A DNA stretch of 64,000 nucleotides. Source: Chrysophaeum taylorii. Its lineage: Eukaryota > Sar > Pelagophyceae > Pelagomonadales > Pelagomonadaceae. How positions within the stretch are numbered: position 1 is the stretch's first letter; every line of letters begins with the position of its first letter. The translations under genes and the position numbers were made by a program. The stretch is taken from contig JAQMWT010000126.1 in assembly GCA_029834535.1 (NCBI GenBank), positions 62,001 through 126,000 of the forward strand, in the 5' to 3' direction. The notes under the pieces were generated by a model that saw only the letters and a program-made list of their open reading frames with translations, ran no database searches and was not told where the DNA came from. Below, piece by piece: positions 1 through 64,000 of this stretch.

Positions 1-747
1 GCGACGGGTCGAGGTTTCGAAGACCTTGAGCTCGCGATCAAAGTCAGCATCCCGTTGGTGGTTGTCAGGGAGTCGAAAACTCGACTGTAAAGAGCGAGGC
101 GTCGTCTTCCGACCCACAACCTAGTCAGCCGAAAAAAAGAACTCCGACGCCTCGTCTCCGGGGAAAAAAGGCCGCGGTCATTCATGCGCGCGTTGTCAGC
201 ATCGACAACATCGTTTCGACGGGGCGTGAGAATGGCGCGCTGGCTAAAAGAGCCGCCGCGGGTCGTGGAAATAGTCTGCGAGGTCGCCGCCGTAGACGGC
301 TTTTTGGTGGGATCACTGTCTGGCTCTCGCGCCTACCTGATCCTTACTCTCGCGCCTACCTGATCCTCACCCTAAATCGGAGGACAGACAAACAGACAGA
401 CAAACATCTGCTGTGCCCTCACTGCCCTCACCCATGTCGCCGCCGCGGGGAACCCCACCCAGGCCGCCCGATCCCAGCAGGACGTCACCCTTCGTCGCAC
501 ATATATATGTCCGGCGGCAGCACGCGTACGACCTACCAAGGCGGGGCCCTTGGTCCTCTCTTCGCCTGCCCCACGCCTCGGCGATGACCCCGACTAGGTC
601 CCGCGTACTTATCTCCGCCCGTCAGGCACATCCCTCATACCCCACAAAAAAACCCACCCACATCCTTCATGCTCCCCCCACCCCCCCCCCTCTTAGGAGT
701 CGACATTTATTAAAGACAAACAAACATCTGTCGATTAGTAGTTAGGA
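1..747 (-). mobile_element. Helitron copy H1, 3' end cut by window edge
   Basis: Read on the minus strand, the copy starts at 747 with TCCTAACTACTAATCG and runs past the window start. Bases 1 to about 330 are the antisense of a degenerate Pif1-like helicase C-terminus; the same segment recurs near 29.3, 30.3, 51.7 and 62.9 kb. Helitrons are rolling-circle DNA transposons whose RepHel protein ends in such a helicase. This copy keeps no usable reading frame, so it is non-autonomous. A GACA/AACA-rich stretch at about 380-410 marks where a LINE has landed inside it. The family assignment rests on the helicase match and on the clean insertion junction of copy H4. Confidence 0.7.
411..718 (+). mobile_element. 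5'-truncated LINE copy inserted in Helitron H1
   Basis: This is the last part of a LINE reading frame (to the TAG near 598) plus its 3' end, which finishes CCCTCTTAG(C/G)AGTCGACATTT and then a GACA/AACA tail. The same 3' end recurs at 30.1, 50.3, 60.55 and 62.55 kb. It is flanked by the same 11 bases, ACAAACATCTG, at 400-410 and 720-730. That is the target-site duplication expected of target-primed reverse transcription, and it shows the LINE arrived after the Helitron. Confidence 0.7.
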
Positions 748-871
748 AGATTATTAGGTGTGACGTCACGAAGACGAAGGATCTGTTCCCACGACCATAT
801 ATATGATGTGTGTACAGCAGATACGAAGAAGGGTGCTACTAGTAAATCTGTAACGCAAGATAATAATAATA
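748..871. other. 5' flank of the channel gene
   Basis: This is 124 bases between the Helitron end and the channel ATG. It contains a TGACGTCA palindrome at about 761-768, which is a perfect CRE/bZIP-type site, and an ATATATGATGTG stretch. Both could be promoter elements, but this is inferred only from position. Confidence 0.3.
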
Positions 872-3109
872 ATGGAGTGCCGCGAAGTGTTGGCTGACGG
901 CGGTCAGTGCCTGGAGGAGGAGGAAGAAGAAGAGGGCGCCCGCGGGGCGTTGAGCTTGATCGAGACGCAGATTGGCCAGCTGGAGGTTATGGAGATAGGG
1001 GAGGAGGAGAAGCGGACGGCGGCGGAAATTGCGGGGCGGCTCCTGGCGCTTCAAGCCGAGATGATGGCACCACCACCACCAAACAAGAACAACAAGATGA
1101 TGCCCGAACCCGCAGCAGCAGCAGCAGCAGGGCTGACGCGGGCGCTCGGGGTGGCGCGGGCCGTGGGGGCTTTCAAGGCTGCGGGCGACCGGAGGAAACA
1201 GAAACGACAAGTTCACAGACGATGGGCGAACTACGATCAGCGCAACGCGCTGATCAACTCGTTGATTGGCGAGGTCCCCGAAGGTCGGTACATGATCCAT
1301 CCGGATTCGTGGGCTCTGTTTCTGTGGAATTCGGGGCTGGCGTTTTGGGTCGTTCTGGTAATTATTTTCGTTCCTTTCGCGTGTAGCTTTGGTGAAATTC
1401 CGCACCCCGTGCTCGTGCTGACGTGCGATGCCTCGTTTTTGCTGGACATTTGCGTCGGGTTCGCGACGGGGTTTCAGGACGGACCCATAATCTGCATGTC
1501 TCCGTTGAAAGTTGCGGTGTATTATTCGGACACTTGGCTGCGCTTGGACGCTATCGCGGCTCTCCCGTTCGCTTCGGTGGCGCTCGCGGCGAAGCGCAGA
1601 CACGGTCGGGTCGCGTGGGTAATCTTAAGTCTCGTCAAACTCTGCAAGCTCCGCCGCCTGAATTCCCAGCTCATCGAGCCGCTCGCCGAGAAAGCCATCG
1701 ACAACCACATGATCTCGAGGGTGAGCTTGTCTCTGATCAAGCTGACGTGTACCTACTTCCTCATCATCCACATCGTCGCGTGCGGGTACTGGATACTGTC
1801 GCGAGTCACCGAACCCGAATGGACCGCGGACTTCGACTCGGATTGGACTCTCACGAGCGCCGCCCAGCGCGGGTTTTGCCCCCACTACAGTCTCCGGTCC
1901 GCGAGTCTCTCGCAGCAGTACGCTTCCGTGTTTCACTGGGCCGCGTTCGCGACGTACGCAGGTCTCGGGACGTCGAAAGGATTGGGGAGTCTTCCGCTGC
2001 GGTCTGCCCAAAATCTCTACGAAACGTTTTGCCTCCTGCTGGGGATTATGGTCTTGGCGTCGATGATCGGCGCTTTCGGAGCCGTCGTCGACGACTTCCG
2101 CGGCGGCGACGCCGAGAGGAGAGAGATGTTGAAGGAACTGGACAGATACTTCCGCGCCCGCCACGTTCCCGAAGAAACGAGGATCGCCACCCGACGATAC
2201 GTCTTGTTTCTCCACGAACGAAAAGTCTTAACGCCGCACGCGAGGACGAAGATCATTCTCGACCAACTTCCGTCCGATCTAAGATCCCACGTCCGCGGCG
2301 CTGCGAAAATTTCGTACGTCAAGCTCGCGCCGCTCTTCGCGGCTCTAAAATCCGAAGCGATGGCAAAGTCCGTTGCGGCGAGGTTGATAACCGTGGTTTG
2401 CCACCCGCTCCAAATCATTTGCACGCAAGGCGACTGTTGCGTCGGCATCCATCTCGTCGCCGCGGGTTCGGTGATGCTTTTCATGCGAGCGACGCCGTGG
2501 CCAAAAGCGCTGCGATTTTTGGAGAAACACGAAACTTTTGGCGAGGACAGTTCGACCTACTGGTTCTACAGCGCCGTAGCCCGAGATTTTGCGGAGATTC
2601 TGTTGTTGCGGACGAAGGATATTCACGAACTGCGCAAAAATCCCGACTTCCGCGGCGTCTTCGACAAAGGCACGACAAAAGCGAGAGAAGATCTGTGCGC
2701 CAACGTCGCCGTCAAGATCCTAGCCCCCTTCCTCCGCCGCCACGTGCGCGCCGCAGCAGCAGAACCCCCGGCGAGTTTGCCTCTCGCCCTCCACCGCGAA
2801 TACACGAGAATCCGCCGTCCCTCCAAGCCAATCATAAAAGACGAAAAGCAAAAACTCAAGCGCGTCAACAATCGCCTTCTCCCCTTCAGCGTCCTGGTCC
2901 GCCAGGACCAAGTCCTCCCATACGACGCGAGGAAGAACTCCTCTTCGGACCAGCCAAGACGCGGCTCCTACATGACGCCCGATCGACTCTCGCTCCCCGA
3001 CTTTCCCCGCCGAATCTCGGAGGTCCCCCAATCGGAGGGGGGGGGGCGCCGCTTTTCCCGACTCCGTCGCATTTCCCTCCGACCCTCCTCCTCCTCCTCC
3101 TCCTCCTAA
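872..3109 (+). CDS. Cyclic-nucleotide-gated/EAG-like cation channel (745 aa)
   Basis: A six-helix channel of the CNG/HCN/EAG superfamily at a cell membrane. S1 is at about residues 144-171, S2 178-203, S3 with TWLRLDAIAALPF at 221-240, a weakly charged S4 (LVKLCKLRRLN) near 250-265, S5 287-310, pore 350-372 and S6 383-406. A C-linker (MLKELDRYFRARHVPEE) and a cyclic-nucleotide-binding fold follow (GDCCVG...FGED, about 516-570). The N-terminus is acidic, and the last 130 residues are basic and Ser-rich, ending in a Ser run. Oddities: the filter position reads TYAGLGTSKGLG instead of the usual GYGD or GFGN, and the phosphate-binding cassette reads FGED...FYSAVARD without the usual Arg before S/T-A. 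Ion selectivity and ligand binding are therefore doubtful. The start is the first ATG, after a run of AAT. It is uninterrupted over 745 codons. Confidence 0.85.
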   Translation: MECREVLADGGQCLEEEEEEEGARGALSLIETQIGQLEVMEIGEEEKRTAAEIAGRLLALQAEMMAPPPPNKNNKMMPEPAAAAAAGLTRALGVARAVGAFKAAGDRRKQKRQVHRRWANYDQRNALINSLIGEVPEGRYMIHPDSWALFLWNSGLAFWVVLVIIFVPFACSFGEIPHPVLVLTCDASFLLDICVGFATGFQDGPIICMSPLKVAVYYSDTWLRLDAIAALPFASVALAAKRRHGRVAWVILSLVKLCKLRRLNSQLIEPLAEKAIDNHMISRVSLSLIKLTCTYFLIIHIVACGYWILSRVTEPEWTADFDSDWTLTSAAQRGFCPHYSLRSASLSQQYASVFHWAAFATYAGLGTSKGLGSLPLRSAQNLYETFCLLLGIMVLASMIGAFGAVVDDFRGGDAERREMLKELDRYFRARHVPEETRIATRRYVLFLHERKVLTPHARTKIILDQLPSDLRSHVRGAAKISYVKLAPLFAALKSEAMAKSVAARLITVVCHPLQIICTQGDCCVGIHLVAAGSVMLFMRATPWPKALRFLEKHETFGEDSSTYWFYSAVARDFAEILLLRTKDIHELRKNPDFRGVFDKGTTKAREDLCANVAVKILAPFLRRHVRAAAAEPPASLPLALHREYTRIRRPSKPIIKDEKQKLKRVNNRLLPFSVLVRQDQVLPYDARKNSSSDQPRRGSYMTPDRLSLPDFPRRISEVPQSEGGGRRFSRLRRISLRPSSSSSSS

Positions 3110-3269
3110 CTCTTTCTTTCTTTCTTACTTTCTCTCTCTCTCCGCCTGTGCCTCTACCATAATACGAGACGAGACGAGACGAGACGAGACGAGAGAGACC
3201 CCCTCTTGCTGGCGCCGGTCGATTCCAGAGTAGTAGACAGAAGACCGGGTCTCAACCCGATCGAGGGTT
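3110..3269. repeat. 3' flank of channel gene with (ACGAG)n microsatellite
   Basis: A TC-rich stretch is followed by about six tandem ACGAG units at 3163-3193. No gene was seen. The LINE remnant begins just after it. Confidence 0.6.
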
Positions 3270-3328
3270 TGTTTCTTTGTCTTTCGTTAAATCTCGACTG
3301 CTAGGTTTGGGCGGTCTATAACGAACCC
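3270..3328 (-). mobile_element. LINE remnant, left part (interrupted by Copia 1)
   Basis: Bases near 3280-3300 match the LINE 3' end (TGTCTTT...TCGACTGCTAG on the plus strand). The last about 20 bases (GGGCGGTCTATAACGAACCC) match the LINE coding region at 50922-50941. The match resumes at 8415, beyond the Copia element. The remnant therefore also has an internal deletion between its 3' end and this coding segment. Confidence 0.65.
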
Positions 3329-6300
3329 TGTGAGGAAGCTATGACACTTACCCCTAACTAACTAACTAACTTCAGACACTTACCCCTGCACCACGTATCC
3401 ATACGTCTTTCTCTTATCGCTAGTCTAACGCCTCATTCCATTCGTATCATGGTACCAGGTGGTGTCCACCGCGGTCGAACGACTGCTTGACTTCACGGAT
3501 AACGGCGACTCCTCCTCGGCTTCAGTTCATTGCTACGTGTTCGGTTCGTTATCGTTTATCATGTCCTCCTCGATCGAAATTAAAGATAGCAAGCTTTCGC
3601 AAAAACTTGATGCCTTCAGCGGTGAGCGACATCATCTTTTTCACCGATGGACCCGGCGTCTTGAAAAAAACATGATCATTTCCACCGGTGATCGCATTAT
3701 CTTGACCACTGACACTTGGACCAGCATTTCCGCCTCTGGCTGCTCTGAAGAAAAAAAAAATTGGTCTCAAGCAGCAATGCTGGTACAGTGCACTCGTCAT
3801 GGCGCTACCAATGCATGATACTGATCGTGCGGATATCCGTGAAAACCGCGATATGAACTTCACGCGGTTTTTTTTACAAGCGCATTACTGATGTTTACAT
3901 GGGCCATGGAGATCGTGTCGCTCAGTCTGCAATTGCTTCACTACATTCCTTGGTGTGCAACAATTATATCGATAAACTTGAGAGTCTTTTCTTTACAAGT
4001 TCATCACTCGTGTTCAAGTTGCTCGGCATCATCATCAAGATTTCCCTGACTCGAGTGCATTGCAATTGCTTCAGACGAAAGAAAGAAAATCCCCGACTCG
4101 CTCTTGTCTAAGGATCTCGTTGCACTTGCGCATCCTAAACTGTGCACATATATGATGGTTTCGTTGATCGCCTCCACAGTATACAGTTTTTGATTATCTT
4201 CCAACACCAATACCCACCCACGTCGGTCAAATTCCCAATACCCACCTCGGTCCAATCCCCAATACCCACCTCGGCCCCATCCACCCTCCTACCAAAACTA
4301 TCTTTCCGCCCCCATTCCACTCTTGCCTCCATCTCAATCCTCTCCGCCGCTCCTTGCGTTGCCACCCTCCACCACACCCTCTGTCCCGCCTTCCACCGCT
4401 GTCACCCTTCCTGACCCATCCCTTTCTGCACCCACCTACCCGTCTTTCAATTTCCATCTTCTCTCCATATCTCCCTCCATTCACCAAGTCCTTTCCTCCA
4501 CCAATGCCCTTACCGCTCTCCTCACCGCTCGTGAGCGCGACTACCTTCACAGCACCAACCTTCGTCTCGTTGTCTATGATACCGGCGCCAACGTCAACCT
4601 TTTTAACTCTTCATCTGGTTTCACTGATCTTCTTGACAATACTCAGCAGCACCCCACCACTTCCGCGCTCGGCAATGGCTCGGTTTCTGGATCCGGCACT
4701 GCTCACTTAACGTTTCCTTCAATTGGTCCTCTCGACAATCGTCGTCTTCCTTCTCCTCCACCCACTCTCTTCCGCCCCTCATGGCATCCATGTCGCGTTC
4801 CCGCATACCCTCCTCATCTCTCCTGGCCTTGGTGACAAACGGATTCTTTCTGATCATGCCCTTGAGCAAGTTGGTTACGATTGCCACACCATTCAGGCCG
4901 TTGGCCCTGCTTATCCGTAACGTATTTTACGTCACCGCCAAACGCATCACGTTATTCCTCTGCTTCGTCGCTGTGGTCTTCTTTTGATCGTCTGTTGGAT
5001 CGGCAATACGACCGCTGCGCCCTACGCGGACTACGTTTCACCTTTTGTTGCATTTTCTTCTTGCCCCCGTGTCCATGACCCTTGTGCGTTTCCCGCTGTG
5101 TCTCAACGCACTCAACTTACTTTCGACCGTTGGCATGCTCGTCTTGGTCACTACAGTCCCTCTAATATCCGCCGTTTGTCTTCTCTTGCTGTTGGCGCAC
5201 CGCTCTTCCCGAGCTCCGCGTCGCTTTCTTTTTGTCCTGCTTCTGCTCTCGGTAAAATGCATGCTGCGCATGTTGGCCAACGTAAAGCTCATGCTTCCGC
5301 TTCCACTTCGCCTCCTTCCTCCGAGCCTTTGTCTCGTCCACGTGCCGTTGCCCCATACCTTATTATTCACGCCGATCTCATGTTTGCCGGCGTCCCATCC
5401 TTCATATATCAAGATCGCGCGATCCTCACCATTGTCGATGATCATACGCGCCGCCGCACGCGTTACTTTGCTCCACGACACGATGCCCTTACGAACGCTC
5501 GTCAACTCGAACTTTTTCTGTCTATTTCTGTCTACCGTGGTTCGCCCATTCGGATATCGCATTGCCCTCATCTACACCGATCGTGACCGCTCTCTTATGG
5601 GCCAATTCGAAACCTTCTGTCTGGGCAACAATATTGCGCTTCGGCACGCTCCGGCAGCACAGTCCAAAACTTCACAGGCTCACGCTTTTTCCGGTGTTGT
5701 GGAACGCTCTCACCGCGCAACCGCTGATATTACTCGCACTCTTTTGGTACATGCGCACCGTCCACCTGATTTTTGGCGTTGGGCCATGGAAACGGCGGAC
5801 TTCATCTCTGAGCGTATGCCAAATGCCTCTAATCCTGGATATATGACGCCATATGAAATGCTACATGAAACTCTCCCGCGTGTCGATTTTCTTCGTGTTT
5901 GGGGTTGTCCAGCAGCAATTCTCACTGGCGACAAATAGCCTACCAAAGCTATAACCGGTATCTTCATTGGGTATCCCTCTGCAGGCCCTGGATATCGCAT
6001 ATTGCTTCAACGCCCCACAGGTCCTGTCATCCACACCTCGATTGATGTTGTTTTTGACGAAAATTTCGCTCTGCGTAAGTCACTGTCCTCTCAACCCCTT
6101 CCTCCGTCTCTAGTGGATTCTCGTTTTCCTGACTTATTTTATTACGACCCTCGTTTATCTTCCGCCGTCGCGCCCATGTCTTCTGTTTTTGATGCTCCGG
6201 AGCCGGCCTTATCGGGACTGATCACCCCTGAAACAACTCAACCGTCACTGACTACACTCTTACCGGACAATACGAAACGTGCACCATTACGTCGCGCCAG

Positions 6301-8414
6301 ACGGGGCCGACCGCGCAAAGTCGACCAACGCGCGTTACAACAACCAACAGACTTTTATACGGGCGATTCTATTTCCTCCTGTCACGATGTTGATTCTGTT
6401 TCCTCTGTCGCTTCTGTTTCCTCCTGTAACTCTTTGTATGTCTCTTCTGTTAGCTTTCGTTTGTTAGTTCATTATGTCTTCCTTCCCCTTTGTTTAGCTA
6501 ACACCCTTGTTGATCCCCATGCACACGTTTATTACTCTGCTTCCGAAGAAATGTCTCAGTATTCAGACCTTGACGAAACTACTATTACTTCCACCCATTT
6601 ACGTGAAGCTTTAGCTCCGACCAATCCTGAGCGTCCTGGCTGGTTGCAAGCCATCGCTAAAGAATACAGCTCTCTTGGTCAGCTTGGTTGCTGGGATGTT
6701 ATTCGCCTTCCTTCGACTTTTTCTGGCAACATTTGTACCCTCACGTGGATCCTCCACAAGAAGTATGACTTTGGCCGCTTCAAATCGTACAAGGCTCGCC
6801 TCGTCGTCCGCGGTTACACCCAGGTTCACGGCATTGATTATCATGACACCTACTCACCGGTTGCCAACATCGTCACGATCCGTTTCTTTCTAACCTTTGT
6901 CGCTGTTCATGACTGGGATTTGCACAAGTTGGATGTCAGCTCCGCTTTTATTCAAGCTCCCATTGACGAAGACATCTATGTCTGGCCACCCGAAGGCTAT
7001 GCTCCTCGCCAACCCACCGATGGTTCCAAAATCGTTTATAAGCTCCGTCGCTCTTGGTATGGTTGCAAACAAGCTTGTCGCAATTGGTGGCTTTATTTGG
7101 AACGCTTCCTTCTCAATGATTGTGGCTTCGTCCGCGGATCTGGTGACACTTGCCATTACAAGCTCGTGCTCAATTCTACCGTCCTTCTACGTCTCGTTCT
7201 TGTCGTTGATGATCTTCTTGTGGCGCACCCTCGTCATTGCATTGGCCATTACCAAGCCTTTTTCCTCCGTTTCCGCGCTTTCACTGACGTCAATGAGCTT
7301 GATCTCACTTCTTACGTTGGTCTTCGCATTACGCGTGATCGCTCCCAGAAAACCCTCACTCTTGACCAATCCCATGCTGTCCGTGAAATCCTTACCGAAC
7401 ATCGCTTCATCAACAGCAAACCCGAACTCACTCCCGCTCCCAAAGGTCTTCATCTTTTCTGCGGCTGATTGTCCTACTCCTGGTTCTCCAGATCACATTT
7501 TCATGGCACGCATCCCTTTTCGCCGTATTGTTGGCTGTGTCCTCTTCATCTTCATCATGACTCGCCCTGATATCACTTGGTCCGTCAATCAGTGTGCGCG
7601 TTTTTCCCACAATCCTGGTAAATAAACCCCACTGGCACGCTTTATCCCACACTCTGCGTTATCTCAACGGTTCTCAGGATCTTGCCCTTATTCTTGGTCG
7701 CGATTCTACCCTTCGTCTCTGTGGTTATTCCGACTCCAGCTGGGCCGACGACCCTGATGACCGCCACTCTACAACTGGTTTTTGTTTTCTCCTTGCTGGC
7801 TCTATGATAGCCCACTGCTCCCGCTCGCAGTACTTACTTGCTCGCTCTTCTTTTGAAGCTGAATTGCTCGCTCTTTACGCCGCTACTGCTGAGCTCTCTT
7901 TAGGCTCCTCAAACTTTTTGATGACTTTGATCTCCCTCGTCACACGGTACCCCAATGTATGTCGATAATAGCACCACCTTCACCCAAGTCCGTCTCCAAT
8001 GTCTCACACGGCGCACCCGCCATATTGACATTCGTTTTTAGAATACCGCCAAATATCATCATCGCAACCACATCATTGATCTCAAACACACACACCCCGC
8101 CTTCACAATCTTAGCGACATTTTCACCCGCAGTACGGAAGCTCCTTCCTTCCTCCGGCTTGGTGCTCGTTACCTCACCTCGTGATCTTCGCCCTGATCTC
8201 TGTTGTTTTTCTTTCTTGCCACAATGCCTCTATTTTGACGTCTTTAACCTCAAAGCTTCTCCTCTGTGAGCGTCTCACTTACCCCTTTTTCCTTTTTCTT
8301 TCTTTTCCAGCACCTGTGTGAGGAAGCTCTGACACTTACCCCTGCACAACGTATCCAGTATCCATACGTCTTTCTCTTATCGCGCTAGTCTAACGCCTCA
8401 TTCCATTCGTATCA
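3329..8414 (+). mobile_element. Copia 1: Ty1/copia LTR retrotransposon, broken
   Basis: An LTR element with both ends present. The 5' LTR is 3329-3449 and the 3' LTR 8317-8414; both begin TGTGAGGAAGCT and end TTCGTATCA. A 5-bp target duplication AACCC lies at 3324-3328 and 8415-8419. A primer-binding-site-like TGGTACCAGG directly follows the 5' LTR. On the plus strand, in copia order, are a gag-like start (about 3561), an aspartic protease DTGA motif (about 4580), a pre-integrase and integrase zone (about 5120-5940), reverse transcriptase (about 6600-7470) and RNase H (about 7640-7960). It is broken, with several interruptions of the coding frames. Apart from one short insertion and small indels the LTRs differ at only a couple of positions, so it looks fairly young. 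Confidence 0.93.
3355..3374 (-). mobile_element. 20-bp micro-insertion of the (TTAG)n-tailed retroposon
   Basis: The sequence TAACTAACTAACTAACTTCA is present in the 5' LTR and absent from the 3' LTR. It is flanked by a perfect 12-bp direct repeat, GACACTTACCCC, at 3343-3354 and 3375-3386. It matches the tail end of the repeat at 35731-36093. It is read as an extremely 5'-truncated retroposition event. Confidence 0.75.
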
Positions 8415-8482
8415 AACCCCATGCATGCATGTGACTCGGGTTTTGATGTCGTAGAGCTCCTCCTTGTTGTCGAGAGTCGTTT
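8415..8482 (-). mobile_element. LINE remnant, right part (interrupted by Copia 1)
   Basis: It matches 50937-51000 (CCATGCATGTGACTCGGGTT then TTGATGTCGTAGAG), the segment that encodes the PD-(D/E)XK-like domain of the LINE on the minus strand. It continues the remnant that ends at 3328. Copia 1 therefore inserted into an older LINE copy. Confidence 0.7.
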
Positions 8483-8817
8483 GTTTGTTTGGTTTGCTAC
8501 TGCCACGTCGCCGCGTTAGAGAAAAGACCCTATACATAATTAATTCACGACAAGTGTCATCATCGTGTGATCGCGTCACAACAACAAAAACAACAACAGA
8601 AACAACAACGATGTTGCTTTTCCTTTGCCTTCACGTCGTCGGCCCCCCTCCGAGGCATCCCGCTCTTCCCGCACCGCCCTCACGATGATCGACGCCGACA
8701 CGCTGCTGGTTGCGTAGCCGGGTGTGGCTGGGCGTGAGCCTCCGCGGGCGTCGCGCCGATGCACGCGGCAGCGACGCCCGCGAAGCCGAAGGTGGACGTG
8801 AAAAGCTCGCGCGCCAA
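8483..8817. other. Unassigned spacer
   Basis: AC-rich stretches (CAACAACAAAAACAACAAC near 8578-8610) lie before the NTF2-like remnant. A short in-frame-looking ATG at 8759 leads into the pseudogene in a different frame and may be part of its former N-terminus. Nothing else was recognised. Confidence 0.4.
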
Positions 8818-9197
8818 AACTTCTTCGAGCGGTGGAACGACGCTCTGCAGACAAAGAGCCCGTCGCCGGTGGTGGCCTTGTGCTCGCTCGCAGGAGGTGC
8901 TGTCGTTCCTGCGCCGACGGTGTCGCCGACGCACATCAAGGACGGCGGCTTCAACACCGAGGAGGACTACTTCACCGCGTTCGTGCAGCAGAAGAACCCG
9001 TTCGGGACCATCACGGACGACAGCGTGATGGTGTTTGATGAGGGCGACGCGTACCTGCACTCTGGATTGTACACGTTCGAGACCTTGGCGAGGACCGTGG
9101 CCCGACGGAGCCTCGCGTCTCGTATGATGTTTGGCGCAAGTCGTCGGGTGGCGACTACAAGATCACCCACCACCATTCGTCGGTCCGCCCGGCGTAG
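8818..9197 (+). pseudogene. SgcJ/EcaC (SnoaL-like, NTF2-fold) family remnant
   Basis: The frame from about 8818 reads FFERWNDALQTKSPSPVVAL, then DYFTAFVQQKNPFGTITDD and SGLYTF. These match the core of SgcJ/EcaC-type small NTF2-like proteins (roughly 130-residue cone folds, function usually unknown). The family's C-terminal block, here VWRKSSGGDYKITHHHSS, is present but in another frame ending at the TAG at 9195-9197. The frame changes somewhere between about 9085 and 9111. Another change near 8815 separates a possible N-terminus starting at 8759. Unless an intron is hidden there, the gene is dead or the sequence has an indel. The family match is by recalled motifs, not a search. Confidence 0.6.
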
Positions 9198-10779
9198 GGA
9201 GCTAACGCAGTCCGCATCCCTCCTCGTCCCAGAGTCCCTCCTCGCTTCATTCGCTTTCGAGGTTTCGGCTCTGGCGGCGTTGGCCCGGACAACCAGGGCG
9301 TTCACCCTAAGAAGAAGCGTTACGCGAGAAAATTATAATAAGCGCCGTCGAGGAATTCACAAGGTCATGAAGGAGGATACTACGAGGGAAGTGCCGGGGA
9401 AGGAGATATCCATTTTTTAGGGGTTAACCCGAAACTTCATCGACGAGTTGGCGAAGAGACGACGACCGGTCGTACGCACGACGTACCATACGTGCGACGT
9501 CCTTCCTTCAGCTTCAGGGTGGTGACATCCTGCGGGTTGGCCAGAGGTCCAGGGCTGCCGAGGTGGCAGCTTGGGGCGATCTGGTTTGTTTGCGGAGCCA
9601 CTTTGGTCCTCGCGCAGATGTGCGTTGTTTGTTGGCGCTAAGGATAGTAGATTCGGTCGTCGTTTCAGAAGCTAGATTTTGATCCTGAACCATGGACGAC
9701 GACGACACAGCTCGAGCTGCGCGCCGGGCGGAGTAGAAGGACCTGTTCAGTTGCTGACCCAGGAGATGTACGACGCTGCCGTCGAGGAAACACGCTGCAG
9801 AGCCTGCAAGTGCCAGCACCAGCGGCGGCGGAATCCGTTGCACCGTTTAAAACAAAGCGACAACAAAAACATACAATCTTTCTTTGGAGGTGGTCCCAGG
9901 TCGGCGGCTCCTAGAGCGCCGGGCGTCGCCGTACGAATGGGAGAAGGAGATACGTTCAGAACGCGTTTGTCACTACCTCAGATTTTTTGGCCACGACGCT
10001 GCGCGTCGCTCTGAAGGAATGGCCTACGAGACGACGTGGAGCCCGTACAATCCGGGTCGCCGAGTTTGCTACCGAAGAGGTGAATAACCTCCTGGTCGAG
10101 GAGGATCGCCGATGAACGTTGCTAGGCCGCTACCGTCGCACGAAGAGAGTTGACTGGCTTTGATTTTGACTTGGCACAGCGGGCTGCCTGCTAAACCGAC
10201 CGACCACCGTGCAGCTTGCTGCTCATCGAAGTGAATCCTGACGCGGGACAGGCCGCCATCTTTGATGCCACCTTTGACAATAATACTGGCAGAGATCGAC
10301 GAAATTGACCACGGGACTGACGAGGATGACGCTGCAAACGTCGTCGTCGCACTTTTTTTTTTTGTCTCCCTCCCGAAAGCGAGCAAAAATTCTTGACGTT
10401 GCAGATTCAATTCGTCATATTGTCGACGATTTTGGGGCTAAGCTCCGCGCCGTTCCGGTTTCCCCGGATAGGTAGCACACGCTACCTTCTTGACCAAGTA
10501 GTACTGCTCTGGAGCAAGCTTGCCTATCGTTTTCGTTTTGAACGTTTCGAACAGCGCTTTGTGGATTCACTTCAACGTGAAGTCCACGGAGTCTCTGTTG
10601 TTGAAGCGACGACGTTTGGGTGAACGAACGAAAACGAACGAACGAACTCATCGGTTGGTTTTACAAACACCCGCAAAAAAGGTGCCGGATTACCATCCTG
10701 GGTTGACAAAATTCATGACAGGATCGTCTCGAGTGGATAGCGCGTTTGTAGCGTCGGGGTGGCCTCGCGACACGGTTGA
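9198..10779. other. Unassigned, probably decayed sequence
   Basis: There are no frames longer than about 115 codons and none recognised. An Arg/Glu-rich stretch near 9884-10085 and a run of Ts at 10351-10361 were noted. The base composition resembles the decayed region that follows, and it may be an older mobile-element body. Confidence 0.3.
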
Positions 10780-12450
10780 TTGAGGCGCTCATTCGTCAGG
10801 CTCGAATGCGTTTTGGCGCCAGATCCCCCGTCTTCGAATCCAGCCATTGCTCCCCCGTCTTCGAATCCAGCCATTGCTGCGTATGCCAAATGGATCACCT
10901 TTTTTGCCACGCACCGCGCACGTTTCGGGTGACATCATCGTATGGGCCAAAATGCAAACGACGTGCAACTTACTGGGGGTGGTCCGCTCCCTGGCTCCGC
11001 TGCTGTCCGTCTGATCGCACTCTTGTCGATCTTGCGCTCGCTGTTGGTTGGCCGACGCCTGATATTATCAAAAGCAGCAGCGGGTTTACCACAAGAACCG
11101 AGGTCTGGTGGTCCACCTCCTTCCTCGCGGCGGAAGGATATATCTTTTATGACGCATGTATTCCTCCGTCAGCGGTGGACCTTGCTTGGTTCGTCGCGCG
11201 CTCGAAGACATTACTCCATGTGTGGATGCTGCCGGCCTTGTTGGGCCCGAATTAAGGCCCGATCGCTCCATGGCAGGTATCATCCGTGGTGACGTTGCCT
11301 TGAGCACGTACGACGCCCACCTGCGCATAGTTGAGGTGATGGTGATAGCGCGCTCGTCTGTGAATTGGAATCCCGGACATGGTATCACCGCGAGCTGCAT
11401 GTAGGCACATCTGACGGCAAACTCGAAGGGGTTTCGTACGAGGGTCGTATCCTCGGCGTCACGGCCCGCGGTAGACACACCCGCATCCATTTTTGCGCTG
11501 GCGGCGACCAGTACCCTTTGACCCCGAAGGCTGTGCGACCGTTTCGTGTTCTTCCCTATGATTTCTCTATTGACTGGTGGGATCCTGCAGCATGGTTTGT
11601 CCAGAAAGCCACGGCCGTTACGGTCTCTCGCGTCGGTAGTGTGCGTCGCCTTCCCGTGTTCAAAACGCCGCTAGCGAGTTTTTTTCATCGGGAGGGAACC
11701 AAACTCTCTTTGCCGTTAAGTCCCGCTGCAAACAATGCGTAACGAAATTACTTGTTTCCATACCCGCCGCCGCGCATCCAACTCCGCCTCCCACGTCCTC
11801 CACTCTCCCCCCGACCTCGGTTCGGGCACCTACGCTGCTGCGACTGTCGCCGTGTCCAACGGTGAGGGCGGAGCTGCTGTAGCCATTTTCGATCCTTTGG
11901 CTCTACACTTTCGCTTTGCGGGTCGCTCCCGGAACTCTATCTGCGTATCGTGCTGAGGTCATGGGCAGAATCTATGCCGCCGCACAAGCTGCACTTTGGG
12001 TCCCTTCGTGATGTACTCCCTCGGAGGTTACCTGTGATGAAAGCTGCTCTTGACAATAAATAAAAAGGCGCTGTGCTCGCACATTCTGGCCCAGCGCGTG
12101 CCAGCCACATCATCCCGCGATATTTGGGATGAGATTGCGCACTTCACTTAAGACGCGTAACGACACGTTTTGGTTTCATTTGTCCTCGAGGGGGTGCAAG
12201 GCCACCCGGAACGTCGCAAATCTTCTTCCCAGTTCGCCGTTGTCGAGTCTCTCCAACATCTTGCTGCTGATGGCCTTGCGGCGCGTGGCCGGTGTGGAGC
12301 GGGTGCGAATGACCCTTCTTGCACGCATTTCTGCCACGGCCGACGTTGGTTTGCTGCTGACACCTTCTCCCAGCGGCGCCGCCTGTTTGATGGGGTTTGC
12401 TCCACTTTGCTGACGCAAGCTTGGCATTGCGCGCCTTCGTGCTTATGAGG
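10780..12450 (+). mobile_element. Possible decayed retroelement with RNase H-like trace
   Basis: Several short plus-strand frames occur. One at 11365-11741 contains LHVGTSDGKLEGVSYEGRIL, which I do not recognise. Around 11790-12000 the text GGAAVAIFDPLALHFRF is followed, in another frame, by AYRAEVMGRIYAAAQAALW. This resembles the first half of the RNase H domains found at the C-terminus of some non-LTR retrotransposons. A 27-bp direct duplication lies at about 10827-10880 (CCCCCGTCTTCGAATCCAGC repeated). Identification is weak. Confidence 0.3.
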
Positions 12451-13299
12451 CAATCCGTCCTCTCAATTTGCTCTTCCGGACATCTTTTGTCGGCCCGTGC
12501 AAGTCAGGTAAAGTTCCTCGTGGCGCCACCCGACAGCGCTCTGTTGCCTGGGGATTGGTTTGTTGTCCCTGATTGATTGATCACACGTGTCGTTGTTGTC
12601 GCCGCCCTGGTTCTTCCGAGTCCCTTCTGACACCATCTTCTGACTACCTGCCCACATCCCACTTTGTGGCGACGGCGAGACAGAGTTTCGAATGTGGCTA
12701 CTCTGCTGCTCGATCCGCTTGTACTTGCCAGCTTGACTTTATAGGACTGGTTGTCTTCACGTCTCTCTGCTTCCCACACTGCTCTTGTGCTTGATCTACG
12801 ACCACGACGTTCGTCTCTGCCCTACCCTTCGCACATGGCACCGACGCTGCTTATGACTTCGCGGTCGTTTGCCGACGGCGCACATCCTTTTTGCTCGTGA
12901 CGTCGATGCTGCTGATGACGTGTGGTTATTATCTCGTCTTCTCGCGACATAAATTTGGCCGCCTCGCCCGGACCAAATTATGGAGGCAGGTTTGGGAGGT
13001 CTGGCATCATGCGCTGCAAACCGTCGCTTACCGTCGTCGTCTCCTCGTGTCGAACTTTTTTTTTTTTTTTTTAATTATTATTTGAATATTTGTTTTCATC
13101 ACCACGCCTGCCGCTACTCTCTATTCTTCTTTCCCCTCGCCCTCTTTGAGCTCCTTGCGTCACTCCTTGCCTTGCTCCCTTCTTTCTACCTTGATGAGAA
13201 TTTGCGTTCTTGCTTCCCCCCCTCTCCGCGCATATCCTTTGTATTCTCGGTGCTTCCTTGTTTCCTTGCGCTCATCCATTCTGGCTCCTGGGAGTTGCA
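12451..13299. other. Unassigned spacer with poly-T tract
   Basis: No gene was recognised. A T run of about 17 at 13055-13072 and a TC-rich stretch follow. It could be the end of the decayed element upstream. Confidence 0.3.
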
Positions 13300-14990
13300 A
13301 ACACAATAATAGTAATAAGGGATCGGTCAAGTTTGGTCAACAAAGGTTTGGTCAATTTCTTTTAAGTTTGCTCGATTTTGATCTATGTTTTAAGGAAAAA
13401 AAAATCACCAGTTTTTGGTCACTTTCGATAGAAGAAGATTGATCAGTTAAGTTTGGTCACTCCTCCGAATGTTGCATTAAGTTTGATCAATCAGCCTTTC
13501 AAGTTTGATTAATAACCTTCTTGTTAGTTGGGGGTTAACAAGTTTGATCACTACTCCTCAAACTTCCACAGTAATAATAATTGACCAAACTTTGGCTTTT
13601 AAAATCAAAAACTTAAGGAGGCTGTTTAAGGGGGCGCGTGAGCGGCGCTTTTGGTCTTGCGAAAATAATAATGCTTTAAAAACGAGAGCTAGGTGGTGCA
13701 GCTATACAGAATCTACTACCGTGGCGTTACTCGCACGGCATGGGGACCCCCGCGTGACCGCCCGCCTTAAAGAAGGAGATCCATCCTAAGACAGCGCGGC
13801 GATATAGGAGAGCGGGCAGCGGCCTCGAGAGCAGATTTTTTTCCCACGGCTTGGCGTACTACTTTAAGCTGGTCCCATTTATTCTCGTACCTTCCATCGT
13901 TCGTAGAAGGCACCCAAACCGCGACTCACCACGGCGGTGTTGCCGTGGTCGTACGTCATTCTTCAGCAGCAACAAGCGGACATGGGCGGACACCAGACTT
14001 ATTACATGGTCTGCGTGAGACGGACGGATCACCCCATTCCAAAATCTTCTCTCCGAGAGGGAGCGCGTCTTTGATAATAATCGACTCGGGGTCGAGTTAA
14101 AACGCGAAACTCGACGACGACGACCTCGAGAAGAAACTGCGCGACAACTTGCCCCTGGAGCACCCAAAGATTGATTGCAGTCCCACACTTGCGCGGGACC
14201 GTACAGGACCCCACGTTCAGGAGTTCGTCACCGTCGCGTACCCGATCCGGAGGAGTTAGGTGTCCAGCTTGGACGTGGGAAAACGGCGAGCACGTGCCGT
14301 TACGCCTGCATAAACAACTCGTACGACCGTAAGTGAACACCTCCTTATCCTCCTCCTCCTCCTCGAGGATCTCGACCACCCCGCCCCGCCGCAAGATCTC
14401 CCCGGGAGCTGGTGCTGCACCGTCGAGCACTGTACTACGAGAAAGAAAGTCGGCAAATACAAGCTGCGGCGCGAAGGGATGTCAAGACATCGACAACAGC
14501 CTCGCTCCGGCGTGCCTTTTTTTCAGCACGCGTAACGATATTGTCTGCTTGCACGTCACAACGAGCAGCACGCACATAAAAGCTGCAGCCTTGTAGTAGT
14601 ATCTTGCAATTGAACGACAACGCTGTCGCGCTGCTGTTGTTGTTAGCCATGTTGTTGTTGTACGCGGCGGCTGTCTAAAAACTTGCCGCCCGCGTCGAAC
14701 GAACGTCAGATGCTCTGCTGCGAGTCGGCCTCGCGAACACACGTGCTGAACTTGGCATTGTTCGGCTAGGTCGAGGAGTAAAGTGGACTACCCTCGTGTT
14801 TGTTTTCACGCTCTGAGCTGCGACAGCGTACGCGGCGATCTCTCATAGTTTTGTTTATGTTCGTCAGGACACGCGAGAAACGACGAAACCCGCATCGATA
14901 CCGTCCTCCTCGTCGTTCGTTTCCAAGTCGAAGGACGACGCTCCGGAGTCACCACCACCGTGCAGAACGAACCGCTTTTGATGATCAGGC
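13300..14990 (-). mobile_element. Unidentified dispersed element, copy A
   Basis: This is the inverted counterpart of 43140-44960. The two share most of a 1.2-kb body, including the stretch RFNSTPSRLLSKTRSLSERR and the following text to FGCLLRTMEGTRING, and a stretch near 14935 matching 43320. One end (13325-13600) is crowded with variants of AAGTTTGGTCA and AAGTTTGATCA in both orientations. Such subterminal repeats are typical of cut-and-paste DNA transposons, where they bind transposase. No transposase family was recognised, the reading frames are broken in both copies, and no target duplication was found. Confidence 0.6.
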
Positions 14991-15121
14991 GACGTTTGGC
15001 CTTGTTTTTTTTTTTTTGTGTCTGTCAGCGTCAGCAAACCCTCCTTCCTCTACATACTATAGGTTGGAAACAAACAGTTGATGAGTACCATTATAACTAG
15101 GATATTTTGGTGGGTGGGTGG
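14991..15121. other. 5' flank of acyl-CoA synthetase gene
   Basis: A T tract (15005-15017) and the boundary of repeat copy A lie directly upstream of the gene. No recognisable promoter motif was seen. The transposon edge may have replaced the original upstream region. Confidence 0.3.
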
Positions 15122-16852
15122 ATGATGACGAGAGGCATTGGTGACGCCAAGACGCTCCACGAGCTTGGGGTTATCGCGGGCGAAGTGTTCGGGTCCGCGC
15201 CGTCTATTGGGAGTCGGGTTGGGTCGAGGTGGGTGTGGGTGAGCTTCGCCGAGCGCGCGAGGAGGGCGAAGCGGTTTTCGAATTTCCTAAAATCTCTAAA
15301 TGTCGACCGAGGCGATCGCGTTGCAGTTATTTCCAAAAATTCGGTCGATTGGGTGACCGCCGCGTACGGGTGCTACGGCGCGGGGGCGGTCCACGTTCCG
15401 ATGTACGAGCAGCAATCGGAGGAGGAGAGGGCTTACATTTTGAATGATTCTGGCGCGAAGGTCGCGTTCGACGCGAAGAGTTTGTTGTTGTTGGAAGAAA
15501 ATATTACGGCGGTAGAATCGGAAGCCGAGCCAGAGGCGCCGCTGCCCGCGGACCTCGCCGCGTTGATTTATACGAGCGGAACGACGGGAAAGCCGAAAGG
15601 CGTGGAACTGACGCACGCGAATCTTCTGTGGAACGCGTTGGAGGTAAAAAAAGCGTCCGAAGCCAATATCCGTCGGCTCGGCGACCCCCCAGTCCGGACG
15701 ACCGCAATTTTGCCGTGGGCGCACGTCTACGGGCAGACGTGCGAGCTGCATTGTTCGACGGCGATGGGCGTGCCGGTGGCTATATCGTCGGACCCGTCGA
15801 ACTTTTTGAGAGATTTAAAAGAAACGAAGCCGACGTTTTTGATCGCCGTGCCTGCCGTTTACGAGCGCATAAGATCAACCTACGAAAAGAAACGGAAAGA
15901 ATCTTTTTTCGTTTTGGGGTACGCGATGGGTCTGGCTTTAAGAGTGAAGAGGGGGTCTTTTGCCCATTTTGCGTGCGATCAGCTTTTTCTTTCGAAAGTT
16001 CGCGGATCTTTGGGCGGCGAAATCAGAGGGTTAGGCACCGGCGGCGCCGCGATATCCCCCGAACTCCGGCGTTTCTTCGATGCGGTCGGCTTGCCGATCG
16101 CCAACGGCTATGGTTTGACGGAAACGTCCCCTGTCCTCACGACCGAAGCACATCACGATCCTCGGAATTACGACCGAGGCAGCGTCGGCAAACCACTCCG
16201 CGGCGTTCGTGTTAAATCCGTCGACGGCGAGCTCGTGGTATCTAGTCCGGGGGTCATGAGAGGCTACTGGAACAACCCGACCGCAACCTCCGAAGTTCTG
16301 CATTACGACGACGACGGATTGTTGTGGTTTAAAACCGGAGATCTCGGCGTGATCGACGAGAATAGTTACGTTCGGGTCGTGGGCCGGGTGAAGGAAAGGT
16401 ACAAACTAGCAAACGGGAAATACGTCGTTCCTACGCCCTTGGAGTACGAGTTGGCCGCCAATTCACGATGGATATCTCAGATATACCTCTATGGCGAAAA
16501 CAAGCCGCATAACGTCGCGCTCGTCGCGCCCGACTGGGCGGCGATTGCCTCGTACTTAAAAACCGAATCGATAATAACTCTCGCGCAGCCCTTCGATTAC
16601 CAGCCGCGCGCCGCGATCGACGCTTTGCTCTCAATGCATCGCGACGAGATCCACGCTCTCATCGCGGCCGATCTCGCGTCCACAGCAAAAAGAAAATCCT
16701 ACCGAGATCCAAAAAAATGGGCACTAGTTGTCCCGGGATTCACCTTGGCCTCCGGCATGCTCACGCCGAAACTCAGCCTCAAGCGCAACGCCGTCTACAA
16801 AGCACACGAACATCTCATCGACTCGCTCTATTCTGATACTGGATATTCGTGA
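15122..16852 (+). CDS. Long-chain acyl-CoA synthetase-like AMP-forming ligase (576 aa)
   Basis: This ANL-superfamily enzyme activates a carboxylic acid, probably a fatty acid, as an acyl-adenylate and transfers it to CoA using ATP. The P-loop-like YTSGTTGKPKG is at residues 150-160, NGYGLTET at 328-335, TGDLG at 405-409, the hinge/linker GRVKERYKLANGKYVVP at about 421, and a C-terminal LTPKLSLKR near 548 that carries the usual Lys. Length is a little short of plant and yeast long-chain enzymes (about 650-700), and the region between the substrate pocket and YTSGTT is compact. No signal peptide, membrane anchor or SKL-type peroxisomal tail is visible (it ends DTGYS), so it is probably cytosolic. 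The start is the first of two adjacent ATGs. It is intronless. Confidence 0.9.
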   Translation: MMTRGIGDAKTLHELGVIAGEVFGSAPSIGSRVGSRWVWVSFAERARRAKRFSNFLKSLNVDRGDRVAVISKNSVDWVTAAYGCYGAGAVHVPMYEQQSEEERAYILNDSGAKVAFDAKSLLLLEENITAVESEAEPEAPLPADLAALIYTSGTTGKPKGVELTHANLLWNALEVKKASEANIRRLGDPPVRTTAILPWAHVYGQTCELHCSTAMGVPVAISSDPSNFLRDLKETKPTFLIAVPAVYERIRSTYEKKRKESFFVLGYAMGLALRVKRGSFAHFACDQLFLSKVRGSLGGEIRGLGTGGAAISPELRRFFDAVGLPIANGYGLTETSPVLTTEAHHDPRNYDRGSVGKPLRGVRVKSVDGELVVSSPGVMRGYWNNPTATSEVLHYDDDGLLWFKTGDLGVIDENSYVRVVGRVKERYKLANGKYVVPTPLEYELAANSRWISQIYLYGENKPHNVALVAPDWAAIASYLKTESIITLAQPFDYQPRAAIDALLSMHRDEIHALIAADLASTAKRKSYRDPKKWALVVPGFTLASGMLTPKLSLKRNAVYKAHEHLIDSLYSDTGYS

Positions 16853-17651
16853 CCTGCGCGCGTTCTAATCAAATCAAATCCCGCGCGATGTCGAGGTGCA
16901 ATACGTCTTAAGAAGTGAGAATTACTAACCCTTTTCCGAGCGGCCTCGAATTGCCCTCAAACAACCTTCTTCTTCCTCGCGGCGAACATCGCCTTCCACG
17001 ACGACGCATGCATCTCATCTCATCTCATCTCATCTCATTCATTCACCTGATGAGCGGACGGCGGAGTCAATTTTCAGACGCGCTACTCCATTTTGATGGA
17101 TGCTGCTGGCCTTGGCCCGATTGGTTGCCTCGACCTGCGCACAACACATTTGTTCTTTCCATCCTTGGAGGGAGCATCCCAGCGCCATTCTTCAATAGGC
17201 TGCCATTCTGGCTGGATCTTAGAAATCGATCCACCAGACGATGGACTACCGCGATAGGAAAGAAGAAGAAAGACGGCCGTCGCACCCCCCTCGTATCAGA
17301 GCGAAACTACCACATTTTGGTTTTTCTCAGCAGGCGATAGTTCTGAAGCTGTGGAAACGACGACGATTGCCTCGGATTCCCAGCAGTTCATTCGTCCATC
17401 AAAACTTCCACGGCAAATGTCTCCAAGTCACAAATTTCGAGGACGAGTTCTTCCGCCGCCGCCGCCGGGACGTGCGACTTCTTTGTCGAGGGGCTCCTAA
17501 TAACTCGCGTCATCAATATCTGCTTTGACTGACGACAAGGCCCAATGCACAAAAAATCAGTTTTTTTTTTTTTTCATGATACCATCACGGAGACGACGAA
17601 TCCAACGTTACCCGTATCTAGTAGGGTAAGACAGCACTCACCAACGGATCT
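16853..17651. other. Intergenic, with a short (CATCT)n tract
   Basis: No convincing gene was found. Five to six CATCT units lie at 17009-17037 and a T run at 17559-17573. Several frames of up to 140 codons lack any recognisable motif or codon character. Confidence 0.5.
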
Positions 17652-18818
17652 ATGATCATGTTGTTGTTAATGCGAGTGTCGTCGATCAACTTCTTCTTCG
17701 CGAGCAGCTATAAGATCGGGATCGTGGGCGCCGGGCCCGCGGGCCTGACGCTCGCCCGCGCCCTCGACAGCAAGCACGAGGTGACGGTCTTCGACCGCGG
17801 AGATCCGTTGAAGCCTGGGGTCGGCGGGGGGCTTCAGCTGACATCGGGGGCATCACTTCTAAAATCTCGAATCGGCGTGGACGTGAGTTCCGTTGGGCTC
17901 GAAATCGAGCGCGTCGTTAGTCGAAGCGGGACTTCGGTCCTCCTCGATCTCGACGTGCGAGGCGTGTTGCGGAAAGCGGGGCTCGGTCCGGGATACGCGA
18001 TCATGAGAGAATCGCTCCAAAAACTTCTCGCTGTTCCAACGCAGCGCGGAAATCTCGTAAATCTCGAGCAAGATGAGCACAAAGTGCGGCTCGAGTTCGA
18101 CTCGGGGACATTTGCTGAGGATTTTGATTTGGTCGTAGGATGCGACGGCGTCGGGTCCAGCGTCGAGAGAATTCTGTTCGGCGATACCCCCCCAGAATAC
18201 GCGGGTATCCGCATTCTGCTGTGTGTTGGCGATTCTTCTGACACTGCTGCTAGTACCTTCGAACAGTTTTTCGGTCGCGGCGCCTACTGCCTGCGAGCGA
18301 CGTACGGCGCCGAGACGTCGTCCGAAGAAGTTTTGGCGATTTGCTACCAGAGGCCTCGCCCGACGGCGAGCCAGTGGTCGACGAACGAAGGAGATGCGCA
18401 GGATATCCTCGCGAGGGCGGGTATCGATTTGGAGGTCGGAGGGAAGCGTCGGTTCTACGAAGCTTCTGTTTTCCAGCGATTTCCTCGTTTCGCGTGGTCT
18501 AAAGGGAGAGTTATTTTGATAGGGGACGCGGCTCACGCGATGCCTCCTTTTCTCGGGCAAGGTGCGAATCAAGCGATTGCGGATGCGGTGGCCCTGGCCG
18601 ACCGTCTCCACCTCCCATACAAACAAGCTTTCGAGGACCTTCATCGCCGGAGGTTCCCCCTAACCACGCGACTTCAACTCAACTCTCGAGTTTTGGGGAC
18701 GATCGAAACCCAATCCTCTGCTTTCGGCTGTCGATTCCGCGATCTCTTCTTCCAGACCACAGGGACCCTCGGGATCGCAGAGCAAGTCTTCCTCGACGGC
18801 GCGAGGCCGCGGGTCTAA
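17652..18818 (+). CDS. FAD-dependent monooxygenase, UbiH/PheA-TfdB class (388 aa)
   Basis: A class A flavoprotein hydroxylase that uses NAD(P)H and O2 on a small aromatic, quinone or terpenoid substrate. The Rossmann GxGxxG is IVGAGPAGLTLA at 24-35, the DG motif is VVGCDGVGSS at about 161-170, and the GD motif is LIGDAAHAMPPFLGQGAN from about 289. All three blocks are intact and in the usual order for a protein of about 390 residues. The first 20 residues are hydrophobic (MIMLLLMRVSSINFFFASS) and could be a signal or anchor sequence, although the Rossmann strand starts directly after it. The substrate cannot be told from sequence. It is convergent with the RAP gene, whose intended stop would lie only about 25 bases away. 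Confidence 0.88.
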   Translation: MIMLLLMRVSSINFFFASSYKIGIVGAGPAGLTLARALDSKHEVTVFDRGDPLKPGVGGGLQLTSGASLLKSRIGVDVSSVGLEIERVVSRSGTSVLLDLDVRGVLRKAGLGPGYAIMRESLQKLLAVPTQRGNLVNLEQDEHKVRLEFDSGTFAEDFDLVVGCDGVGSSVERILFGDTPPEYAGIRILLCVGDSSDTAASTFEQFFGRGAYCLRATYGAETSSEEVLAICYQRPRPTASQWSTNEGDAQDILARAGIDLEVGGKRRFYEASVFQRFPRFAWSKGRVILIGDAAHAMPPFLGQGANQAIADAVALADRLHLPYKQAFEDLHRRRFPLTTRLQLNSRVLGTIETQSSAFGCRFRDLFFQTTGTLGIAEQVFLDGARPRV

Positions 18819-18921
18819 TGTCGGGGTTATGATATTATTTTATTATGAGAGATAGCTTCCTCCCCTCCTTGGTTGTTTGTTATTACGCGTGCGCCGTACC
18901 GACTTCCTGCAGCAGCCTAGC

Positions 18922-21614
18922 CTAGCCCGGAGGTAAGAGTCCTGTTCTCGCTCGCCGCCGTCGAGAGCGCCCCACTCGAAAAAATGGAACGTGAACAACG
19001 TCCCAGCCAAGCCGCTCTAGCAGTCGGGACTTGAAGCCGTTTTTTACTGTCGTTCCCTTGAGGTAGTGGTACGGCCCATCGACTTCGACCGCGCACTTGG
19101 TGTCGGGTTGAGCCACGTCGAGCGTCAACCCCTCTTCGGTCACGTGCTCGAAGACGTACGGCGTCCAGCCAACTCGGTCGAGCGCAGTCGCAACGTCGCG
19201 CTGGAGTTGGGATGGTGATGGGCCCTGACGTTGAAACGCTTCCTGAAGCATCTGCTGGTGCTTTGACAGCGGGGAGCTCCGGTCGGGCCACGCGAGGTGA
19301 AAGTGCAGCGAAGCAAGGTGGAGCTGCGACAAGTGGCGATCATCGAGGGCATGGAGATCTCTGACAGCTCTGCGAGCGAGCTCGGCGAAAAACTCGGGGT
19401 CCTTTTTCCAGTCGACGCAGGCGAAAGCCCACGCCGTGTTGGCGAGTTCTTGTGGTTTGAACTCCTCGTCTAGCCGCTTAGAAGCTGCGCCGGCGATCGC
19501 CGCGAAAAGCTGAGGTGCCTCGATGCCTTCCGTCGCGAACGCCCACGACGTGTTGGCGAGCTCCTGCGGTTTGAACTCGTCCAGCCGCTTCGAAGCTAAG
19601 CCGGCGATCGCCGCGAAGAGCTGAGGTGCCTCGACGTCCGCCGTCGCGAACGCCCACGACGTGTTGGCGAGTTCTTGTGGTTTGAATTCGTCCAGCCGCT
19701 TAAAAGCTAAGCCGGCGATCGTCGCAAAGAGCCGAGGTGCCTCGATGCCCGCCGTCGCAAAGGCCCACGCCGTGTTTGCGAGGTCCTGCGGATTGAACTC
19801 GTCTAGCCGCTTAGAAGCCGCGCCGGCGATCGCCGCGAAGAGCTGAGGTGCATCGATGCCCGCCGTCGCGAAGGCCCACGCCGTGTTGGCGAGGTCTTGT
19901 GGTTTGGATTCGTCTACCCGCTTAGAAGCTGCGCCGGCGATCGCCGCGAAGAACTGAGGTGCATCGATGCCTGCCGTCGCGAAGGCCCACGCCGTGTTGG
20001 CGAGGTCTCGTGGTTTGAACTCGCCCAACCGCGAAGGAGCCGCGCCGGCGATCGCCGCGAAGAGCTGAGGTGCCTCGATGCCCGCCGTCGCGAACGCCCA
20101 CGCCGTGTTGGCATGTTCTTGCGGTTTGAATTCGCCCAACCGCGAAGGAGCCGCGCCGGCGATCGCCGCGAAGAGCTGAGGTGCCTCGACGTCCGCCGTC
20201 GCGAAGGCCCACGCCGTGTTGGCGAGGTTCTGCGGATTGAATCCGTCTAACCGCTTAGAAGCTGCGCCGGCGATCGCCGCGAAGAGCTGCGGTGCCTCGA
20301 TGCCCGCCGTCGCAAAGGCCCACGCCGTGTTGGCGAGGTCCTGCGGATTGAACTCGCCTAGCCGCTTTGAAGCTGCGCCGGCGATCGCCGCGAAGAGCCG
20401 AGGTGCATCGACGTCCGCCGTCGCGAACGCCCACGACGTGTTGGCGAGGTCCTGCGGAATGAACTCGTCTAGCCGCTTAGAAGCTGCGCCGGAGATCGCC
20501 GCGAAGAGCTGCGGTGCCTCGATGCCCGCCGTCGCAAAGGCCCACGCCGTGTTGGCGAGGTCCTGCGGATTGAACTCGCCTAGCCGCTTGGAAGCTGCGC
20601 CGGCAATCGCCGCGAAGAGCTGAAGTGCATCGATGCCCGCCGTCGCGAAGGCCCACGCTGTGTTGACAAGCCCCTGCGGGTCGAACTCGTCTAGCCGCTT
20701 AGAAGCTGCGCCGGAGATCGCCGCGAAGAGCTGAGGTGCCTCGATGCCGGCTTTCGCGAAGGCCCACGCCGCGATGGCGAGGTCCTGCGGATTGAATTCG
20801 CCTAGCCGCTTAGAAGCTGCGCCGGCGATCGCCGCGAAGAGCCGAGGTGCCTCGATGCCCGCCGTCGCGAAGGCCCACGCCGCGTTGGCGAGCTCCTGGG
20901 GATTGAACTCTCGAACGCAGCGCCGACAAGAGCCTGCGAGGGCCATCACACGAGAATCGCCTCGGATGCCGCGATATCGGCCTCCCAGTTTGGCAACACG
21001 GTGCGCGGCAGTCGCCAAATTCCGAGCGTCGAAGTCGTTCCCTCGAGCCGCGAAGAGCGAGAGAATTGACTCGGGAGTCGCATCGCGGCCCGTAATCTGT
21101 TTACCCCATCGAATTTGTTGCCATCGCGGTGACTCGCTCGGTGTGGCGTGCGTCGCGGCGCAGCGTCTCAACCCCCTCGTCGTCGCGTCGGCGACTGAGG
21201 TGAACCGCGCACTTCTCGACGACCGTCGCGGTTGTCGTACGTGTCAGACAGTCGTCGCCTCGGCGGCGATCGAGACCGGCGCACCACGTCGCGGCACAAC
21301 TTGTCTACATGGTCAGGGATTCGTCGTCGTGTTATCGGGGAATGCGAGCGGCGTCGGTCGTCTCGCCCCTGCTGGTCTTCGTACGATCGGTATTGCCTCT
21401 TAAGATGCTGGGGCGAGTCGTCGCGTCGCTTCTCCCAGTCTCCTCGTGTATCATCGCTGCGCCACGGGTCTCGACGGCGAGGCGTGGGCTCGTCGACGCG
21501 CCAGTTCCGATCGTCGCCGCGGCGTACTCTCTTTGGGCGTCGATCCATCAAAAAAGTCCGTTTGCACCAGGAGCAGCGGACCTCTCCTGAATCTTTAGAG
21601 ATACCTACCCTCAT
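18922..21614 (-). CDS. OPR-like repeat protein with RS-rich N-terminus and C-terminal RAP domain (two frame breaks)
   Basis: Probable organelle RNA-binding protein. From the minus-strand ATG at 21614 come about 148 Arg/Ser/Asp-rich residues (RRSRSPPRRRLSD and similar). Next are about 13 nearly identical 38-residue repeats of the form NPQDLANTAWAFATAGIEAP, then a RAP domain (AVEVDGPYHYL...RLLERLGWDVVHVPFF). The repeat length and the WAFA core fit octotricopeptide (OPR) repeats, which with RAP domains act in chloroplast or mitochondrial RNA stability and translation. The frame breaks twice, each time at a homopolymer: at the C5 run 21172-21176, where the RS-rich frame stops at 21168 and the repeat frame opens, and at the A6 run 18979-18984, where the RAP domain leaves its expected FFEW text. 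A one-base run-length change at each would keep the frame. Sequencing indels, recent decay, or a tiny intron at the first site are all possible. Confidence 0.8.
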
Positions 21615-23626
21615 GCGGCGGGCGGCTTAGGGACGACAGCTCATCATATTAAAAACCCTCGTTCGCTTTTTCACCTTCTCTTACCGTCTCCGACGACGAA
21701 AGCGACTCTAGTAGCGCGACGTGTTAGGCGTCTTGGCATCAGGTCCGCGCGCCCAACGCTGGCGGCGAGAGGGCCTGTTGTTTTTCCTGCTGGAGGTCCT
21801 GCCGGCCCAGGACTTTGAGCGCCGGCTCCCGCTTGCAGGCGCCCTTGGCGCATGCGCCGGGACGGTTCAGCTCGTGGGCGACCTTGCCTCGCAGGCGTCC
21901 TCGGTGAAGAAGAAGAATCCGAACGTGTGCCAGCGTGCCGCGTGCTTGTACTTGATCATCGATGATGTGGAGCTTGAGCTGCACGCGGATGGTCGGGTAC
22001 ACCGCGCGCGCGTCGGTTGACGCGGTGTCGCGGGCGGCGCAGAGCCTCTCAACCTCGTAGGAGTCGGCGAGGAGACGCGCAACGCGAATGAGATGGAAGA
22101 GAGACGCGTAGGCGCGCTAGAGGGAGTTGACGCGCTAGATGACGGCCTCGATCTCTTCCTTAGGCCTTTGTCGTCGACCGTCGTTGTCTCCGCGAACTCG
22201 TCGCTGGGTAATCTAGTCCACATGCCGTCGATGTCATCCAGAAAGAGGCCTTCATGGTTGCTCGCGAGGCCACGCTGCAGTACGCCCGACGTGAAACCTG
22301 CGATGTATCAAAAAAGAGATTATCGCAACTATTTATCAAACTACGTCCGAGCACCACGACGTGCACGGGGGGTATGCACTAATCCCAGCGCCTTGACGCG
22401 CGGGATAAAAAGGCGCGGCGTTCAGAGGAGGGCTACCGCGAGAGGAGAATTGAAAGGGTGGGAGAGGAGAATGGAAAGGGTGTTGTTTGTCGAAATTTGT
22501 TACGGTCTCGAACGAGGAAGTAAGAAGTCGTTCGTATGCGGAATTCGCGAAGTGCCTGCCTCGTTGAGACCCGGCACGCGAACAGTGGGGACTCGCGCGG
22601 ATGTTTCGAGGCGCACCTTCGTCGACTAGAGAAATCCTCGTGGTGTTTCGGGTCGTGGCAGGCCTTGACGACGGTAGTAGCCTCTGATGATCTATCTATC
22701 TAACGAGGTAAGCGAGGTAGGCGCGTGAACCAATATATGGGCCTGCTGTTGTGTCGTCCGTGCCGAAGGGTCAGGATGCGTCCCGAGCCCTTTTGACGTA
22801 GTAGATGCTGTACAGCGCCGGCTGCTTCTTCCCGTTGCCGAGACCCCCCCCCCCTTCGGCCTCGTCGGAGTCCTCGTCGGGGTCGAGCTGGAGGACCTCG
22901 TTGTGCCGTCAGCAGCGACGTGTTCTTCTGCTCTTTGCCACAGCGTCGGTCTTTTGTTCTACCAGACCTCTTCTGTCGACGATGGATCGACGCGGCGAGG
23001 ATTGGCAAAACTCGACAAACCACCGCCTGACGGCCGACGGATCGCCGACCCGCGGCGCGATAACAATGACCGTCCGTCCTCGACGAGGAGAACGGAGTCC
23101 GACAGGAGTCATGCGCACGAGAATCTTCGGAGGAATGACGATTTGGGGAGTGCCGTTGTCTCGGGTGGATTCCTAGACGAGCTCCTGCGTGCAATCCGCG
23201 GGATACGCGGGGCACGGGGATCTCCTCGTCTTCCGGCGCGGGTGGAGTGCGGATGGAGAGGGGAGACCGAGGATGGAAGGGGCGGGTAAGCGCGTGATGC
23301 ACAAAGCGTAAGAGATTCCCAGGTACGATATGCGACGCAGCCGGACGCGTCGAGACGACGATGATGAGGACAGCCGAGCGGTGGGCTGCAGATCTTTGTG
23401 TGCGATGCTCCGCCAGTGAAGGTGAGTTAGAGAGCACGTCACCGAGCGTCCAGCCTGCTCGTCGGCGACTCTGGTAGTCAAAATCGTTTGCGCTGCTGTC
23501 TCCTCGGAGCGCATCGCAGCACGCGGGTGGAGAGTGGCCCTGCCAACTTTGGCCAAGACAGCCCAAGTTCGCCGCATCTACCGCGAGAGGAGGATCGCCA
23601 TCGCCTTGGGCATATAAATAATGCTC
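21615..23626. other. Unassigned region
   Basis: No frame gives a recognised product. A minus-strand open stretch of 288 codons (22700-23566) is Arg/Pro-rich and without motifs, with a competing open frame on the plus strand (22805-23289). A C11 run lies at about 22845-22855. It may hold decayed genes or elements. Confidence 0.35.
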
Positions 23627-23705
23627 CAGGCCGCCCGCCCAGCGGGACGTCGCACGTACGTTCGGTGGCAGTGTGCGTACGACCTCGAGGCGGGGCCCGT
23701 ATTCC
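23627..23705 (+). mobile_element. Short diverged LINE fragment
   Basis: About 80 bases (GCCCGCCCAGCGGGACGTCG, then GTGCGTACGACCTCGAGGCG) align with 475-550 and with the reverse strand at 50420-50500. This is the end of the LINE coding region. It is clearly more diverged than the copies inside Helitrons. Confidence 0.5.
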
Positions 23706-26700
23706 CTTTAGGGTTAGGACCCCCCACTTTTAGTCAACATACTCGCAGGCACTCACCGAGGCATCAGCTCGGACTCACCAGGCACTCCCGCCTTGTTCGA
23801 TATCTCTCGATCAGCCGCTCCCGATCACTTCGAAGCTGGTTCCGCCTCGCTGCCTTCTCTCCTCAACGACAGGCGCGCACTGCCGCTCACCGGCGCTCGC
23901 TGCCGCACCCACCATCCATCTTCTCGGCCGGATGCACTGAAGGACACTGCTCAGCAGATTGCATGGACCCATCTGCGATCACCATTTCTCGATTCGATGG
24001 ACCGAATCTCGCACGAGCATCCGTCGCAGCACATGATCACCCGCTCCCCAAATTTGAGTCAGAGGACGCAATCCTTTCGGCTGCCGACCCTTATGTCTCA
24101 CCGCGACCAAGCTTCAGGATAGTTTTCCCCATGGCTGCAGTAATAGAAAAAGATTTCGAGAGTCCTGAACGGCCCGATCAGCCAGCCGCAAGAACTATGC
24201 CCGCTTCTATTGCGACCACTTCGGTCCTTTATGTCCCCTTGCATATCTCTCTCTTCTGGACGCCACACGCCTGCGCTAAATCCGGAAAATCGATGTTGCG
24301 CTCTCTGGAGACACATTTTCCGCTGCACAATGCACAGACTCGCTCCGTCTGAACCGCATCTGTCAGCACTTTCGCAGCATCACTGGAATGTATACGACAT
24401 ACGTTCCGCGCCAGCTGCCGGCTCCACCACACACATGCACCCAAGTCACGCACGCACATTGCCTCCCTCAAAAGCGTCTTATCGCTCGGCACGTACCTCC
24501 TCATTCGAGGACGCATGTCGCATGCCCGCACCTTCGAATGCCCTACGGGCAACCCTGGTCACTACGGCACTCACTGCTCTGGTCCCCGCATCTCCGCTAT
24601 TGAGGAGGATGCACCCAGCATGACTGACCCTTTCATCGCCTTTTGTTCAATGGCACTCTCCTTTGGCGACCCCTCTTTTCGAATTCCCGCGCTGGACCCC
24701 GAGCATTTCAGGCCGGATACTCTCCACCACGGGATCTCAGCTCACGCGCCCATCTGACCTATCTTGCAGACAGGTCAGCCGCGAGCCTTTTTTTGGCACT
24801 CACTCACTTCGGACCACCCGCATCACGCGATTTTGCTCTTGGAGCATGACACGCTTCTCGATGCTCTCCGCGTCACCGCCTTTAACACCTCGTCATTTCC
24901 ACCGACGCTCCGCGCCGCAACGTATCTCACGACCTTCAGATCACCAACATAAGTCGCTCGCGCCCGCACGCCTTACGAGGGCGTATTTTTTAATTGGTGA
25001 CCTCACGGGGTCTTTCGATGATGCATTTTCCGACGTCCGACTATTAACTCACGAGTGTCACTTTATGGCAATCCCCAATGCCAAGACGTCTGAAGCTGCG
25101 CAATCATGTCTCTGGAACTCCAAAGCCACAGAAACTGCCAGACAAGAAAGTACTCAGCTCTCCACAGCTACTCAACAGCTACTTATAGTCTCGCGCGTAG
25201 CAACGAGTACTATTTTCGCCGCCTGTCTTTTTCTTGGACGACAAGACGAAAGATAAGACCACAACGGCCAGCTACACCAGCCAGCTCATTGATGTAGCAG
25301 ACGAGACAACGCAAACCAACTGCACAGCACGGTTCCACCAGACTATGCAGAGACGATGATGCCCGGGTCCAAAAACGCTCAATTTTGCTCGAAAACGCAC
25401 ACGTTCTGTCACCTGACCTCTCGCACTGCTACTGGCTCCTGTCTCATTCATAGCTGATGCACCCCATTCGATGGACCCGTCCTTAAGATATGGTACAGGC
25501 GATCTCGCCTCGCTGCACGACTGCGGATCAAGCACGAGCCAACGTCGGTATTCTCCAGAGATATGCGCACCCGCTGTACATACTTACCAGCACGGCTACC
25601 TCAGCCATTCAGGTCACTGCACCGCCTCGGTCCCCCCTGACACCAGGTCGACGTATCGCTCATTCGCGACCACCTCACGTCATCTATTGGACGACTATGA
25701 TCTCGAGCACGAACTCGTCGCAACGCTTGAGTCATACCCAAGAAGGAATCCTACTTTGGAGTCACTCCTACCGGAACTTTGGCCACCAGACGCCACCCAT
25801 GTGCTCGTGGTTTCTCCATTGGTTTCCTCCCGAGCTTTTGACTGCAGCAGAGACAATATGCACAACCTTCCCTCGCGACTATTTTCCCCGCATTCTCGTT
25901 TGGGACAACAAGCATTTACTTCATGTCAGATGTTTACGCTCATAGTACCGCCACAACCAGGATAGAAGTGGACTGCGTTCCACTTTCATCTCTGAGCGCT
26001 ACCCCCGACATGCTGCTGCTCCCCGCACTACTAGCCAGCCCCACTAGCCGTCTGATTCAGCTCCCATCGCTTTGTATGACGACGTCATATGTCATATTCC
26101 GATTACAGCTCAGACACCGCACAGGCTCCTATGCACTCGCGACGGCACGCTCACCGCCCCTCTCGGTTTAGACTACGAACATTGCGCCATCCCCGTCGTA
26201 CACTACGCGCGCTCGCTCGTCGCACAGTACGATGCCCGAACACCTTTTGGTTCAAGATAAGCGGAACACTGTCGTCTCAGCCACCGCCGACGCAGCCCCT
26301 CAGACCGCCGCCCGGCTCTGCGCTCGTTCCTCAACCACGAACTCTCCGGCTCGCGGGAAATTCGAAGTTCGAATTTAATTACGAAGCGCATTAGTTTATC
26401 CACCGATGACAAGAATCGTTTCGATTCGTATCAGTCATGTCTCCTACTCTGGCTACCTCACTTCAAGGCACGTACCGAAGTCCCTCTTTTTAAGGACCTC
26501 CGTCACACGCCAAGACCTGATGAGTATTCGTCGTTCCTCCCCGCTTCAACGCGACGATCTGTGATGACCCTAAGATCCGTCATCAATGCATTTCAGAGCC
26601 TCCCACGCTCCTCCGCCAGTCTCTCGCAGGTCACACCTCTCAAGTTTCACAGCATTCCACCCTCGCTCGATTTTATCCTGCATGCTGCGATATGCAAATT

Positions 26701-28560
26701 CTGTCGCGCCAACGCCACGCGTCGCAGTTATCGCTAGTCTCGCGCAATAAATGCCCGCCACCAAATGATAGCCGCACGCAGAGTCCTTTGCTCACCTCTT
26801 TTAACGTCCCTCCCCGCACTATGCTTGACGTTGAAGCTCTGCACCACCACTATGGTTCGGTTCCAACACAACTCCACGCGACATCCTCGCCCAATTCTGA
26901 TCATGTTTCGCATCTGTCTACATTACTATCAGAATACTGCTTCGGATATAGCTCCGACTGTACTCGCGTATTTCGCTGTTATGACGCACCCGGTTCGCTC
27001 CTCTCAGTTCACACTGCAGGTTCCATCTTGCAGAACTCTGAGCCCAACAGCCGCCATTGCGATTCTTCGCACGCCCAGTCGACACTTTCCGTAGCACTCG
27101 CGAGGAGGGATATCCCCCAATCTCCACAGGTTGTTGGACACGCGCTCTGCTCTCGGCATTCTACCGGATGTCACTACCGCACACCGCTAGCCCCACCCAG
27201 TTGTGTTACGAATCAAGGGAAGTCAACTGCCATGACTATTTACTTCTTCATTCCCGCACGCTCGCTGCTAGCCACAGTGTCTCGGATGACTCCTTATCGG
27301 ACAGTCCTCGCATTATGGACGTCACCTCACATCATGCTCATTCTTCGGACATCCCCCGTCCACAGATTAATCCTCTCTTGAAACATACGCTCCCAACACG
27401 TTGTATGCTGTACAGCTCTCGCATATCGACACCACCCTCCTGTCGAACGTCTCATCTTTCAGTCACGGCACGATTTTTCACCAGGGATGCACTACGCTCC
27501 CTCGCGCGCTTGTACATCAAGGGAAGTTTGATTCTAGTGAAAACGTTTCGTTTGATTCTGATGAAAACGACTCCGGACAACATGAAGAAATGAATACTGC
27601 ATCAGTCGATTCTTACAATTCAGGGTTACTTTGCCGAATAGAACACGAAAGATGCGACTCCGACCATACCTTCGAAGTCAACTCTTCCCCAGTCTAGGAC
27701 AATATCTTCCAAACCGTCCATCGCCTTGAGGCATTTTCTTCTGTTGCCTAACTCTTCGGCATTTTCTGCACGTGGCACCGACTCTTCAGCACAGGACACG
27801 CGCCCGTATCCACCATCATACGCGATACGCGTGCAAACCTCAGTCCCAGCCCCATCATCTTTCGATGATAGCCACTGGCGACTTCCACCAGACCACAACT
27901 CCAAGTCTACAGCAAATGTAGAGTTTTCATATTTATATCCACCCTCAGACTCCGGATATCCTCATCGCGCTACGATTATCCGCATATTATTTTAGATGCT
28001 CATAGTTTAGCTTCAGCTGTCCCACGCTACACTCAGGACGACAGCTTCGACACGTATGTGACAGGCAATTCTGGTTCTCTCATCTTCCAGGAACAGCTCC
28101 GCCTTACTCGCTATCATTACGACGATTACCTTACCATGTCGAAACCGATTTGTTGGTTCAATGGTCATATCTCTTCATGGGATCCAACGCTGCCGCTCAG
28201 TCACATCGTCACACCTTTACTAGCCCAACTTTAGTCAAAATAGAATCTCATCATCCCTACGGCCACTCTCATCACTATTCGCCTTTCGATCAAAATCATT
28301 GGTCTGCTGCACAATTCCCGACGGCCTGACCCATGAATGATCCCTGCTGTTATTATCAGTTGGACCACCCGTTCGACTACGAGGATCCCCCCCACCCAGC
28401 CCAGCCACTTAGGATTTATCCACCCGCACGCACCGTCCCTTCTTTCATCAGTCACTGAACAAGATGATGATATGATCTCTCGTACAGAATTCGCTATATA
28501 TCGCCATTAGCGATATATAATCTTCCTTCACTTTCCTTCTTCCTTACGATCGATGCCCTT
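23706..28560. other. Long decayed region, C/T-rich on the plus strand
   Basis: Plus-strand open frames of up to about 240 codons overlap each other in all three phases and contain no convincing motif. The G-poor, pyrimidine-rich plus strand resembles the sense strand of Copia 1, so an old LTR-type element is possible. This is inference from composition only. A 9-bp perfect inverted repeat with a 5-base loop (ATATATCGC / GCGATATAT) lies at about 28496-28518. Confidence 0.35.
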
Positions 28561-29037
28561 TTCTCCTTGATTATTCGTCTCTTCTTGCAATAAATACCCT
28601 TTTTTTTTTGCTTCCCCCCTCAACCTATTCCACATTCAACTTCGAGCTCTTTCCCCTTTCTCACTCACCTGCTATTCCGCTCTACCTCTCTCATGCATCT
28701 CGCACACACTTCTCCTTCCACGCTTCCTCACGACTCGACACCCATTTGTCCTTGGCCAGGCATTTGTTTTGTTTGTTCCCGATTTCGCTCATCACCGAGT
28801 TCAACAACAATCTGCGAGGGCGTAGAGATAGAAAATTTTTCCATTGAGGGTTAGGAACCCCCTCCCTCTTTAACCTCACACTCAGATTACAACCACAAAA
28901 TCGCTGTGTCGAACGAACACCGTGCTGCTCTTTGTGTGTGTCGTGTCGTTAGAGGCAGGGCGTCAGGGCAGCACTACCACTGCCATCATTCTCTACCAGG
29001 AGCAGAGTGATATTTTCCTGTCTTCTCTGCATCCCCG

Positions 29038-29068
<31 letters not shown>

Positions 29069-29154
29069 CGCCTGCCCCGCCACCGACCCACACGGGTTAG
29101 GTTATAGGTTATAGGTTATAGGTTCTAGGTTAGTTTTAAAAAGTTGAATAAAAA
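28561..29154. repeat. T- and TC-rich spacer with microsatellites
   Basis: It contains a T10 run (28600-28609), a (TC)n tract at about 29039-29064 and four TAGGTTA-type units at 29097-29131 (GGTTATAGGTTATAGGTTAT). No gene was recognised. Helitron H2 begins at 29155. Confidence 0.5.
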
Positions 29155-30146
29155 CAAGTGCAGGCCAGTAAGTTCACCTAGTCCCAATCTCTAACCCCAG
29201 TAAGTTCACCTGGTCCCAGTAAGTTCACCTGGTCAGTAAGTTCACCTAGTCCAAATCTCAAACCCCAGTAAGTTCACCTGGTCCAAGTAAATTCACTTAC
29301 AGCGCGCGTGTAGACGCCGGGAGGGGGCTTATCGGTATTGCGCAGCACGTGTGGGGTAGGGTGGAGTCGTCGACTCAGAAGAGTATATCTCCTCGGGGTT
29401 GCCGATCGACAGAGAGCCACGTAGAGCTGGACGTGACAGAAGACGGGCTTGGGCAAGAGGACGCCGACCTCGCGGGGCGTCTGGCCCTGGCTCTTGTTGA
29501 TCGTTTGGCGTCGGCGGGCCTTAAGGGATACAGGTTGGAGGAGCCTCGGTGACACGACACGATCGATCATGTATCTGGTACCGTTGCAGTGGCCGTGCGA
29601 CGGGTCGAGGTTGCGAAGACTTTAAGCTCGCGATCAAAGTCAGCATGCCGTTGGTTGTCAGGGAGTCGAAAACTCGACTGTAAAGAGCGAGGCGTCGTCT
29701 TCCGACCCAACCTAGTCTGCCGAAAAGAACTCCGACGCCTCGTCTCCGGGGGAAAAAGGCAGCGGTCATGCGCGCGTTGTCAGCATCGACAACATCGTTT
29801 CGACGGGGCGTGAGAATGGCGCGCTGGCTAAAAGAGCCGCCGCGGGTCGTGGAAATAGTCTGCGAGGTCGTCGTAGACGGCTTGGGAGGATCAATGCCTG
29901 GCTCGCGGGCCTACCTGATCCTTACCCTAAATGGAGGGACAGACAGGCCCGTCCTTTCTTCGCCTGCCCCACGCCTCGGCGATGACCCCGACTAGGTCCC
30001 GCGTACTTATCTCCGCCCGTCAGGCACATCCCTCATACCCCACAAACCCACCCACATCCTTCATGCTCCCCACACACACCCCCCTCTTAGCAGTCGACAT
30101 TTAAAGACAGACAGACAGACAAACATCTGTCGATTAGTAGTAAGGA
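29155..30146 (-). mobile_element. Helitron copy H2, full ends
   Basis: On the minus strand it runs from TCCTTACTACTAATCG (30146) to GGCCTGCACTTG (29155). The 3' part holds four to five copies of GGTGAACTTACTGG, a subterminal repeat also seen in H3, H4 and H5. Upstream is a Pif1-like helicase C-terminus on the minus strand: HGHCNGTRYMIDRV, then TINKSQGQTPREVGVLLPKP and VFCHVQLYVALCRSA, which correspond to the final helicase motifs of RepHel. Further upstream the helicase text is in several frames. The next plus-strand base after the 3' end gives a T in sense, as expected for Helitron insertions. Its 5' end abuts H3 with no base between. Confidence 0.75.
29944..30115 (+). mobile_element. 5'-truncated LINE copy in Helitron H2
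   Basis: It starts GCCCGTCCTTTCTTCGCCTG directly after GGGACAGACAG and ends GTCGACATTTAAA before a GACAGACAGACAGACA tail. Its truncation point differs from those of the copies in H1, H4 and H5, so it is a separate insertion at the same Helitron site. Confidence 0.7.
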
Positions 30147-30898
30147 CAAGTGCAGGCCAGTAAGTTCACCTAGTCCCAATCTCTAACCCTAGTAAGTTCA
30201 CCTGGTTCCAGTAAGCTCACCTGGTCCCAGTAAGTTAACCTATAGTGCGTGTGTAGACGCCGGGAGGGGGCTTATCGGTATTGCGCAGCACGTGTGGGGT
30301 AGGGTGGAGTCGTCGACTCAGAAGAGTATATCTCCTCGGGGATGCCGATCGACAGAGAGCCACGTAGAGCTGGACGTGACAGAAGACGGGCTTGGGCAAG
30401 AGGACGCCGACCTCGCGGGGCGTCTGGCCCTGGCTCTTGTTGATCGTTTGGCGTCGGCGGGCCTTAAGGGATACAGGTTGGAGGAGCCTCGGTGACACGA
30501 CACGATCGATCACGTATCTGGTACCGTTGCAGTGGCCGTGCAACGGGTCGAGGTTTCGAAGACCTTAAGCTCGCGCTCAAAGTCAGCATGCCGTTGGTTG
30601 TCAGGGAGTTCAAAACTCTACTGTAAAGAGCGAGGCGTCGTCTTCCGACCCAGCCTAGTCAGCCGAAAAGAACTCCGACGCCTCGTCTCCGGGAAAAAAA
30701 GGCCGCGGTCATGCGCGCGTTGTCAGCATCGACAACATCGTTTCGACGGGGCGTGAGAATGGCGCGCTGAAAGAGCCGCCGCGGGTCGTGGAAATAGTCT
30801 GCGAGGTCGCCGTAGACGGCTTGGAGGATCACTGTCTGGCTCTCGCGCCTACCTGATCCTTACTCTCGCGCCTACCTGATCCTTACCCTAAATCGAGG

Positions 30899-30934
<36 letters not shown>

Positions 30935-31773
30935 AACCAAAAGAGAGGGTAGGAATGCCGGTCCTGGTGTGTGCGAGTGCCCGGGGCTATATATACCCCT
31001 GTGCTTCCCCATCATAGTGAAACGTGAACATCTGGGGCGAGTCAAGCATGTATGTGTATGCGAGACGATGGGGACCCAGCAGACGACGACGCCATCTGCT
31101 TAAGATGAACATCTGCGTCGGAGATGAACACCCGGTCCTGGTAAGTGAAAGCGCCCAGATGAGGGGGGTCTAGTGTTTGTGCTAGACGATGGGGCTCCAG
31201 CAGTTGGCGACGGCAACTGCTTTGTAGACACTCACACACTCCTTGCGGCGCAGCGGTGGGGCGGATTCGAACGCGCGATCCACCTCGAGCGCTTTAAGGG
31301 CCCATAACCAAAAGGGAGGGTAGGAATGCCGGTCCTGGTGTGTGCGAGTGCCCGGGGCTATATATACCCCTGTGCTTCCCCATCATAGCGAAACGTGAAC
31401 ATCTGGGGCGAGTCAAGCATGTATGTGTATGCGAGACGATGGGGACCCAGCAGACGACGACGCCATCTGCTTAAGATGAACATCTGCGTCGGAGATGAAC
31501 ACCCGGTCCTGGTAAGTGAAAGCGCCCAGATGAGGGGGGTCTAGTGTTTGTGCTAGACGATGGGGCTCCAGCAGTTGGCGATGGCAACTGCTTCGAAGGC
31601 ACTCACACACTCCTTGCGGCGCAGCGGTGGGGCGGATTCGAACGCGCGATCCACCTCGAGCGCTTTAAGGGCCCATAACCAAAAGGTAAGGGTAGGAATG
31701 CCGGTCCTGGTGTGTGCGAGTGCCCGGGGCTATATATACCCCTGTGCAAACATCTGTCGATTAGTAGTAAGGA
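30147..31773 (-). mobile_element. Helitron copy H3, head-to-tail with H2
   Basis: The copy has the same ends as H2. The helicase remnant (about 30240-30540) is nearly identical to that of H2. The GACA tract at 30899-30940 is followed not by a LINE but by a 371-bp tandem repeat. After that the common 5' end resumes (CAAACATCTGTCGATTAG at 31746-31763). The copy ends 97 bases upstream of the carrier gene start and so may contribute to that gene's upstream region. Confidence 0.7.
30941..31745 (-). repeat. 371-bp tandem repeat (about 2.2 units) inside Helitron H3
   Basis: Units begin near 30941, 31310 and 31681 (GGTAGGAATGCCGGTCCTGG) and are almost identical. On the minus strand each full unit contains GCGTTCGAATCCGCC, which resembles the B box (GGTTCGANTCC) of a tRNA-type pol III promoter, but the flanking stem does not pair as a real tRNA T arm. 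A 65-codon minus-strand frame in each unit is probably fortuitous. It could be a tRNA-derived SINE or a tandemly duplicated filler sequence. Confidence 0.55.
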
Positions 31774-31870
31774 AAAAGAATGACATCATAGTTGAAGACA
31801 AGGGTTATTTATTTATTATCGAAATGATGTTGAAGCGTCTTCTGGTGGAGCGACGACGTGTGCAGCGGCG
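31774..31870. other. 5' flank of the carrier gene
   Basis: This is the 97 bases between the Helitron end and the ATG. It contains AT-rich TTATTTATTTATTATCG (31805-31821). No defined motif was seen. Confidence 0.25.
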
Positions 31871-33412
31871 ATGATGCTGGTGGTGTTGTGGACCAGCGCC
31901 TGCGCGCTGGAGGTTGGGCTGGTGCGGTTGAGTCCGCAACGCGACACGGCGGTGGTGGTGCGGCGGCGGTTTCTCGCGGGCTTGGCGTCGAGCCTGACGA
32001 CAACACCGGTCGTCTCGGCTATGGCGGCGGCGGACCTGAGCTGGGCGCCGCTGGCGAAACCGGAAGAGGACGAGGCCGCTGCGGCGTGGTTCAACGCCGA
32101 GTTCGTGACGTATTTCTCGCGGATTCTTTTAAACTACGATGCTGCGTGTTCCGCGTGGTGGCGACAGCAATCTCGAAGTAACTGGAATTTCCAGGAATTC
32201 GTGGCGTCGGTCGCTTACTCGCTTCGAAAGTACGAAACACCAGAGATGCTGTTGGAGATGCTGGAGAAGGAGTACACGAGCGTCGAGAAGCGGCGCCAAC
32301 TAGCGCTGGCGTTTACTTTGTTGGGGCCGAGTCAGCCTACGAGCGGCATTAAGCGGCTGCTCTCGCGCGTTCCGGCGGATTCGCGAGGGGGCGGCATCGT
32401 GGGCACAATCCTCCCCCCCAACTCGCCCAACGACTATCTCCAGGCAGATCCCCTTCTTCTTCTCCCCCGAACACAGGTGCCGGTGTTGAGCGGAGATCTG
32501 TACGAAATCAGAGGTTTAGCGCCATTTCCGACGACAATTTCCTTAAAACGCGTCGCCCAAGAACGACCCTTGAACGCGTCGACCTACGCCTCCTTCGCCG
32601 CTGCCGGGGCGGTCGGGTGTTCGCTGACGCACGTGACTTTGGTGCCCTTGGACGTGGTAAAAACCAGGATGCAAACGTCGGAGGAAAGATCTGCGCTCGA
32701 GATCGCGAGACGAGAAGGCCTGCGAGGATTGACTTTGGGTTTCGCGCCGACCTTGCTGGGGTACGCGTACTACGGCGTTACGGTCTATCCGGGGTTCGAG
32801 TTGTTAACCCGCTTAGCGCCACACCATCTCTCGCGGCCTACGATAGTCTTGGCCTCGGGCGCTTTGGCGACGTTGATCGCGTGCGTCGGCGCGTGTCCCG
32901 CCGAGGCAGTGCGAATCCGAATCGTCGCCGACCCCGAGACCTACCGCGCTCACCCGATTCGGACAATCCTTCGGAACGAAGGGGTGGGAGCTTTGTATGC
33001 GGGTTTTGGGCCTTTGGTCGTCCGACAAGTATTGTTTGGAACCGTCAAATTCTTTTTTTTCGACACGCTGGCCGACGCGATATTCGCCCTCAACCCGACC
33101 CTCCAAACCGCCGCCCTCTCGCGCCTCGCCGTCGCTTTTTTTGCGGGCCTCGTCGCTGGAACCGTATCTTCCTTGGTTTCCCAGCCCGCCGACGCGATCC
33201 TCACTAAAATTAACCAAGGGAAGCGCCCGTGGGAGGCCGCGGGTCTCATCTTCAACCAAGACGGCATACGAGGCTTCTACAAGGGTGCCTTGGAAAGGTG
33301 CGCCTGGGCCGGCCTCGTCATCTCGGGCCAGTTCGCCATCTACGACGCCCTCAAATCTCTCCTCTCCGTCTCGGCCACCGATCTCACCGTCGTCCTCAAC
33401 GTCGTCCTCTAA
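31871..33412 (+). CDS. SLC25 carrier, phosphate-carrier-like, with extra N-terminal domain (513 aa)
   Basis: The C-terminal half is a mitochondrial-carrier-family transporter of six helices. Its three signature motifs are PLDVVKTRMQ (259-268), PAEAVRIRIV (about 343) and PADAILTKINQ (439). The text around the first repeat (GCSLTHVTLVPLDVVKTRMQ, then GFAPTLLGYAYYG) is closest to phosphate carriers (SLC25A3 type). The first about 235 residues are not carrier sequence: a hydrophobic start, then RRRFLAGLAS with a hydrophobic stretch and AMA (31-52), which looks like a twin-arginine thylakoid-lumen signal, then a helical domain of about 170 residues (NYDAACSAWW...). A carrier behind a lumen-type signal is unusual; plastid-envelope targeting is my inference. 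Carriers are normally about 300 residues. Its 3' end faces the acidic-repeat gene 175 bases away. Confidence 0.82.
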   Translation: MMLVVLWTSACALEVGLVRLSPQRDTAVVVRRRFLAGLASSLTTTPVVSAMAAADLSWAPLAKPEEDEAAAAWFNAEFVTYFSRILLNYDAACSAWWRQQSRSNWNFQEFVASVAYSLRKYETPEMLLEMLEKEYTSVEKRRQLALAFTLLGPSQPTSGIKRLLSRVPADSRGGGIVGTILPPNSPNDYLQADPLLLLPRTQVPVLSGDLYEIRGLAPFPTTISLKRVAQERPLNASTYASFAAAGAVGCSLTHVTLVPLDVVKTRMQTSEERSALEIARREGLRGLTLGFAPTLLGYAYYGVTVYPGFELLTRLAPHHLSRPTIVLASGALATLIACVGACPAEAVRIRIVADPETYRAHPIRTILRNEGVGALYAGFGPLVVRQVLFGTVKFFFFDTLADAIFALNPTLQTAALSRLAVAFFAGLVAGTVSSLVSQPADAILTKINQGKRPWEAAGLIFNQDGIRGFYKGALERCAWAGLVISGQFAIYDALKSLLSVSATDLTVVLNVVL

Positions 33413-33586
33413 TAATTATCTTTTCTTTTACTTTACCACCAAACTACTACTACTACTACTACTCCTGAGGGGGGGGACCGTAACGAGGGAGGACTCTCTT
33501 TCTTCGAACCCTCTTCGGATTCGGATTCTTCGGATTCGGCCTGCCTGCCTGACTGACTCTTTTTTTATCCGCCACGCGCCACCCTA
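33413..33586. other. Short spacer between convergent genes
   Basis: It contains (CTA)n at 33442-33462, a G8 run at 33470-33477 and TTCGGATTCGGATTC direct repeats at about 33510-33540. No gene was seen. Confidence 0.4.
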
Positions 33587-35077
33587 CTAGGCCACGACCT
33601 CTGCCGTTGATTGCGCCTGATCATCTGGCGTCTCGGCGGCCTCAGAAGCCCTTCCATCTTCTTTTTCGGCCCGCGGTGCTTTTGCCGCAAATTCGTCGCC
33701 TTCAGCCTCGGCCGTGACCTCTGACGTGGGTTGCGCCAGATCTGCCTCCTTCTCCGCGCCAGGCTCATCAGTCGTCTCATTGCCGCCAGGCTCTTCTTCT
33801 TCTTCTTCTTCTTCTTCTTTAGGCTGCGGTGCTTCTGCCGCAGCGAAGTCGCCACCAGCCTCGGCAATAACCTCCGCCGTGGGTTGCGAAAAATCTGGCT
33901 CCTCTGCTCCAGGCTCATCTGGCGTCTCAGCGTCACCAGGCTCTTCTTCTTCTTCAGGCTGCGGTGCTTCTGCCGCAGCGAAGTCGCCACCAGCCTCGGC
34001 CATAACCTCCGCCGTGGGTTGCGAAAGATCTGGCTCCTCTGTTCCAGGCTCATCTGGCGTCTCAGCGTCACCAGGCTCTTCTTCTTCTTCAGGCTGCGGT
34101 GCTTCTGCCGCAGCGAAGTCGCCACCAGCCTCGGCCATAACCTCCGCCGTGGGTTGCGAAAGATCTGGCTCCTCTGCTCCAGGCTCATCTGGCGTCTCAG
34201 CGTCACCAGGCTTTTCCTCTTCTTCAGGCTGCGGTGCTTCTGCCGCAGCGAAGTCGCCACCAGCCTCGGCCATGACCTCCGCCGTGGGTAGCGCCAGATC
34301 TGGCTCCTCCGCGCCAGGCTCATCTGTCGTCTCAGCATCACCAGGCTCTTCCTCTTCTTCAGGCTGCGGTGCTTCCGCTGCAGCGAAGTCGCCACCAGCC
34401 TCGGCCATGACCTCTGCCGCGGGTTGCGCCAGATCTGGCTCCTCCGCGCCAGGCTCATCTGTCGTCTCAGCATCACCAGGCTTTCCCTCTTCTTCAGGCT
34501 GCGGTGCTTCCGCTGCAGCGAAGTCACCACCAGCCTCGGCCATGACATCTGCCGTGGGTTGCGCCAGATCTGGCTCCTCCGCGCCAGGCTCATCTGGCGT
34601 CTCAGCATCACGAGGCTCTTGTTCTTCGAACCGCGAAGCTGTTGCCGCCGGGTCGTCGCCGCCGGGCTCCGCCGCGAGCTCTATCGTTGCTATCGTCGCG
34701 GCGTCTCGCTCCTCCGCGCCAGACTGACCCGGCTCCGCGTCTTGTGAGTCGAGCGCTTCCTTTGATTCGGGCGCATTATTTGGCGGCTCGTCCGGCGCCA
34801 TCGTTGTTCCAATCGTCGGCGTCGGCGCCGCAGGCGCGTCCCCGCGCGGCTCAGGGAGCGCGCCTCGACGGTCGCCGCGATGTTTCTTCGGTCTGCAGAA
34901 GAAGCAGCAACTCGTCGCCTCGAGAGCCGCCGCCCGCGGGGGCGGCGGCGGCCTATGCGCTTCCATCAGCTTGAAGCACCTTCCACCGCCAAAACCAACC
35001 CTTACCCTTTCTCGCTTACTTACCCTTTCAGGGGCATTTCCGCCGAGGGGAGTCAAAATTTGTATAGCCTTCTCCAT
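33587..35077 (-). CDS. Acidic protein with 45-residue tandem repeats (496 aa)
   Basis: The family was not recognised. After a basic, Pro-rich N-terminus of about 80 residues with a CCFFC cluster near 57-61 come about seven tandem repeats of 45 residues (PGDAETPDEPGAEEPDLSQP, then TAEVMAEAGGDFAAAEAPQP and EEEEE). The repeats are almost identical except the last two. Glu, Ala and Pro dominate, so it is very acidic and probably disordered. Because the unit is 135 bp, a multiple of three, the other phases stay open too: a 348-codon basic frame on the same strand and a 337-codon Ser/Gly/Ala frame opposite. I chose this frame because it alone has a distinct non-repeat N-terminus and extends beyond the array at both ends. 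It may be a structural or filler protein. Confidence 0.6.
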   Translation of the reverse strand: MEKAIQILTPLGGNAPERVSKRERVRVGFGGGRCFKLMEAHRPPPPPRAAALEATSCCFFCRPKKHRGDRRGALPEPRGDAPAAPTPTIGTTMAPDEPPNNAPESKEALDSQDAEPGQSGAEERDAATIATIELAAEPGGDDPAATASRFEEQEPRDAETPDEPGAEEPDLAQPTADVMAEAGGDFAAAEAPQPEEEGKPGDAETTDEPGAEEPDLAQPAAEVMAEAGGDFAAAEAPQPEEEEEPGDAETTDEPGAEEPDLALPTAEVMAEAGGDFAAAEAPQPEEEEKPGDAETPDEPGAEEPDLSQPTAEVMAEAGGDFAAAEAPQPEEEEEPGDAETPDEPGTEEPDLSQPTAEVMAEAGGDFAAAEAPQPEEEEEPGDAETPDEPGAEEPDFSQPTAEVIAEAGGDFAAAEAPQPKEEEEEEEEEPGGNETTDEPGAEKEADLAQPTSEVTAEAEGDEFAAKAPRAEKEDGRASEAAETPDDQAQSTAEVVA

Positions 35078-35720
35078 CGTTGTATCCGCCCGATTGGCGT
35101 TGGCAAACGGGAGGAGGCAGCCACGGACGTGGCGTCTCTACCGCCGTCTTTCTTTCTATCGCGGCGCACCGCGAGCGGACTCGTCTCATCCTAACCACCA
35201 GCAGCACGCGTTTTCCTGATCGATCGCCAGTGTACCAGCAGAAATAAGGGTGGCTCCTCCGGACATACCATTTTCGCTACTTGAGGAAGGCACAAGCGCC
35301 CCCCGTTTTGAGAGAGAGAGAGAAAGAAAGGGCGCTGCCCTCGGCGTTTCTTGACGTCACAAAAACCAGTCGCTCCAGAGTGTGATTGACCTAGAGGGGA
35401 CGGTGGACTCGGCGGTCATCATTCGAACTGTAATAGACTAAGAGATAAGGGTCACTAGGTTAGGGTCACTGAACACCCCCTCGAGTGAAGCTATGTGCAC
35501 GTGGGTCGCAGCGTTTCCTGAACTGACCACGTAGTGGCGGAGAGCTTCCGGGTCGTAGAGGTTGGAGCAGATTCGGTGGAGTGTCCAAGAAATGAGGTAA
35601 GTCATTGCTACTACCTTCGTCTTATGATGATGATGTCCTTTTGCTCGTTGTAATCCACCAGAAATCGTGCGATTCGTGGAAAGTCCACGGTTGACTAGAA
35701 GAAGTCAGTCTGCTATGTTT
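35078..35720. other. Intergenic, nothing recognised
   Basis: A GAGA-rich tract lies at 35312-35332, with AGGGTCACTAGGTTAGGGTC at about 35447-35467. Frames from the opposite strand of the acidic-repeat gene spill into it. No gene was supported. Confidence 0.4.
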
Positions 35721-35730
35721 TGTCTTGGTA

Positions 35731-36093
35731 ACTAACTAACTAACTTCAGACCTCTCCCGAGCATGGGAGCCAGGCCGGACCGACAGGAGCCAGTCCGGAA
35801 TCACGGGCCTGTAGACGAGGGGCGCCGAAAGGTGGGTCGGCGGAGAGTGATCATCAAGCTTGTCGCCATGCGACGAGGAGACCGCGATGTGACTGACAAC
35901 CAACTCGTCGATAACCTTCCGTCTGCGCCCCGGCCATACCCCGTCCCACTGCGAACGTTCCGGCTGCCAACCGGCCCGCCCGAGAGGCGAATAGGTGCCA
36001 ACCTACGCCGGGAGGGCGGATGCCCTCGCAAGGCTCAGGATTCATGAGGCACCGTCCTCCATCGCAACCATGCGGTCGGCGATCAGGGTAAGG
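35731..36093 (-). mobile_element. SINE-like retroposon with (TTAG)n tail, full-length copy
   Basis: The 363-bp insert is flanked by perfect 10-bp duplications TGTCTTGGTA at 35721-35730 and 36094-36103. Read on the minus strand it starts CCTTACCCTGATCGCC and ends GGGAGAGGTCTGAAGTTAGT plus further TTAG units. A related copy lies at 63445-63814 and truncated copies at 3355, 38532 and 39825. The non-coding size, tetranucleotide tail and 10-bp duplications fit a SINE. A clear pol III promoter was not seen, so it could instead be the 3' end of an unseen LINE. A 94-codon plus-strand frame in it is not conserved as protein between the copies. Confidence 0.75.
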
Positions 36094-36103
36094 TGTCTTG
36101 GTA

Positions 36104-36364
36104 GGACACCAGAAACGGCGCGTATGCGACGTGGGTGACCACGATCGCCCTGGTAATCGCCATAGAGAACTGTAGTTTCAAGTGTCTTCTTACCCTTCAG
36201 CAGAGTGGGGGCAGTGCTAGTCTGCCCTCGTTCTGTCTCGAACAACGAGGACAGCACGGTGTGGTGTTGAATAACACAGCGTTTTTTTTCTGAAATTAAA
36301 AGGTCCTAGAAGTAAGAGAACTAACCCTAACCGGGTTTGTCTTCTATCTTTTCAACCGCCTTAT
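36104..36364. other. Spacer
   Basis: No gene was recognised. A T8 run and CTAACCCTAACCGGG (36320-36334) lie just before the Copia fragment. Confidence 0.4.
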
Positions 36365-36860
36365 TTGTTTGAAAAGCGAGCTTCAACCAATTGTCTCCTG
36401 CTCAACTCACGAAGCTGAGTTGATTGCCCTCAGTATTTGTGCTGACGAAGCTGTTTGGCTACGCAAGCTGCTGTTGGAACTCTCCTTTGTCGTCAACCCC
36501 ACCTTCTACGTCAACAATGTTATTGGTGAGAACACCGCTGATCCTGTTGACTTCGATGGCAATGACAACCCAATTGTTGAAGATATGCGCTTCATCAGAA
36601 GCCCCCCTCTCTTGTCTGACAATGGTGCTGCTGTTCACACCTCTAATAACCCAGATGGATCCTCTCGCTCCAAGGCACTGTCGACCAGATGGTTTAAGAT
36701 CCGTGAGTACATCTCGCTACAGAAAATTCGAGTCCATCATGTTCCCGGCAAGCTAAACGTGGCTGATGGTTTTACAAAGCCACTTGCTGCTGAGTTCTCC
36801 ACTTTTCGTTCTCTACTCGGCATGCACCATGCCTCTGACGACAAGCCTTTACAGGATTGA
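36365..36860 (+). mobile_element. Copia 3: fragment of a Ty1/copia element (RNase H end)
   Basis: The plus-strand frame gives the end of a copia RNase H domain: STHEAELIALSICADEAVWL near the start, LLSDNGAAVHTSNNP and HHVPGKLNVADGFTKPL near the end. It is a fossil fragment lacking everything upstream. It differs enough from Copia 1 and Copia 2 to be a separate lineage. Confidence 0.8.
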
Positions 36861-37070
36861 AGATGCCTATTCCTAGTGACCGCAGCGTCGTTAAACTAGC
36901 CCTGGCCCTACCTTCTTTTGCCACAAATTCTTGTGTGCGTGTGAGTGTCGCCTATGTCCTTTTCTTGGCACTCCCGTGGCCGCGGCTTCTCCCCAGTCGT
37001 TCGAAGGACAGTCCCACGCTTTCTCTCCACGGCCGAACCTTCCCCCAGGTTGTCGCAAAAGCGACAAACC
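36861..37070. other. Spacer after Copia 3, possible LTR or leader
   Basis: This pyrimidine-rich stretch lies between the RNase H end and the next open frame. It could hold the right LTR of Copia 3, but no second copy is present to confirm it. GTCGCAAAAGCGACAAACC near 37052 contains a 6-bp hairpin (GTCGC/GCGAC). Confidence 0.3.
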
Positions 37071-37718
37071 ATGACTGCTGCTACTGCTACCACACAGGCT
37101 GCTGCGGTTGCACCGACACCAGCCGGGCATATCTCACCTCAGTCGCTGACGTTCCAGGACGGCCTCAGCATGGACTATGCTGTGTATGAGCGAGGACAAC
37201 CTACCGTATATGCTCGCAATGATACTTCTTTCCAATTCCCTTGTGATGCGCGCTCAGCTGGTCATATACGCGCTACCCTCATACGCATCTATCATTTGCC
37301 AAGGGCGTTATATACTCTTTTGACAAGTATGCTAGCTCAACACCCGCCATTTGTTAACTTGGTCTTATCCGTATCCGCTCTAGCCACAACAGATCCCACC
37401 ACACAATTGCCATTCGCACTGGATCTTCGGCTTATAACACAGATGCACCTTGAGCATCTTAATTTCCTTGTGACTCTTGTTCGAACACAGAGTCGCAAAG
37501 CTCAGGCTATGTTCAAGCCATCCAAATTCCAGCATGTGTTTACTACAGTTGCTCAATCGTGGGTACAACATCTTGACGACTACGTATCATCTTCAGATGA
37601 TACAAAACCGCCGTCACGCCTGGATGTAATGTTCGGCCCCACTTATACTCCGGCAGAACATCAAGACTTTCTGCGCTTTTTAAACGCGAAATCCCTTCAC
37701 TTACACAGCATGTGTTGA
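37071..37718 (+). CDS. Unrecognised 215-aa frame, possibly gag-like
   Basis: It opens MTAATATTQAAAVAPTPAGH and is Thr/Ala-rich at first, then a helical-looking body with many Leu, His and Gln (HLEHLNFLVTLVRTQSRKAQ). There is no zinc knuckle and no domain I recognise. Downstream, another frame contains DFDALRQQVELLQETLLSS, which looks like coiled coil. Its place directly after a Copia fragment and its base use suggest an element-derived capsid-type protein, but a host gene is not excluded. Confidence 0.3.
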   Translation: MTAATATTQAAAVAPTPAGHISPQSLTFQDGLSMDYAVYERGQPTVYARNDTSFQFPCDARSAGHIRATLIRIYHLPRALYTLLTSMLAQHPPFVNLVLSVSALATTDPTTQLPFALDLRLITQMHLEHLNFLVTLVRTQSRKAQAMFKPSKFQHVFTTVAQSWVQHLDDYVSSSDDTKPPSRLDVMFGPTYTPAEHQDFLRFLNAKSLHLHSMC

Positions 37719-38531
37719 CCGAAACGTCGTTAAACTACTTACACTCCACGCCAGACCCTACTCTGGAGATATCTTCGCCATCGTTCACATCCTACGTCTT
37801 CTGCTTCGCTTGCTGATTTCGACGCCTTGCGTCAACAAGTCGAACTGCTCCAGGAAACTCTTCTATCTTCACGGACCCGTTCGCCAAGTCCAACTTCTTG
37901 GAAAACCAACTGGACACCTTACAACTAAATTCTCTTTTGCCATCCATACTGAATGCTCTACTTGCACTCACATTTCACATGGCACCACATCACTCAGCTC
38001 TTGGTGTTCACCACCTTACAGCAGAAGCTTACGATGATTCCAACACTCTCGAACCGGCAACGACATCTACCACCTCACCTCAGATAATCCTAACACACTG
38101 TCTGTTGTACTTGTGTTTCGTAATGTTCTGTTCTAAAGCGTCAAATCGACTCTCAGCCCCACCAAACCTAAATCTTAAAGACACACCTTCTATACTTATG
38201 TGACCTTTGCGACCATCAAGACTGTATACTCCTTTTCTTTCTTTCCTAGAGATGCTCTATAGTCGCACCTCAAGCGCCGCTTAAGACATCTCGAGGGGGT
38301 GCAGAGAGAAATCTGATGCCTCTTACCCTTATCCGTCCGTTGAGAACGTGATCTCTTTCTTACCCTTCTTCTTCCTTTCTACACACTCCTCAATTAGTCC
38401 TCTGATATTTGTGTTCAAGCTCATCATTATGGTCTAGCGCGTCCCGAGGTATGTAGCACTATACACTTAACCTTTCTCGTGGTGTAGTTCTAGATGCTGC
38501 CTGTCGTGTTCTGAGGATATAGGGAACATAA
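37719..38531. other. Unassigned, probably element-derived
   Basis: Short frames only. The composition continues that of the 37.1-37.7 kb frame. Nothing was recognised. Confidence 0.3.
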
Positions 38532-38560
38532 TATGAGAGGTCTGAAGTTAGTTAGTTAGT
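38532..38560 (+). mobile_element. 29-bp micro-insertion of the (TTAG)n-tailed retroposon
   Basis: The 29 bases, ending GAGGTCTGAAGTTAGTTAGT, are the 3' end of the repeat at 35731-36093. They are flanked by a perfect 12-bp duplication TAGGGAACATAA at 38520-38531 and 38561-38572. Confidence 0.8.
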
Positions 38561-38854
38561 TAGGGAACATAACCTTTCATTCCCCGAATAAAAAACTTCC
38601 TGACGTTCATGATGAGACGGGATGGTTTCCCAGGTGACTGACTTACCACTGCACGCTAAATGCTCTGCACGCCGCTTACGAAGTAGTGAGGTGCCGAAAG
38701 TAGGTAGGAAGAAGGGAGCAAGGAGCTCAAAACGAGGGCGGGCGAGACGCTAAACGACGGTCGCAGCATGATGCCAGATCTTCCTCCGTACTTTCGTCGG
38801 CCAAACGACGATCGCGAGAACAAGGTAACCACGCGTCGCGCGCAACAACAATGA

Positions 38855-38929
<75 letters not shown>

Positions 38930-38930
38930 G
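38855..38930. repeat. (TCTG)n microsatellite, about 19 units
   Basis: An uninterrupted TGTC/TCTG tract, the complement of GACA. The same tetranucleotide forms the LINE landing site inside the Helitrons and a longer tract at 53441-53624. No LINE or Helitron end is visible beside this one. Confidence 0.9.
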
Positions 38931-39718
38931 CCACCAGTGTACATTACTAAGTCATAAGCAGCGTCGGTGCAAGAAGGAGAGACGAAGGTCGCAGATCTAG
39001 AGGAGTGCCGGAAGTCCCCGTAAACTCAAGGTGGCGATTACACGCGGATGGAGCGCTGCAGAGTTTTGTAGCCACATATTAAACTCTGTCGCGGCGTCGT
39101 GTATATATTATATCAGTGACAACAACTACAAATCCCCAGCTAGCAGGGCGCTGTCGGGTGTCCGGAAGAGGATGGACATCATCCACAGGCTGAATAAGGC
39201 GCGCAATGCCAAGCTGCGTCAGCAAACTGGGAGCAAACAAAACGGACGGCGCCGCTGGACCGGGAGCGACCGGGAAAGCGCGTAGGGTTCGACAAAGTCC
39301 GTCCTCGAGATGATCGGCGGGCGGTCTAGGCCCAGCACAGGAGGGATTTGCGGCGCGAATCGAAAAATTCGTTCGAAGAGAAGGTCCCGACAGGTGAAAC
39401 GACGCGAGAGTGGCACAAAACCATATCCTAGTTGTCGCCACGAAAAAAAAATAGGATGTGTCTGGCCGCTATGGCCTTCGGCTCGTATTGTCTCGTGGCA
39501 CGCGGCCAACCAAGCGAGCGCGAAATCGACGACTGTTCGATTCTGACCCAAAACTTAAGTTCCGGTGGCAACAGAGTTCAACTGGCTCCAAAACGCATTT
39601 GAGCGCCTCTGATAATTCGTCGCGAGACAAGCCCGAATAAGCATCCAGGAATATAAAAATCCGAGAGTTGCGAGCGTGCGTCGTCGAGAAGAAAGGCCGT
39701 CTGGACCGGGTCGCTCTT
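38931..39718. other. Unassigned spacer
   Basis: Overlapping short frames on both strands (39079-39551) have no recognised motif. An A8 run lies at 39444-39451. Confidence 0.35.
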
Positions 39719-41262
39719 GGGATAATGGTTTACGTACCCAGGGATAATAAATAAATTTTGGGTAAAAACCCCTATGGCTCTACTATAAGAAGTGTCAATG
39801 TTGGGATCAAGTGTTTAACGGATTCCGGACTGGCTCCTGTCGGTCCGGCTTGGCTCCCATGCTCGGGAGAGGTCTGAAGTTAGTTAGTTAGTTAGTTTAC
39901 GTGGCTGCAACCCTGCCCTGACTCGCCTGAAACCGCTCTAGAAAGAAAGAGGGACGCGCACAGTGGTGGCGGTGCGGCTGCTTGAAGGTTTTGGTGTGGT
40001 GTGTGAGCACGCGCACAGAGGTGGTGTGGTGTGGTGTGGTGTGGTGTGGTGTGGGGTGGCAGCCGAGCCTGGAATGGCAGCGCGCGTAGTTGCGGCCGCG
40101 ATGCCCCGCGATGTCGAGCAGGCTCCGCGCTCAACGCCTCTCCGCCGTGCGCTTTGACACCGCGACCACGGCCGCGCTTGCGGAAGGGTAGAGGATAATC
40201 GTGTTTTCCGGGACTTGAGCGTGCTTGAGGCGGATTGCGAGAGCGAGAACGTGCTTGCACTTGTAATAATAGTGCCTGAATTTGGGGCAGCTGCACGCGT
40301 AGAACGTGTATGCGATTGATGTTCCCCGGGTCCAGCATTTTTGAGGACGTGGGCCGCCCCGACGATGCTCAGAGCCTCGTGTCCAGCGACTTCCTGTCCA
40401 GGGTGGTGCGACACAAGCCGCCGTTTTCTTCGACGTCGACAAAGTCACGGAGAAATCGAAGGGTCTGCTCGCTCTTGGTCGCCTCGACAGAAAAAATGCG
40501 CCCCTTGACTGCTGCTTCGTGTCCGGCGGACACGAGAGTAAGACGAAGGAGTCGGACTTGACTTTCTTGAGGAAGTCGCCATCGAGCATTTGCCAGCGCG
40601 AATGTACTCCTGCGCCTCCTTCTTCCAATCCCTGCCGTTGTTCTATCTGCGGGTGCTGAGCAAATAGCCATCGTTTTGGCTCCTCCGAGTCTCGAGGTAC
40701 CGGACGATGCTTCTCCAGGCTGGAACCTACTACGCCGACGACCTCGCGGGCAGTGCCATCCTCCTTGATGAGGTTGTTGCAGGATTCGTTGTTGCCGTTG
40801 TTGTCGCGCGGCGTACCGGGAGCGCACCCGTTCGAGCCCGGATCCAGCCGGCCTTTTTCTCAAACTTCGCCAGACCGTACTCTACGAGCACCAGACTTGG
40901 ATGTGAATGCGGGACACTTCTCGGTCCACTCGTCGGTGAAGCGACGCAGGAGTACCTTGTCGAGACAGACCGCCGCCGATCGTGACGACGACGACGACGA
41001 CGCTAATTTGCTCCATCTCGAGCACACAGGACGTTCCGTCGCACTCGTTCCCAGTGAGCATCTTATCTTATCTTATTTTATCTTCAAAGTAGCGACTAAT
41101 AATATCTCGTCGAGTGGTCGCAGCCGTCGCTCCGCCATATGCTGAACACTGCTGATTTTTTGAGTCGTGTGCATCAGGAGTGGCGTCACGACTTCAAGAC
41201 TTCTTATAGTGCCATACCCAAAATTTAACATCCCTGGGTATGTAAACCATTATCCCCCAAGG
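39719..41262 (-). mobile_element. DNA transposon with about 60-bp TIRs and SWIM-finger remnant (MULE-like?)
   Basis: The left end GGGATAATGGTTTACGTACC (39719) and the complement of the right end, GGGATAATGGTTTACATACC (41262), form terminal inverted repeats that extend with gaps to CTATAAGAAGT at about 39797 and 41203. On the minus strand a frame ending near 40131 contains CSCPKFRHYYYKCKH at 40295-40251, a CxC-x9-CxH SWIM zinc finger as found at the C-terminus of Mutator-like (MULE) transposases and FAR1 proteins. Other frames upstream carry more of the same decayed gene (FLRDFVDVEENGGLCRTTLD). No 9-bp target duplication was found, so MULE membership is tentative. Confidence 0.6.
39825..39898 (+). 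mobile_element. 5'-truncated (TTAG)n-tailed retroposon inside the TIR element
   Basis: It matches the last about 75 bases of the 35731-36093 repeat (GACTGGCTCCTGTCGGTCCG, then GGGAGAGGTCTGAAGTTAGT and further TTAG units). It lies just inside the left TIR, so it is younger than the transposon. The target duplication is unclear. Confidence 0.65.
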
Positions 41263-43139
41263 GAATTTTCCCTCGGTGGTCTAGAGCTGTGGTTCGGAAA
41301 CCTCCGCCCATATATCCAGCCCGCGGCTGGATGAAAACGAAAAACAAAAACTAGCGACATCATGCCAGTAGGGCCCCATTAAGAAACGCCGCCGACGAGT
41401 TAGTAACAACCCTAACGATGTTTCGAAAACAGACCATGCATACAAATTTGCAGTATATCCAACGTGATGATGGTACCACCGCTTCGCAAAGCCTCTCAGT
41501 CTGAGCGCGCGTTTTGATTATTCGAAGGGTCGGAGGGGCCACCGCCGGCCAAGGCTGCGAAGAAGCCCGCTGCGCGGCGCCAGCGACCTGCGAGACGGTG
41601 AGCGCGTTTGCTGCATGAACAAACTCCAAGGCGCGGGGGCGGGGGAGTCCCTCGACTTGGGGTCAGGAGTCAAGGGCGAACTTCCCGTCACCTTTTGCGC
41701 GTGCTCGACTGTCAGCCGGAAGGAAGGAAGGAAGGACTTCGCGCCAACGAAGAAAGCCTGTTCAAGCGACACGCAATCCGCCGCCGACTCTCCGAGGCGC
41801 GGCACCCATACATTCGGCCTGGCGACGCGGTCCACGAGATCTATCGCCGTAACGGCAAAGAGTGCGACGACTTCGCGGTCGAATCGCTCCACTACGACTC
41901 GAGCTTGGGGACGGACATGTTCACACCATCGTCAAGGTGGGCTTGCAGGGGCTCGAGTCGCGCGGCATATCTCAGTCCACCGCCGCCGAAGCGAAAGTCG
42001 TGGACCGACCAAAAAGGAGCTCGAGCAGCAAATCGAGAAGCAGTTAGCGACGTTGCCGGAGCTCGAGGCCAGCCGGCAGCAGACGGACGAGGTGTGGCCA
42101 AAGAAGCGGCCGGCGAGAGACGCACCCGGCTCTCATGTTCGAAAAAAGGAGTACCGCAAGCTCCAGTCCAGCTACTACTACGCCGACGTCAACGAGCAAG
42201 CTCAACCGCGAGCTTCGATCTCTTCGCCGCCCCCGAGGCAAAGGAGGAGGTCGGGCGGCTGCGAAAGCGAGTCGGGGAGCTTGTGCAGATCTGGGTGCCT
42301 TCGAAGCCACAGGGCGCCGGCTCTGGAGAGACGCCTTGGCCGTCCAAGCACCCGAGAATGATCAGGCGACGCGGTACGTGGACGGCTGTGAAGGCGAACC
42401 AGACGGATGATCTCACCGCGAAAGTCGTCGGCGAAGCGTTAGTGAGACAGAGCAGATGGAGTGTTGGGCGAGATCTCACCCCAGCTCGCGGCGGCGGTGG
42501 TGTTCGAGACTGCTCGCGAATTGGAAAGCCGACGACGCGAGGGCTCAGCACAAAGCTGCTACAAGGATCGAGATGGAAAAGGGGCTCGACGTGCGCCAAG
42601 TCGACGAGGCTTTAGGTCATGTCGATCCTTGGGCATAAAGAGCTTCAGCTACATCGACCGTTCTCTCGAGGGCCCGTCGCCTCGCGAGCGACGAGGATCT
42701 CCACGACCGAAGAGCGAATACCTCCGACGTTCCACAACCATCTGATCCGCCAACGCGTGGAGGAGTTCGACGACGGGTACAGGAATCGGGGCGATGTAGT
42801 GACGGCAACGTCGTCTGGATGTACGTTACGTCTACTGGCCTCCTTGAAAAACGGCTGCTAACTCTCTCGTCGACGCGGAAGACGATGATCCCGAGATGAT
42901 CCCATGGAGGAAGACGTTTGCGACGTCCAACAATACTACGAGCCGCCACCGGACGTCTAGCCGAGGTCGCGTCTCCGACTCACCACCTCGCTCTAAATTC
43001 GCAGCTGCCATGCGCATTGTCGAGTCCGCCTCCGATGACCAATCGTAGAACGAACAGACTTGAGATATGACCACCACCGCAGAGTCAGTGCCTCCCTTGC
43101 ATATATCATCGCCCGAGATCGTCAAAAAAAAAACCCGCG
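41263..43139. other. Unassigned; open frames without recognised products
   Basis: A plus-strand frame of 335 codons (41608-42615) overlaps others of 248 and 91 codons. All are rich in Arg, Ser and Ala, and none has a motif. A segment near 41770-41900 (RHPYIRPGDAVHEIYRRNGK) looks protein-like but is not carried through in one frame. It is best read as a decayed gene or element. Confidence 0.3.
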
Positions 43140-44960
43140 GTCGCCCGTCCTTATGACCCCCAGCTAAGTTTGGTCACTCGCTTCAGTTTTTGGTCAATCC
43201 GTATCTTTTGGTTGACTAACCACTTGTACTGTTAGAGAGCAAACATAAGGGTTCGTCGTGACAAAACAAGGCCCGCCGTGATCAAGCTTTCAGCGGCTCT
43301 GCATGTCGTCGCGCTGTGGTGGTGACTCCGGAGCGTCCTTCGACTTCGAAACGAACACGGTATCGATGCGGGTTTCGTCGTCGCTCGGGTCGCGTGGTGG
43401 TGGAGTTAAACACGCCGACGTCGGTTGACCACGACGCCGAGAAAGAAAAACACAGAAGTCATCGCGCGCCCACCAGACGGTAAGAAGGTAAACGACCATG
43501 AGAGATCGCCGAGTACGCTGTCGCAGCTCAGAGCGCGCTTTAAAAAAATACGAGGGTAGTCCACTTTTCTCGACGACCTAATAACCAAGAGATGCTAAGT
43601 TCAGCACGTCTGTGTTCTCGATCGAGGCCGACTTGCAGCAGCATCTGATGTTCGACACGGGCGCCAAGTTTTAAGACGGCGCGTACAACAACAATATGGT
43701 TAACAACAGCGCGACAGCGCTGTCGTTCGAGTGCTATATGCGAGATCCAGCAGCTTTTTTATGTGCGTGCTGCTCGTTGTGATGTGCAAGTAGACAATAC
43801 CGTGACGTGTGTTGTTGTAAAAGGCACGCCTGCTCTCGGAACCTACGTGCCGACAAAAAAGATCCAGCTATCGCGCGAAGCACGAGGCCGTGTCGGTCCT
43901 CATCAAGGGCTGCTTTATGGAGGGCAAGTCAGGCGGCTCTTCTTTCTCGGCATATGCGTTTTTTCTCGTAGTACAGTGCTCGACGGTACAGCAGCAGCTC
44001 CCGGGGAGATCTTGCGGCGGGGCGGGGTGGTCGAGATCCTCGAGGAGGAGGAGGAGGATAAGGAGGTGTTCACTTACGGTCGTACGAGTTGTTTATGCAG
44101 GCGCAACGGCACGTGCTCGCGTTGCCGTTTTCCCACGTCCAAGCTGGACAGCTAACTCCTCCGGATCGGGCACGCGACGGTGAGGAACTCCTGAACGTGG
44201 GGTCCTGTACGGTCCCGCGCAAGTGCGGGACTACAATCTATCTTTGGGTGCTCCCTCCAGGAGGAGCGTTGCCTCTCGCAGTTTCTTCTCGAGGTCGTCG
44301 TCGTCGAGTTTCGCGTTTTAACTCGACCCCGAGTCGATTATTATCAAAGACGCGCTCCCTCTCGGAGAGAAGATTTTGGAATGGGGTGATCCGTCCGTCT
44401 CACGCAGACCATGTAATAAGTCTGGTGTCCGCCCATGTCCGCTTGTTGCTGCTGAAGAATGACGTACGACCACGGCAACACCACCGTGGTGAGTCGCGGT
44501 TTGGGTGCCTTCTACGAACGATGGAAGGTACGAGAATAAATGGGCCCAGCTTAAAGTAGTACGCCAAGCCGTGGGAAAAAAATCTGCTCTCGAGGCCGCT
44601 GCCCGCTCTCCTTGCGCGTATCGTCGCCGCGCTGTCTTAGGATGGATCTCCTTCTAAGGTTCATTTGGGGGGGTGCCCATGCCCATGCCCGTGCCCGTGC
44701 CCATGCCCATGCCGCGCGTGTAAGGCCACGGTAGTAGATTCTGCGTAGGTGCACCACGTAGCTCTCGTTTTTCAAGCATTATTTTCGCAAAACCAAAAGT
44801 GCTCACCTGGCCCCCTCAAAATGCCTCCCCTTAAGTTTGATTGTAAAAGCCAAAAAGTTTGTGGTCAAACTTCCAATTTTTTCAAGTAACTTGTTTAAAT
44901 TTATCCTTCTTAAGCATACATCAAATCTCGAGCAAACTCGAAAGAAAATTTTTCCGTAAT
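43140..44960 (+). mobile_element. Unidentified dispersed element, copy B
   Basis: This is the inverted partner of 13300-14990. It starts with CTAAGTTTGGTCACTCGC and ends amid AAGTTTGTGGTCAAACTTCC, so both ends carry the AGTTTGGTCA-type motif. The internal reading frames are broken in several places. A tract of CCCATGCCCATGCCCGTGCC near 44675-44715 is specific to this copy. It ends about 10 bases from the stop codon of the DUF4116 gene, so it probably supplies that gene's 3' untranslated and polyadenylation region. Confidence 0.6.
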
Positions 44961-44972
44961 AACTTCCCCTTA

Positions 44973-47879
44973 TTAGTAGTAGTCAGATTTAAAGAGGCGA
45001 AGGGAACGCAGCTTGAGGGCATCGTAGGCAAACTTCGTGCGATGGCGCGTCGCCCTGGCCGCCCGCAGGAGGAGCGCGTCGTTTTTGAGGTCGTCCGTGG
45101 CATACTTGAGCGCGAGACTATCACCCTCAACAGCCGCGAGGACGACGTCCTTGTCGTGCTTAAGGTCTGAATATTTGAGGGCGTGGCCGTCCTGGCGCAC
45201 GGCGGCGAGCGCAACATCTTTGTCTTTTTTGAGGTTCGCGCCCGCGTACTTCAACGAAAAGCCATGATTTCGAACCGCCGCGAGCACTACTTCTTTGTCG
45301 CTCTTAAATTTGTCGTTCGCGTGGAACAGGGCGTGACCGTTTTGACGGACCGCCGCGAGCACGATCTCCCTGTCGAGGTTTTTCGCGTACTCAAGAGCCG
45401 TCCCAGCGTCGCGAACCGCGGCGAGGACGATCTCTTTGTCTTCGCGAAGGGCCGCGTACGCGAGAGCTTGACCGCACCGCCGGACCGCGGCGAGCACGAC
45501 GCCCCTATCTCCGAGAAACTTGTCGGCGGCAAAACGAAGCGCCCACCCGCTCTGGCGCACGGCGGCGATCACGACCTCGCGGTCCGCTCTCAAAGTCCGT
45601 CCGGCGAACTTCAACAACCACCCTTTCTCCCGGACAGCCTCGAGAAAAAAGTTCCGGTCCCTCGTGAGTTCCGGACTCGCGTATTTCAGCGCCCTCGCGT
45701 CCTGAAGGACGGCGGCCAACACGACATCCTTGTCCTTCTTCAGCTCGAAGCTCGCGTACTCGAGCGCCGGCCAGTCGCGTCGAACGGCGGCCATCACGAC
45801 CTCCTTGTCGTTTCTGTAAGCGTCGCAGAACTGGAGCGCCAAACCGTCTAGTCTCACGGCCTCGAGCAGCGACATCTTCTTCTCGTCGTGCCGCCGTCGA
45901 TCCTCTGGCCACAACATTTCGCGCGTCGTTGTTGTCGTCCTCGGATTGTCGGGCTCCGTGATCTTCCACAACTTCACCACGGCGAGCGCGGAAGTCTCGC
46001 GATGTGTTGCGTTATTTTTGAAAACGGGCTCCTCGATCGGGTTTATAGGCTTCGTTTCCGCGAGCACGTCCATTTCACTGATGATGCTGCTGCTGCTGAA
46101 CGCGGGCTCGCTCGGGTTTATAGGCCAGACCTTCTCAACTAGCGCGTCCATTTTGCTGCTACTCAAGCTGCTGCTGCTGCTGCTGCTGGTGCTGAACACG
46201 GGCTCGTTTGGGTCGATGGGCCAACTCTCCTCGGCGAGCACCCTCAATTTGCTGCTACTCAAGCTGCTGAAAATGCTGCTGCTGCTGGTGCTGAACACGG
46301 GCTCGTTTGGGTCGATGGGCCAACTCTCCTCGGCGAGCACCCTCAATTTGCTGCTACTCAAGCTGCTGCTGCTGCTGCTGCTGGTGCTGAACACGGGCTC
46401 GTTCGGGTCGATGGGCCAACTCTCCTCGGCGAGCACCCTCAATTTGCTGCTACTCAAGCTGCTGAAAATGCTGCTGCTGGTGCTGAACACGGGCTCGTTT
46501 GGGTCGATCGGCCAACGCTCCTCAGCGAGCACGTCCATTTCACGGATGATGCTGCTGGTGGTGCTGCTGAACTCGACGAGCTTGGGGCCTACGGGAGCTT
46601 CAGTCTCGTCGGTCAATTCGGGCGCACTCTTCGGGACGATTGATGGAGCTTCGGTGATAGGCTGTTTCGTTGGCGCCAAGACAAAAACGCCAACGCTCCG
46701 TGCCGACTCATCACAAAACGATGTTTCGTTCGTCGCGATTCCCCGCTTCGCCGCGAATCTTACATTTCCAGGCTCAGCAGTTGACTCGGGCGGACCGCTC
46801 GATTCAACGACTGGGCCCCGATTCGCCACTGCCGATTTGAGCTCTTTTTCCGATTCCACCGACAGCGTTGGCTCGCAAGCCCTTTCCGGCCGCGTCGCTG
46901 CCGAAATCGAAACTTCCGAGGCCGCCTCCGAAGTGCCATCGCTCGTTTCGAGACGGTCCAGATCGTCAGCCCTCGATTCCCCGCCACGAGCCGTCGATTG
47001 CGCCTCGTCGTCACTTGATGCAAAAATCTGTTCTAGATCCTTCTCTAGCTCAGCCAACAGTGCGTCGTCGTCACCGTGCGTTGGCTCCTTCCAGCCACAA
47101 TCAAAGGCTGCCGAGGGCAGCTCGTCGCCGCTGGATTCAAGATGATCTGGGTCGCTGAACAGATCCAGCTCTGGGTCCCCGTCCAGCCCGGTCGTTGCCG
47201 TCGGCTTGGCTGGCTCGCAAAGCCTCACCTTATCCCCGCCACAATCCGACGCTGGCGCCTCGTCGCCACTGGATTCAAGATGGTCTGGGTCGCCGTTGAG
47301 ATCGGGGTCCAGCTCGGGGTTTCCGTCCAGATCGGTCCACGTCAGCTTGTTTGGCTCGCGAACCCTCTCCGCCGCGTAATAATCCGACACTGGCGACTCG
47401 TCACCACTCGAGTCTTCTGGATCACCGTCCAGTTCGGTCAGCTTGTCGCGAGCCCTCGCCTCTTTCCTCCTTGTCGCTTCCTTACCGCCACAATCTGTCG
47501 AGTCATCGCTCGATTCAAGCTGTTCCGGATCCCTCTCGCGAGTTCTCGAAGAGTCGCCGCCAAAAATCTCTACTAAATCCTCGTCGTCGCCGCCGGACTC
47601 CTTGATTTTAAACTCCGATGACGGCGCCGTCTCGCCGATCCAAGTGCCGACTTGGGAACATATCCGCGACCCAACGTACGCCGCAACGATCGAGCCCGCG
47701 ACCGGCGCGCCGACCGCCGCAGCAACCGCCGCGCCGACCGAGACGCCCAAAGCGCCGACCACTTCGCGCCGTTCGTGCTCGACCCTCACGCGCTCACGTT
47801 TTTGTGTCGACCCGGGGCCGCGAGAGGTCGCCTCCGCGCGCCGCCCTCCCCGGCGCTTCCGGAGAAGATTCGCCTCCAT
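44973..47879 (-). CDS. DUF4116 repeat protein (968 aa)
   Basis: Domains in order: a basic N-terminus (1-40); a Gly/Ala-rich hydrophobic stretch of about 40 residues (GALGVSVGAAVAAAVGAPVA) that could insert in a membrane; a long acidic Asp/Glu/Ser region (90-440); four to five copies of a 40-residue unit (WPIDPNEPVFSTSSS, about 445-610) with variable Ser runs; and about eleven DUF4116 repeats (DKEVVLAAVRQNGHALKYAS type, about 665-965). DUF4116 repeats are abundant in algae, other protists and some giant viruses. Their function is unknown and they are probably helical scaffolds. The start ATG precedes ANLLRKRRGG. One uninterrupted frame of 2.9 kb. It stops at the edge of transposon copy B. Confidence 0.85.
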   Translation of the reverse strand: MEANLLRKRRGGRRAEATSRGPGSTQKRERVRVEHERREVVGALGVSVGAAVAAAVGAPVAGSIVAAYVGSRICSQVGTWIGETAPSSEFKIKESGGDDEDLVEIFGGDSSRTRERDPEQLESSDDSTDCGGKEATRRKEARARDKLTELDGDPEDSSGDESPVSDYYAAERVREPNKLTWTDLDGNPELDPDLNGDPDHLESSGDEAPASDCGGDKVRLCEPAKPTATTGLDGDPELDLFSDPDHLESSGDELPSAAFDCGWKEPTHGDDDALLAELEKDLEQIFASSDDEAQSTARGGESRADDLDRLETSDGTSEAASEVSISAATRPERACEPTLSVESEKELKSAVANRGPVVESSGPPESTAEPGNVRFAAKRGIATNETSFCDESARSVGVFVLAPTKQPITEAPSIVPKSAPELTDETEAPVGPKLVEFSSTTSSIIREMDVLAEERWPIDPNEPVFSTSSSIFSSLSSSKLRVLAEESWPIDPNEPVFSTSSSSSSSLSSSKLRVLAEESWPIDPNEPVFSTSSSSIFSSLSSSKLRVLAEESWPIDPNEPVFSTSSSSSSSLSSSKMDALVEKVWPINPSEPAFSSSSIISEMDVLAETKPINPIEEPVFKNNATHRETSALAVVKLWKITEPDNPRTTTTTREMLWPEDRRRHDEKKMSLLEAVRLDGLALQFCDAYRNDKEVVMAAVRRDWPALEYASFELKKDKDVVLAAVLQDARALKYASPELTRDRNFFLEAVREKGWLLKFAGRTLRADREVVIAAVRQSGWALRFAADKFLGDRGVVLAAVRRCGQALAYAALREDKEIVLAAVRDAGTALEYAKNLDREIVLAAVRQNGHALFHANDKFKSDKEVVLAAVRNHGFSLKYAGANLKKDKDVALAAVRQDGHALKYSDLKHDKDVVLAAVEGDSLALKYATDDLKNDALLLRAARATRHRTKFAYDALKLRSLRLFKSDYY

Positions 47880-49119
47880 TCCTTACCCTCTTTGTGGCAA
47901 TTTCTGACTGGCGTAGTGGTTGAGGATATAAATCCAACCCAGTAATAATAATTAATTATAACCCCCCTCAAATCAAATCAAGTCAAATCAAATCCTTAGG
48001 TCGAAAAACTAGCCCTCTCGAAGAAGAGAGGGTGTGCCGAAAAGCTCTTCGGGTGTGATTAATGCGTTGGCGAAACCGTATTCACCAGCTCAGTATATCA
48101 GTATATTGCATACTAAACGGATCGCAAGAAACGGGAAGTTCAATGTGCGTCCCGTTTGTTGGTGGCTACGGTGGTGTTCTTCCGCATTTTCTTTTTGCTT
48201 CCTAGAAAGAGATGTTACCTATAGGACGCGAGAGTGCTTCGGGTGTTCTGCCGTATTTTCTTTTCACTGCTTCGGACGTCCTCCGTTTTTACTCGCGGCG
48301 ACATAATCCATGAAACGTCGATCATCTTTGTTGGTTGTGGTAAGGGGAAGGCCAGATTTCGTGCATTCCGCGGAGAGATTCCCGCCGCCGGATTTACGCG
48401 GGAAAACGAAAGAGGCACAAGCAAGTTCCTTTGAAAAGGAACTGGTACTCGAGCGTCCTCGCCCAGGAGTGGCATGGCGAAGAGAAAGTGTACAAGCGCG
48501 CTGTTGATGCGTGGAAGCGCTTATGGCGTCTTCGAGACGATGGCTTTCTCGAGCGCGAAGAACGTGCGGTCCGTCGCGACAAAAGATGGGGCGCTTGCGG
48601 GCCGCTCGTCGTTAAGCTGGTGCCGCCGGCGACGAGGATGCGGCGATGCTGCGTGAGCGTCAACGTGAGCGTATAGCAATTGCACAGCGGAGTGATGATC
48701 GTCTAGAAGACGCGCGCGCCGGCGACGAGGACGCGATGTGCGCGCTCGAGGACGAACGCGAGGCTGGTCGTCTGCGCCACGCCGTATGCCGCAAGAGTCG
48801 CAGGGAAGGTGCTAAACGAGCTGGAGGCTGCGATGTGAGCGGGAACGCGAGGCCGCCCGTCGAAGAATCACGAGCGAGCGCCCGATGCTACAAAGAAACA
48901 AGCTGATGCTGGTACCGAGTCCGCAATTTTGGCGTTGGACCGCGAGCGCGAAGCGCAGCGTGCGCGCATGCGTCGTCTTCGTCGCGAACGTATGGACAAA
49001 TTCCTCGAGTACGCGGCGGAGGACGCAACAAGATTTGGCGACCTCGACAACGAGGAAAGCGCTTTCTTCGTTTCTTCGCGACAATCTTCCAACATCCCTT
49101 TCGTTTCTCGTACTGTCGC
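47880..49119. other. Unassigned; Arg/Glu-rich frame fragments
   Basis: Pieces in different plus-strand frames (RERQRERIAIAQRSDDRLED near 48650; REREAQRARMRRLRRERM near 48950) look like parts of one charged helical protein interrupted several times. The last frame runs into the Copia 2 LTR near 49120. Such Arg/Glu-rich segments occur in some Helitron-associated proteins, but this is too weak to assign. Confidence 0.35.
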
Positions 49120-49282
49120 GATGGATACGTTCTTATGGTAAAGGAATACGAAAGGGGAGAATCGATACAAGAAACGATTCTACAAGATACGTAGATAGGG
49201 GTAAGTGTCATAGCTTCCACGCACAGGTGCCGGAAAAGAAAGAAAAAGGAGCAAGGGTAGTGTCGTGGTGTCATGATGTGTC

Positions 49283-49302
49283 TTTAAATGTCGACTGCTA
49301 AG
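49283..49302 (-). mobile_element. 20-bp micro-insertion of the LINE 3' end
   Basis: TTTAAATGTCGACTGCTAAG is the exact 3' end of the LINE (minus strand CTTAGCAGTCGACATTTAAA). It is flanked by ATGTGTC at 49276-49282 and 49303-49309, or 8 bp if one base is shared. It is a retroposition event truncated to about 20 bases, inside Copia 2. Confidence 0.7.
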
Positions 49303-49990
49303 ATGTGTCATATTAACGTGGAAAGTAGCAAGAATATGGAAGAAGATGACATAAGGTTGCATGAATCAGCAAGTGAGAAAGCGGGCGCGAAGGCGAAAGA
49401 AGAGATGAGTCTCAGGGCTTCGAGTCAAAATATCGCTTAAGTTGTCCAGGCGTGGGATGTGCTGTAGATTCATTATCCCATTGCGGTGGTATGCCGCCGC
49501 GATGGACGCGAGAATATATGGATTCCTGGAGCAATAGGAAATGAAATGAGCTAGCGTAAAGACAATAGCCGGAGGTTGAATGGCGGTCATCAGGGTTATC
49601 AGCCCAACTGGAGTCGGAGTATCCACAGAGAAGAAGGTCAGAGTTGCGGCCAAGAACGAGGGCAAGATCTTGAGTGCCATTGAGATACCGAAGACAGCGG
49701 CTGGTTGCATGCCAATGAGACTTGCCAGGGTTAATGTGCACACTGATTAGTAGTCCACGTAATGTCAGGGCGTGTCATCACAGAAACAAACAACCAACAA
49801 TGCGACGAGATGGGATACGAATCATGAAGGAAGCATTGTTCTGGGGAGCCATTAGGGGGACAGTCTGCAGCAGAAAGACGAAGACCTTTCGGAGTCGGTG
49901 TGGGTTCTGGTTTCGTGGGTCAATAGCAAGAGTGCGACGTGCGTAAGCCAACATAAGTTCGCAGGTCATCCTAACTACTAATCGACAGAT

Positions 49991-50271
49991 GTTTGTTTGT
50001 TTGTTTGTTGTTTGTTTGTTTGTTTGTTTGTTTGTTTGTTTGTTTGTTTGTTTGTTTGTTTGTTTGTTTGTTTGTTTGTTTGTTTGTTTGTTTGTTTGTT
50101 TGTTTGTTTGTTTGTTTGTTTGTTTGTTTGTTTGTTTGTTTGTTTGTTTGTTTGTTTGTTTGTTTGTTTGTTTGTTTGTTTGTTTGTTTGTTTGTTTGTT
50201 TGTTTGTTTGTTTGTTTGTTTGTTTGTTTGTTTGTTTGTTTGTTTGTTTGTTTGTTTGTTTGTTTGTTTGT
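49991..50271. repeat. (TTTG)n microsatellite, about 70 units
   Basis: The tract lies between the Helitron 5' end and the LINE 3' end (TCTTTAAATGTCGACTGCTA from 50271). In LINE sense it is a (CAAA)n tail. It equals the short GACA/AACA tails of the other copies, greatly expanded. Long Cys/Leu/Phe/Val frames across it are artefacts. Confidence 0.95.
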
Positions 50272-51545
50272 CTTTAAATGTCGACTGCTAAGAGGGGGGG
50301 GAGGCATGAAGGATGTGGGTGGGTTTGTGGGGTAGGAGGGATGTGCCTGACGGGCGGAGATAAGTACGCGGGACCTAGTCGGGGTCATCGCCGAGTCGTG
50401 GGGCAGGCGAAGAGAGGACGGGCCCCACCCGTAGGTCGTACGCATGCTGCCGCCGGACGTATGTGCGACAAAGGGTGACGTCCTGCTGGGATCGGGCGGC
50501 CTGGGCGGGGTTCCCCGAGGCGGCGACATGGGTGAGGGCGGTGAGGGCACAGCGAGCCCGGCCTAATGCGTTGGCGATCCCCCACTCACGGTAGATGCGG
50601 CGAGTTTTTTTTGGGCCGCCTTTGCCTCTGTGTTCAAAGTTGGCGCAGCCGCTTGCCACCCAGGTTCGCGCAGCGATGCGCTCTGCGCATGTTTGGGCGA
50701 GAGCGTGGCACGCCGCGCTGGCCTCACCGAAGGCACCAAAGACAAGGCCGGCGACGGTGCCGTAGCTACGTAGCCGCTGTTCGACAGGGCCCAAGAAGCC
50801 AGGCGGTGGGGCTGTACCCAGCTGGGGGATGATGGCGTCGATGCCGCGGGCGTGAGCGAGGTATTCGGAGTGGACTTGCGCTGCGCGCCGATCGACAGGC
50901 GACGGGTGGGAGGGATGGAATGGGCGGTATAGAACGAACCCCATGCATGTGACTCGGGTTTTGATGTCGTAGAGTTGCTCCTTGTTGTCGAGCGTGGTGA
51001 GGATGTCTGGGACGACTTGACGGCGGGCGAGATTGCCTCGGTACCGGCCGTAGAGGCGCGTGCGAATGGTAGGGGCGACGACGTCAGCAAAGATGCCGAA
51101 AACCTCGGACAGGGCTGGGATGCCGGCCTCTTTGACGCTGCCGTGGACGCAGTCGAGCTGGCCGTCATGCCAGGTGGTCCGCGCTCCTCCGCGGTTGACA
51201 AGGTTGGCCTGCGTGAGAAGCACCTTGCCGTGAGCGTCGAGAACGACGTCAGTGCCCAGAATGCGAGTGCCCACGAGGCCCAAACAAGCTGGAGAGGGGT
51301 AGCCAAAGTACTGGGCACACATCTCAGCCCAGCAGCGGTTGGGGATTTGAAGGGCAGAGCTGGGCCACGAGCTGATGAACGTGGTCGAGAAGCGATCCCA
51401 TGAGGACGCCGCTACTCGAAGTGCTTCGGTGATGGGAAGGGTGGCCGCAAGGCGCTGGAGTGCAGTGGCCCGAGCTGTCTCGTGCTGGGAGGTTACTACT
51501 ACCTGGTTAGAGGACGCTGGAGTTGGGGTATGAGCACGGGTGTCG
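50272..51545 (-). mobile_element. 5'-truncated LINE with PD-(D/E)XK-like C-terminal domain, in Helitron H4
   Basis: This is the longest copy of the LINE 3' part. Its minus-strand frame 51322-50375 (315 codons, open at the truncated 5' side) reads ...RRQVVPDILTTLDNKEQLYDIKTRVTC..., with PD and D-x-K spaced as in restriction-like (PD-(D/E)XK) nucleases. GPVEQRLRSYGTVAGLVFGA then FGEASAACHAL follow, a block I associate with protist reverse-transcriptase proteins. R2- and NeSL-type LINEs use such a nuclease to nick the target. The reverse transcriptase itself is missing here. The frame is intact where present. The 5' junction with the Helitron is near 51545. Confidence 0.7.
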
Positions 51546-53440
51546 CCCGATTCAGGGTAAGGATCAGGTAGGCCCGCGAGCCAGCCATTGATCTTCTAAG
51601 CCGTCCACGGCGACCTCGCAGACTATTTCCACGACCCGCGGCGGCTCTTTTAGCCAGCGCGCCATTCTCACGCCCCGTCGAAACGATGTTGTCGATGCTG
51701 ACAACGCGCGCATGACCGCGGCCTTTTTTTTTCCCGGAGACGAGGTGTCGGAGTTCTTTTAGGCAGACTAGGTTGGGTCGGAAGACGACGCCTCGCTCTT
51801 TACAGTCGAGTTTTCGACTCCCTGACAACCAACGGCATGCTGACTTTGAGCGCGAGCTTAAGGTCTTCGCAACCTCGACCCGTCGCACGGCCACTGCAAC
51901 GGTACCAGATACGTGATCGATCGTGTCGTTGTCACCGAGGCTCCTCCAACCTGTATCCCTTAAGGCCCGCCGACGCCAAACGATCAACAAGAGCCAGGGC
52001 CAGACGCCCCGCGAGATCGGCGTCCTCTTGCCCACAAGCCCGTCTTCTGCCACGTCCAGCTGCTCTACGTGGCTCTCTGTCGATCGGCATCCCCGAGGAG
52101 ATATACTCATCTGAGTCGACGACTCCACCCTACCTCACACGTGCTGCGCAATATCGACCGATAAGCCCCCTCCCGGCGTCTACACGCGCACTATAGGTGA
52201 ACTATAACTGGGACAAGGTGAATTTACTGGGGTTAGAGACTGGGATTAGGTGTATATAGTGACCAGGTAAACTTACTTACTGGGACCAGGTGAGCTTACT
52301 GGGGGTTTTAGAGTAAACTCAAAGTTTAGCGGCGTTTGCGGATCAAAGCAGCTTAGATTGGCGGAGGCGAGAGCGACGAGCTCGAAGGAGTGGGTGTGAG
52401 GACGAGTGGGTTTGCGCCGAACTTACTGGGGTTAGAGATTGGGACTAGGTGAACTTACTGGCCTGCACTTGTCAACAACTAAAACAATGCGCAACACAAC
52501 TGTGCAGCAAGCTTGTAGCTGCACGTGTCACCAGATTTTTCCAGAATCGTCAAGATAGATCTACCAGTTGCAACAAGCTTGGTTGCAATTTCTAACAGAA
52601 ACGTCGAAGTGAGCACAGGCTTTCTGAGCCTCTTTAGGTTTTGTAGGCGAATAGCAACATAAGCCAGGAGAAAATAAGTATCAACACCTCCTCGAGTCTG
52701 CGTATTTTGCGCAAGGTTCCCTAGATATTGCGGCCGGTAAAATTTTCCAACTCGAACGAACAACATTGCAGCAGCCAAGAGTAATGATGGCATTCAGGCA
52801 TCCAGGTCACTCGAGATAAAGCTTCGCTAAAGCTTCGCGTAATGTGCACAAACAATGCTGCCGTCATCCATGCGAGGTTCCGTCAAATTGCAGCACGTAG
52901 TACGAGGCAATGTGCCTGGATATGCGTGGGAGCAACACAGGGATATGCTACACAAAGGGGGGGGGGGGAGGAACACGTAATGAACTAACAGACGAAAACT
53001 AACATGCTTGACATACAAGGAATGACAAGAGGGTCGGAGGAGACAGAATCAACAGGTTGGTCGGCTAACTTTGCGTGTGCAGTTTCGGGGCTTTGTGGTA
53101 AAATGGTATCGGATACATTGGTTGGTGCCGTTGTATTTGGGCTTTGTGGTATGGTGTTGGATTTATCGGTTGGTGCCGTGCGAGTTTCTGTTGGTGATAA
53201 AACGGTATCGGATACGCGTGGGTTGTGGTTGTTGTATTTGGGCTATTGGGGTAATGTGTTGGACGTATTATTTGGTGGATGTAGGGGTATGGTGTTGGAC
53301 GTATTGGTTCCATGATGGCCTTTCCTTTTTCGACCTTGCTTAAGAAGTTTCGCCGGGGCAGTACGTAAGAATGGCTCGGCTCGCGCGATGGGGTGATCAG
53401 TCCCGGTGGTGAAGCCGGCACATTCTTATTAAACACAGGG

Positions 53441-53626
<186 letters not shown>

Positions 53627-55799
53627 GGGGCAACAGAGGAAGAACAGATGACAATCGGGCAACAGCAGGAACAGGTGACAAGAGTGGAAGAACAACTCGA
53701 AATTGGGGCAACAGCAGAAGACATGGAAAGACAAAGTGGGGGTTCGCAATAAAACAGGTCGAGAAAAAACGACGGTCAACAAGGAGAGTGGGCAGGGGTT
53801 GAGATTTGACACGTTAGCTTGGAAGCGTGATTCGAGAAAGTTGGAACAACAACGTAGAAGTTCCTTCCGTGGTTGACATTGCAGGAAATCTTACGAGCGA
53901 AACTGTCATCATCAAAAGTGACGTCAATCGAGGTCTGAAGAAGAACAGGGCCCTTAGGCGTTGTATCATTAGTCATGCTGTAACCAGGGCCATCCGATGA
54001 ATAGCGACAAAGGTGCCTGGTAAGACTTGCGTTGGGCGGTTGTTGCCGCTGAGAATCGCAAATGGGCAAACATGCAGCGGGAACATAGACTGATATATAT
54101 CTGACGGCGGCGTGCCAGACGGCTGATGAGAGCGCTGCCTTTGGGCAGATATGTTGCATGGTGACCAGGGTTGTGACGACGACGATGGTCGCATTCGACA
54201 GAATCACAAAAAAATAGGCGTAAAGAGGTTTGATGCGAACGTTTGTGTTTGGTCGTTGTTTGGCGCGAGCAAGTTGCCAGGTTCACGACCGCGTCCTTTA
54301 CGCGAAGATGGAAGACTTCTGACTTGCGCCAGCGTTGTAAGGAACGAACACGGGTAGACCAGGCTGCTGGCTGTATGCCAGCCTGCTGTGGCAGATAAGA
54401 AAGTGGCCCTTTTTCGCATTCTCAAGAACGAAGTTTTCATATGGGCGAGCTTTTGAGGAGCAAGCGGCGATCTTTGCGTACTCGAGTTCAACTTCAGTAG
54501 AAGTTGGCGAAGGAGCGTCGGCCCAGGATCGCGAAGATGAGCGATCCAAGTGTCCGGTGAAAATGCGCGATGGAGCGAGATTAGCTGGTTTTACCAAAAC
54601 CGATAAGCACAACGGGGAGTGGTGGATCAACGAATAGGTGAAAATACAGAACTTGGGAGTTCCGGTGCAATGGGAACTGAAGAATCCACAACGAGGGGTT
54701 AGCGAGGACAGTGTCGAGTTGGTTTGGGAAGGCAGACTGGGTCGTGGAAGGCGGGAATGTAGGCGTGGTGGGTGGCGGCAACGCGAGAAGCGGCGGAGGG
54801 GAAGTGGATTGTGGCAAGAGGTGAGTAGGTGTAGAGGCAGAAAAGTATGTGTGTGGTAGGGTTGGTGTGGGTGATTATTGGTATTGCAAATGTGGTTGGG
54901 GTTATTGGCGCGTAGGTGCTGTTGAAGAGCCAAATATTATTTCCCCACATTCACGCTTGAAGTGGCCTTCGCGGCCACAAAAGTGGCTTTCTTTTCCCAG
55001 AGCGTTTGCATTGGAATTGTGATTGTCGGGGAAAATGATCACCTTGCATGCGTTCGTGGGTTTTGCTGTTGGTTGGTATGCGCGGGCGTGGAGTATGGCG
55101 CAATGGGCGACGCGAAGGTGGAGGTTTGTTGAAATGTTCCAATTCGATAAAGATTGCAGTGCGATTCCGGCGACCACAAATCTGAGGGGTCTGTGGTGGT
55201 GTGATCCGTCGCGGCTTTTATTGGATGGGTGTTTAAGTTGCGTACGTTGGTAGATTTTGGAGTTGAGACGACCGGTCAACGAAGCCGCCATCGTAAGTCT
55301 GTGGTGTCCAAGGCAGCAACGAGATTTTTGGTAATCACACTTTCCGGTAATTTGGTCTGCAGCAATGAAAGAGCCGAAGAGTCAGGAAATTCTTGGTGAT
55401 GCCGTGCAACTTGAACTCGAGCATATAATAAACTTTGTTGAGAAAAGACATCAAGAGTGAGGTTCCAAAAGTTAGCGAGCCGAAAAAAATAACCGTCTTA
55501 AGTCCGTTGCTTTTCCGAAAAAACCTGGAAAAAAGCGTGACAGACACCACGTTACGGAAGTGCTTGAGAACAAATATGGCGCGCACAATCCGCCGCAACC
55601 TTCTCAGGGCGACGCGCGCCGTGCGGCGTCCTACAATGTGGCAAGGCCGCTGCCGAGGGTCGCTGCGAGACGGCGCATGACGGGGGCTGAACGGCGGCAC
55701 AGGTGGAGGCGACTTACCTTCTTGTTGATTGAAGCAACTGAGGAGGAGAACGACATGGATTTCTCCGTCTTCATTTACCGGCACACGAGGGAGTTGAGG

Positions 55800-56890
55800 G
55801 AGCTGTGTGCGGACTAGACGGGCTTTCGAATCGCGGCCTCGAAACGTGCGCCGAAGTTCGCTCGCGATGGGAAGCGACGCAAGTAAAAGCCTGTTCTCTA
55901 CGGCGACACTACGGAGCCAACCTGCAGCCGCCGTTGTCCCGCGAGGAGTTCTACTCCCGTTTCCGCTTCTTCGAGCCGGAAAGCTTCGATGAGCTCGTCC
56001 ACCATCTCGATCTCGACGACAGGAAGCGACTACGCGGGGGCGAAGCCCTCCTCGTATTCCTGAAAAAAAGCGCCTATGCTACCCGAGCCGATATGCTGTC
56101 GAGTTGCAGGAGTTCTTCCGGCGAAGCAAATCGTACATATCGCGTATTTTCAATTGGATGCTCGAGTACTTCTACAAAAACTTTGCTTATCCTCTCGCGT
56201 AGGAGATCGACTCGGCGAGCATCAAGCCCAAGATGCCCGAGTTCGCCGAGGCCTTCCTGGAAAAGGGCTGCCCTTTCGACACCCTTATCATGCTCATCGA
56301 CGGGATCTTCCGCTCCACTTGCCGACCTGGTGGGCGTCACAGCCGCCAGCGCTCCACGTACGGCGGCCACGAGGGCCAGCACGACCTTAACTACCAAGGC
56401 GTCCCGACGGCATGATCTTGCAGGCCTGGGGGCCTGCACAAGGCCGAGCGCACGACAACCGAGTGCTTCGGGAGTCAGGTATTGTGGAGGAATTTCGACT
56501 TAGAGCTGTTCTGGACGGGGTCCAGTATATCATGTTCGGCGACCTGGGCTACACGCGCAACGACGTCCTCCAAACTCCTTTCAAGGGCGTTTGTTTCCCC
56601 CCACCGATGCTGAAACGCGGTTCACCTACCTCATGGCTCGGATCCGCGTCCCCGTGGAATGAATAGGCACTCTTTTGGTGATGTGCTCCGCTACTTGGCC
56701 TTTGTCGACGACGACTTCAAGAAGAAGAACATCACAAGATGGGCCTTCAGCCCTGCGGCAAGTTCTTCTTCCACGTCGCCACCTTCCTCCATGAAACTCC
56801 CATATATGCTTCTTCTACGGTGGCCATGAAACTGCCAGTTACTTCGGCTGGCCCGCCCCAGATCTCTCGGATTACCTCGTAGTATCTCTT
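55800..56890 (+). pseudogene. Harbinger-type DDE transposase, frameshifted
   Basis: An N-terminal segment (FYSRFRFFEPESFDELVHHL, about 55950-56005) leads into the catalytic domain: LIMLIDGIFRSTCRPGG (56280-56330, first Asp), QRSTYGGHEGQHDLNYQGV, then HDNRVLRESGIVEEF (about 56452-56497, second Asp), GDLGYTRNDV (about 56538), and SFGDVLRYLAFVDDDF (about 56672-56720) near the third acidic residue. This order and wording fit DDE_Tnp_4 transposases known from oomycetes and fungi. The blocks lie in at least three frames. Changes fall near 56095, 56205, 56400 and 56650. Confidence 0.7.
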
Positions 56891-57039
56891 AGCGCGCCGT
56901 CTAAGTATCGTCGGCAGTGTTTTTTATGGATGAAAAAGGGTTGGAGAGAAAAAAAATCTCCGAGGTGAGAGGTGAAGGGAGGTCTTGTTTGCGGTCTTAG
57001 TGGAGAGGGGGGGGGGCTAAGACTGGGTCTTCCTTCTGG

Positions 57040-57823
57040 TTAAACATTGCCATCATGAGCTCCATCTGCTTTGCCAGCACTGCGATTCTGGACGCTTGAA
57101 TCTTTCTCGATCCTCCTCCGCGCCTTATCCACTTCCATCCGCTCCATCTCCAACTTATTTTCTTCGGCCTCTGCCTTCTTTTTCAGGTACTTGGCCTTGT
57201 CGAAATCGTCGTCATCGTCCCCACCCTGGTTCGTCAAGTCGACCACGGGAGCCGCGCGCGACCGGGGGGAAACCTTCGCTCTCTTCTTCTTCGGCCGCCC
57301 ACCCGACCCGCAATCCCGATCGAATTCGTAGTCGTCGTCGTCGTCGTTCTCCTCCTCGTCGCCAGCGACGTCCCAAACCTTCTTCTTTGCGCCCTACGTT
57401 CGTTGTTGCATGGCGGTGTTCAACGTAGCGTTGCCGATAGACTCGATCTTCTCCTGCTCGGCGGCCTTCTCTTTCCGCTCTGCGGCCGAGCGGTCTTTAT
57501 TCTCCTCAGCCTGCCGTTGCTGTTCGACCGCCTCTTGTCCAGCACGCGCTCGTGCTCGCTCGCGTCCACCTCGTCATTCATTGTTGCCCGCGTCCTTCGC
57601 CTCCGCCTGCTCGGCGAGAGCAGCCTTGATCCGCTCCTTGATCAGCCACGTCATCTTTTTCTCGTACGTCGGCTTGGTAACTCCAATGTTGGTGGCCTTG
57701 GTGAACTCCGCGCACGCAAGTCCCCCCACATCTTCGTCCTGTCCTTTATCGCGTTGAACGGGTCGAAGGCCACCCAGCTGCGGACGAAGAAGGTCTCCTC
57801 CTTGATCTTCGGGTCCGCCAGGT

Positions 57824-57855
<32 letters not shown>

Positions 57856-57890
57856 AACGACAACTTAGACGCGAAGAACATCTCAAACCG
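57040..57890 (-). pseudogene. Myb/SANT-like accessory protein of the Harbinger element, frameshifted
   Basis: On the minus strand: a Ser run, then FFVRSWVAFDPFNAIKDRTK (about 57800-57740), YEKKMTWLIKERIKAALAEQ (about 57670-57610), an Arg/Glu/Gln-rich helix (57560-57420), an acidic/nuclear-type stretch GGRPKKKRAKVSPRSR (about 57303-57256) and a coiled tail MVDLTNQGG...EENKLEMERMEVDKARRRIE (57246-57100). Pieces are in different frames. Harbinger elements carry a second DNA-binding protein of this kind, so the pairing with the transposase supports both calls. The Myb helices themselves are not clear. Confidence 0.5.
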
Positions 57891-58665
57891 TATCTATCAC
57901 GACGCCCGCCGTAGCCAACCGCTGCTGCTTTTGTTGAAGCATTTATTTATTTTTTGGTTGAAGAAGTTATCGAAAGGGATTGAAAGCGAAAAGTAGTTTT
58001 TTTTTTTTTTCTGTGCTGACATTTTCGATAAATATAAATTTGTAGAGCCGTTTTTACGTAGCCGTTTTAGAGAGAGTCGTTGACCGCTCGCAAATGATTT
58101 TTTTTTCCAAAGTTTCAGCCCTGCGGAGAACCTCACTATAAGGTTGTTGTTGTTGTTGTTGCACGTGCGCCGCGAATGGAGCGATACGATTGTTGCTTGA
58201 GCAGCAGGTCGTATCATCATCACTGTGGCGATAATCAGCACGATCCATGTCATATAAAGCTCGGTTTATTCGAAAGTTGCTTTTCATTGAATTCATGATT
58301 CGGTGCAACAACCCCATTCGTCTGCAGTAGTCCAGATTTCATGATCGATGAGGTCGTCGGGAGAGGTGAGCAGGATGAGAGGCGCTGCTTCTTCCAGTTA
58401 AAAAAATTAAGGGAGCTCGCCTCGCCCGTGAAAGCATCGAGTTTCTGAGAAAGAGCCAGTTGTTCTCTTAATAAACTCTCGATCGAGGACATGACGACAA
58501 CGAGACAATAGCGCCGATGCAAGCCGCCGATGATGGTGTCATCATCAATTTTCCGACGTGTAGTCAAAGTCGCGAGATGAGCGCGTGCTTCTGTCCTAAC
58601 CCTAACCCTCGAGATGATAGAGAGTCCACTCATAGTGAGGAGTCAGTTCAGACTACTGGACACAC

Positions 58666-59802
58666 ATGAAACCACCGAGCGCAGGAAGAAGCGTGTCACA
58701 GAACAAGAAGAAGATGGTAATGGTTCGGATCGCCGTGATCGGGTGCGGGTGCATCGGGAAGGAGCACATCCGGAACGTGGAGGCGTGCCCTGGAGCGAAG
58801 GTCGCGGCGTGCGTCGACCCGAACCCTCGGATGCGGACGGAAGCCGCGAATTTGACGTCGGCGCCAGTTTTTGAGGACGTGGAAGAGCTTCGCGAAGAGG
58901 AGACGGACGCCGTGATCGTGTGCGTCCCGAACCACCTCCATGTTGTGGTGTGCGAGAAGGTGATGGGAAAGTATCACGTGCTCTGCGAGAAACCGGTGGC
59001 CACGAATCTCGAGGACTGTAGGAAACTAGAATCCAAGCTTTCGGAAGACAAAGTTTTCGCCGTTGGGCTCGAGTACCGGCACATCCCGACGATGCGGCGG
59101 TTGCTGGAGACGTTGCCGTCCGTTGGGAATTTGAAGTTGCTCGCGATTCGAGAGCATCGATTTCCGTTTCTTTCGAAAGTCGAGTCGTGGAATCGAGAAA
59201 ACCAGAAAACCGGCGGTACCCTCGTTGAAAAAGGCTGTCATTTCTTCGATTTTATGGCCTTGTGCGCCCGCGGGTTGGTCCCCCAAACCGTGTTTGCGCG
59301 GGGGGGTCAGGCAGTCAATCATTTGTCCTCGGCCGACGTCGACGACCACGCCCTCGTTGTCGTGGATTTCGGGAGTGGCTTGTTGTGTACGTTGGAGCTC
59401 TGCATGTTCGCCGAAGCGTCCTTAAATCAGCTCGAGGTCTCGGCGGTGGGGGAAAAGGGGAAGATCGAGGCGTTTGCGCCAGCACACGGGGTACGTTCGA
59501 ACGACCTCCGCGCTAATTTCCGGGTCGGGATCCGGGAGGATCGGGACTGGGAGAGCCGGACCACGCCCCCGCCGCCCTCGGCGGTCCTCGAGGAGCACGT
59601 CGCGATGGACTTTGAGCACGGCGACCACGCGGGATCAACGTACGTCGAACTCCTGGAGTTTTGCGACGCCTGTCGCACCCTCGCCAACAATAATCTCGCC
59701 ACGCTCCACGACGCCACGCTCTCCGTCGCCATCGGCGTCGCCGCCCACCGCTCCATCTCCGAAAACAGGCTCGTCCGCCTCGACGAGCTTCTTGCTTTCT
59801 AA
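58666..59802 (+). CDS. Gfo/Idh/MocA family oxidoreductase (378 aa)
   Basis: An NAD(P)-dependent sugar, inositol or related-substrate dehydrogenase. The N-terminal Rossmann fold has VIGCGCIGKEH (24-34) binding the dinucleotide. The family's EKP motif is CEKPVA (107-112), and the substrate-site block is GGTLVEKGCHFFD with E188-K-G and H192. The C-terminal half is the usual open beta-sheet domain. Length is typical. The encoded ATG at 58666 adds 16 basic residues; the ATG at 58714 (MVMVRIAVIGCG) is the position usual for the family and may be the true start. There is no targeting peptide, so it is probably cytosolic. Its upstream region is Copia 2, whose gag begins only about 175 bases away on the other strand. 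It is intronless. Confidence 0.9.
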   Translation: MKPPSAGRSVSQNKKKMVMVRIAVIGCGCIGKEHIRNVEACPGAKVAACVDPNPRMRTEAANLTSAPVFEDVEELREEETDAVIVCVPNHLHVVVCEKVMGKYHVLCEKPVATNLEDCRKLESKLSEDKVFAVGLEYRHIPTMRRLLETLPSVGNLKLLAIREHRFPFLSKVESWNRENQKTGGTLVEKGCHFFDFMALCARGLVPQTVFARGGQAVNHLSSADVDDHALVVVDFGSGLLCTLELCMFAEASLNQLEVSAVGEKGKIEAFAPAHGVRSNDLRANFRVGIREDRDWESRTTPPPPSAVLEEHVAMDFEHGDHAGSTYVELLEFCDACRTLANNNLATLHDATLSVAIGVAAHRSISENRLVRLDELLAF

Positions 59803-60360
59803 TCCGCTCTGAAATACTCTGAAATGCTCTGTCTGAGAGCCCAGCACCATAGAGAGCTGCTTCTTTAAATTGTTTTCTGGAGATTTATTTGGTCGGGCGG
59901 GCGGGCGGGCGGGCGCTTTTTCTCGATTATGGGCGGCGCTGGCGTTTTGAGATCGATGCGATTTTTACCCGCCCGTCCTTCCTGCGGAATATGAGGTTCA
60001 ATAATGTCGAGCTCGGCGTCGTCGTCGTCGTCTTCAAGGTATGCGCCTTTTTTTCCCCTCCAGCTCGAGTCCTACCCCGCCCTCCAGAGAAACTCTGTCC
60101 CCAGCTTGACGTTGACCATACATCTGCGACGTCCGAACAAATCCAGCTGCTGGTCGAGGTATGATGACCGTGGACGCGGTGTCGGCGCCGGCTTCGTTCC
60201 AGTGGTCGTCCTCGTCGTTCGGTGAATCATGCCTCGCCAACCAATGTCTTACTTAAAACTCGAGGCGCGCGGCGCTTCCTTTCCGAGAATGAAATGAATG
60301 AATTTGAGCCCGACGCGCTATCTCCGTCTTCAAGCAAGTTCTCTGCTCTCGCACTAACGG
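59803..60360. other. Intergenic with (GGGC)n tract
   Basis: (GGGC)n lies at 59893-59915. CTCTGAAATACTCTGAAATG direct repeats follow the stop codon at 59806-59828. Frames of up to 91 codons are unremarkable. Confidence 0.5.
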
Positions 60361-60600
60361 ACTAAAATCAGCATGCGTACGACCTACGGGCGGGGCCCGT
60401 CCTCTCTTCGCCTGCCCCACGCCTCGGCGATGACCCCGACTAGGTCCCGCGTACTTATCTCCGCCCGTCAGGCACATCCCTCCTACCCCACAAACCCACC
60501 CACATCCTTCATGCTCCCCACACACCCCCCCCCTCTTAGCAGTCGACATTTAAAGACACACACACCCCCGTCTTAGCAGTCGACCTTAAAAAGACCGGCT
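60361..60600 (+). mobile_element. Two LINE 3' ends in tandem
   Basis: The first copy starts near CATGCGTACGACCTACGGGC (60372) and ends GTCGACATTTAAA (60541-60553) with an ACAC tail. A second, about 20-30 bp long (CGTCTTAGCAGTCGACCTTAAA), follows at about 60570-60590. The ATG of the coiled-coil gene lies 21-30 bases beyond, so these sequences now form its immediate upstream region. Confidence 0.65.
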
Positions 60601-60620
60601 TTTTAGGTTCGGTAGACGAG

Positions 60621-61580
60621 ATGCGCTCCCTCCTCAGCGCGACCACAACGCTCGTCGTTGTTCGAGGCTTTGTGAAGCAGGACTTCAAGCTGGCGTCGAC
60701 GTCCGCGCCAGCGCCTCGATCAGCGCCAAAACGCGCGGCTGTCGACTGGGATGTCGCTACACTAAGCGCAACAGTTGTGTTCACTTCCTTGGGCGCTGGA
60801 TTCAGCGCTTACAAGGAGCTCAAGAACGATCTCAAGCTAGGTCTCGACAAGATCGACAACCGTCTCGACAAGGTCACGAACGATCTCAAGCAAGATCTCG
60901 AGAAGGTCGAGAACGAGCTCAAGCAAGATCTCGACAAGGTCACGAACGATCTCAAGCAAGATCTCGAGAAGGTCGAGAACGAGCTCAAGCAAGATCTCGA
61001 GAAGTTCGAGAACGAGCTCAAGCAAGGTCTCGACAAGGTCGAGAACGAGCTCAAGCAAGGTCTCGACAAGGTCAACAACCGTCTCGACAAGGTCGAGAAC
61101 GAGCTCAAGCAAGATCTCGAGAAGGTCGAGAACGAGCTCAAGCAAGGTCTCGACAAGGTCAACAACCGTCTCGACAAGGTCGATAACGAGCTCAACATGA
61201 TGAAGTTCGGGCTCGTCCAGTTGGGCGCGAGCCCGACTGTGTTTGGAGCTGCCGACTACACAGCCGCGTCCTCGGGCTCTTCAGCTCCACCGATTCCATC
61301 GGCCACCAGTAATGGGCAGCGCACTCCCTCCTCCGACCCCACTGGGACACCCCCGGAGACCTTGCCAGTTGCCTCTGACGTCAACCCCCGGAGACCTTGC
61401 CAGTTGCCTCTGACGTCAACCCCCAGAACATCACGGCCCTCCTCGAACACATCAACGCCTCCATGCGCGCCATGGACGCGCGCGTGTCGAAACTCGAGGG
61501 CTCGTCGACTTCGACAGCGGCGGGGCCCTAATAATTGTCCGAGAAACCTACATTTGGGATTTTACAGCATTGTAGGCTGA
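60621..61580 (+). CDS. Coiled-coil protein with 11-residue repeats; C-terminus shifted by a 35-bp duplication
   Basis: The family is unknown. The N-terminal about 40 residues are basic with Ala and Pro, then a hydrophobic segment TLSATVVFTSLGAGF (about 48-62) could span a membrane. Residues 66-195 form a long coiled coil of 11-residue units (NELKQDLEKVE, NDLKQDLEKVE, NELKQGLDKVN) mixed with 7-residue NRLDKVE units, so it changes between hendecad and heptad periodicity. A Ser/Pro/Thr linker follows. At 61350-61384 and 61385-61419 the same 35 bases occur twice. The second copy shifts the frame. The frame left behind reads NITALLEHINASMRAMDARV then SKLEGS and stops at 61531, clearly the older C-terminus and itself coil-forming. 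The present product instead ends in Arg/Pro-rich text at 61580. Confidence 0.65.
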   Translation: MRSLLSATTTLVVVRGFVKQDFKLASTSAPAPRSAPKRAAVDWDVATLSATVVFTSLGAGFSAYKELKNDLKLGLDKIDNRLDKVTNDLKQDLEKVENELKQDLDKVTNDLKQDLEKVENELKQDLEKFENELKQGLDKVENELKQGLDKVNNRLDKVENELKQDLEKVENELKQGLDKVNNRLDKVDNELNMMKFGLVQLGASPTVFGAADYTAASSGSSAPPIPSATSNGQRTPSSDPTGTPPETLPVASDVNPRRPCQLPLTSTPRTSRPSSNTSTPPCAPWTRACRNSRARRLRQRRGPNNCPRNLHLGFYSIVG

Positions 61581-61636
61581 ACGGCAATTAGCCAAACGGA
61601 CCCTAGACTAATTCTCCACCAAAGTTGCAAAATTTG

Positions 61637-62484
61637 CTAAGACCCGTTCTCTACCGGATTACCAAAGTGAAAGTTGGCCGAATAGCAAGGGCAGCTTATT
61701 TGGCCCACTTTACGTTTCGGTTCTCTACCAGGAAGAGCTCCACGAACGAACAAGGTTTCAAGGTTGTCGATTTTGTCCATCGCCGAGCGTGCCTTGACGT
61801 TGCTCGGGAAGGGCTGGGCGAAAACGGAGAGGAATTCATTGCGGCACTGGTCGGGGCCCACACCAGCCTTCGGCCGGAGCGTGCGGTAAGTTTCACGCAG
61901 GGCGACCGAGAGTGTGGCGAGCTCTTGCGGGTGGTTGGGGAAAGTGTGAAGGTCCTCCTTGCGAGCAGGATGTTGGGACACGAGTTGGCGCATGACATCT
62001 GGGTGGCATGGTTCGGCGATGCCCAGGCTGGTGAGAATGCGGCATGCCCGAGAGAGGTCGCCAGATTCAGCGAGTCGCAATGCACGAAGTGCGTCCGCGT
62101 CATCGTCGGGGGCCGCCCGTGAGCGTACATGGGAGCGCACGCGAGTCACGTCTTGGAGGTAGCCGTCAATGAGGAGGTCGTAACGCCCAGCGGCGAAGGC
62201 TGCAAAGCGGTCAGTGAGCACGTCGGGCCGACGGGCGCCGCCTCGTGGTGCTCGCCGAAGAAGTAGGCTGTGAAGGCTCGTGTACCAAAGGAGGGCACGG
62301 TCACGAGCGTGATCGGAAGTGGCCTCTTCAAACCACGAACACACCTCGGCCATTGCACATGCCCATGCCTCGCGGAATTGGGCGGGAATGGTGCGAATGC
62401 ACGAGCACGGCGATATAATGAGGTCTTTGATGGAGACCTCGTCGATCGCAGAGCGCAAATCGCTCAGGTCACGTGGAGTCTGTT
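61637..62484 (-). mobile_element. LINE fragment: N-terminal side of the reverse-transcriptase protein
   Basis: The minus-strand frame from about 62458 contains ALRALRLAESGDLSRACRIL, then LATLSVALRETYRTLRPKAG and GPDQCRNEFLSVFA. This is the region just before and into the first reverse-transcriptase motif of LINE-type proteins. The coding text stops making sense near 61740, so the catalytic domain is absent. Its 5' side begins after a CAAACAGACAAACAGA tract (62494-62479), the same target type as the 3' copies. It probably belongs to the same LINE family as the PD-(D/E)XK copy, but no overlap proves it. Confidence 0.5.
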
Positions 62485-62531
62485 TGTCTGTTTGTCCTAA
62501 CTACTAATCGACACACGTTTGTCTGTCTGTC

Positions 62532-62710
62532 TTTAAATGTCGACTGCTAAGAGGGGGGTGTGTGTGGGGACCATGAAGGATGTGGGTGGGTTTGTGGGGT
62601 GTTTGATGTTTAGTCGACTGCTAAGAGGGGGTGTGTGTGGGGAGCATGAAGGATGTGGGTGGGTTTGTGGTGTATGAGGGATGTGCCTGACGGGCGGAGA
62701 TAAGTACGGG
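62532..62710 (-). mobile_element. Two 5'-truncated LINE copies in Helitron H5
   Basis: On the minus strand, one copy starts CCCGTACTTATCTCC after GGGACAGGT (62710) and ends GTCGACTAAACATCAAA (about 62601). A second, beginning CCCCACAAACCC, ends GTCGACATTTAAA with a GACAGACAGACAAAC tail (62532). These are two further truncation points at the same Helitron position. Confidence 0.65.
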
Positions 62711-63444
62711 ACCTGTCCCTCGATTTAGGGTAAGGATCAGGTAGGCCCGCGAGCCAGCCAGACATTGATCCTCCAAGCCGTCTACGGCGACCTCTCAGAC
62801 TATTTCCACGACCCGCGGCGGCTCTTTTAGCCAGCGCGCCATTCTCACGCCCCGTCGAAACGATGTTGTCGATGCTGACAACGCGCGCATGACTGCGGCC
62901 TTTTTTCCCGGAGACGAGGCGTCGGAGTTCTTTTCGGCCGACTAGGTTGGGTCGAAAGACGACGCCTCGCTCTTTACAGTCGAGTTTTCAATTCCCTGGC
63001 AACCAACGGCATGCTGACGTTGATCGCGAGCTTAAAGTCTTCGCAACCTCGGCCCGTCGCACGGCCACTGCAACGGTACCAGATACATGATTGATCGTGT
63101 CGTTGTCACCGAGGCTCCTCCAACCTGTATCCCTTAAGGCCCGCCTACGCCAAACGATCAACAAGAGCCAGGGCCAGACGCCCCGCGAGGTCCGCGTCCT
63201 CTTGCCCACAAGCCCGTCTTCTGTCACGTCCAGCTCTACGTGGCTCTCTGTCGATCGGCAACCCCGAGGATATGCTCTTCTGAGTCGACGACTCCACCCT
63301 ACCCCACACGTGCTGCGCAATAGCGATAAGCCCCCTCCCGGCGTCTACACGCGCACTGTAGGTGAACTTACTGGGACCAGGTGAACTTACTGGGGTTTGA
63401 GATTGGGACTAGGTGAATATAGTGACCAGGTGAACTTACTGGGA

Positions 63445-63814
63445 CTAACTAACTAACTAACTTCAGACCTCTCCCGAGCATGGGAGCCAGGCCGGATCGA
63501 CAGGAGCCAGTCCGGAATCACGGGCCTGTAGACGAGGAGCGCCGAAAGGTCGGTCGGCGGAGAGTGACCATCAAGCTTGTCGCCATGCGACGAGGAGACC
63601 GCGATGTGACTGACAATCAACTCGTCGATAACCTTCCGTCTTCGCCCCCCGGCCATACCCGTCCCACTGCGAACGTTCCGGCTGCCAACCGGCCCGCTCG
63701 GGAGGCGAATAGGTGCCAACCTACGCCGGGAGGGCGGATGCCCTCGCAAGGCTCAGGATTCATGAGGCACCGTCCTCCATCGCAACCGCAGTCGGCGATC
63801 AGGGAAAGGGTATG
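63445..63814 (-). mobile_element. SINE-like retroposon with (TTAG)n tail, second long copy
   Basis: Nearly identical over its length to 35731-36093, inserted among the subterminal repeats of Helitron H5. An imperfect 11-bp duplication (ACTTACTGGGA at 63434-63444 and ACTTACTGAGA at 63815-63825) may be the target duplication, but the Helitron repeats themselves contain ACTTACTGGG, so this is uncertain. Confidence 0.7.
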
Positions 63815-64000
63815 ACTTACTGAGACCAGGTGAACTTACAGGGGTTTTAAGAGTAAACGCGACGGTTAGCGGCGTGTGCGGATCGGAGCAGCTTAGATTG
63901 GCGGGGGTGAGAGCGACGAGCTCGAAGGAGAGTGGGTGTGAGCGCGAGTGGGTTTGCGCCGGGTTAGGGATTGGGACTAAGTGAACAAACTGACCAGGTG

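Follow-up and report, generated by a model that had tools for sequence, protein, structure and literature searches.

The window analysed here is a 64,000-nucleotide stretch (positions 62001-126000 of contig C126) of the 70.8-Mb genome of the marine pelagophyte alga Chrysophaeum taylorii. It contains five copies of a unit of ~1 kb, termed H, two of which (H2 and H3) are arranged head-to-tail, as well as pieces of a LINE. A word search of the main text of the genome paper returned no mention of transposons (PMC10366177). Positions within the LINE refer to a reference copy, L029, whose first 37 bases are host DNA.

1-747, + strand: H1, Helitron-like unit interrupted by a LINE; truncated on the left by the start of the window
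383-406, + strand: H1 tract of GACA/AACA, to the left of its LINE
410-709, + strand: LINE 3ˊ piece in H1 (reference 2467-2755, by alignment)
29154-30145, + strand: H2, Helitron-like unit, head-to-tail with H3
29946-30105, + strand: LINE 3ˊ piece in H2 (reference 2596-2757, by alignment)
30146-31773, + strand: H3, Helitron-like unit without a LINE
30899-30934, + strand: GACA/AACA tract of H3
30935-31747, + strand: 371-bp repeat, 2.2 tandem copies, within the H3 tract
49283-49303, − strand: 21-bp LINE 3ˊ end at an H-free site, with GACACATC on both flanks (last two bases common to the LINE start)
49968-52472, − strand: H4, Helitron-like unit with a LINE
49990-50272, − strand: (AACA)n tract, reading TGTT on the + strand, that separates the H4 terminus from the LINE 3ˊ end
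50273-51545, − strand: LINE 3ˊ piece in H4 (reference 1501-2757), including the coding region for the C-terminal linker and nuclease
60369-60554, + strand: LINE 3ˊ piece at an H-free site, followed by GACACACACACC
61729-62477, − strand: upstream-part fragment of the same LINE, lying directly beyond H5 with another GACA/AACA stretch in between
62496-64000, − strand: H5, Helitron-like unit with two LINE pieces; runs beyond the window end
62532-62600, − strand: second LINE piece in H5
62613-62714, − strand: first LINE piece in H5, terminal bases altered

In H2, the LINE piece is followed by a tract at 30106-30125 and then by the H terminus. An earlier, sequence-only reading of the window had placed a LINE at the GACA/AACA tract of H1, H2, H4, and H5, which is confirmed, with H3 being free of the LINE. 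Its differing LINE 5ˊ junctions (411, 29944, 51545, 62710, and 62600) are likewise recovered by alignment, at 410, 29946, 51545, 62714, and 62600. If its first base is included, the LINE of H1 has the same 11 bases, ACAAACATCTG, on either side, although an exact-duplication script scores this copy 0 owing to additional bases at its LINE end. H5 falls outside the range that had been given for the arrangement, 1-52471. By eye, the 371-bp repeat in H3 appears to contain the 3ˊ half of a tRNA. Neither Rfam nor tRNA scans found anything in the window.

Identity of the Helitron-like unit and of the LINE

Read against the + strand of H2, the unit starts with TCCTAACTACTAATCGACAGA and continues with a TGTT/TGTC tract, which is GACA/AACA on the other strand. 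Past this tract lies a stretch encoding TINKSQGQT...QLYVAL, which we take to be the C terminus of a Pif1-like helicase; of the two H copies scanned, one has a partial Pif1 2B domain at 9e-5, which is under the cut-off. The unit ends with ...GGCCTGCACTTGT. Most of 68 5ˊ ends begin with TC, a hallmark of Helitrons, and most of 67 3ˊ ends read CTTGT rather than the Helitron CTRRT. None of the three 3ˊ ends that were folded forms a terminal hairpin better than those of shuffled sequences, and the A/T insertion context at the listed ends looks mixed by eye. The layout of a Helitron with a tract between its 5ˊ end and a helicase remnant therefore stands as the sequence-only reading described it, but H is best called Helitron-like because the canonical 3ˊ CTRRT and the hairpin both fail.

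All genome-wide pattern tallies are exact-word matches, with the same words read backwards as a control. A 19-base word from the H 5ˊ end has 2549 matches. The backwards control finds none for any of the LINE or H words, whose matches thus exceed chance. For bare repeat patterns, the control nearly equals the forward count because a reversed repeat matches the same tracts.

The LINE protein was compared across 19 aligned rows, hand-chosen from search matches. Its relative P0005 matches RVT_1 at 4.1e-6, just under the curated cut-off, and the LINE itself does so at 0.03. A reverse transcriptase profile built from the 19 rows (alignment A5) matches R2Tg at 1e-5; a single-sequence search of the LINE against solved structures returned no relatives. 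Pfam found nothing in the H4 LINE ORF, the upstream fragment at 61729-62477, or the upstream LINE portion of L072. In a reverse transcriptase tree built without named RLE-clade references (CRE, R2, R4, NeSL, HERO), the LINE has a long branch and falls in a 19-row clade with 100/100 support.

At the C terminus, the D, D/E, and K residues of a PD-(D/E)xK core occur in 19/19 rows and the P in 18/19. A model of this region matches the R2 linker-RLE fold (mean pLDDT of 60.7, best Foldseek E-value of only 3.2e-3), and the nuclease of R2 type proposed from sequence is thus borne out by both motif and predicted fold. The full-length model of P0005 is poor (mean pLDDT of 52.5). A CCHC knuckle in the linker is highly conserved in RLE LINEs, according to the available text of PMC5678591. 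In its strict form, CX2-3CX7-8HX4C, it occurs in 0/19 rows, a weak test given that 1/10 more distant relatives has the motif. In this respect the LINE is unlike R2, from which it also differs in that its target is not the 28S rDNA. Among the marks of TPRT, 5ˊ truncation is present and target duplication is seen at some sites only.

The GACA target and its association with H

Throughout the genome, LINE 3ˊ ends lie mostly at GACA: the exact end (a 16-base LINE word) is directly followed by GACA in 2153/2434 cases, so that the finding of ends mostly outside such tracts, which would have refuted the sequence-only reading, does not occur. The same holds for 121 of 133 distinct ends whose sequences were compared in detail, and the remaining 12 are followed by GACT, GACC, GACG, AACA, AACT, GATA, and similar words. 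A few LINEs lie at sequences other than GACA, such as AACTAACTAACTT at C682 and GATAGG at C455. At the loci examined, the copies are almost always 5ˊ truncated. Their truncation points are widely spread over the known part of the LINE, and the single shared point that would be expected of one inherited insertion does not occur.

Two sets of 30 loci, comprising the best LINE matches (L009-L038) and the best H-core matches (L039-L068), were compared, both being biased to query-like copies. An H terminus lies within 400 bp downstream of the LINE in 16 of the LINE-selected loci and not in the other 14. By script, the core-selected H units include 19 with a LINE, nine that are empty, one with another insert, and one with neither. 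Across 82 H tracts, the script assigns 38 to the LINE class, 31 to the empty class, and four to other inserts, with nine fitting no class; weak cases among its assignments are an 'empty' tract (C290) that apparently holds a degraded LINE scrap, a 'none' (C358) in which an inverted H follows a LINE piece, and some tracts classed as 'LINE' on the basis of a far-downstream end. Empty Helitrons, which the sequence-only reading had suggested looking for, are represented genome-wide by 1451 H units with a tract short enough to be empty, a count that allows a gap and would class a tract with a very short LINE scrap as empty. LINE ends leading into an H terminus number 669, using a 13-base LINE word and counting stacked copies repeatedly.

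Position and orientation were tallied on contigs C2-C9 (LINE list up to C9:162993, H list up to C9:359205). Downstream on the same strand, an H terminus lies within 100 bp of 34/85 LINE ends and within 300 bp of 46/85. The corresponding values for the opposite strand are 1 and 3 of 85, and an H terminus lies within 100 bp upstream on the same strand for 3/85. Conversely, a LINE end is found within 100 bp inside 30/100 H termini. Twenty loci were fetched from among the LINE ends without an exact H within 300 bp, and nine of these are flanked on at least one side by H with altered ends; L084 is a doubtful tenth. In some of the twenty there is no H in the stretch, and the LINE end is followed, for example, by GACACCCGAAG, GACGTATGG, or GACATCATACC.

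The proportion of LINE ends in H can be set against the distribution of the repeat itself. There are 3562 tracts of at least five RACA units (23340 five-unit matches minus 19778 six-unit matches), and at least 2163 of them directly adjoin an exact H terminus. One alternative is that the LINE homes to H itself, by means of sequence flanking the tract or through the chromatin or replication of a Helitron. More than half of the LINE ends sampled do lie within H. Moreover, 13 pure GACA tracts that lack an exact H end comprise four that belong to H with altered ends and nine that are non-H, and a LINE fragment adjoins only 1/9 of the latter, nine being too few for a test. We nevertheless consider homing to H unlikely, because the share of long tracts contributed by H is close to its share of LINE ends and because the LINE has also entered unrelated GACA sites outside H (C340, C574, and 49283-49303 in the window). 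This looks like a taste for the tract and not exclusive targeting of H. Accordingly, the repeated and independent entry of the LINE into an H-borne tract claimed by the sequence-only reading holds, but homing to the Helitron as such is not supported.

The copies at unrelated sites also bear on whether GACA belongs to the target. At C340, with host DNA on both sides, the 5ˊ flank ends in GGACATAGAAAG and the 3ˊ side starts with GACATAGAAAG. At C574, also flanked by host DNA, GACATT is duplicated. Because these two copies and that at 49283-49303 have GACA on both sides, GACA is part of the target and not a tail of the LINE. If the GACA/AACA repeat were instead a variable 3ˊ tail of the LINE's own, this would account for the GACA after most LINE ends and for the very long tract beside the LINE of H4. 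However, H units possess the tract without a LINE, sites without a repeat show GACA in the 5ˊ flank as well, within the duplication, and the repeat is missing at some junctions, for instance GACTAGACATT and GATAGGG. The explanation of the tract as a tail was rejected on account of the GACA in both flanks of the host-flanked copies, and we regard it as highly improbable.

Target duplications were assessed in 68 junction pairs. Exact duplications of at least 10 bases occur in 17/68, compared with 2.75 under shuffled pairing. At a threshold of six bases, exact duplications occur in 25/68 pairs, of which 11.9 are expected by shuffled pairing, and are absent in 43/68. A duplication is easily mimicked inside a microsatellite.

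Stacked insertions and possible carriage of loaded units

Several LINE copies can occupy one tract. In L107, a single H tract contains seven LINE pieces giving six 3ˊ ends of different truncations, the first two pieces probably being one copy split by an insert. These ends are mostly separated by GACAGACAAACAT(C), with an extra 14-base scrap between two of them. Further stacks are present in L108-L111, C318, C530, and C659, and the spacing of neighbouring stacked LINEs is widely spread, with 11 or 13 bases being commonest (5/44 each). The plain reading of the stacks is serial insertion, with target duplication restoring the site. An array at C553 was rejected as serial insertion and assigned to tandem duplication because one truncation recurs.

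We propose, with a probability of roughly 0.85, that an R2-like RLE LINE targets GACA and that the tract-rich H supplies most of the long targets, where LINEs accumulate. This reading draws on direct observations of where and in which orientation the LINEs lie, their independent truncations, the GACA at their 3ˊ junctions, and some duplications, together with the empty-length tracts, the stacking, and the motif and fold of the nuclease. Counting against it are the 43 junction pairs without an exact duplication of at least six bases, the few LINEs that are not at GACA, and the low confidence of the C-terminal model. In the cutting order and with the enzyme specificity that we infer, the RLE would nick just 5ˊ of GACA, and reverse transcription primed at the nick would join the fixed LINE 3ˊ end, ...GTCGACATTTAAA, to GACA. 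A second cut would fall a few to ~15 bases downstream, the flanking duplications seen being 6 to 15 bases long, and the resulting duplication would put GACA back on both sides of the LINE. The abundant H, with its (GACA/AACA)n tract ~20 bases inside the 5ˊ terminus, would provide most of the long targets in the genome. LINE copies would then pile up in H tracts, often several per tract, and target renewal may be what causes the stacking.

Some loaded units appear to have been copied. At C50, two tandem H units have their LINE piece, its truncation point, and the tract in common; in a third, the LINE piece is longer and the right-hand tract is the same. Arrays at C268 and C6 have ~2 kb in common at 98%, including a LINE remnant. 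These cases suggest copying of loaded units, through rolling-circle transposition or another form of duplication. Within the C6 array (L106), adjacent units bear different LINE loads, which fits LINE entry after the array had formed. The suggestion that the rolling-circle transposon carries the LINE around thus gains from the LINE pieces in common at C50 and C268/C6, but other duplication fits as well and the loads in L106 differ. That LINE and H are one composite copied whole, with tract junctions merely inherited, would suit the C50 units and the C268/C6 segment, but we give it almost no credence, since most loci differ in truncation point, 1451 H tracts are of empty length, LINEs also lie outside H, and adjacent C6-array units hold different pieces, with the many truncations and empty-length tracts ruling it out as a general account.

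An extension of the targeting reading, which we advance tentatively and consider somewhat doubtful, is that the two families form a self-renewing depot, in which H would spread GACA/AACA pads, LINE duplication would rebuild them at every insertion, so that they would persist and gather stacked LINE tails, and rolling-circle copying would spread loaded pads. If this is true, the activity of each family would keep the insertions of the other out of host genes.

Comparison with known systems

The combination of an RLE LINE, a GACA microsatellite mainly from a Helitron-like unit, and pad renewal has no precedent that we found in the open-licence literature. A search of that literature, with most subscription papers outside it, returned no account of a LINE that targets a microsatellite carried by a Helitron. 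The findings suggest that one transposon family can give another a safe harbour by way of a microsatellite. They also provide a large natural data set, with thousands of junctions, empty-length tracts, and stacks, for examining the target choice of an RLE LINE and the position of its second cut.

Dong is a LINE with a microsatellite target. Transposons and microsatellites are among the LINE targets given in the available text of PMC4640811, where some HERO families (RLE clade) are microsatellite-specific and Togen is a (TG)n-specific LINE. Other transposable elements are listed as LINE targets, and work by Christensen in 2000 on the target specificity of Tx1L is cited, in the available text of PMC8869645. 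Therefore, the 'new partnership' announced by the sequence-only reading is not new in its parts, although its exact combination was not found described in the texts available. Like HERO, Togen, and Dong, the LINE of C. taylorii prefers a simple repeat; unlike them, its repeat is GACA/AACA, with long tracts that come mostly from one transposon family.

In Xenopus, the Tx1L LINE inserts at a set place in the DNA transposon Tx1D, using an AP-type endonuclease and a defined site, and is not known to insert outside that transposon. In C. taylorii, a LINE likewise recurs at one fixed position in the members of a DNA transposon family. Unlike in the Tx1L/Tx1D pair, the nuclease is an RLE, the host unit is Helitron-like, the target is a microsatellite, and the LINE is not restricted to the transposon, as it is also found at unrelated GACA sites.

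On the side of the host unit, DINE-1 units contain microsatellites, and (GTCY)n is cited in related elements, in the available text of PMC4067079, which describes no LINE targeting of the DINE-1/HINE microsatellite. GTCT repeats are GACA repeats on the opposite strand. Like the DINE-1/HINE Helentrons, H is an abundant non-autonomous, putative rolling-circle unit with a microsatellite, but unlike them it starts with TC, ends with CTTGT, and retains a helicase remnant. Elsewhere in the genome, Helitron_like_N has 40 matches (some of them pieces of one gene), 39 of which are over the cut-off, and these loci have open frames of up to 1882 residues.

Short repeats at tracts of the Helitron-like unit and at LINE copies

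Two short repeat families occur at some copies of the abundant Helitron-like unit, which carries a GACA/AACA tract near its 5′ terminus, and the R2-like LINE. Their copies in the window are as follows.

35729-36093 and 63446-63809: two copies of a 367-bp repeat, 96% alike
30935-31747: tandem copies of a 371-bp repeat at the tract of the Helitron-like unit H3

The 367-bp repeat is bordered by TTAG/AACT repeats and interrupts H5, the Helitron-like unit at 62496..64000 (-). What looks like the same repeat also interrupts a LINE end at locus L106, and a LINE copy at C682:185697-188353 lies within the AACTAACTAACTT stretch of this repeat. The 371-bp repeat is also present at loci on contigs C268, C356, C502, C530, C548, C592 and C6, where, among loci that had been selected by the Helitron-like unit or the LINE, it lies within or next to the tracts in both orientations. 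It is frequently tandem, with the array closing with an extra copy of the repeat's own first ~70 bases. By eye, it contains a stretch resembling the 3′ half of a tRNA; tRNA and Rfam scans of the window yielded no match.

LINE copies, coding region and gene models

At 49283-49303 in the window, a LINE insertion of just 21 bases with a target duplication represents extreme 5′ truncation. A tandem array of ~732 bp at C553:82383-84553 repeats a LINE piece with a single truncation point.

The upstream part of the LINE (L072, C35:11450-14100) includes a C/H-rich stretch that appears by eye to be RING finger-like, and a Pfam scan of this part in L072 returned no match. A RING finger is present in the relative P0064 (9.4e-7), and P0037 has a DnaJ domain (1.7e-9). 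Four deposited C. taylorii gene models (P0001-P0004) join LINE fragments to other proteins, with partners that include KH, WD40-like and kinase-like domains. These fusions may be annotation artefacts.

Other features of the window

18922-21243 (-): 111-bp repeat (37 residues) present 13.4 times in a long open frame
13581-14958 and 43316-44868: two similar segments in inverted orientation, with 78-89% identity
4194-7468: open frames resembling, by eye, a broken copia-type LTR retrotransposon

The inverted pair probably represents a further repeat family. The product of the long open frame resembles, on visual inspection, algal organelle RNA-binding repeat proteins.
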